A DNA stretch of 34,341 nt from Bacteroidaceae bacterium (lineage in GTDB: Bacteria > Bacteroidota > Bacteroidia > Bacteroidales > Bacteroidaceae), in contig JAFUHF010000062.1 in NCBI GenBank assembly GCA_017468985.1, positions 1 to 34,341 of the forward strand, written 5' to 3'. Shown here piece after piece: positions 1 through 34,341 of the stretch. Under the pieces are notes generated by a model that had not been told where the DNA came from, did no database searches, and saw nothing but the letters and a program-made list of their open reading frames with translations. The position numbers and the translations under genes were made by a program. The stretch's first letter is position 1; the number at the start of each line of letters is the position of its first letter.

Positions 1-636
1 AATTATGAATTCCTCTAAACTGAAACTGGATGTTTCAAGCCCAATGAACTCTCGACTATCCAAATTTTTAAACCATAGCATTGTATTTACAAACAACACT
101 AACTTTACGATGTAATGGTCTTGTGGAAAGGGGAAAGATGCTGTCAGAAAGTTTATCACCGAAACGCTGTTTACATTCTGCTTGAAATTTTCCTTTACGG
201 TAGCATCAATCCTAAATTGGTCATCATCAATCTCAAATACGTCATTCTCCCGCTTGAATACCTGTTTGTTATTTGCAACCAATGATTCTGCAACTAGCAT
301 ACCTGAGGCATTTTTAGAATAGCGATACTCTAATATATCGTTCCCAAACTTAAATACATACTCGAACTCAACAGGTGAATTAGGATTCCCTATATACACA
401 TAATTGGAAAGGTAATCAGCTTTCTTCCACTTGACAGAAAGATGATATTCTATATCAAAGATTGCCAATGCAAAATTTGACTTACCAGAACCATTTGGTC
501 CATAGATAATACCATTCTTAATTACTCCATCTTTAACAGCGTATGTGTTGAAAGAGTAATTGCTGGGATGTGATAAGTCCCATTCTATTTTTTCGGCAAA
601 ACCACGGAAGTTTTTTACGGCAAATTTGATGAGCAT
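1..636 (-). CDS. AAA family ATPase, ABC/SMC-like head (5' part only)
   Basis: Only the first 212 codons are inside the window; the gene runs off the left edge. The protein opens MLIKFAVKNFRGF and has a Walker A motif GPNGSGKSN at about residues 46-54, followed by a beta-rich stretch (EFEYVFKFGNDILEYRYS) and a KRENDVFEI segment. This arrangement is typical of the AAA_15/AAA_21 ATPases of the OLD/RecF/SMC-like group, which are often encoded in phage-defence islands and are commonly paired with an RloB- or TOPRIM-type partner. Any partner would lie beyond position 1 and cannot be seen. The ATG at 636 follows a TATATTTG -7 box at 669-662. The gene is clearly AT-rich compared with the DNA right of 4.6 kb and lies beside a tRNA gene, so horizontal acquisition is plausible. 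A defence role is inference. Confidence 0.75.
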   Translation of the reverse strand, partial: MLIKFAVKNFRGFAEKIEWDLSHPSNYSFNTYAVKDGVIKNGIIYGPNGSGKSNFALAIFDIEYHLSVKWKKADYLSNYVYIGNPNSPVEFEYVFKFGNDILEYRYSKNASGMLVAESLVANNKQVFKRENDVFEIDDDQFRIDATVKENFKQNVNSVSVINFLTASFPFPQDHYIVKLVLFVNTMLWFKNLDSREFIGLETSSFSLEEFII

Positions 637-661
637 AACCTTATTCTTTTAATTTCTGGGT

Positions 662-708
662 CAAATATACAATAAAGTTTTTAATTTCCGTAATTTTTTT
701 ACGGAAAT
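662..708 (-). promoter_or_regulatory. Promoter and operator-like inverted repeat of the AAA ATPase gene
   Basis: On the minus strand TATATTTG (669-662) matches the Bacteroidota -7 box TAnnTTTG and lies 26 nt before the ATG. A perfect 9-bp inverted repeat, ATTTCCGTA (684-692) and TACGGAAAT (700-708) around a 7-nt AT spacer, covers the place where the -33 element should be. No good TTTG -33 box is visible. This looks like a repressor or activator site, but the regulator is not in the window. Confidence 0.5.
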
Positions 709-869
709 ATAACATTTAAGTGATGTTTTTGGTGGTTTTACACCTGTTTTGACCTATTGAGGCCCAATTCCAGTGCAGAAATAAAGGTTTCCTGTATGAT
801 AACAAATGGATAAAATACTCTGTGAAACTCTATAAGACTGTTTGAGCAAAAATAGCCAACTCAAGCCAT

Positions 870-891
870 TTGTTTACGCATTGTTTACGCA
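870..891. repeat. Tandem 11-bp direct repeat beside the tRNA, possible integration relic
   Basis: TTGTTTACGCA occurs twice head to tail (870-880 and 881-891), and the second copy continues into AAACATG, giving the near-palindrome GTTTACGCAAAC. It lies about 50 bp from the 3' end of the tRNA gene, between that gene and the AT-rich ATPase gene. Short repeats next to tRNA 3' ends are common for tyrosine-recombinase attachment sites. No integrase is visible, so this assignment is inference. The rest of 709-870 holds no gene I can recognise. Confidence 0.35.
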
Positions 892-896
892 AACAT

Positions 897-930
897 GAAA
901 AAAGCACTTGCGAGAAACTCGTAAGTGCTT
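897..930 (-). terminator. Intrinsic terminator downstream of the tRNA gene
   Basis: A 13-bp stem with one G-U pair (902-914 with 918-930) closes a 3-nt loop. Read on the minus strand it is followed by a run of T (complement of A898-903). It lies just downstream of the minus-strand tRNA gene and would end its transcript. Confidence 0.8.
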
Positions 931-941
931 GATTATTAGTG

Positions 942-1015
942 TGGACCAGCCAGGGCTTGAACCTGGGACCTCCAGATTATGAGTCTGTTGCTCTAACCAA
1001 CTGAGCTACAAGTCC
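942..1015 (-). tRNA. tRNA with CAU anticodon, probably elongator tRNA-Met
   Basis: The minus strand folds into a cloverleaf: acceptor GGACTTG with CTGGTCC (one T-T mismatch and one G-T pair), D-arm AGCTCAGTTGGTTAGAGC, anticodon stem and loop CAGACTCATAATCTG with CAT anticodon, and a T-arm CCAGG-TTCAAGC-CCTGG. CCA is not encoded. CAU can belong to elongator Met or to Ile2 (lysidine-modified); the GTAGCTCAGTTGG D-arm resembles Met more, but identity is not certain from sequence alone. It lacks the three G-C pairs expected of initiator tRNA. Confidence 0.92.
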
Positions 1016-1036
1016 AATCATATTAGAAATTGGCTG

Positions 1037-1068
1037 CAAAGTTAGCAATTAATCTTTGTTTCAACAAA
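1037..1068 (-). promoter_or_regulatory. Promoter of the tRNA gene
   Basis: On the minus strand TTTG (1068-1065) and TAACTTTG (1044-1037) are separated by 20 nt, an almost textbook Bacteroidota -33/-7 pair, placed about 21 nt before the tRNA 5' end at 1015. Confidence 0.7.
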
Positions 1069-1087
1069 CTTTCAATTTAAATAATTA

Positions 1088-1843
1088 CTATTTAACCAAA
1101 ACTTTATAGGTTCTTTCGTTTGTGCTTACCAAATATGTGCCAGGAAGTAACGCTGTATTCTTCTGTTTTGTAATTTCTCGTCCTTGCAGGTCAAAGATCT
1201 GGTAATCGTCGGTTCCTGTTACAACAATCTTATGATCTACTGATTTAACAGTAACGAAAGGTTTACCAACTATAGATATTCCTGTTTTGGTACCATCGGC
1301 ATTCAACACTTGCCATGCATATGGCGTTCCCTGAGCTCTTGACACATTAATCTTTGGTTTTTCTGTCTGCTCCGGAGTAGCTGCACTTAAATATCTTTGC
1401 TTTCCGGAAGAATCTGTATACCTGATTAGAAACTCATCTTCACTGATAGGAACAAACTCAAATGCCTTTGTCGAATTTTTGGTACTTGCGTAACTGAAAT
1501 TCATCAACGCCCCCACCCATTGTGTTTCGTTCTTAATAAAGCGCATAGAGCGTTTATTCTTTATATAATATGCTCCTTCATTTGCGGCATCTGGAATAAG
1601 TTGCCATTCTTGATATACGTTATCCAATGAAGATGGCGTTAGCACATATGTATAGTTACTTGTTCTTGAATTATGAATATTATCCTCTAAACATCTGCCT
1701 TCGTATTCAGGTGCTGCACTCTTTATGCGATAGAACACCTTTTCTCCCTGACTGTCAGTTTCTTGAAACTGCTGTGCAGAAACAGCACTGACGCCAAATA
1801 AGATCAGTGCCTGAAAGCATTTTCGTAACAACTTACTTTTCAT
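1088..1843 (-). CDS. Secreted protein with trefoil-like body and type IX secretion C-terminal domain
   Basis: The 251-residue product starts MKSKLLRKCFQALILFG and has a Sec signal peptide ending near VSA-Q. An in-frame GTG at 1855 exists, but the ATG at 1843 gives a normal signal peptide. The middle has repeated Q-W and F-x-I/L blocks (EWQLIP, YYIKNKRS, AWQVLN) suggestive of a ricin-like beta-trefoil or lectin fold; this is inference. The last 60 or so residues form a beta-sandwich sorting domain with DLQGREI and LLPGTYLV, ending in KVLVK, the usual pattern of a type A T9SS C-terminal domain. The protein is therefore probably exported across the outer membrane. A TAACTTTG -7 box lies at 1880-1873. 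The natural substrate is unknown. Confidence 0.75.
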   Translation of the reverse strand: MKSKLLRKCFQALILFGVSAVSAQQFQETDSQGEKVFYRIKSAAPEYEGRCLEDNIHNSRTSNYTYVLTPSSLDNVYQEWQLIPDAANEGAYYIKNKRSMRFIKNETQWVGALMNFSYASTKNSTKAFEFVPISEDEFLIRYTDSSGKQRYLSAATPEQTEKPKINVSRAQGTPYAWQVLNADGTKTGISIVGKPFVTVKSVDHKIVVTGTDDYQIFDLQGREITKQKNTALLPGTYLVSTNERTYKVLVK

Positions 1844-1872
1844 CGTCTTCGTCACTTGGAATTATTTTATGG

Positions 1873-1880
1873 CAAAGTTA
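1873..1880 (-). promoter_or_regulatory. -7 promoter box for the type IX cargo gene
   Basis: TAACTTTG on the minus strand matches TAnnTTTG and lies 29 nt before the ATG at 1843. No clear -33 TTTG is found at the usual distance. Confidence 0.55.
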
Positions 1881-1913
1881 CGAATTTTCCAAAACAGAAA
1901 AAAAATTCAGTCG

Positions 1914-1950
1914 AAAAAAGCACCGGCATAAGGAGATATACCGGTGCTTT
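1914..1950 (-). terminator. Intrinsic terminator after the ABM lipoprotein gene
   Basis: A perfect 10-bp stem AAAGCACCGG/CCGGTGCTTT (1917-1926 with 1941-1950) has a 14-nt loop and, on the minus strand, a T run from the A-rich 1914-1919. It lies 13 bp past the stop of the minus-strand gene ending at 1963. Confidence 0.85.
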
Positions 1951-1962
1951 TCTTTGAAGATG

Positions 1963-2628
1963 TCAGTTTTTCAGCAAGAATTGCTGTACTTCCATGTCCG
2001 CTAAATCCTGAATCTGGGGAACAATTCTCGTAAAATGATCTGCCGCAGAATGCTTATCAAGGGCATCCTGATTTTGCCATGTTTCGAAGAACAACATGCT
2101 CTTGGGGTGAGTCAGACTTAAATATAAGTCATAATTGATGTTGCCCTCATCTTGTCTGGAGTATTCCACAAGTTCTTGTGCCATCACAATCACTGTGTCG
2201 AGGTCTTCTTCCAGCGCCTCTACCGGACAATTCAGACGTATAACTCCTTCTGTTTCCTTTCCCGTGAATTGCTGAATATCCATACTTTCAGCTAATTCCT
2301 GAATCTGTGGAACCAAACGAGTAAAGTGAGAAGATGCAGAATGAGCGTCAAGTGAAGATTGGTCTTCCCAAGTTTCATAGATCATCAGCGCACTGGGATC
2401 TGTAGCACTTGCAAGAACATCATAATCAATGTTACCCAGATCCATCAACGACGAATCCACCAATTCTTTGCTCAGTTCAATCACCTTGTCTCTGTTTTCA
2501 GCATTCACCTTTATCAGACAATTGATCCTAATTGTGTTTCCTCCTTCGTCTTCAGTTTGCTGTGGCTTTGGATTACAAGCCATACCCGTGGCCAACAAGA
2601 TGGCCATTCCTAAGAATAACTTTTTCAT
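1963..2628 (-). CDS. Lipoprotein with two antibiotic-biosynthesis-monooxygenase (ABM) domains
   Basis: The 221-residue product starts MKKLFLGMAILLATGMAC, a lipoprotein signal with lipidation Cys at residue 18. An upstream in-frame start at 2658 would add an unlikely 10-residue extension. Two clearly homologous dimeric alpha/beta-barrel (ABM, PF03992-type) domains follow: each runs from IRxNC through GNIxYD to ETWxxxxxLDxHSAxxHF and ends with VPQIQxLA. ABM proteins include heme-degrading and quinone monooxygenases and related stress proteins of the YgiN type. Normally one domain dimerises; here a tandem duplication could form the dimer within a single chain. The gene follows the acyltransferase by 31 bp and is probably cotranscribed with it. 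Substrate unknown. Confidence 0.8.
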   Translation of the reverse strand: MKKLFLGMAILLATGMACNPKPQQTEDEGGNTIRINCLIKVNAENRDKVIELSKELVDSSLMDLGNIDYDVLASATDPSALMIYETWEDQSSLDAHSASSHFTRLVPQIQELAESMDIQQFTGKETEGVIRLNCPVEALEEDLDTVIVMAQELVEYSRQDEGNINYDLYLSLTHPKSMLFFETWQNQDALDKHSAADHFTRIVPQIQDLADMEVQQFLLKN

Positions 2629-2659
2629 TTTAACTACTGATTTATTTGATTTTAACAAC

Positions 2660-3805
2660 TTATTTCACTATTCTTCTCGTGAGTTTCCAACTATATAGGG
2701 CCCAAGTAATCGCATAGCTGATTACAAAGGTAGCCATCACCATTGCTATTATACGCAAGGCATAAGGAAGTCCTTCAATATTAAACCAATCGTAGGTTAT
2801 CTGAACAAATGGAAAGTGACATAAATAGACGCCGAACATCATGGAAGCCATTTTTGAGAGCCATGGACGCGATTTCACTTTAAGTTTCATAAAAACAATG
2901 AATACACCAAATGCTTGCATGGCCACGTTCAGTCCGCACATATACCAAGGAATCTCCAGATACTTATAATCACCCGGAAAGAGCTGATCGGTCAGTGCAT
3001 ATCCCACCGAAGTCCCCACGTAGCCTGCCAAATACACGGGAACAGCCACCAGAAGCGTCTTGTTCCACCCCCATTGCAATGGATATTTTTTCAGATAATA
3101 CGCAAGCAACATATAACCCAAAAAGCCCGAAAAATAATAGAATGAACCATAGAAATTCCAGTCGCATTCCCCAAAGATTTTTCCGAATCCCATCTCTCCA
3201 TCCAATCCTGCCACCGAAGCTAATATTCTTATATAAGGTATAAGCAGGGTTACTCCCCATAACATCAAAACGGTCCTTAAGTCCTTCTTCGAAGCCTGCA
3301 AGAGCCACGCATTAACAATAGGCAATACCAGATATAGACCTATGAGCATATACAGGAACCAAAGCGGCGTTGTATCGAAGTTAAAGTTCAGGAAGAAAGT
3401 CAGCATTTTATGGCCCATTGCCGATAGAGTATAACTACTGACGTCAATAATGGGATTCTTTGTCGTTAAGCCGGCTGTCCGGAAGTAAACATAGAATATT
3501 ACAGGCAATACCAAAGACCAGAAAATGAGTGGCACAATCACTCTACCTATGCGTTTTGCATAATAGTTTCTCAAAGAAGTTCCGGCCTTAATTGGCAGTA
3601 ACAACCAGCCCGAAATCATCACCATCAGCACCACGCACGGACGCCCTATGCTTTCCAAGTAGAGCCCCCAGTTGAAGGCACTTCTGTTTTGAGCAAATTC
3701 AGCTATAAAATTGTCACAACAATGCGAAAATACCACAAAAAAAATAGCCACAATTCGCAATACGTCTATCCAGCCTACATTTTCTTTCTTTATCCAGTCT
3801 ACCAT
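2660..3805 (-). CDS. Acyltransferase family 3 membrane protein (OafA-like)
   Basis: The 381-residue product has about ten hydrophobic segments and the family's opening, a first membrane helix reading IDVLRIVAIFFVVFSHCCDNF, where the His in FSH is the expected catalytic residue. Other landmarks are the second helix VVLMVMISGWLLLP and the late VYLCHFPFVQ block. Family 3 enzymes move acyl groups, often acetyl, onto cell-surface sugars across the inner membrane. The open frame continues upstream to 3964, but a TATCTTTG -7 box at 3880-3873 lies inside that extension, so the ATG at 3805 (MVDWIKKENVGWIDV) is preferred and gives the normal family length. The acceptor glycan cannot be read from the sequence. 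Confidence 0.85.
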   Translation of the reverse strand: MVDWIKKENVGWIDVLRIVAIFFVVFSHCCDNFIAEFAQNRSAFNWGLYLESIGRPCVVLMVMISGWLLLPIKAGTSLRNYYAKRIGRVIVPLIFWSLVLPVIFYVYFRTAGLTTKNPIIDVSSYTLSAMGHKMLTFFLNFNFDTTPLWFLYMLIGLYLVLPIVNAWLLQASKKDLRTVLMLWGVTLLIPYIRILASVAGLDGEMGFGKIFGECDWNFYGSFYYFSGFLGYMLLAYYLKKYPLQWGWNKTLLVAVPVYLAGYVGTSVGYALTDQLFPGDYKYLEIPWYMCGLNVAMQAFGVFIVFMKLKVKSRPWLSKMASMMFGVYLCHFPFVQITYDWFNIEGLPYALRIIAMVMATFVISYAITWALYSWKLTRRIVK

Positions 3806-3872
3806 AGGTCTATTGGGGATATTCTGTCCATTTATCTGCTCCTGCACGGTCTTATTTGATGTTTTACGCTTG

Positions 3873-3880
3873 CAAAGATA
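3873..3880 (-). promoter_or_regulatory. -7 promoter box for the acyltransferase / ABM lipoprotein unit
   Basis: TATCTTTG on the minus strand matches TAnnTTTG, 67 nt before the preferred ATG at 3805. It is the main reason for rejecting the longer reading frame that begins at 3964. Confidence 0.5.
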
Positions 3881-3980
3881 GTCAAAATCTACATTCCGAC
3901 TGCTAATTCCATACAGAAAATCTGTTATAAGCTCTTTAACTAAGAGAGTTATGCCTCTCATCATTCATTTGGTATTATAA

Positions 3981-4289
3981 CACGTACCAGTTGGCATGCC
4001 CGCGATCGAATCATGGTTTTTACACGTGTTAATTGATATGTCCGTGGCCGAATCATGGTTTTTACACGTGCTAATTGGCATGTCCACGACCGAATCACGG
4101 TTTTTACACGTGCTAATTGGCATGTCCACGACCGAATCACGGTTTTTAAACGTGCTAATTGGCATGTCCGCGGCCGAATCACGGTTTTTACACGTGCTAA
4201 TTGGCATGTCCGCGGCCGAATCACGGTTTTTACACGTGTAAATTGGCATGTCCGCGACCGAATCATGATTTTTGCACGTGTAAATTGGG
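3981..4289. repeat. Tandem 42-bp repeat array 1 (about 7.3 copies)
   Basis: Units start at 3981, 4023, 4065, 4107, 4149, 4191 and 4233, each exactly 42 bp, with a partial eighth from 4275. Each unit holds CACGTG (or a variant), TAATTGGCATGTCC, a GC-rich variable tetramer, CCGAATCA and a T-rich end. Units 3 and 4 are identical and units 5 and 6 differ at one base, while the end copies are the most diverged, as expected for an array that expands from within. It lies between the minus-strand acyltransferase and plus-strand dsbD. No spacers separate the copies, so it is not a CRISPR array. All frames lack stops simply because 42 is divisible by 3. Confidence 0.95.
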
Positions 4290-4609
4290 GCTACGTGCCT
4301 CATATAATGACACACACATGTCATTCGCACTATATGTTTCTGACAGAATTTAAAACACACGCGAAATTTTATAGCAACATCCAAGATAAGTCCATGCAGG
4401 CCACATCATTAATCCCAACGGAAACACTGCAAGCTTATAGCCATTAGAATTTATACGTATGATTACTAACGACATAGGAGTAGATAATGCACTATTTTCA
4501 AACATTCCATACAGATGTTTTTCAGAAAACGGACCTTGATGCACTATCATTTTTTGAGAGATTGTAAGATTATTTAGAATTAAACGCCATTATAACTCTT
4601 ATTTATTTG
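4290..4609. other. Intergenic stretch without a recognisable gene
   Basis: This AT-rich stretch separates repeat array 1 from the dsbD promoter. It has only short frames in both directions, the longest a 66-codon minus-strand frame at 4350-4550 with no signal peptide, domain or family pattern. I see no RNA fold or mobile-element end that I can defend. Confidence 0.5.
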
Positions 4610-4617
4610 TATATTTG
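4610..4617 (+). promoter_or_regulatory. -7 promoter box for the dsbD unit
   Basis: TATATTTG matches TAnnTTTG and lies 37 nt before the dsbD ATG. A -33 element is not convincing. Confidence 0.55.
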
Positions 4618-4654
4618 CAGATGATTATCGTTTTTTAATTACATAAATCACTCA

Positions 4655-6664
4655 ATGATAAAGCATTTCTGCCACCTATTCAGTTTGTTTTTGGCCGTAA
4701 GCACAGCGGCCATAGCCCAAATGGAAGACCCCGTAAGGTTCGAAACAAAGGCCAATCGATTATCGAATGATCTTTTAGAACTTACATTCTCGGCCAAAGT
4801 GGATAAGGGATGGCATGTTTACGCCACCGATATTGGCAGTGGTGGACCAACAGAAGCTACATTTCATTTAGACTCTTCGAAAGGAGCCCAACCCGACGGA
4901 GCCCTCCAATCCATAGGCCAAGTAAAGGAAGAAGTTGACCCCATCTTCCAAATGCCTGTACGTTATTTTGAAGGACAGGCCACTTTCGTTCAGCGCATCA
5001 GGCTAACGCAGCCTGAATATGTCATTCAGGGATATTTGGAATACGGAGCCTGCAACGACCAGAACTGCCTTCCACCGACTCAAGTAGAATTCCAGTTTTC
5101 AGGTAAAGACGGGCCTCAGACAAGTGCCGAAGAGAAAGATGAAATCACCGACAAAAATTTTTCTGATTCAGAAATAAAAACCTTCGATTCCGATGAGGCA
5201 TCCGCCGTAAAGGCAGATAGAGCCAACTTCGAGGCCCAAATCTATGCACCAGTGATCGATCAGTTACAATCCCTGGGAGAGCAACAAGGTCGAAATCGTG
5301 GACTGATAACTATTTTCCTATTAGGTTTTGTTGGAGGACTCCTTGCGTTGCTCACTCCATGTGTATGGCCCATCATACCCATGACAGTGAGTTTCTTTCT
5401 CCATCGCTCATCTTCCCGAAGTCGTGCCTTGCGTGAAGCCTCCCTCTACGGACTGAGCATTGTGGTAATATACTTGCTATTGGGTCTGATCGTCACCCTC
5501 CTTTTTGGAGCAAGTGCACTGAATGCCTTGAGCACAAATGCCCTATTCAATTTGTTCTTCTTTGCACTCTTAGTATTGTTTGCCATCAGTTTCCTCGGTG
5601 GATTTGAGCTCACACTTCCCTCCTCTTGGAACAATAAGATCAATCAAAAGGCCGATTCCACCACCGGCCTGCTGAGCATATTCCTCATGGCATTCACCTT
5701 GGCTTTGGTTTCCTTCAGTTGCACTGGGCCAATCATCGGTTTCCTGTTAGTAGAAGTGTCTACAATGGGCAGCATTGTGGGACCAGCCATCGGCATGTTC
5801 GGATTTGCATTGGCTTTGGCCCTGCCCTTCAGTCTGTTTGCCCTTTTCCCGTCTTGGCTTAAGAAAATGCCCAAAAGCGGTGGATGGATGAACTGTGTAA
5901 AGGTCTCTTTGGGATTCATTGAACTGGCTTTCGCATTGAAATTCCTGAGCGTTGCTGATTTGGCCTACGGGTGGCACATTCTTGACCGCGAAACATTCCT
6001 ATCACTTTGGATTGCTCTGAGTCTGCTGCTTGGACTCTACTATTTAGGACTAATCCGCTTTGCCGGCGATGAGAAGAATGATCACCTGAGCATTCCACGC
6101 TGCTTCTTGGCCCTTTCTTCATTTGCTTTCGCCATTTATATGGTGCCCGGACTCTGGGGTGCGCCCCTCAAGGCCATCAGTGCCTTCTCGCCACCCTTGT
6201 CCACACAGGATTTCAATCTTTATAAGAACCATGTAGAGGCAGCATACAATGATTATGAAGAAGGGCTGCATGCGGCGCGAGCCACTGGCAAGCCTATGCT
6301 CATCGATTTCACCGGATTGGGATGCGTAAACTGCCGTAAGATGGAAAACAGTGTATGGACAGACGAACGAGTGCGACAACAACTCACTGACGACTTTATT
6401 CTGGTTTCCCTCTTTGTGGATGACAAAACCCCACTGCCCAGCCGTCTTGAGGTGGAAGAAAATGGCACCCAACGCATATTACGCACCATAGGTGACAAGT
6501 GGAGCTATCTGCAACGCCATAAGTTCGGCGCCAACACTCAGCCGTTCTACGTCATACTCAACGAAGAAGGCCAACCACTCAATCATTCCTATGCCTACGA
6601 TGAAAATGTAGACCACTTTCTTCTTTTCTTACAAAAAGGAAAGGAAAATCATCGTAAACACTAA
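4655..6664 (+). CDS. dsbD: Thiol:disulfide interchange protein DsbD
   Basis: The 669-residue membrane protein carries electrons from cytoplasmic thioredoxin to periplasmic thiol proteins. It shows all three DsbD parts: a signal peptide and N-terminal periplasmic immunoglobulin-like domain (about 25-165) with C133 and C138 in CNDQNC; a central domain of about eight membrane helices with C236 in LTPCVWPIIP and C356 in SCTGPIIG; and a C-terminal thioredoxin-like domain with C557-V-N-C560 in GLGCVNCRK. The two N-terminal cysteines are C-x4-C, slightly closer than in E. coli DsbD. A purine permease gene follows after 41 bp on the same strand. Likely partners are thioredoxin-fold lipoproteins such as the one at 24606, though that link is inference. 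Confidence 0.93.
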   Translation: MIKHFCHLFSLFLAVSTAAIAQMEDPVRFETKANRLSNDLLELTFSAKVDKGWHVYATDIGSGGPTEATFHLDSSKGAQPDGALQSIGQVKEEVDPIFQMPVRYFEGQATFVQRIRLTQPEYVIQGYLEYGACNDQNCLPPTQVEFQFSGKDGPQTSAEEKDEITDKNFSDSEIKTFDSDEASAVKADRANFEAQIYAPVIDQLQSLGEQQGRNRGLITIFLLGFVGGLLALLTPCVWPIIPMTVSFFLHRSSSRSRALREASLYGLSIVVIYLLLGLIVTLLFGASALNALSTNALFNLFFFALLVLFAISFLGGFELTLPSSWNNKINQKADSTTGLLSIFLMAFTLALVSFSCTGPIIGFLLVEVSTMGSIVGPAIGMFGFALALALPFSLFALFPSWLKKMPKSGGWMNCVKVSLGFIELAFALKFLSVADLAYGWHILDRETFLSLWIALSLLLGLYYLGLIRFAGDEKNDHLSIPRCFLALSSFAFAIYMVPGLWGAPLKAISAFSPPLSTQDFNLYKNHVEAAYNDYEEGLHAARATGKPMLIDFTGLGCVNCRKMENSVWTDERVRQQLTDDFILVSLFVDDKTPLPSRLEVEENGTQRILRTIGDKWSYLQRHKFGANTQPFYVILNEEGQPLNHSYAYDENVDHFLLFLQKGKENHRKH

Positions 6665-6705
6665 TTATGAAACAGAATCATTAACTCAATACACTCAAAC
6701 CAACT

Positions 6706-8019
6706 ATGACATCATTATTAAAAATCTTGGGATTCAATCCAGAGCAGCATTCCACTAAGACTGAAATCTTGGCAGGACTGACAACATTCTTAACGATGAG
6801 TTACATCCTGGCAGTCAACCCTCTCATTTTGGGGGACGCCGGAATGGACAAAGGAGCCGTGTTCTCCGCAACGGTAATTGCGGCCGCAACTGCCACATTA
6901 GTGATGGCCATCTATGCCAAGCTTCCATTTGCCTTGGCTTCAGGCATGGGCCTCAATGCGTTTTTCACCTACACGCTGGTTATTGTCACTGGATTTACCT
7001 GGCAGCAAGCATTGACAGCCGTATTCGTTGAAGGCATAGTATTTATTCTGCTCACCATCTTCAAGGTACGCGAAGCCATCGTTAATGCCATTCCTGTCAA
7101 CTTGCGTTATGCCATTTCCGTAGGTATCGGCCTTTTCATTGCCTACATTGGTTTGAAGAACGGCGGAATTATTGTGAGCAGTGACGCTACCATCACAACG
7201 TTAGGCCCATGGACAGCCACTTCCCTCATTGCCATCGCCGGCATCCTGATCGGAGCCGTATTGTTAGCACTAAACGTAAAAGGTGCCTTGTTCTTCACCA
7301 TCATTGCCATGACCATCATTGGCATTCCCTTTGGCGTGACGAAGATACCTGAGGGCTTCACACTCATTAGTCTGCCTTCATCGCTGGAACCCGTGGCTTT
7401 CAAACTTGACTTCTCCCGATTTATCTCATTAGATATTAATTATTTAGTTGTCGTATTTACATTGCTTTTCATGGACTTGTTTGATACGTTGGGTACCCTC
7501 ATCGGAGCTTCTACCGGAGCCAATATGGTTGACGAGGATGGTCGCGTACCCCGTCTCAACAAGGCATTGATGGCTGATGCCGTAGGTACCACCGTAGGTG
7601 CACTTTGCGGCACATCTACCGTTACTACTTATGTGGAAAGCACGGCTGGAATTGCTGCCGGCGGTCGCACGGGACTCACCTCCTTTACGGTAGCCATCCT
7701 TTTCCTCGTGGCCTTATTCTTCTCACCGCTATTTCTGATGATCCCATCCGCTGCCACAACGAGTGCATTAGTGTTAGTGGGCGTCATGATGATTAAGCCT
7801 ATTGTTAAGCTCAATCTTACCGACTTTGCAGAAGCAGTTCCTGCCTTTATCACCATCGTAATGATGCCCTTCACTGCCAGCATCTCTGAGGGTATCGTTT
7901 TGGGAATGCTCTCATTAGTGGTGATCAAACTATGTAGTGGCCGCGGACGTGAACTCTCCATTGTGATGTACATTCTGGCTGTATTCTTCATCCTGAAGTA
8001 TGTTGCTCCGATGCTTTAA
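6706..8019 (+). CDS. NCS2 family purine permease (AzgA/PbuG-like)
   Basis: The 437-residue inner-membrane protein begins LGFNPEQHSTKTEILAGLTTFLTMSYIL and contains LASGMGLNAFF, FMDLFDTLGTLIGAS and GTSTVTTYVESTAGIAAGGRTGL. These blocks are characteristic of the AzgA subgroup of nucleobase:cation symporters, which import hypoxanthine, guanine or adenine. About 12-14 hydrophobic segments cover the chain, and the length is normal for the group. It sits between dsbD (41 bp upstream) and the DUF5020 outer-membrane protein gene (30 bp downstream), which fits a purine uptake pair across both membranes. The exact base transported cannot be decided from sequence. Confidence 0.92.
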   Translation: MTSLLKILGFNPEQHSTKTEILAGLTTFLTMSYILAVNPLILGDAGMDKGAVFSATVIAAATATLVMAIYAKLPFALASGMGLNAFFTYTLVIVTGFTWQQALTAVFVEGIVFILLTIFKVREAIVNAIPVNLRYAISVGIGLFIAYIGLKNGGIIVSSDATITTLGPWTATSLIAIAGILIGAVLLALNVKGALFFTIIAMTIIGIPFGVTKIPEGFTLISLPSSLEPVAFKLDFSRFISLDINYLVVVFTLLFMDLFDTLGTLIGASTGANMVDEDGRVPRLNKALMADAVGTTVGALCGTSTVTTYVESTAGIAAGGRTGLTSFTVAILFLVALFFSPLFLMIPSAATTSALVLVGVMMIKPIVKLNLTDFAEAVPAFITIVMMPFTASISEGIVLGMLSLVVIKLCSGRGRELSIVMYILAVFFILKYVAPML

Positions 8020-8049
8020 ACTCAAACACAATCATCAATACATTTCATT

Positions 8050-8784
8050 ATGAAAAAACTCTTTTTCTTTGCAGCATTGCTGCTCACTGGCATGAGTGCC
8101 TATGCACAAAACGTGCAGTTACACTACGACATGGGGCATTCCATCTATGACGATTTGGGTGGACGCCCCAACGTTACCAGTACCGTGGAGATGTTTAAGC
8201 CCGACAAGTGGGGTAGCACCTTCATGTTCACCGATATTGATTATTTCAGTGACGGTTCAGCAGGTGCTTACTGGGAAATCTATCGCGAGTTTAATCTCAC
8301 GAAGAACAAGCAATGGGCTTTCCACATGGAGTATAACGGTGGGTCTACTTCTATTGAACACACGGCCATTGCCAGTCGTTTCCAGCATGCGTTCCTCGCT
8401 GGTGGTGCATGGAATTGGGTAAGCCAGGACTTCAGCCGCAATTTCTCCTTTCAAGCCATGTACAAATATTACTTCAAAGGTATGGGAAGCGGCGCATTCA
8501 ATGGCTTCCAGACCACGGCAGTCTGGGGACTCAACTTCGCTGGTGGTCTTTGCACCTTCTCAGGCTTTGCTGACCTTTGGTATAATCCAAATGTAAATGG
8601 TAAACTCATCTTCTTGAGCGAACCACAGTTCTGGGTGAACTTCAACAAGCTTCGCGGCATGGACGGTGTAAACGTTAGTGTTGGAACCGAGGTAGAATTG
8701 AGCAACAACTTTGTATTTAATAACGTAGGCATTAACAATTCCTTCTACGCCATCCCCACATTGGCCGTTAAGTGGACATTCTAA
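8050..8784 (+). CDS. DUF5020 family outer-membrane protein, Tsx-like channel candidate
   Basis: The 244-residue product has a clear Sec signal (MKKLFFFAALLLTGMSAYA-Q) followed by alternating aromatic beta-strands and a C-terminal strand ending in a phenylalanine (LAVKWTF), as expected for an outer-membrane beta-barrel. The pattern (YDMGHSIYDD, SDGSAGAYWEIYREFNL, WGLNFAGGLCTFSGFADLWYN) matches my recollection of DUF5020, a family related to the nucleoside channel Tsx. Its position right after a purine permease supports a role in letting nucleosides or nucleobases through the outer membrane; this is inference. It is the last gene before a strong terminator. Confidence 0.72.
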   Translation: MKKLFFFAALLLTGMSAYAQNVQLHYDMGHSIYDDLGGRPNVTSTVEMFKPDKWGSTFMFTDIDYFSDGSAGAYWEIYREFNLTKNKQWAFHMEYNGGSTSIEHTAIASRFQHAFLAGGAWNWVSQDFSRNFSFQAMYKYYFKGMGSGAFNGFQTTAVWGLNFAGGLCTFSGFADLWYNPNVNGKLIFLSEPQFWVNFNKLRGMDGVNVSVGTEVELSNNFVFNNVGINNSFYAIPTLAVKWTF

Positions 8785-8819
8785 GCCTATAGATACATTT
8801 CCTAAGCTTCATAATCAAG

Positions 8820-8860
8820 GTGTAGGTCGGGCATAAAGCCCAAACCTACACTTTATTTAT
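8820..8860 (+). terminator. Intrinsic terminator of the dsbD-permease-DUF5020 unit
   Basis: The stem pairs GTGTAGGT (8820-8827) with ACCTACAC (8844-8851) and GGGC (8829-8832) with GCCC (8838-8841), with a small internal bulge and an ATAAA loop. A T-rich tail (TTTATTTAT) follows. It lies 35 bp after the DUF5020 stop. Confidence 0.85.
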
Positions 8861-8968
8861 ATTGTATTTTCCATCCACATCTGCTCTTGAGGTCACTTTT
8901 CCTTTAAAAAGCAGGGCGACCAAACGAAAAAGACGTCGCTAAAATAGTCGAAACTCCAATAAAATGCG

Positions 8969-8976
8969 TACTTTTG
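8969..8976 (+). promoter_or_regulatory. -7 promoter box overlapping the start of argB
   Basis: TACTTTTG matches TAnnTTTG and ends only 5 nt before the ATG at 8982. Transcription would start at or within a few bases of the start codon, so the transcript may be leaderless. Confidence 0.55.
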
Positions 8977-8981
8977 CGGAA

Positions 8982-9758
8982 ATGGATAAAAAACTTACCG
9001 TAATCAAAGTAGGTGGCAAAATCGTTGAAGAAAAAGAATCCCTTAACGCACTGCTTCAGGAATTCGCCACCATCAAGGGGCCAAAAATACTGGTTCACGG
9101 AGGCGGACGCACCGCCACTGCCTTAGCATCGCAGTTGGGCATTGAAACAAAAATGGTAAATGGCCGGCGCATTACCGATGCCGATATGTTGAAAGTTGTC
9201 ACCATGGTCTATGGCGGACTTGTCAATAAGCAAATCGTAGCTCATCTCAATGCTCTCGGCATATGCGCTCTGGGACTTACAGGGGCCGATATGGACATCA
9301 TTCGTTCCCATCGTCGCGAAAAGGGCGAAGTGGACTATGGATTCGTAGGTGATGTAGATTATGCTAACGGAGGTTTGCTTTCCTTGTTGCTTCAACAGCA
9401 CATAGTGCCCGTTATGGCACCCCTCACCCACGACGGCTCCGGGCAAATACTCAATACAAACGCTGATACCATTGCTGCAGAAGTTTCTAAGGCCTTGGCT
9501 TCCTTTTATGAAGTCACCTTAGTTTATTGCTTCGAGAAAAAAGGCGTTTTGCGCCATCCAGATGACGATGACAGCGTCATTCCTCACATCACCGCTTCCT
9601 CATACGCCCGTTTGAAGGATGAAGGAGTCATCCAAGACGGCATGATTCCCAAACTTGACAACAGTTTCGCCGCACTTCAGGCCGGAGTAAGCAAAGTGGT
9701 AATTACTCGTGTAGGACAGATAGGAAATCCCCAACTTGGAACTACAATTGAATTATAA
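8982..9758 (+). CDS. argB: Acetylglutamate kinase
   Basis: The 258-residue product phosphorylates N-acetylglutamate, the second step of arginine synthesis. It shows the amino-acid-kinase pattern: KVGGKI at the N-terminus, HGGGRTATAL for acetylglutamate binding, MVNGRRITD, GLTGADMDII, GFVGDVDYANGGLL and LNTNADTIAAEVSKAL near the end. Length is normal. An in-frame ATG at 8964 would add six residues but overlaps the -7 box at 8969-8976, so MDKKLTVIKVGG at 8982 is chosen. No other arginine genes are beside it. It is followed after 21 bp by the alkaline phosphatase gene, and the two may be cotranscribed. Confidence 0.92.
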   Translation: MDKKLTVIKVGGKIVEEKESLNALLQEFATIKGPKILVHGGGRTATALASQLGIETKMVNGRRITDADMLKVVTMVYGGLVNKQIVAHLNALGICALGLTGADMDIIRSHRREKGEVDYGFVGDVDYANGGLLSLLLQQHIVPVMAPLTHDGSGQILNTNADTIAAEVSKALASFYEVTLVYCFEKKGVLRHPDDDDSVIPHITASSYARLKDEGVIQDGMIPKLDNSFAALQAGVSKVVITRVGQIGNPQLGTTIEL

Positions 9759-9779
9759 ATCATTAGTATAAAGATAACA

Positions 9780-11435
9780 ATGAAGAAATTATTGCTCTTG
9801 ATGATAGCCATTTGCTTGGTTTCATCAACGCGTGGGGCCGTTGACCCCCAAAAAGTGAAACCGGTAAAGAATGTTATCCTCATGGTAACTGACGGAACGT
9901 CTATCAGTGCCGTATCATTGGCCCGATGGCTGCAGTATTACCAAAACCCCGACATGCCGAACCTCAATCTTGACCCCTATCTGTGTGGAACGGTGCGCAC
10001 TTCGTGCTCCGATGCTCCCATTGGCGATTCAGCACCCACTACTTCTTGCTATGTTACGGGCCACATGAGTCGTTGCAGTTATGTTGCCACATTCCCACCC
10101 GACAGAGGCAAAGACAACATTGACATTATTGACGGTAGTAAGGCTTATGGCCCTATGGCTACTCTGCTTGAGGCCGGCAAACAGCTACAGGGGAAATCAG
10201 CCGGCATGGTTTTCACCTGTCAGTTCCCCCACGCCACTCCGGCCGACTGTTCTTCTCATTATTATAACCGCAGCGCCTATGACATCCTTTCGGAACAGCA
10301 GGTTCACAATGGTTTAGACGTTGTCATCGGCGGTGGAAACAATTATCTCAATCAGGAACAGGAAGAATACCTCAAGAATCACGGCTATTCTGTCTTCAGG
10401 AATGATAAAAAGGGAATGGAGACCTGCACCAACAACAAGATGTGGGCTCTTTATGGCGGCGTAGACATGGAATACGACATTGATCGCAATCCAGACCAGC
10501 AACCATCATTGGCTGAAATGGCCAAGATCGCTCTCGACAAATTATCGAAAAACAAGAAAGGCTTTTTCCTGCTTATCGAAGGCAGTAAGGTTGACTATGC
10601 TGCCCATTCTAACGATGCAGCCGCAATTGGTCCAGAGTTTTTGGCCTTCGACCAGGCTTTCGGTGTGGCACTCGAATTTGCCAAGAAGGACAAAAACACT
10701 GTCATCGTAGTGGTTCCCGACCATGGTAATAGCGGTTTGAGTATCGGTTGTTCACGCTGCGGCGATTACTCTCACCGTTCCAAAGACAACCTTTTTGGTC
10801 AGCTCTCTAAGTACAAGCGTTCTGCCGGCGTGCTTACCAATCTCGTAAAAGAGCAGCCTTACGAAAAGCTGCAAGACGTGCTTACCCAGTATGAAGGACT
10901 CGAACTCACTGCAGACGACGTGGATCGAATCGTTCACGCCAAGGATTATGACAACAGCCCCATCCCTAAGGATGCCCGAAAAGGCGGAAGCCTCTACAGC
11001 ATCTTGAAAGATATCTTGACGCTGCACACTTGCTTGGGTTGGACCACGGGTGGACACACCGGAGAAGAAGTTTTCCTGGCTTGCTACAATCCTCACGACA
11101 TCCGGCCGCTCGGAATGTCTACCAATGTAGAGTTGGGTAACTATCTGTTAGCCTGCTTCGGACTTTATGGCAAGATGGATCAGTTTACGGACAAGATTTT
11201 TACACACCATGACGTAGCTTTTAAGGGCATGGATTGGTCTATCGAAAAACCCGAGAAAGGTTTCCCCGTACTCACGGTGAAAAATCCTTCCAATGGCAAG
11301 ACCATGACCATCCGGGCGCATGGAAACCTGGCTAAGGTAGACGGTAAGGAGATCGAGATTGCTTCCGTCATGCCTTACGTTGACCGTACGGACAAATTCT
11401 ATGTGCCAAACGACATGGCCAAATACCTGAAATAG
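9780..11435 (+). CDS. Alkaline phosphatase (PhoA family), periplasmic
   Basis: The 551-residue product has a signal peptide (MKKLLLLMIAICLVSSTRG) and the PhoA-type metal and active-site blocks: NVILMVTDGTS (metal Asp), IGDSAPTTS with nucleophile S84, GSKVDYAAHSNDA (metal Asp and His), VVPDHGNSGLSIG and TTGGHTGEEV (metal His). It hydrolyses phosphate monoesters in the periplasm. The active-site run DSAPTTS departs from the usual DSAASAT-like form after the Ser, and the chain is longer than the roughly 450-residue enterobacterial enzyme, with extra sequence between the VVPDHG and TTGGHTG blocks. The neighbouring glutaminase gene begins 41 bp after its stop. No Pho box can be identified. Confidence 0.9.
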   Translation: MKKLLLLMIAICLVSSTRGAVDPQKVKPVKNVILMVTDGTSISAVSLARWLQYYQNPDMPNLNLDPYLCGTVRTSCSDAPIGDSAPTTSCYVTGHMSRCSYVATFPPDRGKDNIDIIDGSKAYGPMATLLEAGKQLQGKSAGMVFTCQFPHATPADCSSHYYNRSAYDILSEQQVHNGLDVVIGGGNNYLNQEQEEYLKNHGYSVFRNDKKGMETCTNNKMWALYGGVDMEYDIDRNPDQQPSLAEMAKIALDKLSKNKKGFFLLIEGSKVDYAAHSNDAAAIGPEFLAFDQAFGVALEFAKKDKNTVIVVVPDHGNSGLSIGCSRCGDYSHRSKDNLFGQLSKYKRSAGVLTNLVKEQPYEKLQDVLTQYEGLELTADDVDRIVHAKDYDNSPIPKDARKGGSLYSILKDILTLHTCLGWTTGGHTGEEVFLACYNPHDIRPLGMSTNVELGNYLLACFGLYGKMDQFTDKIFTHHDVAFKGMDWSIEKPEKGFPVLTVKNPSNGKTMTIRAHGNLAKVDGKEIEIASVMPYVDRTDKFYVPNDMAKYLK

Positions 11436-11476
11436 TCTCCATTCATACATATCAAAATCCAAATTCAGCATTTCCC

Positions 11477-14020
11477 ATGAAAAGAAACTTCATTGCTGCG
11501 GCAGGAATGGCCGCTATGATGGCCTTTACGGCCTCTTGCACTGGTGGAGGAAACCAGAGCGCCTCTGCAGAGTTCTTCTCCCCCTACCAACCCACTGATC
11601 TCCGCCTTCCGGCCGTGCCCATCGTGGTCAACGACCCTTACCTTTCTGTCTGGTCTCCTTACGACCACCTCACCGATGGCAGTACGCGCCATTGGACGGG
11701 CGAGCAGAAACCTCTCACCGGTTTGCTCCGCGTGGACGGCGAAACCTATCGTTTTATGGGTACCGCACGTGAATGCATGGAGGCTTTACTCCCTACGGCA
11801 AGGGAGGCAGAGTGGCGTGCACCTCATACCACCGTTCGCCAGACCAACAACGAATGGACCAAGCCTGATTTTAACGACCACAACTGGAAAGAAGGCCGCG
11901 GAGCCTTCGGTTCCGACAGTCGCAGCACCTTCATCCGCTCTTATTGGAACGGTGACAACACTGATGTATACGTGCGACGCACCGTGGAGCTCTCATCCGA
12001 CGACGTAGCAGGTGAGCTTTATCTGTTTTACTCTCATGACGACGTATTTGAAGTCTTCATTAACGGCATAAAGATTCTTGACACAGGAAACACATGGAAA
12101 CGTGACCAAGTGCTCAAGATTGAAGGCGAAGCTCAGGCTGCCTTACACGAAGGAACGAACGTTATTGCCGCTCACTGCCATAACACATACGGCGGAGCAG
12201 AGTTAGACTACGGTATCTACCGCAACGTAGTGGCAAATCAGCTTTCAATGAAGCAAGCCGAGCAAAAGTCAGTGAGCGTAATGGCTACATCCACTTATTA
12301 CACCTTTGCCTGTGGCCCTGTAGAGCTTGATGTGGTGTTTACGGCTCCCATGCTCATTGATGATTACGATTTGTTGTCCACCCCCATCAACTACATCTCA
12401 TACCAAGTGCGTCCCACGGACGGAGCAGCTCACGACGTGCAATTCTATGTAGATGCCACGCCCGAATTTGCCATCAACAAGGGCAACCAGCCCACTGAAA
12501 CCACCGTCATTGAGCAAGGTGGCGTTCGCTATCTGAAAACAGGAACCATCGAGCAGCCCATTTTGGCTAAGAAAGGCGACGGAATCTGCATCGACTGGGG
12601 CTACCTCTACCTTCCTGCCATCAATGGCAACGTAGGCATTGGCAATTACGTCGCCACAGAGCAGCAATTTGCCGCAAGCGGAACCATTGACGAGTCCGAG
12701 AGCCGCATCGTATCCTCCAAACTCTCCGAAATGCCGGCTTTGGCCTATGTTCACAACTTTGGCAAGGTTACGACGCCCCAATCCAGCTTCATGATGGTAG
12801 GATATGACGAAGTGCAGGACATTGAGTATCTTTTTAAGCGCTATAAGGCTTACTGGGCCCATGGGGGACAGGTCAGCATCTTCGATGCCTTCTCCAAGCT
12901 GAGTGGCAATTACTCCAACATCATGAAACGCTGCCGCGACTTTGACCGCACCATCTACGAAGACGGCATCAAGTCCGGCAACAAGGAGTATGCCGAAATC
13001 CTGAGTGCATCATACCGCCACGTTATGGCTGCCCACAAGCTTTTCGTCAACGACGAGGGCAAGCTCTTCTTCTTCTCAAAAGAAAATAATTCCAATGGCA
13101 GTGTCAATACGGTTGACTTGACTTATCCAGAAGCCCCACTCTTCCTGTGCTACAATCCAGAACTTCAGAAGGCCATGATGACCAGCATACTGGACTATGC
13201 TCAAAGCGGACGCTGGGTCAAGCCGTTTGCCGCCCACGACATGGGAACCTATCCCATTGCCGACGGACAGACCTATGGAGGCGACATGCCCCTTGAAGAA
13301 TCGGGCAATATGCTCACGCTGTGCGCCACAATCTGCGAAATTGAGTCATCGCCCAAATATGTGGAGCCCTATTGGGATGTGCTCACGCTTTGGGCCGACT
13401 ATTTGGTAGAAAATGGTCAGGATCCGGCCAACCAGCTTTGCACCGACGACTTTGCCGGCCACTGGGCCCACAACTGTAACCTCTCCGTGAAAGCCATCAT
13501 GGGCATCTTGGCCTACAGCCGTCTGGCTAACCTTCGCGGCGACAAGGAAACGGCCCAAAAGTATGAAGAAACGGCCAAGCGAATGGCTCAGAAGTGGGAA
13601 GAAGATGCACGCGACGGCGATGACCACTACAAACTGGCCTTCGACCGCCCTGACACGTGGAGCCAGAAGTACAACATGGTGTGGGACAAGCTCTGGAACA
13701 CCAACATCTTCCCCAACGACCCCATGGCCACCGAGATCAACTACTACCTCACCAAGCAGAACGTCTACGGTCTGCCGCTCGACTGCCGTCGCGACTATAC
13801 GAAGAGCGACTGGATCATGTGGTCGGCTGCAATGGCCAAGGATAAGGACACGTTCTTACAATTTGTGGCTCCTCTCTATAAATATATCAACGAAACGGAG
13901 AGCCGCGTGGCCATCAGCGACTGGCACGACACCAAGACGGGACGCTACCAGGCCTTCATTGCCCGTAGCGTGATAGGTGGCTACTGGATGAAGGTACTCA
14001 TGGACAAAATGCAGCACTAA
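11477..14020 (+). CDS. Glutaminase A family lipoprotein (DUF4964/DUF5127/DUF4965/DUF1793)
   Basis: The 847-residue lipoprotein (lipidation Cys 21 in FTASC) shows the domain order of the GtaA family: DUF4964 (about 32-100, LPAVPIVVNDPYLSVWSP), DUF5127 (about 253-470, TYYTFACGPVELDVVFTAP), DUF4965 (about 500-615, AAHDMGTYPIADGQTYGGDMPLEESGN) and a DUF1793 six-hairpin C-terminus (about 620-840, WDKLWNTNIFP, ESRVAISDWHDTKTGR). Between DUF4964 and DUF5127 it carries a jelly-roll insert of about 145 residues (DNTDVYVRRTVEL, DDVFEVFINGIKI) resembling a GH2 sugar-binding domain. Fungal and bacterial members are linked to glutaminase activity, but many Bacteroidota members lie near glycan genes, so the substrate remains open. 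Confidence 0.87.
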   Translation: MKRNFIAAAGMAAMMAFTASCTGGGNQSASAEFFSPYQPTDLRLPAVPIVVNDPYLSVWSPYDHLTDGSTRHWTGEQKPLTGLLRVDGETYRFMGTARECMEALLPTAREAEWRAPHTTVRQTNNEWTKPDFNDHNWKEGRGAFGSDSRSTFIRSYWNGDNTDVYVRRTVELSSDDVAGELYLFYSHDDVFEVFINGIKILDTGNTWKRDQVLKIEGEAQAALHEGTNVIAAHCHNTYGGAELDYGIYRNVVANQLSMKQAEQKSVSVMATSTYYTFACGPVELDVVFTAPMLIDDYDLLSTPINYISYQVRPTDGAAHDVQFYVDATPEFAINKGNQPTETTVIEQGGVRYLKTGTIEQPILAKKGDGICIDWGYLYLPAINGNVGIGNYVATEQQFAASGTIDESESRIVSSKLSEMPALAYVHNFGKVTTPQSSFMMVGYDEVQDIEYLFKRYKAYWAHGGQVSIFDAFSKLSGNYSNIMKRCRDFDRTIYEDGIKSGNKEYAEILSASYRHVMAAHKLFVNDEGKLFFFSKENNSNGSVNTVDLTYPEAPLFLCYNPELQKAMMTSILDYAQSGRWVKPFAAHDMGTYPIADGQTYGGDMPLEESGNMLTLCATICEIESSPKYVEPYWDVLTLWADYLVENGQDPANQLCTDDFAGHWAHNCNLSVKAIMGILAYSRLANLRGDKETAQKYEETAKRMAQKWEEDARDGDDHYKLAFDRPDTWSQKYNMVWDKLWNTNIFPNDPMATEINYYLTKQNVYGLPLDCRRDYTKSDWIMWSAAMAKDKDTFLQFVAPLYKYINETESRVAISDWHDTKTGRYQAFIARSVIGGYWMKVLMDKMQH

Positions 14021-14064
14021 GCGTTTCTCTGGATGACCCACTAGGGGGCATGAAAGTCCGCTGA

Positions 14065-14166
14065 AGGGGATGAGTTTGCGGCAAAATGTCGGTCAAGATT
14101 TCTCAGCACAGCTCTTATGGAGTGCCATGCAGAGATTTTCCGGCACCAGCCTCGGGCTCATCCCCT
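14065..14166. repeat. Long-range inverted repeat enclosing a small hairpin
   Basis: AGGGGATGAG (14065-14074) and CTCATCCCCT (14157-14166) are perfect 10-bp complements 82 nt apart. Inside lies a smaller hairpin, GTGCC (14122-14126) with GGCAC (14142-14146). It sits between the glutaminase stop and the promoter of the next gene. It could be a structured 3' UTR or small RNA. There is no T run, so it is not a standard terminator. Confidence 0.4.
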
Positions 14167-14234
14167 ATTCATGGCTCCAATTAGCCTAATGAATAAAATG
14201 GGAAGCGTTTAGGCTTTCTGTGAATAACATTTTG

Positions 14235-14242
14235 TAACTTTG
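14235..14242 (+). promoter_or_regulatory. -7 promoter box for the BACON/NPCBM-like gene
   Basis: TAACTTTG matches TAnnTTTG exactly and lies 40 nt before the ATG at 14283. It starts the three-gene unit 14283-17388. Confidence 0.65.
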
Positions 14243-14282
14243 CCATCATAATCACATATCATAATATCAAATCCCCATCACA

Positions 14283-15335
14283 ATGAAACTACGTTTCCTG
14301 TTTGCCGTCACTCTCATGGCCCTTCAGGGGCTCTGTTTTGCAGCTTGGGCTCAGTCCACAGAGATTCAGCTGAGCACTGATAAGCTTGAATTTGACGGCA
14401 ATGCATCAACGAAGGAAGTAAAAATCCTCAAAGGAAAGAACTACATGCTCTTTAGCGCTGCCGATTGGATGGCCTGCACCGAAAAGAAGGGCGGAGTGCT
14501 CGAAATCTCCGTAAAACCCTACCAGTTCTTCTATCCGCGCGAGGCCAGCGTTATACTTACGTCAAAAAAGACGAACTATTCGAAGGTTCTCACCGTGCGT
14601 CAGACCGACGGGCTCAACCGTCCGGCCGTCAAGACCAAGCCTTCGGGCAGCGGAATGCTGTTTCTCATGGACATGGACCTCTCCAAGAGCAAGCCCTTCT
14701 TCATGAAAGAGATTGGCAAGAACAAGTCGGCCGACGGCCATGCCGTTAAGCTCAAAGGCTCTGCCTATGAGTCCGCCATTGAAACCCATGCACCCACAGC
14801 ACTCCATTTTCGCCTGAACGGTGCCAAGCGGTTCCTGGCCGAAGTGGGCATTGACGATGAAATCATGACGCGTAACGAAACCACCATTCACGGTCACGCT
14901 TCCTACGAAGCTTTGGTTGACGGCAAGGTGGTGAAGCAGGGCAGCTTCAACCTGCTCGACCCCGAAGCCGTTCAGATTGACGTCAACACCGAGGGAGGTA
15001 AGTTCTTCACGCTGCGATTCCTTGAAGGTGAATCCACCTATGGCGACCACATTGCCTTGGGCAACGCCCGTTTCGAAGTGAACGGCGAAAAACCCGTCAT
15101 GGTCACCGAAGAAGAGATGAAGGAGCCCGAACCAGCTCCCGTGACAGCCTCGGCATGCCCAGGATGCTCTGCCGAATGCAAGGACTGCGCCCTGGGCTGC
15201 AAGGAATGCAAAGCCTGCCGCACCAATTGCAAGGAAACCTGCAAGAACTGCAAAGCCGACCGCCATTCCAAGGCCAAAGCCACGGCCCCTGCCATCCATA
15301 AGTACACCAAAGCTCCCGTAAAACAGGTGAAGTAA
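14283..15335 (+). CDS. Secreted BACON-like and NPCBM-like protein with a ten-cysteine tail
   Basis: The 350-residue product has a signal peptide ending near AAWA-Q. Residues about 25-110 form a beta-rich BACON-like domain (IQLSTDKLEFDGNAST through SKVLTVRQTDG). Residues about 110-270 resemble an NPCBM/NEW2 carbohydrate-binding jelly roll (SAYESAIETHAPTALHFRL, FLAEVGIDDE, NARFEVNGE). The last 60 residues are striking: ten cysteines at 292, 295, 299, 302, 306, 309, 312, 316, 320 and 323, spaced C-x2-C or C-x3-C, in a Lys-rich stretch, then a basic, Ala-rich end. This tail resembles a metal-binding or metallothionein-like module, or one dense in disulfides. I know no named family with this combination; function unknown beyond probable glycan binding. 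Confidence 0.7.
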   Translation: MKLRFLFAVTLMALQGLCFAAWAQSTEIQLSTDKLEFDGNASTKEVKILKGKNYMLFSAADWMACTEKKGGVLEISVKPYQFFYPREASVILTSKKTNYSKVLTVRQTDGLNRPAVKTKPSGSGMLFLMDMDLSKSKPFFMKEIGKNKSADGHAVKLKGSAYESAIETHAPTALHFRLNGAKRFLAEVGIDDEIMTRNETTIHGHASYEALVDGKVVKQGSFNLLDPEAVQIDVNTEGGKFFTLRFLEGESTYGDHIALGNARFEVNGEKPVMVTEEEMKEPEPAPVTASACPGCSAECKDCALGCKECKACRTNCKETCKNCKADRHSKAKATAPAIHKYTKAPVKQVK

Positions 15336-15389
15336 GGCCTTTCCAGCCAGATTTATAACATTGACTATTAACCAACAGTAAAATAAACA

Positions 15390-16034
15390 ATGAAAAAGAC
15401 GATCAAAACCCTCGTTGTGGCCCTTACGCTATGTTTTGCTGCCACCACTGCTCAGGCTCAGGTAGATTTCGGCATCGTTGGAGGCCTCAATCTGAGTAAA
15501 CTGTCCATCAAAAATGCTCCCGACCTCTCATCCGACAACCGTTGCGGCTTCTATGTAGGTCCGAAGTTCGAAGTGACTCTCCCCATCGTGGGACTTGGCG
15601 TTGACATCTCTGCACAGTACTCACAGCGCAGGATGAACGCCGAAGTTGACGCTAACGGCGTGGCCTCATCCACTTATTACAAGTCCATTGAGATACCTCT
15701 CAACGTACGTTACGGCGTAGGCCTCTCATCTCTGGCCTACTTCTTTGCCGCTACCGGTCCGCAGTTTGGATTCAACGTAGGCGACAAGAATTGGTCGCTC
15801 AGCAACGTCACGGGCAACTTCAATGACTTCCAACTGAAGAAATCCAACCTCACATGGAACATCGGCATTGGTGCCAAGATTCTGAAACATTTCGAAATTG
15901 GCGCAGGCTACAACATCGCGCTCAGCAATTTTGCCAAAAGCAACATTCAGAACCTTGCCGGCGTGACCGTGCCCACCAACAATGCCAAGCTGAAGAGCAA
16001 TTCCTGGCAAGTTCAGGTAGCTTACTTCTTCTAA
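15390..16034 (+). CDS. Outer-membrane beta-barrel protein (PorT / OMP_b-brl_2 type)
   Basis: The 214-residue product has a signal peptide (LCFAATTAQA-Q) and begins VDFGIVGGLNLSKLSI, the usual opening of the small Bacteroidota beta-barrels of the PF13568 type. Alternating strands follow (YVGPKFEVTLP, IPLNVRYGVGL, WNIGIGAKILKHFEIGAGYNIAL), and the chain ends in an aromatic strand WQVQVAYFF, as expected for recognition by the Bam complex. Length is normal. The gene is 54 bp after the cysteine-rich protein gene and 7 bp before the C11 protease gene, so the three probably form one transcript. Specific function cannot be assigned. Confidence 0.85.
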   Translation: MKKTIKTLVVALTLCFAATTAQAQVDFGIVGGLNLSKLSIKNAPDLSSDNRCGFYVGPKFEVTLPIVGLGVDISAQYSQRRMNAEVDANGVASSTYYKSIEIPLNVRYGVGLSSLAYFFAATGPQFGFNVGDKNWSLSNVTGNFNDFQLKKSNLTWNIGIGAKILKHFEIGAGYNIALSNFAKSNIQNLAGVTVPTNNAKLKSNSWQVQVAYFF

Positions 16035-16041
16035 ACGCTCC

Positions 16042-17388
16042 ATGAGTCTCAAAAACAAGATAAACCACTCCAACCCATTTCTTTTATGGCGAATAAGAGA
16101 AATGGGTTTTGCTTTGCTTCTTCTGGCAGGGTCGTCAGCATGCAGCAAGCATCATGACGAGCTGGCGGATGTCCCTGCCGAGCGCACGGTGATCCTCTAC
16201 TTCTCTGCCGAAAACAGCATAGCCACTTTTGGCAACACCGATGTCAACGAAATCAAGCAAGGCGCCAGTTATTTGAAGGAAGGGCAAAAGATGGTGCTCT
16301 TTTTTGACTACGGAGGCACCTCCAGCATCTACCTGTTCGACCGCCATACCCCTTCTTCGGCCTCCCCGGCCTACACCTTCGCCACCAATCAGGACGCTTC
16401 CGACCCCCATACGCTCCTGACCGTGCTCAATTGGGCAAAAGTGCATGCACCTGCCATGGAATACGGCATGGTATTCTGGAGTCACGCTGACGGCTGGCTG
16501 CTTCCCTTCAATACGGACTATGAGGCTTCCACACCATCCTCGTCAGCACAGTCTAAAGCCCTGAACGGCCCCTCACGAAAGGCGCAATCGTTCGGAATCG
16601 ACGACGGTTACCCTCGCCGTTTCCCCACTGACATGGGAACCAACATGAGTATCCCCGACCTGGCTGCTGCATTGCAAAACAGCGGTCTGAACTTCCGCTA
16701 CGTCTACTTCGATGCCTGCTCCATGCAGGGATTGGAGGTAGCCTACGACCTGCGCCATGCCACAGACTACGTTATAGCCTCCCCCATGAGCACGCCGGCC
16801 GATGGAGCCTACTATATTGATCAAATTCAGAAGGGGCTCTTTTCTGCCGATCCAGCCGACATCGCCAGAACCTACATGGACGATGTCAAGAGCAAAACCG
16901 GAAATACTTACGGTACGTATGGGCAAGGCGCAGTGATAGCCGCCCTTAAGACAGAGCTCTTAGACTCCCTGGCGCACATAACGGCCCTTATGCTCAAGCG
17001 CAATGGCGTAGGGGCAAACTATGAGTATCCCACGATGGACGGGGTGCAGGCCTACTGCGCTTATTCGCCCCAAATCTTCTATCGCCCGGACTATTTCGAC
17101 GCCGCTCAAGCCATGCGCAAACTGCTCAGCCCAGCCGATGCCGAAGCCTGGTGCCAGTTGTTCGATCAAATCGTGGTCTACAAGGAAGGAACCTCCTACT
17201 TCTATGCCTTTGCACCCTACAATTCCGGTTATTTCAGCTTACAAGAAGGCTATTCGGGCGTCAACCTGTTTGTGCCGCAAAAGAAATATACCGATTATGC
17301 CAACCTTTGCCTTTACGGCGACTTAAACGAAGCCTTCAGGTGCACTTCCTGGTACAAAGCTGCCGGATGGCAAGATCTGGGCTTCTGA
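16042..17388 (+). CDS. Clostripain-family (C11) cysteine peptidase, lipoprotein
   Basis: The 448-residue product shows the C11 catalytic pair: H148 in FWSHADGWL and C226 in YFDACSMQGLEVAYDL, within a caspase-like fold beginning ERTVILYFSAENS. These enzymes cut after basic residues and usually self-process. The N-terminus has a lipobox (LLAGSSAC), so it is probably membrane-anchored. The ATG at 16042 follows the barrel gene stop by 7 bp but leaves a long 24-residue leader before the hydrophobic core; an internal ATG at 16102 (MGFALLLLAGSSAC) would give a more normal lipoprotein signal. Both are possible. Its position with a barrel and a cysteine-rich secreted protein suggests cell-surface proteolysis or maturation, which is inference. 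Confidence 0.85.
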   Translation: MSLKNKINHSNPFLLWRIREMGFALLLLAGSSACSKHHDELADVPAERTVILYFSAENSIATFGNTDVNEIKQGASYLKEGQKMVLFFDYGGTSSIYLFDRHTPSSASPAYTFATNQDASDPHTLLTVLNWAKVHAPAMEYGMVFWSHADGWLLPFNTDYEASTPSSSAQSKALNGPSRKAQSFGIDDGYPRRFPTDMGTNMSIPDLAAALQNSGLNFRYVYFDACSMQGLEVAYDLRHATDYVIASPMSTPADGAYYIDQIQKGLFSADPADIARTYMDDVKSKTGNTYGTYGQGAVIAALKTELLDSLAHITALMLKRNGVGANYEYPTMDGVQAYCAYSPQIFYRPDYFDAAQAMRKLLSPADAEAWCQLFDQIVVYKEGTSYFYAFAPYNSGYFSLQEGYSGVNLFVPQKKYTDYANLCLYGDLNEAFRCTSWYKAAGWQDLGF

Positions 17389-17424
17389 TCAAAGCCTCTT
17401 TTGCCCCAAAAGGGAAACCATTAT

Positions 17425-17639
17425 TCCCAAAAACGCCTTCATTCTGCCTAATCGCATCACCTCAGGCCCGAATAACGCCTCCATTCTGCCTAATCGCATC
17501 TCCTCAGGCCCGAATAACGCCTTCATTCTGCCCAATCGCATCACCTCTGACCCGAATAACGCCTCCATTCTACCTAATCGCATCTCCTCAGGCCCGAATA
17601 ACGCCTCCATTCTGCCCAATCGCATCTCCTCAGGCCCAC
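17425..17639. repeat. Tandem 42-bp repeat array 2 (about 5 copies)
   Basis: Units start at 17440, 17482, 17524, 17566 and 17608, all 42 bp, with a degenerate half-copy before the first. Each contains CATTCTGCC, TAATCGCATCTCC (or CAATCGCATC), GGCCCGAATAACGCC and a variable C/T. It lies between two convergent genes, the C11 protease (plus) and the OmpA lipoprotein (minus). Copies differ at a few sites (C/T at unit position 10, A/T at 20). No spacers are present. The remaining bases up to 17684 hold nothing recognisable. Confidence 0.95.
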
Positions 17640-17684
17640 AAAAAATGTTTTCTCGCCCCATCAGCCCCACACCATAAGCCTGTC

Positions 17685-17715
17685 AAAAAGAGGCAGGCCC
17701 CGAAAGACCTGCCTC
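17685..17715 (-). terminator. Intrinsic terminator of the OmpA-like lipoprotein gene
   Basis: The 8-bp stem GAGGCAGG (17690-17697) with CCTGCCTC (17708-17715) has a 10-nt loop and, read on the minus strand, is followed by TTTTT (complement of 17685-17689). It lies 33 bp beyond the minus-strand stop at 17749. Confidence 0.85.
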
Positions 17716-17748
17716 AAACCATGAAATAGAAAAAATTATCTTTATTTC

Positions 17749-18651
17749 TTATTCTTCTACAGCATCCGTTTCGGGAGCTTTATCAATCAAATCCATGAAT
17801 TGATCGAGTTTCGGGGTGATAATGATCTGCGTGCGGCGGTTGCGCTGCTTGCCCAGTTCCGTGTCGTTATCCGCAATGGGATTATATTCGCCACGACCGG
17901 CTGCAGAGAGTCGACGGGGATCAACTCCATAGTCATTCTGCAACGATTGCACCACCGAGGAGGCACGCAGACAGCTCAAATCCCAATTGTTCCTGATATT
18001 GGTTCGGCTGATAGGCACAGGATCAGTGTTTCCTTCCACCAGCACGTCGTAGTCCTTGTAATCCTTTATGATTTTAGCAATCTTACTCAGCGTTTCGCCG
18101 GCACGACTGTTAATTTCGTAACTGCCCGACTTGTAGAGCATGTTATCAGCCAAGGAGATGTATACCACTCCCTTGAGCACCTTGATATCCACCTCTTGCA
18201 GCTCATCGCGACTCAGGCTACGCGTCAAATTGTTCGTGAGAACCATATTCAGTGAGTCACTTTTCGACTTTGCGTCCACCAGTTGCTTTATGAAGCGGTT
18301 GGAAGCGTTAATCTCGTCAACGAGCTTCGAAATGTTCACTCCTCCCTGCGCATTCTGGCGCAAACTCTGATCAAGCGATCCCTGTAACTTCTCAAAATCG
18401 GCCCGGAGGTCCTTCACACGTTGCTGTTCGCTTGCCGTGCGCTGTTGTTCAAGGCTAACGCGCTCCTGTAGGTTCTTTGTGTTCACATTACACTCTGCCA
18501 AGTCTACACGAGTGTCCTCATAGAGCTGTTTGAGCTTGGCGTTCTCTGTTTGCAATGCCTGAAGCTGTTTTTTGCTGGCGCAACTGCCCATTAACATCGT
18601 AATGAGCGTTGCAAATAATAAAATCTGATGTTTCTTCATATTCTTCTTCAT
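17749..18651 (-). CDS. OmpA-family lipoprotein with coiled coil
   Basis: The 300-residue product starts MKKNMKKHQILLFATLITMLMGSC, a lipoprotein signal; frames upstream to 18705 add a charged leader and are unlikely. After the lipidated Cys comes a coiled coil of about 80 residues (KQLQALQTENAKLKQLYEDT, LQERVSLEQQRTASEQQRV), then a C-terminal OmpA peptidoglycan-binding domain (about 170-285) with DVLVEGNTDPVPI, NNWDLSCLRASSVVQSL and LGKQRNRRTQIII. Such proteins tie the outer membrane to the cell wall. The TDPVPI and NWDLSxxRA forms resemble the MotB/Pal-like subgroup of Bacteroidota. A near-consensus TAAATTGC lies upstream, so the promoter is uncertain. Confidence 0.87.
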   Translation of the reverse strand: MKKNMKKHQILLFATLITMLMGSCASKKQLQALQTENAKLKQLYEDTRVDLAECNVNTKNLQERVSLEQQRTASEQQRVKDLRADFEKLQGSLDQSLRQNAQGGVNISKLVDEINASNRFIKQLVDAKSKSDSLNMVLTNNLTRSLSRDELQEVDIKVLKGVVYISLADNMLYKSGSYEINSRAGETLSKIAKIIKDYKDYDVLVEGNTDPVPISRTNIRNNWDLSCLRASSVVQSLQNDYGVDPRRLSAAGRGEYNPIADNDTELGKQRNRRTQIIITPKLDQFMDLIDKAPETDAVEE

Positions 18652-18760
18652 TTTTTTACCCCTAACGAGAGGCTCTATGATAATTTCGAGGCGCAATTTA
18701 CGCATTTTGGTACTACTGCTGGATGGTTTACATCAAAAAACGGTCACTCTTCAACTTGTT

Positions 18761-19222
18761 TTAACTATTCGGTACCGTTGAAGTTTCTTTTTTCGCAGTT
18801 TTAGGCTGCTGTTTGCTCCAGCGATAGTATCGCTCCAGCTCCTTGTCAGCCATTTTCACCACATATCCCAGAAGGGCAATGTCGTCCAAGAAACCGGCGC
18901 CGGGAATCCAGTCTGGAACGAGGTCGAAAGGCGTAACAATATAAATAAGGAGCGCAACGACCATCAGTATCTTTGCTTTGCTGTAATTTTGGTACTTACC
19001 GGAGGCGATGTCCTTTACATAATAGTAAAGTAGGAGCAAATCCTTGAACACGGGGGCCAGTGAACGGTTGCGAAACAAGTAAGCCACCATGCCCAGAAGG
19101 TCGTGCATCTTATCTTTGTCTGCCAGATACTCCTTTGCCTCGCTAAACCAGCGGCCTCGCACAAAGTTTTGATAAACTTGGCGTCCTGTAGCAATGGGAT
19201 TGTAATTCTTCTTCAGTTTCAT
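18761..19222 (-). CDS. DUF1232 (YkvA-like) small membrane protein
   Basis: The 153-residue product contains the DUF1232 signature, two hydrophobic helices around IVTPFDLVPDWIPGAGFLDDIALLGYVVKM (shown only in part: the core is PFDLVPDWIPG). Preceding it are KDIASGKYQNYSKAKILMVVALLI. The family is widespread and small, with unknown function, probably in the inner membrane. The ATG at 19222 is supported by a TACTTTTG -7 box at 19275-19268. It lies on its own between two OmpA-domain genes on the same strand. Confidence 0.85.
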   Translation of the reverse strand: MKLKKNYNPIATGRQVYQNFVRGRWFSEAKEYLADKDKMHDLLGMVAYLFRNRSLAPVFKDLLLLYYYVKDIASGKYQNYSKAKILMVVALLIYIVTPFDLVPDWIPGAGFLDDIALLGYVVKMADKELERYYRWSKQQPKTAKKETSTVPNS

Positions 19223-19267
19223 GGATCATGACACCTTTTTATAGCCCAATGGTATCAATTGGTGTGC

Positions 19268-19275
19268 CAAAAGTA
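19268..19275 (-). promoter_or_regulatory. -7 promoter box for the DUF1232 gene
   Basis: TACTTTTG on the minus strand matches TAnnTTTG, 45 nt before the ATG at 19222, between that gene and the PorE-like gene. Confidence 0.5.
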
Positions 19276-19309
19276 GGAATAAAAACTGATAAAAGCAAAT
19301 AATGAGGTC

Positions 19310-21538
19310 CTATTTCTTTGTTTGAGTCACTTTCAGAGCGTCGGCAGGGGCCTTCTGCGACGGATTTCGTCCGGGTCGTGGCAGCTGGCGGACGGGCCTT
19401 TTGGTCAAGGTGCTGTCCTGCTGCGGCTGAGCCACGACTTTTTCCTTTACCGCAGCCTTGGGTTCAGGCAGAGGAGGCAGTGGAGCCTGCTCTGCCCCCT
19501 TGGGCGGAGTGGGAGCGGCAATGGTGTCAGATGCCTTGCGCAGCACAGCTTCGGGTTTGAGATTTCCGTTCTCATCAAACATACCGAAAGTGGTTTTAAG
19601 CACGCTGAACTCTGTTCTGCGGTTCAGCGCATTGCAGCTGTCCTGCTGATCGGGCGGAAGCCGCTTGATATATTCTTCGGTAAGCGTATCGCCGGCGTTA
19701 AGGAAGGGATACACCTCGGCAAATTTCTTCGTAATGACCTTAGGATTGCGCTTGCCGTAGCCTTTGGCCACCACGCGCTGTTGGGAGATGCCATGAGTGA
19801 TCAGGTAATTCACCACCGACTCTGCCCTCTGCTGCGAGAGCTTATCGTTATAGGCATCGGTGCCGCGATAATCACAATGGGAACTCAGTTCGATCACGAT
19901 GCTCGGATTTTCCCTCAAGAGGGCAGTGAGTCTGTCCAAAGCAGGAAGGGATTGAGGCAGGATGTCAGCCTTGTTGAACGCATAAAACACATTTCTGACC
20001 AACACCGGAATGCTTACCGAGGGTAAAGGAAATTGTAGCGTAGTGTCAATGTTTCCGGCGTCTTTTGGGATGAAAAGCGTGTGACGGTAATTCATGTAGC
20101 CCTCACAAGCCGCCAAGAAGAGGTAATGCACTCCCGGGGTGAGGGATTCAGAGAATGATCCGTCCAACTTGAGACCTATTTTCTTATTTGTACCGTCATC
20201 GCCGATCATGAACACTTGTGCTTGGGGCAATTCATAACCATCTTGCTCGTAAACCCATCCCGTCATGGTCCTAATAACCTCTGGACATTCGAAAGTATAG
20301 ATCTTGTCCCACCCTCGACGGTTTGTTCGGTTCGAGGAGAAGAAGCCGCGGTTGCTCATGCCGTCAAAAGTCATCCCGAAGTCATCGCCGTGGGAATTGA
20401 CGGGATAAGGCAGGTGCTCCACGTTCCAGCGCTTGGACGCCGTGTCAAGACGGGCACAGTAAATGTCAAGTCCCCCGAGGCCTATCTTTCCATCGGAAGA
20501 ATAATAGAGGTCGCCGTTGGGCCTGAACGTTGGAAAACGCTCATTGCCTGGCGAATTGACCGGGGCACCAAGATTTTCGGGCATACCGAATCCGCCACCA
20601 TTCAAACTCACGCGCCAAATGTCCGTCCCCCCCATGCCGCCGGGCATGTCGGAAACAAAATAGAGGTATTGCCCGTCAGGCGAAACCGCCGGATGGGCAT
20701 AATTGGACAACGTATCGTTGGAGAAGGAGCAAAGAGAGGCTTCGCCCCAAGTAGCATCGGAGCGTGATGACTTATAGATCTCTGCAAGGCGCGGATACTG
20801 AGCATCCCAGCGGCAACGGGTGAAGTACATGGTCTGTCCGTCAGGGGTAAAGGCGCAAGCTCCCTCATCATAGACGCTATTCACCTTGCCTTCAACCGAA
20901 ACGGGCTTTTGCCAACGCCCCTTTTCGTCCTTTTTGGCAAAAAAGAGATCGCCATTCTTCATACCGGTAATTCCGCTGGCGTCGTCGCCAGTAGCTTCGC
21001 GCCGAGTGGAGGAGAAGAAGATCTGATCATCGCCCACGAGCACCGGACTGTAGTCATCGTAGCGTCCGTTGAAGAGCCGGTCTTCCCTCACCGTATAGTC
21101 AGAGCCCCGTTCCCTGATGGCCGGAGCTGCAGCGCTTGACTGCAAGCCCACCTGAGCCGCAGCATCGCCCGGAAACTGCTCCAAGAAGAGCTGATAGTAC
21201 TTTGTCGCCTCCTTGTAGTCGCGCGTGGCGCGCGAAAGTTCGCCCAAGTAGAAGTAAGTCAGGGTGTCGGTGTATTTATAGCGCGCCGCATTGCGGTAAG
21301 CGGCCAATGCCTTTGAAATGTAGTTGAGTTTCCGGTTGCTCTCAGCCACCTTGTAGGCTCGCATGCCTCGTTCGTCGCGCTTTCCGGGCGGCGTCTTGGC
21401 ATAGGCTTTGGCATATTCAAGCGAAGCCTCATAGTATTCGCCAATGGCATAGAACTGGTCGCCCTTCTTCAGATGTTTGTCTGCGCCACACGAAGCCAAA
21501 AGCACTACGACAGCAATGTAAAGAAATCGATTCATCAT
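19310..21538 (-). CDS. PorE-like lipoprotein: TPR, beta-propeller, regulatory-like and OmpA domains
   Basis: The 742-residue product starts MMNRFLYIAVVVLLASC (lipobox) and has four parts in order: TPR repeats (about 20-135, GDQFYAIGEYYEASLEYAKAY), a PD40/WD40-like propeller (about 145-415, DDYSPVLVGDDQIFFSSTRRE, AHPAVSPDGQYLYFVSD), a carboxypeptidase-regulatory-like beta-sandwich (about 420-500) and an OmpA peptidoglycan-binding domain (about 510-650, IELSSHCDYRGTDAYNDKLSQQRAE). This is the architecture of PorE, which anchors the type IX secretion machinery to the cell wall in Porphyromonas. Here the OmpA domain is followed by an extra Pro/Lys-rich tail of about 85 residues. Other Bacteroidota proteins share the architecture, so the PorE name is likely but not proven. 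The type IX cargo at 1088 supports it. Confidence 0.75.
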   Translation of the reverse strand: MMNRFLYIAVVVLLASCGADKHLKKGDQFYAIGEYYEASLEYAKAYAKTPPGKRDERGMRAYKVAESNRKLNYISKALAAYRNAARYKYTDTLTYFYLGELSRATRDYKEATKYYQLFLEQFPGDAAAQVGLQSSAAAPAIRERGSDYTVREDRLFNGRYDDYSPVLVGDDQIFFSSTRREATGDDASGITGMKNGDLFFAKKDEKGRWQKPVSVEGKVNSVYDEGACAFTPDGQTMYFTRCRWDAQYPRLAEIYKSSRSDATWGEASLCSFSNDTLSNYAHPAVSPDGQYLYFVSDMPGGMGGTDIWRVSLNGGGFGMPENLGAPVNSPGNERFPTFRPNGDLYYSSDGKIGLGGLDIYCARLDTASKRWNVEHLPYPVNSHGDDFGMTFDGMSNRGFFSSNRTNRRGWDKIYTFECPEVIRTMTGWVYEQDGYELPQAQVFMIGDDGTNKKIGLKLDGSFSESLTPGVHYLFLAACEGYMNYRHTLFIPKDAGNIDTTLQFPLPSVSIPVLVRNVFYAFNKADILPQSLPALDRLTALLRENPSIVIELSSHCDYRGTDAYNDKLSQQRAESVVNYLITHGISQQRVVAKGYGKRNPKVITKKFAEVYPFLNAGDTLTEEYIKRLPPDQQDSCNALNRRTEFSVLKTTFGMFDENGNLKPEAVLRKASDTIAAPTPPKGAEQAPLPPLPEPKAAVKEKVVAQPQQDSTLTKRPVRQLPRPGRNPSQKAPADALKVTQTKK

Positions 21539-21636
21539 ATTTCATAACTGAGAAACAGCCGAAATATTGCCTCAGAACATCATAAAATCTCCCCACCCAT
21601 TCGGTAGGGACCAAGGAAAAGAAAAAGGAGCAGGAA

Positions 21637-23634
21637 TCAATCCTTTTGGAAGGGTTGGCGAAAAGAACAGCCGTTGCGGTATTCCGAGCAGCCGTAGGCT
21701 GACTTTCCCTTGATAATGTGACCCTTATGGCAGAGCGGACAAGACTTTCCCACCAGCTCGTCGGCCGGCTGTGGTGCTGTCTTCTTGCGCGAACGGGGCG
21801 CAGCCTTGTCGGGGGTGGATTCCACAAAGCGATGGGTATTGTCGCTGAGCACCTGGTTGACGATTCCCGTAACCATGGTTTTCAGATCGTCGATGAAGGT
21901 ACGTGAATCGTACTGATGGTGCTCAATGTCGCGGAGCTTTTTCTCCCAAATACCGGTAAGTTCGGCGCTTTTGAGCAGGTCTTCGTGAATAATGTCGATC
22001 AATTGGCAGCCGGTGGGCGTGGCGTAAAGACTTTTGCGTTGCTTGTCGATGTAGTGGCGCTTGAAGAGTGTCTCAATGATCGCTGCGCGCGTGCTGGGAC
22101 GACCTATTCCGTTCTCTTTGAGCGCTTCGCGCAGTGACTCATCGTCAACGGTCTTACCGGCAGTTTCCATGGCGCGAAGCAGGGTGGCTTCAGTGTAAGG
22201 CTTGGGCGGAGTGGTCATTTTCTTGGAGAGCTGAGGCCGGTGGGCACCGTTTTCGCCCTTCACGAACTCGGGCAAGAGGCGTTCCTCGTCTTGATTCTGC
22301 CTTTCATCGTCATCATTATCGGCCTCGGTCTTTTTTTCATTTCTGAACACGTCACGCCAACCGGGAAGCACAATGTGTTTTCCTGTTACCTTGAAACCTA
22401 TGGAGGAAACATCACCCAAAACGGTGGTGGTAGTAAACTCGCAATCGGGATAGAACACGGCAACGAACCTACGCGCCACGAGGTCGAACACGGCACGTTC
22501 GGCATCCGTCAACTGGGCACTCATCTGGCCCGTAGGAATGATAGCATGATGATCGGTCACCTTGGAGGTGTCGAAAACTTTCTTCCGTTTGCGCAAGGGC
22601 TTGCCGCGCAGAGGCAATAACAGTTCATGATAGTCCTTCAGACCATTGAGAATGCCTTTGCACTTAGGATAGATGTCTTCGCTCAAGTAGGTAGTGTCAA
22701 CACGCGGATAAGTGGTGACTTTCTTCTCATATAGACACTGAATAAGGCTCAAAGTGAGGTCAGCGGAATAGCCGAACTTCCGATTACACTCCACTTGTAG
22801 CGATGTGAGATCGAACAAGCGCGGCGGAGCCTCTGTTCCCTTCTTGGACTGTACGTCGGTGACGTAAAAAGGATGTCCCTCAATCTGACGGAGGGCTGTT
22901 TGGGCCTTTTCTTCGTCAAGAAACTTCCCCTTGGTGGCCGTAAAGAGCGTTTCGCGATAAGTGGTGGCCAACACCCAGTATGGTTCGGGCTTGAAGTTTT
23001 CGATTTCGCGCTGGCGATTCACAATGAGTGCCAAAGTGGGTGTCTGCACCCTTCCGATAGAAAGCGGAGGCCCCTGTCTGTTGCTGTGGCGGCCATACTT
23101 CAGGGTATAGAGACGCGTGGCATTCATGCCGAGAAGCCAATCACCTATGGCGCGACACAATCCAGCCTCATAAAGCGAATGATAGTCCTGCTGATCCTTC
23201 AAATGCTGAAAGCCGTCGCGTATGCTTTCCTCCGTAAGCGAGGAAATCCACAAACGCTGCACCGGACAATGGACGCCTGCCTTCTGCATCACCCAGCGTT
23301 GGATCAGTTCACCCTCCTGTCCGGCATCTCCGCAGTTAATAATGCGTTCAGCCTGCTTCATGAGGCGCTCTATGATGCGAAACTGCTTTTCAATGCCCTT
23401 GTCTTGCTTGAGACGAATGCCAAAGGGCTGCGGAATCATCGGCAAAGCGCCCAGGCTCCACGTTTTCCAAGCCGGCGTATAGTCTTCTGGATATTTCAAT
23501 TCGCAAAGATGGCCAAACGTCCAGGTCACCTGGTAGCCATTGCCCTCCATGTAGCCCTCATGGGAAGAATTGGCTCCGAGAACATGGGCAATGTCGCGTG
23601 CCACACTGGGCTTTTCGGCAATGCAGACAATCAT
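21637..23634 (-). CDS. topB: DNA topoisomerase III
   Basis: The 665-residue type IA topoisomerase relaxes and decatenates DNA through single-strand passage. The TOPRIM domain begins MIVCIAEKPSVARDIA and contains INCGDAGQEGELIQRW; the active-site tyrosine is Y309 in VTTYPRVDTTYLSEDIYPK. Other family blocks are LSIGRVQTPTLALIV and ALKENGIGRPSTRAAIIETL. A C-terminal zinc-ribbon-like element has CPLC and, later, CSEYRNGC. Length is normal for TopB, which is often carried both on chromosomes and on mobile elements. Its ATG overlaps the stop of the upstream ABC ATPase gene by 4 bp, so the two are translationally coupled. Confidence 0.93.
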   Translation of the reverse strand: MIVCIAEKPSVARDIAHVLGANSSHEGYMEGNGYQVTWTFGHLCELKYPEDYTPAWKTWSLGALPMIPQPFGIRLKQDKGIEKQFRIIERLMKQAERIINCGDAGQEGELIQRWVMQKAGVHCPVQRLWISSLTEESIRDGFQHLKDQQDYHSLYEAGLCRAIGDWLLGMNATRLYTLKYGRHSNRQGPPLSIGRVQTPTLALIVNRQREIENFKPEPYWVLATTYRETLFTATKGKFLDEEKAQTALRQIEGHPFYVTDVQSKKGTEAPPRLFDLTSLQVECNRKFGYSADLTLSLIQCLYEKKVTTYPRVDTTYLSEDIYPKCKGILNGLKDYHELLLPLRGKPLRKRKKVFDTSKVTDHHAIIPTGQMSAQLTDAERAVFDLVARRFVAVFYPDCEFTTTTVLGDVSSIGFKVTGKHIVLPGWRDVFRNEKKTEADNDDDERQNQDEERLLPEFVKGENGAHRPQLSKKMTTPPKPYTEATLLRAMETAGKTVDDESLREALKENGIGRPSTRAAIIETLFKRHYIDKQRKSLYATPTGCQLIDIIHEDLLKSAELTGIWEKKLRDIEHHQYDSRTFIDDLKTMVTGIVNQVLSDNTHRFVESTPDKAAPRSRKKTAPQPADELVGKSCPLCHKGHIIKGKSAYGCSEYRNGCSFRQPFQKD

Positions 23635-24425
23635 TCTTTGCGAAGCGTATACTGCAGGGTTTCACGATTGAAGCTCAGACGGCTCTGAGCAAAAAAGAAG
23701 TCTAACTTGCCGGCTTGGGCCAACTCGGCAGGACTACCCTGGGCCAAATGGCCGTCGGAAGTGAGCAACCAGATGCAGTCCGCGCTCTGCAAAGCCAGTT
23801 CCAGGTCGTGGATGGAAAGCAGTATGGCCTTTTTCTGCTCTCGGGCCAACTTGCGCAACAGGCCCAAGACCTCCACTTTGCTTGGAAAGTCCAGAAAGGC
23901 CACTGGCTCGTCGAGCAGAATGACAGGCGTTTCCTGAGCAAGAGCCTTGGCGATCATCAGCTTCTGCAATTCGCCATCGCTGAGCGACCACAGGCGTCTT
24001 TGAGCAAACGAATCCATGCCCACCAATCGGAGCGAATTGGCAATCACCTCACGGTCATGTTGACGGAGTCCTCCCCAGAAGCCCGAATAGGGCAAACGAC
24101 CCATAGCCACCAGTTCCTCGGCCCTGAGATTGCTGGCCGCAAGCTTATCGGTAAGCACTATGCCCACCTGGCACGCCAAATCGTGGGAAGCATAATCGTG
24201 CAAAGGCTTCCCAAAGAGCAAAACCTCCCCGGAAAGTGGTGATTGGAGACGCGCCATGGTGCGCAACAGCGTAGACTTACCCACGCCGTTGGATCCAATC
24301 AGACAAGTGAGCTCACCGCTGTAGAGCTGGGCCGAGAGCTGGCGCGATAGCGTCTTCTCACGACCACTCTGGCGATAGCCCGTGTTCAGATTCTGCAACT
24401 GGTATGTAACGAGACCGGCCGTCAT
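23631..24425 (-). CDS. ABC transporter ATP-binding protein (iron/heme/B12 uptake type)
   Basis: The 264-residue ATPase shows Walker A GSNGVGKST, a Q-loop region (CQVGIVLTDKL), a signature LSDGELQKLMIAKAL, Walker B VILLDEPVAFLDFP and the switch His in SIHDLELAL. The overall pattern resembles FecE/BtuD ATPases of iron-siderophore, heme or cobalamin importers. The signature has Asp where Gly is usual (LSDGE rather than LSGGE), which also occurs in some members. Unusually, no permease or binding-protein gene is adjacent: the next genes are topB (4-bp overlap) and, divergently, a thioredoxin lipoprotein. Near-consensus -7 box TAATTTCG at 24453-24446. Partner subunits may be encoded elsewhere. Confidence 0.87.
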   Translation of the reverse strand: MTAGLVTYQLQNLNTGYRQSGREKTLSRQLSAQLYSGELTCLIGSNGVGKSTLLRTMARLQSPLSGEVLLFGKPLHDYASHDLACQVGIVLTDKLAASNLRAEELVAMGRLPYSGFWGGLRQHDREVIANSLRLVGMDSFAQRRLWSLSDGELQKLMIAKALAQETPVILLDEPVAFLDFPSKVEVLGLLRKLAREQKKAILLSIHDLELALQSADCIWLLTSDGHLAQGSPAELAQAGKLDFFFAQSRLSFNRETLQYTLRKE

Positions 24426-24559
24426 GGCAAAGGATGATCAGAGTGCGAAATTACGCAAAACTCCCGAAATAGTGCCCCATGAAGACCTCTTTTTAGAGCA
24501 TGGCAAGACCAAGGAAAAAGTTTATGAAAATCACGGTAGTCTCTTTCAGGAATAAATTG

Positions 24560-24567
24560 TAACTTTG
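24560..24567 (+). promoter_or_regulatory. -7 promoter box for the thioredoxin lipoprotein gene
   Basis: TAACTTTG matches TAnnTTTG exactly, 38 nt before the ATG at 24606. A -33 TTTG is not visible. Confidence 0.65.
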
Positions 24568-24605
24568 CATATCAATCCATAAAGAAATATTCATTATCAA
24601 TCATC

Positions 24606-25772
24606 ATGAAAAAGTCATTTTTAGCAGTTTTAGTGATGGGCTTGGCCCTGCTGGCAACCAGTTGCGGTCCTAAATCGCCCGAAGCAGACTTCACGGGTCC
24701 CATCAGCGTGAAAGGCACCGTTAGCGGCATTTCCGACGGCGCCGTAGTAAGACTGAGCCTCGTGGGCGAGCCCACGCCGATAGACTCGGCCATTGTAGAG
24801 GGAGAATCCTTCCTGCTCCATAGCGCTAAGGTAAACGGACCTTCTGCGGCAAGCCTCACCATCTACTTTGGAGAGCCTGACAGCACTGGAGAACAGAAAA
24901 CCATCAGCGAACGCATCTTTTTAGAAGGATTCCCCCTTACGGTGGAGAGTACAGGCGAAACAGAAGAAACTTTCGGCCTGGCCGTCAGAGGCAGTGCCGC
25001 AAACGAAGCTCAATTGGAGCTCAACGAAGCACTCAAGCCCCACGCAAGCCAATATGCAGCCTTAGTGGAAGAGTATTTGTCAAAAGAAACGGCTCCAGAA
25101 CGCAGGATTGAAGTCTATCGACAGCTTGACGCCGTTGATTCCGTGATGACAATCATACAGCAGGAAGCTATCCGCAAGAATATGGGCAACACCTTGGGTC
25201 TGACCCTGCTTCGTAACCAATTTCACGGTATGAACCCCGACACTGTACTCTCTCTGATTCAGAAAGTACCTGAAAGCATCAGCAAGAGTCCGTATGGAGA
25301 GCCCATGACGGCACGTCTCACGGAATGGGCCGAAAAACAGATTGCAACGGCCATTGGCAAGGACTATTTGGACATCACGCTGCAAACTCCGGAAGGCGAA
25401 GACTTGAGTTTATCCGATTTGGTAAGTAAAAACAAGCTGGTGCTCGTTGACTTCTGGGCCAGCTGGTGCGGACCTTGCCGACTGGAGATGCCGAACGTTG
25501 TAAAAGCCTACAAAATATTCAAGGAAAAAGGGCTGGAGATTGTGGGCATCTCGCTTGACAACAATCTGGAGGCTTGGAAGAAAGCCATTAAGGATGATGG
25601 CATCACATGGCCCCAGATGAGCGACCTTCAAGGCTGGAAAAGTGCCGCAGCCACCCTTTATGGTGTAAGTTCCATTCCTTCCACGATACTGATTGACGCT
25701 GAGGGAAAAATTGTGGCTAAAAACCTTCGTGGAGACGAACTTAACGCAAAAATAAGTGAGCTTTTGCCGTAA
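24606..25772 (+). CDS. TlpA-like thioredoxin lipoprotein with DUF4369-like N-terminus
   Basis: The 388-residue lipoprotein (lipobox LLATSC) has an N-terminal DUF4369-like beta domain (about 30-130, GPISVKGTVSGISDGAVVRL), a helical linker, and a C-terminal AhpC/TSA thioredoxin fold (about 250-388) with C288-G-P-C291 in DFWASWCGPCRLEMP and cis-Pro in SSIPSTILID. Bacteroidota have many such proteins, usually reducing disulfides in the periplasm; electrons could come from DsbD (4655), which is inference. The last 17 bp overlap the start of the following peptidase gene, so both are coupled. Confidence 0.9.
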   Translation: MKKSFLAVLVMGLALLATSCGPKSPEADFTGPISVKGTVSGISDGAVVRLSLVGEPTPIDSAIVEGESFLLHSAKVNGPSAASLTIYFGEPDSTGEQKTISERIFLEGFPLTVESTGETEETFGLAVRGSAANEAQLELNEALKPHASQYAALVEEYLSKETAPERRIEVYRQLDAVDSVMTIIQQEAIRKNMGNTLGLTLLRNQFHGMNPDTVLSLIQKVPESISKSPYGEPMTARLTEWAEKQIATAIGKDYLDITLQTPEGEDLSLSDLVSKNKLVLVDFWASWCGPCRLEMPNVVKAYKIFKEKGLEIVGISLDNNLEAWKKAIKDDGITWPQMSDLQGWKSAAATLYGVSSIPSTILIDAEGKIVAKNLRGDELNAKISELLP

Positions 25773-27027
25773 GCTACACATAACAAGTGCATGGCGCAGA
25801 GGTTTTCGCCTCTGCGCCGTTTGCTTGGGCCTGATGTTGCTCCTCGGAGCGTGCTACAGGGAAAAGCCAAGACCTGTTGCTGAGAAAAATCCTCCACCCA
25901 CCGTCGACCCTACGCTCTCCCATCGCTTAGACAGCCTATTGAGGCGTGTCCCAGCCAAATGGAAGACAGCAGTCAGCGTCTATGACCTCTCGGCAGGAGA
26001 AAACGTATATCAATTCCACGCTGACGAACTGATGCACACGGCCTCGTGCATGAAACTGCTCACAGGCATAGCTGGCCTTCACCTTTTAGGACCACAATAT
26101 ACCTTCGACACGGAGCTTTGGGCCCGTGGAAAGCTTAGGGGAGACACCCTGCGCGGCGATATAGTGATGCGCATGAGTTTTGACCCTCAATTCAGTGAGC
26201 GAGACCTTATGCTCTTCTTAAGCCGCTTGAAGCAATCGCGAATAGGCCACATTGAAGGACGATTCTTCATTGACCGTCGCGTTCAGGGCCATCCGGGACC
26301 AGAAGCCCACTGGTACCGATGGGATTACGATACGAAAGAACTGGGAGTACTCTACGAAGATTCCCTGCAGCTTCTCCGTCACTTGCGAGAAGCCCTCGCC
26401 CAATGCGAAGTGGAGATAAACGACACTACTTTGCGCTACGGTGGGTACCCCATGGACGACGGTATACGCATTTATCGCCTCCGCCGACCGTTGAGCCGCA
26501 TTTTACGCACCATGTGGAAATGGAGTTCGAACATGCACAGCACAGCATTACTTTACGCCATCGGGCATACGTCGGAGCCCCAAAAAGAACCTGTGCAGGC
26601 CGGAGTGAGATATCTGGAGCGTTTTATAAGAGAAGAATTAGGCCGTCAGGACTCCTGTAGCGTCATTCATGACGGTTGCGGCCTATGCATCGAGAACCGA
26701 TGCTCCCCATCGCTTTTTGTAGATCTGCTGCGCTATGGTCAGAGAGAGACCCACACCTTTCGCTGCCTCCAGCAACTCCTTCCACGCAGCGGAAAAAGCG
26801 GTACGCTCTATGACCGCATGACGGATAGTCTCACTATAGGAAAAGTATTCGCCAAGACTGGCACGCTTTCGCATCCTTACGGCATCAGCACCCTTTCGGG
26901 TTATGCTCAGGGTGGAAACGGCAACCTGATTTGCTTCTCCATCATGAACAGTGAGATGTCCGTGCTTGACGCACGTCCCTTGCAAGACCGCATTTGCAGG
27001 GAAATTGTAAGATTACAAAACTACTGA
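25756..27027 (+). CDS. D-alanyl-D-alanine carboxypeptidase/endopeptidase (PBP4, S13) lipoprotein
   Basis: The 423-residue product carries the three serine-penicillin-binding motifs in order: S97-C-M-K100 in TASCMKLLTG, S257-S-N259 in KWSSNMHSTALL and K367-T-G369 in FAKTGTL. Together with the wide gap between the first two motifs this marks the S13 (DacB/PBP4) family, which trims or cuts peptidoglycan cross-links. The N-terminus is a lipoprotein signal (LCAVCLGLMLLLGAC), whereas E. coli PBP4 is soluble. The only suitable start is GTG at 25756, inside the end of the thioredoxin gene, giving a positively charged leader. DUF-type extra domains of PBP4 lie between motifs 1 and 2. Confidence 0.88.
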   Translation: MSFCRKLHITSAWRRGFRLCAVCLGLMLLLGACYREKPRPVAEKNPPPTVDPTLSHRLDSLLRRVPAKWKTAVSVYDLSAGENVYQFHADELMHTASCMKLLTGIAGLHLLGPQYTFDTELWARGKLRGDTLRGDIVMRMSFDPQFSERDLMLFLSRLKQSRIGHIEGRFFIDRRVQGHPGPEAHWYRWDYDTKELGVLYEDSLQLLRHLREALAQCEVEINDTTLRYGGYPMDDGIRIYRLRRPLSRILRTMWKWSSNMHSTALLYAIGHTSEPQKEPVQAGVRYLERFIREELGRQDSCSVIHDGCGLCIENRCSPSLFVDLLRYGQRETHTFRCLQQLLPRSGKSGTLYDRMTDSLTIGKVFAKTGTLSHPYGISTLSGYAQGGNGNLICFSIMNSEMSVLDARPLQDRICREIVRLQNY

Positions 27028-27356
27028 TGAAACGAAGTTCCCTTCTTTTGCTTCGTAACACTCCTCCCCGATTTGGCCTTGGGTTCCGAGAATGATAGCC
27101 CAAGGTGAGAAACTACGTATCTTTGGGGCCTTGTGACCCATGCCGCTGTAAGTCAGTTGCCTACAGATGGTCCAATCAAATGATGTAGAATTCATCTGGC
27201 ACAATTCCGAATCTCCGGGAAACATCTGAAGAACCTTTACTTTCCTTATGTATAAGTGTTTTTGCTGGGTACGCTACAGGAAAATAAAATGGAGAAAAAC
27301 ATTGCCCATAGCGCAGTAATTCGTATCTTTGCTCTATAAAAAGTGACTCAAAACAG
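27028..27356. other. Intergenic region with hairpins and two -7 boxes before mutS
   Basis: This 329-bp stretch has no gene I can support. It holds a small stem (ACGAAG 27032-27037 with CTTCGT 27051-27056), a second perfect 7-bp stem (CCTTGGG 27077-27083 with CCCAAGG 27099-27105) and two exact TATCTTTG boxes, at 27118-27125 and 27324-27331. The first box could drive a small RNA or a long mutS leader; this is only a possibility. Confidence 0.45.
27301..27331 (+). promoter_or_regulatory. Promoter of mutS
   Basis: TATCTTTG (27324-27331) matches the -7 box and ATTG (27301-27304), close to the -33 TTTG, lies 19 nt before it. The ATG is 25 nt after the -7 box. Confidence 0.6.
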
Positions 27357-29969
27357 ATGGCAGAAGATACACTAACCCCCATGATGGCCCAGTTTCGGAG
27401 TTTGAAGGCGAAACATCCCGATGCCATCTTGCTATTTCGCTGTGGCGACTTCTACGAGACCTATCAAGAAGACGCTGTTCTGGCTTCCTCCATTCTCGGC
27501 ATCACGCTCACCCATCGTTCTGCCAAAGGCAAAGGAGCCGCTACGGAAATGGCAGGTTTTCCTTACCATGCCTTAGACAGCTATTTGCCCAAACTCATCC
27601 GCGCAGGCCATCGCGTAGCCATCTGTGACCAGTTGGAAGACCCGAAACTCACTCGCAAGCTCGTCAAGCGCGGCATTACGGAGCTGGTTACGCCGGGCGT
27701 TGCCCTGACGGAGGGAATTCTAAGCAATAAAGAGAACAACTTCCTCGCGGCAGTGTATATCAGCAGGAGTATCTGTGGTCTGTCACTGTTAGACATCACA
27801 ACCGGAGAGTTTGCCGTGGCCGAAGGCACCGTAGATTACATCGGGAAACTGCTGATGAACCTTTCACCCAAAGAGGTACTTATCCTGCGCGGCACAAAAG
27901 AACGCTTTACCCGTACCTTTACGGGAACACAATGCTTCACCTTCGAACTGGACGAATGGATATGGGCTGAAAAGACGGCCATTGAGCGCCTGTGCCGCCA
28001 TTTTGGTGTAAAAAACCTGAAAGGTTACGGTGTGGCCCACATGACGGCGGCCCTTTCGTGTGCAGGAGCCATTCTCTACTATTTGGATGACACACAACAC
28101 ACGCACACCGGCCATATCACCTCCCTGCGTCGCATAGAAGAAGACCGCTATATGAGAATCGACGGCTTTACCATGCGGAATCTGGAGATCTTGGCCCCCA
28201 TGAACGAAGGCGGAAGGAGTTTGCTCCAAGTGATGGACAAGACACTTACCCCTATGGGAGCGCGCATGCTTCGTCGTTGGCTCAGCTTTCCCCTGTGCAG
28301 CGTGCAGGACATTGAGCATAGGCATAACTGCGTAGAGTATGTGCTGAACGACACATCGCTTCGCGAGTTGCTTCATGAGAAGATGAGCCAAATAGGAGAC
28401 ATGGAGCGCCTCATCTCCAAGCTGGCGGCCCTGCGCATCAATCCACGGGAGATGCAGCAGCTGCGCTACGACTTAGAAGCCATTCTGCCACTCCGCGAAG
28501 CCTGCTTGCAGGCTGATTTGGCCTCGCTTCGCGACTGGGGCAGCCGCATGGACGCCTGCACGGAACTGAAAGACAAGATTGCACAGACCCTAAGCCCCGA
28601 GCCCCCAGCACTCATGAGCAAGGGAGGATATATCGAGACCTGCATTTCGGCAGAACTCGACGAATTGCGCTCCATTTCGCAAAACGGACGCGCCTATCTG
28701 ATGGAATTGCAACAGCGCGAAGCTGAACGTACGGGCATCCAAAGCTTGAAAATTGGGTACAACAGTGTTTTCGGATATTATCTTGAAGTGCGCAACACGT
28801 TTAAAGACCACGTTCCCCCGGAGTGGATAAGAAAACAAACGCTCGTTGGAGCCGAACGCTATATCACAGACGAACTGAAAACCTACGAAGAGAAGATTCT
28901 CGGGGCCGAAGACAAAATACTGGCCCTTGAAGCGCAAATTTTCCAGCAGCTCATGTCCGAAGCATCGCAATACATCAGCCGAATGCAGGCCGACGCCGCT
29001 GCCGTAGCCACGCTGGACTGTTTCTATTCGATGGCCACGCTGGCCGAAGAACGCCACTACGTAAGACCCATCGTAGACGAGGGAACCACCTTGGAGATTG
29101 CCGAAGGACGCCACCCCGTGATAGAAACCCAAATGAACGTAGGCGAAACATACGTACCCAACGATGTAAGACTCGATACAGAAGAGCAGCAGATTGTGAT
29201 TATCACGGGTCCCAACATGTCGGGTAAGTCGGCGTTGTTGCGCCAAACGGCTCTCATAGTACTTATGGCCCAAACGGGCAGTTTCGTTCCAGCCAGCAAG
29301 GCTCGTATTGGTTGGGTGGACAGGATATTCACACGTGTAGGAGCCAGCGACAACATCTCGGCAGGCGAATCCACCTTTATGGTAGAGATGAGCGAGGCAG
29401 CTTCCATCATGAACGGCTTCACAAACCGTAGCCTTGTGCTTTTTGACGAGTTAGGCAGAGGCACGTCAACCTATGATGGCATATCCATCGCATGGGCCAT
29501 CGTGGAGTATCTGCACGAAAACCCCAAAGGCAAACCCAGAACGCTCTTTGCCACGCATTATCATGAGCTCAACGAGATGGAAAAAACCTTTCCTCGCATT
29601 CATAACTACAATGTTGCCGTAAAAGAGGTAGGCAGTGAGGTGGTTTTCCTTAGAAAGCTGGTTCCCGGCGGCAGTGCCCACTCGTTTGGCATCCATGTAG
29701 CCCAGATGGCCGGTATGCCTCCCAGTATTGTAAAGCGCGCCGGCGTAATTCTGGGAGAACTGGAGTCTACCAGCGACGGCGGAAAGGTATCGAAGCCCAC
29801 CGTAGAGATCGGGCAGAGCCGTGAAGGAATGCAACTGAGCTTTTTCCAGCTTGACGACCCCGTTTTGCGGCAAGTTCGCGACCGCCTGGTCCATCTTGAC
29901 ATCAACGGACTCACGCCCCTTGAGGCACTCAACATACTCAACGAGATTCAAAAGCTCGTTCGCAACTAA
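27357..29969 (+). CDS. mutS: DNA mismatch repair protein MutS
   Basis: The 870-residue ATPase recognises mismatches and starts repair. The N-terminal domain has the mismatch-wedging F-Y-E in [10 protein letters not shown]; later come the connector, clamp and lever domains, and the ATPase has Walker [16 protein letters not shown] (about 616-630), Walker [17 protein letters not shown] and the HYHEL element of FATHYHEL. Full length and intact, ending EIQKLVRN. The cysteine in FRCGDFYE replaces the Met or Val more often seen and does not touch the key Phe and Glu. The GH127 gene follows 14 bp after its stop. Confidence 0.96.
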
Positions 29970-29983
29970 CCAAACCCTCCTCT

Positions 29984-31906
29984 ATGTTTTATTCATTTTT
30001 TTCGCTTATGCACCTCTCCGTTTTCCCCCTTCTGCACCGAACCTTAAAGCTCCACGCATTTCTCCTTCTGTTTTCATTTCCTCTTTTGCTCTTTGCAGCT
30101 AAGGATAAGAACGCCGCACCCCATATTGATCAAGTCCGACTCACGGGTTATGTGGGTGAGCGCATCGACGGATGCATACAGCAGAGAGTGATGACTCAGG
30201 ATGTAGACGAAATCGTCAGTCCGTTCCGCCATCAGGATGAAGTTCACAACCTTTGGGGTACGGAGTTCTGGGGCAAGTGGGTGCAAGGCGCCATGTCGGC
30301 CTATCGCTACAATCACGACCCTGCCCTCTATGAAAAAATCAGGCAGTCCGTAGAGCTCATGCTCGCCACCCAGCTGCCAGACGGCTACATAGGCAACTAT
30401 GACAAGGACCATCAGCTACAAGGATGGGATGTATGGGGTCGAAAGTATACTTTGCTTGGTCTGATTAAGTGGTACGACCTCTCCTCCGACAAACGCGTGC
30501 TCAAGGCAGCCCGTCGCCTCTTGGACTACACCATTAGCCAGTTTGGTCCCGACAAGAAACACGTGTGGGAAGCCGGCCTCTACAGGGGAATGCCTCCGAT
30601 GTCCATACTGGAGCCCGTTATGCTGCTCTATCATCGCACCAGGGAGAAGGCTTACCTGGATTTCGCCCAATATATCGTAAACGACGGGGAACAAACGGGC
30701 GGTCCCAAGCTCTTGGCTAAAGCGGACGTGCCGGTAGCCCTGCGTTTCCCCATTGAAAACCCCAAACAATGGTGGACTCACGCCAATGGACAGAAAGCTT
30801 ACGAAATGATGTCGTGCTACGTGGGTCTTCTCGAGCTCATGAAGGTAACGGGAAACGCTGATTACCTCCAAATCGCCGAGCGCGTTTATCATCACATCTT
30901 GAACGAGGAAATCAACATCTGCGGATCGGGCAGTGCCTATGAGTGCTGGTACGGAGGCCGGCAGAAGCAGACGCGTCCCAGCAGCCACAGCATGGAAACC
31001 TGCGTTACTTTTACCTGGATGCAGTTCAACGAGCGCCTCTGGCAGCTCACGTCGCGCTCCCTCTACATCGATCAGATTGAACGCACCATGTACAACGCCC
31101 TGATGGCCTCCATGCGAGGCGACAACGGGCAGATTGCCAAATATATTCCACTGGAGGGTTATCGCCATGAGGGCGAGAATCAGTGTAACCTCCACATCAA
31201 TTGCTGCAATGCCAACGGGCCGCGCGCTTTTGCCATGATTCCCAGAGTCACTTACGCTGTCCATGACCCAGAAACCATAGACGTCAATCTCTATATTCCC
31301 TCTCAGGCCGACATTACCATTGGGAAGACGAAGGTTCATCTCCAGCAAATCACCGACTATCCTGCCTCCGACGATATAGAACTGCGCGTTACGCCCTCTT
31401 CGCCCACTGCCTTCGCCCTCAGGCTCCGTATTCCTGCCTGGAGCTCCTCCACTCAGGTCACGATCAATGGTCAATCCGTCAGTGAGGTCCATCCAGGGAA
31501 CTATCTCACCCTGCAACGCACCTGGGCATCGGGCGATGTCGTGAAAATCCGTTTCGACATGACGGCTCACCTTTCTGAACTCAACCATTATCAGGCCGTT
31601 CAGCGCGGTCCCATCATCTTGGCACGCGACAGTCGTTTTCAAGATGGCTTTGTAGACGAGCCCTGCATCATTCCCCATCAGGGAAATGCCGTTACGCTCA
31701 CCTCCGTTGAGGCTCCGCAAGGCATCTGGATGGCTTTCGAAACACGTATGCCCACGGGCACCTATGCCAACGGCGAAGCCGAATACTCTACGGTTCGTTT
31801 CTGCGACTTTGCTTCGGCTGGCAATACCTGGAACCGCAGCGAGCGCTACCGCGTCTGGCTGCCCAAGACCCTTGATGCACAAAATGAATTCAACAATCAC
31901 GATTAA
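29984..31906 (+). CDS. GH127-type beta-L-arabinofuranosidase (DUF1680)
   Basis: The 640-residue product has a signal-like N-terminus (LLLFSFPLLLFA) and an (alpha/alpha)6-barrel hydrolase pattern with DEVHNLWGTEFWGKWV, ATQLPDGYIGNY and WDVWGRKYTLLGL. The GH127 metal and nucleophile set is present: E338 and C340 in SMETCVTF and the pair C407-C408 in INCCNANGPR; a Glu in AYECWYGG is a candidate acid/base. The family removes beta-L-arabinofuranose from plant glycans and glycoproteins, though related GH families share the fold. The first ATG gives a long leader; an in-frame ATG at 30008 (MHLSVFPLLHR) is an alternative. Its stop is only 5 bp from the metallophosphoesterase gene. A plant cell-wall substrate is inference. 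Confidence 0.87.
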   Translation: MFYSFFSLMHLSVFPLLHRTLKLHAFLLLFSFPLLLFAAKDKNAAPHIDQVRLTGYVGERIDGCIQQRVMTQDVDEIVSPFRHQDEVHNLWGTEFWGKWVQGAMSAYRYNHDPALYEKIRQSVELMLATQLPDGYIGNYDKDHQLQGWDVWGRKYTLLGLIKWYDLSSDKRVLKAARRLLDYTISQFGPDKKHVWEAGLYRGMPPMSILEPVMLLYHRTREKAYLDFAQYIVNDGEQTGGPKLLAKADVPVALRFPIENPKQWWTHANGQKAYEMMSCYVGLLELMKVTGNADYLQIAERVYHHILNEEINICGSGSAYECWYGGRQKQTRPSSHSMETCVTFTWMQFNERLWQLTSRSLYIDQIERTMYNALMASMRGDNGQIAKYIPLEGYRHEGENQCNLHINCCNANGPRAFAMIPRVTYAVHDPETIDVNLYIPSQADITIGKTKVHLQQITDYPASDDIELRVTPSSPTAFALRLRIPAWSSSTQVTINGQSVSEVHPGNYLTLQRTWASGDVVKIRFDMTAHLSELNHYQAVQRGPIILARDSRFQDGFVDEPCIIPHQGNAVTLTSVEAPQGIWMAFETRMPTGTYANGEAEYSTVRFCDFASAGNTWNRSERYRVWLPKTLDAQNEFNNHD

Positions 31907-31911
31907 CACCT

Positions 31912-33018
31912 ATGAAACAACGTTCATTCCTTCTTCTCTGCGCTTCTTTCCTGTGCCTCATGGCCTCTGCGCAGCACCGTGCTGACCGTCAACAGCTTTC
32001 CGACCCCAATTCTTTCATGTTTGTGGTCTTTGGTGACCCTCAGGGCTACACAAAATACGACATCAATCAGCCGCTCTATGAGCTCTCCACCGTCTGGATC
32101 TCCGACAATGTGGAACACCTCAACATCAAGGCCGTACTCTTCACCGGCGACCTCGTGGAGCAGAACGAGAACATCGTGCGCAACCGCTCCATGCTCAATC
32201 AGACCAGCAAGCAGATGTGGGAATGGTCCAGCCATTGCCTTGAGCGCTTAGATGGACGCGTACCTTACATCATTGCCGGCGGCAATCATGAGTATGGCTA
32301 CGTACGTGGTGACGAAAGTTTCACGCACTATCCCGAGTATTACACCTTTGAGCGCAACCCTAAGAATGCCGACCACCTCGTAGCCGCTTTTCCCAACCGC
32401 ATGGGACAAGTGTCACTTGAGAATGCGGCCTGGGAGTTCCAGGAAGAGCATTGGGGCAAGCTGCTTGTCATCGGAACCGAATGGGCTCCGCGCGACGAAG
32501 TATTAGAATGGGCCAAAAAGCTTTGCGACAGTCCTAAGTATCAAGACCATAAGGTGATTTTCCTCACCCATTCCCTCCTGCGCGAAAAAACCGCGAAGTA
32601 TACCGACAACGAAAACTACAAGATCAGCCCTCGCAATTGGGGTCAGCAGATCTGGGACAAACTGCTCTATCCCTGCAAGAACATCCGTCTCGCCGTATGC
32701 GGCCACACCGGCCATCCTGCTTCTGACGACGGTCTGCAAACCGGCAGTCGCGACGACTTTGAACTCAATACGGCCTACCGTTGCGATAAAAACGCCGCTG
32801 GAAAAGACGTTCATCAGATGATGTTCAACATACAATGCCTTGGCGGCGGCTGGGAAGGCAATGGCGGCGACGGTTGGCTGCGCCTGCTGGAGTTCATGCC
32901 CGATGGAAAAACCATTAAGGCCACCACCTACTCCGTTCTTTTTGGCATTTCGCCCATGACCAAACACCTGGCTCACCAAACCGACCCTTGCTGTCAGTTC
33001 GAGATGGTGATTGATTAA
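31912..33018 (+). CDS. Secreted calcineurin-like metallophosphoesterase
   Basis: The 368-residue product has a signal peptide (LLLCASFLCLMASA-Q) and the metallophosphoesterase metal ladder: FGDPQGY (first Asp), FTGDLVEQN (second Asp), IIAGGNHEYGY (Asn-His), FLTHSLL (His) and AVCGHTGHPA (two His). Phosphodiesters, phosphomonoesters or nucleotides are possible substrates. It is separated from the GH127 gene by 5 bp, so they are probably one transcript; the first motif has GDPQ rather than the commoner GDxH, a variant seen in other members. A C-terminal region of about 100 residues follows the metal-binding fold (LGGGWEGNGGDGWLRLLEF). Confidence 0.88.
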   Translation: MKQRSFLLLCASFLCLMASAQHRADRQQLSDPNSFMFVVFGDPQGYTKYDINQPLYELSTVWISDNVEHLNIKAVLFTGDLVEQNENIVRNRSMLNQTSKQMWEWSSHCLERLDGRVPYIIAGGNHEYGYVRGDESFTHYPEYYTFERNPKNADHLVAAFPNRMGQVSLENAAWEFQEEHWGKLLVIGTEWAPRDEVLEWAKKLCDSPKYQDHKVIFLTHSLLREKTAKYTDNENYKISPRNWGQQIWDKLLYPCKNIRLAVCGHTGHPASDDGLQTGSRDDFELNTAYRCDKNAAGKDVHQMMFNIQCLGGGWEGNGGDGWLRLLEFMPDGKTIKATTYSVLFGISPMTKHLAHQTDPCCQFEMVID

Positions 33019-33114
33019 GCCTTTTGGCACGAATTGCCACAAGGTTGCCGCTGTTGAACTCAGGAATAGTCATGATTCACTATTTCCTTTGCACCTCATT
33101 CTTATTTTCATCTC

Positions 33115-33302
33115 ATGACAACGGCACAAATCATCCAGCAACAAGAAGACCGGCGCGAGATTCGCAAGCTGGTCGACGCTTACGCTTACTGCACCGACCG
33201 GCGAAACTGCGAGGGGCAAATGTCACTCTTTACGAATGACACTCGCTTTGTGGTCTATATGAACAGTCACGCCGCCCAGTCCTCCTATGCCCTCAACGGC
33301 AA
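33115..33302 (+). pseudogene. Truncated NTF2/SnoaL-like gene (5' part only)
   Basis: Residues 1-62 read MTTAQIIQQQEDRREIRKLV, then DAYAYCTDRRNCEGQMSLFT and VVYMNSHAA, the standard opening of SnoaL/NTF2-like proteins, usually about 130-160 residues long. After ...SYALNGK, at about 33300, the similarity stops: the frame continues to 33453 with unrelated sequence that is the reverse complement of a minus-strand gene. The fold's remaining strands are missing, so the product is almost certainly non-functional. A weak -7-like TTCCTTTG lies upstream at 33084-33091. Confidence 0.65.
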
Positions 33303-34045
33303 GAAAAACCTGCTGCTCCTTTCTTACGCGGTTGGCATAGTCTGTGGCACTCCTGCCACCCCAGATTTTATGAATCTGGTAACCCTCAGCAGCATAGGGA
33401 ACCAGTTTTTCCAGCAGTTCGTCCTGCGAATCAAAGGTAATCAGCACCACTGATTCGGATTGCGGCGTAGTCATCTTGTTGAAACATACCGAATAGCACG
33501 TGTGCTTGAAATAGTTGTCATACTTCGCAGCCACGCTCCCCACGGTCCATCCCTGCTCCATCTCCGCATTGATGCCATTGAGCAGTAGATCTTCTTCCTG
33601 GAAATCAATAGCCTTCTGCAACGCAATGTCCGTCCGGTTGTTCTGCAGCAGCATGGAGTAAGTGGCCACCATCAGACCGTAACCCTTATGGCCCTTCAGT
33701 TGTTTTGAAGCATATCCAAACGATTGCAGGGTGCCGTTTCCCGTCTTGTCAAATATTGTAAAGTCCTCTTTTTCTTCATAATAAACAATGTTATATCACA
33801 GTTTCATCAGTTGCTTGCAGCGCTTCTTCTTTGGCCCGGACGCCGGAAGGTACTGCAGTTCCTCACACCGCTGGCTGAAGCCTTCCGTATTGGGATGAAG
33901 CACGATGAGTATCCCAAACTTCGTGCATGTGATGGATTCCACGTATCGCCCACTCTGCATGAGCGCGTTCACCGTTTCTGCCTTCAGGGAAAAGTCTTCT
34001 GGCGGAGAATCTTTTGAGGTCTCGACCTTTTTTTCAAAAGATTTT
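33303..34045 (-). pseudogene. Broken minus-strand gene of unknown family with in-frame stop
   Basis: One minus-strand frame runs from about 34045 to 33303 and is interrupted by a single TGA (33798-33796). On both sides it reads like protein: before it, ETVNALMQSGRYVESITC and GILIVLHPNTEGF; after it, YNIVYYEEKEDFTIFD, NAEMEQGWTVGSVAAKYDN and VPYAAEGYQIHKIWGG. The repeated pattern of a helix, GY/GW, then a beta strand resembles the repeats of DUF7477-like proteins, but I cannot confirm this. Its start is lost where the frame enters the 42-bp array, and its end is lost at the junction near 33300 with the truncated NTF2-like gene. It is best seen as a relic. Confidence 0.55.
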
Positions 34046-34058
34046 CCAGGAAAATTCC

Positions 34059-34341
34059 TTGATGCAACCCTCGTAACGCACTTTTGTCCGAACAAATTTC
34101 TTGATGCAACCCTCGTAATGCACTTTTGTCCGAACAAATTTCTTGATGCAACCCTCGTAACGCACTTTTGCTCGAACAAATTTCTTGATGCAACCCTCGT
34201 AACGCACTTTTGTTCGAACAAATTTCTTGATGCAACCCTCGTAATGCACTTTTGCTCGAACAAATTTCTTGATGCAACCCTCGTAACGCACTTTTGCTCG
34301 AACAAATTTCTTGATGCAACCCTCGTAACGCACTTTTGCTC
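34059..34341. repeat. Tandem 42-bp repeat array 3 (more than 6.7 copies, cut by window end)
   Basis: Units of exactly 42 bp start at 34059, 34101, 34143, 34185, 34227, 34269 and 34311. Each has TTGATGCAACCCTCGTAA, CGCACTTTTG, a variable dinucleotide, CGAACAAATTTC. Copies differ at only two spots: C/T in TAACGCA or TAATGCA, and TC/CT/TT before CGAA. The second spot lies inside the near-palindrome TTTGTTCGAACAAA on the other strand. A degenerate half-copy precedes the first unit. The array continues past the window. Confidence 0.95.

Follow-up and report, generated by a model that had tools for sequence, protein, structure and literature searches.

The window (the whole 34,341-nucleotide stretch of a Bacteroidaceae contig analysed here) contains three tandem arrays on the plus strand, each with a 42 bp unit and 0% indels according to TRF. 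Array 1 (positions 3980..4288; 7.4 units, 89% match; consensus ACACGTGCTAATTGGCATGTCCGCGACCGAATCACGGTTTTT), assigned to family A, begins in the register common to this family and lies between two divergent neighbors, an ORF on the minus strand (2660-3964) without an NCBIfam match and a DsbD-like gene on the plus strand (4655-6664). Array 2 (family F; 17432..17637; 4.9 units, 90% match; consensus AACGCCTCCATTCTGCCTAATCGCATCTCCTCAGGCCCGAAT) is flanked by convergent neighbors, an ORF on the plus strand (16042-17388) and an OmpA-family gene on the minus strand (17749-18705). Array 3 (family C; 34052..34341; 6.9 units, 96% match; consensus AAATTTCTTGATGCAACCCTCGTAACGCACTTTTGCTCGAAC) is truncated by the contig end. 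Contigs of this draft assembly often terminate in such arrays, which therefore probably break assemblies. The first-pass annotation had correctly recognized the three arrays and their 42 bp unit, with boundaries at most 7 bases from those of TRF. A tRNA is the sole Rfam match at gathering scores in the whole window, and a BLAST search of array 1 against plasmids yields no match. The units are contiguous and lack the unique spacers of a CRISPR array.

The three arrays are part of a larger set of short intergenic tandem repeats dispersed through the genome. Periods of 40-43 bp, with all four lengths represented, are found in 25 of the 29 TRF arrays within 691 kb of this genome (the assembly is 78.65% complete), and in four of the five arrays within 173 kb picked without regard to a known match. 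The common period noticed in the window is thus a genome-wide property, and the broad spread of periods that the first-pass annotation had set beforehand against its own proposal is not seen. Array 1 has 16 BLAST matches in its own genome (E<=0.001), and alignment followed by single linkage groups 28 units from this genome into seven sequence clusters. Convergent spacers hold 7 of 16 arrays versus 27 of 163 in the background (p 0.015), an excess that fits tolerance of arrays where promoters are absent.

In the relatives, the distribution of unit lengths is markedly different. Only 4 of the 117 arrays in 1.19 Mb of 18 congeners fall within 40-43 bp (Fisher p 5e-20 against the 25 of 29 given above, a value that treats arrays as independent even though families repeat and the arrays are not independent), and a BLAST search of these 18 genomes with array 1 finds nothing. 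Arrays in other congeners and in loci of named Bacteroidales are mostly of 20-24 or 7-8 bp, the 7-8 bp ones being abundant in some congeners; among the named loci, some of which are close relatives of each other, 29 of 62 arrays have periods of 20-23 bp, 16 have 7 bp and none has 40-43 bp. The congener G017 has 43 bp arrays of its own (3/3 sampled, and its case rests on these three); one of these has 29 matches within G017 and none in 18 other genomes, and another is a single copy, with no other copy found. The spacers orthologous to those of arrays 1 and 2 (five and four congener loci, respectively) contain no arrays, two of them having only two-copy repeats of 9 and 14 bp; these spacers are too diverged to be aligned with those of the present genome. 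Across 60 further genomes from the phylum, array 2 gives one exact match of 21 bp (E 8e-4, in G050), which is taken as chance. Among two-copy duplications, those of the congeners peak at 21 bp (13/40, with 2/40 at 22 bp and 0/40 at 23-35 bp) and those of other Bacteroidia include 21-22 bp in 3 of 10 cases; in the present genome, 3 of 13 are of 40-42 bp and 2 of 13 of 21 bp, with no peak at 42.

The sequence relationships between the arrays are much weaker than the common period might suggest. The first-pass annotation described one TAA...CCGAA skeleton for all three, and the spacings of 18, 19 and 14 nt between the two motifs in arrays 1, 2 and 3 are correct. In array 3, the skeleton is a selective reading given that, by eye, TCCGAAC is present in two of the six complete units and CTCGAAC or TTCGAAC in four. 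When units are aligned and compared with shuffled sequences, the check that the annotation itself had proposed, arrays 1 and 2 score above chance (p 0.013, 0.02 and 0.015 in three runs; 0.003 with dinucleotide shuffles) and join one cluster of nine units under single linkage, whereas arrays 1 and 3 (p 0.99) and 2 and 3 (p 0.82) are no better than shuffles (both >0.99 with dinucleotide shuffles). The skeleton thus stands, weakly, for arrays 1 and 2 (p 0.003-0.02) and is not confirmed for array 3 (p 0.8-0.99). Array 3 is tied to array 1 only distantly, in a different register, with a further array from another part of the genome as the intermediate; the links in this weak chain are A-C2 (p 0.001) and C-C2 (p 0.0002). 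Families A and F are also weakly linked (p 0.003; all three values with dinucleotide shuffles). Apart from four known subfamily pairs, which were left out of the count, 5 of 74 between-family pairs reach p<=0.05 with 3.7 expected, which is near chance; a single sequence family that includes array 3 is accordingly not borne out. By eye, families A and B have a common 18 bp core, TTTACACGTGCTAATTGG; the p value of this pair (0.049 with B as a single copy) understates the core, which wraps round the unit. Units of this genome and of G017 are similar in 7 of 39 pairs (p<=0.05; 2.0 expected), and composition may contribute to this similarity because the G017 units also exceed chance against the 22 bp arrays of named Bacteroidales (10/87 pairs).

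Inner structure differs between the array sets. Hairpins above the level of shuffled sequences occur in the relatives, namely in 2 of 3 G017 arrays (Fisher 0.0035), 5 of 34 congener arrays of 20-24 bp (Fisher 0.03) and 6 of 29 named arrays (Fisher 0.0035), but are not the rule in the present genome, where p<0.05 is reached by one sampled unit out of 25 (Fisher 0.54) and by none of the three in the window. The 42 bp unit does not appear to be a dimer of 21 bp halves (lag-21 z -1.1 in seven cluster representatives); the three G017 units give a lag-21 z of 2.6. Among harmonics, the 14 bp one (k=3) has z 2.7 in the seven units, uncorrected for 12 tests. Higher-order periods spanning two to four units are seen. 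Edge units of family A are more diverged (0.20, 0.21) than most inner units (0.10-0.17), an effect that is only slight in family C and is not seen in D; divergence along the arrays shows no CRISPR-like polar growth. The starts of family A arrays are fixed in register (R 0.84, p 0.0004; 10 arrays, two leader-sharing copies dropped) and their ends are random (p 0.65); for starts, p is 0.04 in family C and not significant in D.

These arrays can be interpreted, with middling confidence, as dispersed, species-private intergenic minisatellites whose unit length is set by a duplication step and inherited within the lineage. Intergenic sites would be where arrays arise or are seeded, those of family A having a fixed register at one end, and the arrays would disperse by a route that we infer; unequal exchange or slippage over whole units would then keep the units of an array alike. 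The duplication step would be independent of sequence, so that a bound sequence would not determine the unit length, which might be tied to helical turns, with ~42 bp corresponding to four turns and 20-24 bp to about two. Such minisatellites would need no function for the cell. Several observations go against parts of this scheme: two-copy duplications in this genome do not peak at 42 bp and those of 21-22 bp also occur in other Bacteroidia; neither 40 nor 43 is an exact multiple of 10.5, and hardly any arrays have the length of three turns (31-32 bp); and edge divergence and the fixed start register are weak or missing in families C and D.

As a counterpoint to a length-setting step, common descent could account for most of the conservation of the period, as suggested by the A-B core, the weak links between families and the similarity to G017. 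Substitutions and the partial replacement of units would then have diversified a single old 42 bp family as it spread, its inherited period drifting by single bases (40-43), in agreement with the 1 bp size of 38 of the 41 indels inside arrays. This history is conceivable but rather doubtful, considering the near-chance similarity between families in this genome and the 21 bp peak among congener two-copy duplications, a peak not easily explained by descent from old arrays. MITE-like elements bearing a minisatellite, the model put forward for BrickBuilt and MITE464/PgRS, overlap with the preferred explanation and would account for dispersed, intergenic, species-private arrays with a fixed start register. 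A common flank of about 85-107 bp, absent from the rest of the genome, is present at three loci of family A (3/15 rows), and, by eye, the right end CTTTTGAA is common to three of the five family C loci that have a right end. However, most flanks share nothing and terminal inverted repeats are at chance level (of the 27 arrays for which both flanks are available, one has p<=0.05); on the whole, such elements seem somewhat unlikely.

Selection on the period or on a bound protein, as advanced in the first-pass annotation, is not borne out: periods of 40-43 bp coexist and the seven representatives have no sub-period of 10.5 or 21 bp. In its explicit form, with a nucleoid or regulatory protein binding on one helix face every four turns, this explanation is improbable. 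It draws on the equality 42 = 4 x 10.5, the tight clustering of periods and the ratio of indels to substitutions within arrays, which at 0.062 is lower than in the other three sets compared (among them 0.121 in named arrays and 0.163 in G017). Nevertheless, this ratio is close to that of the congeners' 21 bp arrays (0.069) and thus neither supports nor contradicts a length constraint; furthermore, no motif is common to the clusters, curvature phasing was rejected for lack of a 10.5 bp harmonic (k=4 z 0.6, seven units only), and arrays are missing from the orthologous spacers mentioned above. Coding repeats of 14 codons can be virtually dismissed: a 42 bp unit is a multiple of 3 and leaves some frames open, but 11 rows out of 44, belonging to families B and D, have 43 bp units, and 24 of 25 sampled arrays lie outside called genes, so that this reading is already contradicted.

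Returning to minisatellites with a length-setting step, a more general and decidedly tentative proposal is that Bacteroidales possess a sequence-independent ruler that would fix the length of tandem duplications at birth or amplification, at about two turns in many species (21-22 bp) and at four in two or more of the congeners (42-43 bp). Unrelated families would then share one length, and the preferred length would be inherited yet switchable. A constant unit length despite family turnover separates repeat sequence from repeat length, which are usually confounded in tandem-repeat evolution. If it exists, the ruler would be part of replication, repair or the packing of the chromosome, and a natural comparison of the 21 and 42 bp settings would be available in Bacteroidales.

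Among the titles and abstracts searched, a scope within which most subscription papers did not fall, there is no report of a period common to unrelated minisatellite families in Bacteroidales. REP/BIME elements have many dispersed intergenic copies, palindromic units and a Y1 transposase; the present arrays are likewise dispersed and intergenic, but their units are not palindromic and the transposase (PF01797), present in 4 of 19 genomes of the genus, was not detected in this incomplete genome. Intergenic heptamer repeats of many prokaryotes favor a single period and lack an agreed function (PMC6344855, PMC4679880); the arrays resemble them in location and in having a preferred period, but the heptamer is six times shorter and the 42 bp units give no lag-7 signal. 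The closest parallels, likened here by description, are in Porphyromonas gingivalis, a member of the same order. BrickBuilt, also reported in P. gulae, is a 23-nt minisatellite within a MITE, with 19 dispersed intergenic copies of variable copy number in one strain and with leader and tail segments that end in 12 bp inverted repeats like those of IS5 elements (PMC4596501). Dispersed intergenic copies without spacers and of variable copy number are common to both systems, and the flanking segments that BrickBuilt has at some loci only may have a counterpart here; the present arrays differ in the 40-43 bp unit, in several sequence clusters with one common period, and in that no inverted ends were found, which is not decisive because both inverted ends are present in only 4 of the 19 BrickBuilt copies (PMC4596501). 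MITE464/PgRS, with 41-nt tandem repeats and around 10-20 copies per genome, matches the present arrays in period range and in copy number, belongs to the same order of bacteria, and differs in its GAGACTGTTGCA-type ends (PMC4596501). By this analogy, the best reading is that the minisatellites described here work like the 23 and 41 bp repeats of P. gingivalis.

All three arrays of 42-bp units in the window (3980-4288, 17432-17637 and 34052-34341) were recovered by TRF, with 0% indels in each. The skeleton TAA...CCGAA that the first-pass annotation had proposed for all of them holds weakly for arrays 1 and 2 (unit families A and F), which match as CTAATTGGCATGTCC...CCGAAT vs CTAATCGCATCTCC...CCGAAT at p 0.003 to 0.02, whereas array 3 (family C) aligns with arrays 1 and 2 no better than shuffled sequence (p 0.99 and 0.82). 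Single-linkage clustering of 28 units, 25 sampled and 3 from the window, yields 7 clusters, one of which, with 9 members, contains both array 1 and array 2. Array 3 is related to C2, an array elsewhere in the same genome (p 0.0002), and C2 shows weak kinship with family A in a shifted register (p 0.001). The pairs A-F, C-C2 and A-C2 were all singled out once 74 pairs of units from different families had been surveyed. Of those 74, which exclude the four known subfamily pairs (C-C2, F-F2, H-H2 and A-B), 5 reached p<=0.05 vs 3.7 expected.

The window is one contig of a 2.17-Mb draft genome (87 contigs, 78.65% complete); it also encodes a PorE-family protein, a tRNA (942-1015, minus strand) and a DsbD-like protein with named matches in Bacteroidaceae and other Bacteroidales (top identity 67% among the best 80 of 91 matches, where records from this or very near genomes are possibly absent). 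Within this genome, matches to array 1 number 16 (E<=0.001), those to array 3 number 7 at six loci (E<0.002), and those to array 2 number 6 at four loci. TRF on 40 stretches (691,061 bases) identified 29 merged arrays of at least 2.5 copies each, with periods of 42 bp (14 arrays), 43 bp (7, two of which adjoin in one stretch, L047, and are possibly a single array), 40 bp (3), 41 bp (1), and 7, 12, 15 and 18 bp (one each); array density may be inflated because 27 of the 40 stretches come from contigs with a match already known. The 13 remaining stretches (172,654 bases) contain 5 arrays, four of them at 40-43 bp, as are 12 of the 14 arrays in the first 20 stretches. Sampled arrays and BLAST-found loci, with repeats dropped, amount to 44 rows but about 42 distinct loci because the L047 pair is possibly counted twice, as are two rows (a03 and a08) at two contig ends, identical over 57 bases of flank and matching at 253 of 271 positions, which may be one locus. 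The total number of arrays is uncertain because several contigs end in arrays. A 42/43-bp array, or a match to one, lies at the end or less than about 60 bases from the end of contigs C13, C14, C17, C24, C29, C51, C58, C60 and C82 and of the window.

Of the 25 sampled arrays, 24 lie outside genes as called by a simple longest-ORF rule. The 16 arrays with both neighbours fall into 7 convergent, 6 tandem and 3 divergent spacers, against 27, 90 and 46 among 163 background spacers (p 0.015). The left ends of family A share one register (12 arrays, R 0.87; 10 arrays, R 0.84, p 0.0004 without two leader-sharing copies) but the right ends have none in common (13 arrays, p 0.65, with the possibly doubled locus counted twice); the corresponding values are p 0.04 (start) and 0.10 (end) for family C and p 0.19 (start, one locus counted twice) for family D. 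A flank of about 85-107 bp is common to 3 of 15 family A rows and absent elsewhere in the genome, and inverted ends occur at chance level (1 of 27 arrays). By eye, family C right ends carry CTTTTGAA in L032, L035 and L036 and TTTTTGAAAAA in L033, with TTTCAAAAG following next in L033 and L035; this motif is possibly a terminator-like hairpin or an element end.

Higher-order periods two to four units long are present, and in family A edge units diverge more than most inner units, less clearly so in family C and not in D. Such patterns are expected of unequal exchange or slippage by whole units in minisatellites, which would operate inside these arrays. Within TRF-called array limits, 38 of 41 indels are 1 bp. 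The indel/substitution ratio is low (0.062; for 20-24-bp arrays it is 0.069 in congeners and 0.121 in named loci, and for the congener G017 0.163) and gives no clear sign of length constraint.

Among 18 congeners (1,192,946 bases), 117 arrays were found. Periods of 7-8 bp account for 52 of them, 35 coming from G002, and periods of 20-24 bp for 34; 4 have periods of 40-43 bp, one in G015 and three in G017, where they are all the arrays found. Small samples from three congeners yielded no array. In G002 (L069-L078), there are 52 tandem arrays in 173 kb, 35 at 7-8 bp and 11 at 20-24 bp; G012 has an 85-bp unit, about 2 x 42.5 (L068:15942-16305, 4.3 copies, 98% match). G017 is the best congener match to the OmpA-family protein of the window (86%) but not to the DsbD-like protein (62% vs 64% in G010). 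One of its 43-bp arrays has 29 matches inside G017 and none in the rest of the genus; another matches only itself. Two of the three G017 units (L081, L083 and L084) contain hairpins (p<0.05), and the three together show weak sub-periodicity at 21 bp (z 2.6); the units of the window's genome show neither. Pairs at p<=0.05 number 7 of 39 between the two genomes (2.0 expected), 2 of 3 within G017 and 10 of 87 between G017 and named arrays (4.4 expected); for the window's genome, they number 27 of 442 with congener 21-bp arrays (22.1 expected) and 14 of 377 with named 22-bp arrays (18.9 expected). The 80 named loci (1,439,193 bases), almost all of which carry a Bacteroidales label and some of which are near-identical to one another, contain 62 arrays, 29 at 20-23 bp (5 inside called genes), 16 at 7 bp, 3 at 66 bp and none at 40-43 bp. 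The unit of two named Bacteroidales 22-bp arrays (L105:9767-9851 and L107:20770-20853) is mostly hairpin (inverted-repeat p 0.005 and 0.035), unlike the 42-bp units. Twelve other genomes of the class (324 kb, one locus masked) have 14 arrays, 6 at 7 bp, 2 at 23 bp and none at 20-22 or 40-43 bp.

The best hint that unit length is set at the birth of the duplication is the peak of two-copy duplications at 21 bp in congeners (13 of 40); it recurs in named loci (8 of 39 at 21 bp and 5 at 22 bp, but also 8 at 15 bp), and the window's genome has only 3 of 13 at 40-42 bp, all these counts pooling coding repeats, which favour multiples of three, with non-coding ones. Helical turns account for the lengths in part: 21 and 42 bp fit, but the near absence of 31-32 bp does not. 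The period in this genome may have been set by a sequence-independent step fixing unit length or by descent from older arrays; the competing explanations are not mutually exclusive.

Altogether, the 42-bp arrays are best read as species-private dispersed minisatellites, of the same kind, by description, as the P. gingivalis repeats, and regular in one further respect: families of dissimilar sequence within one genome have one period.
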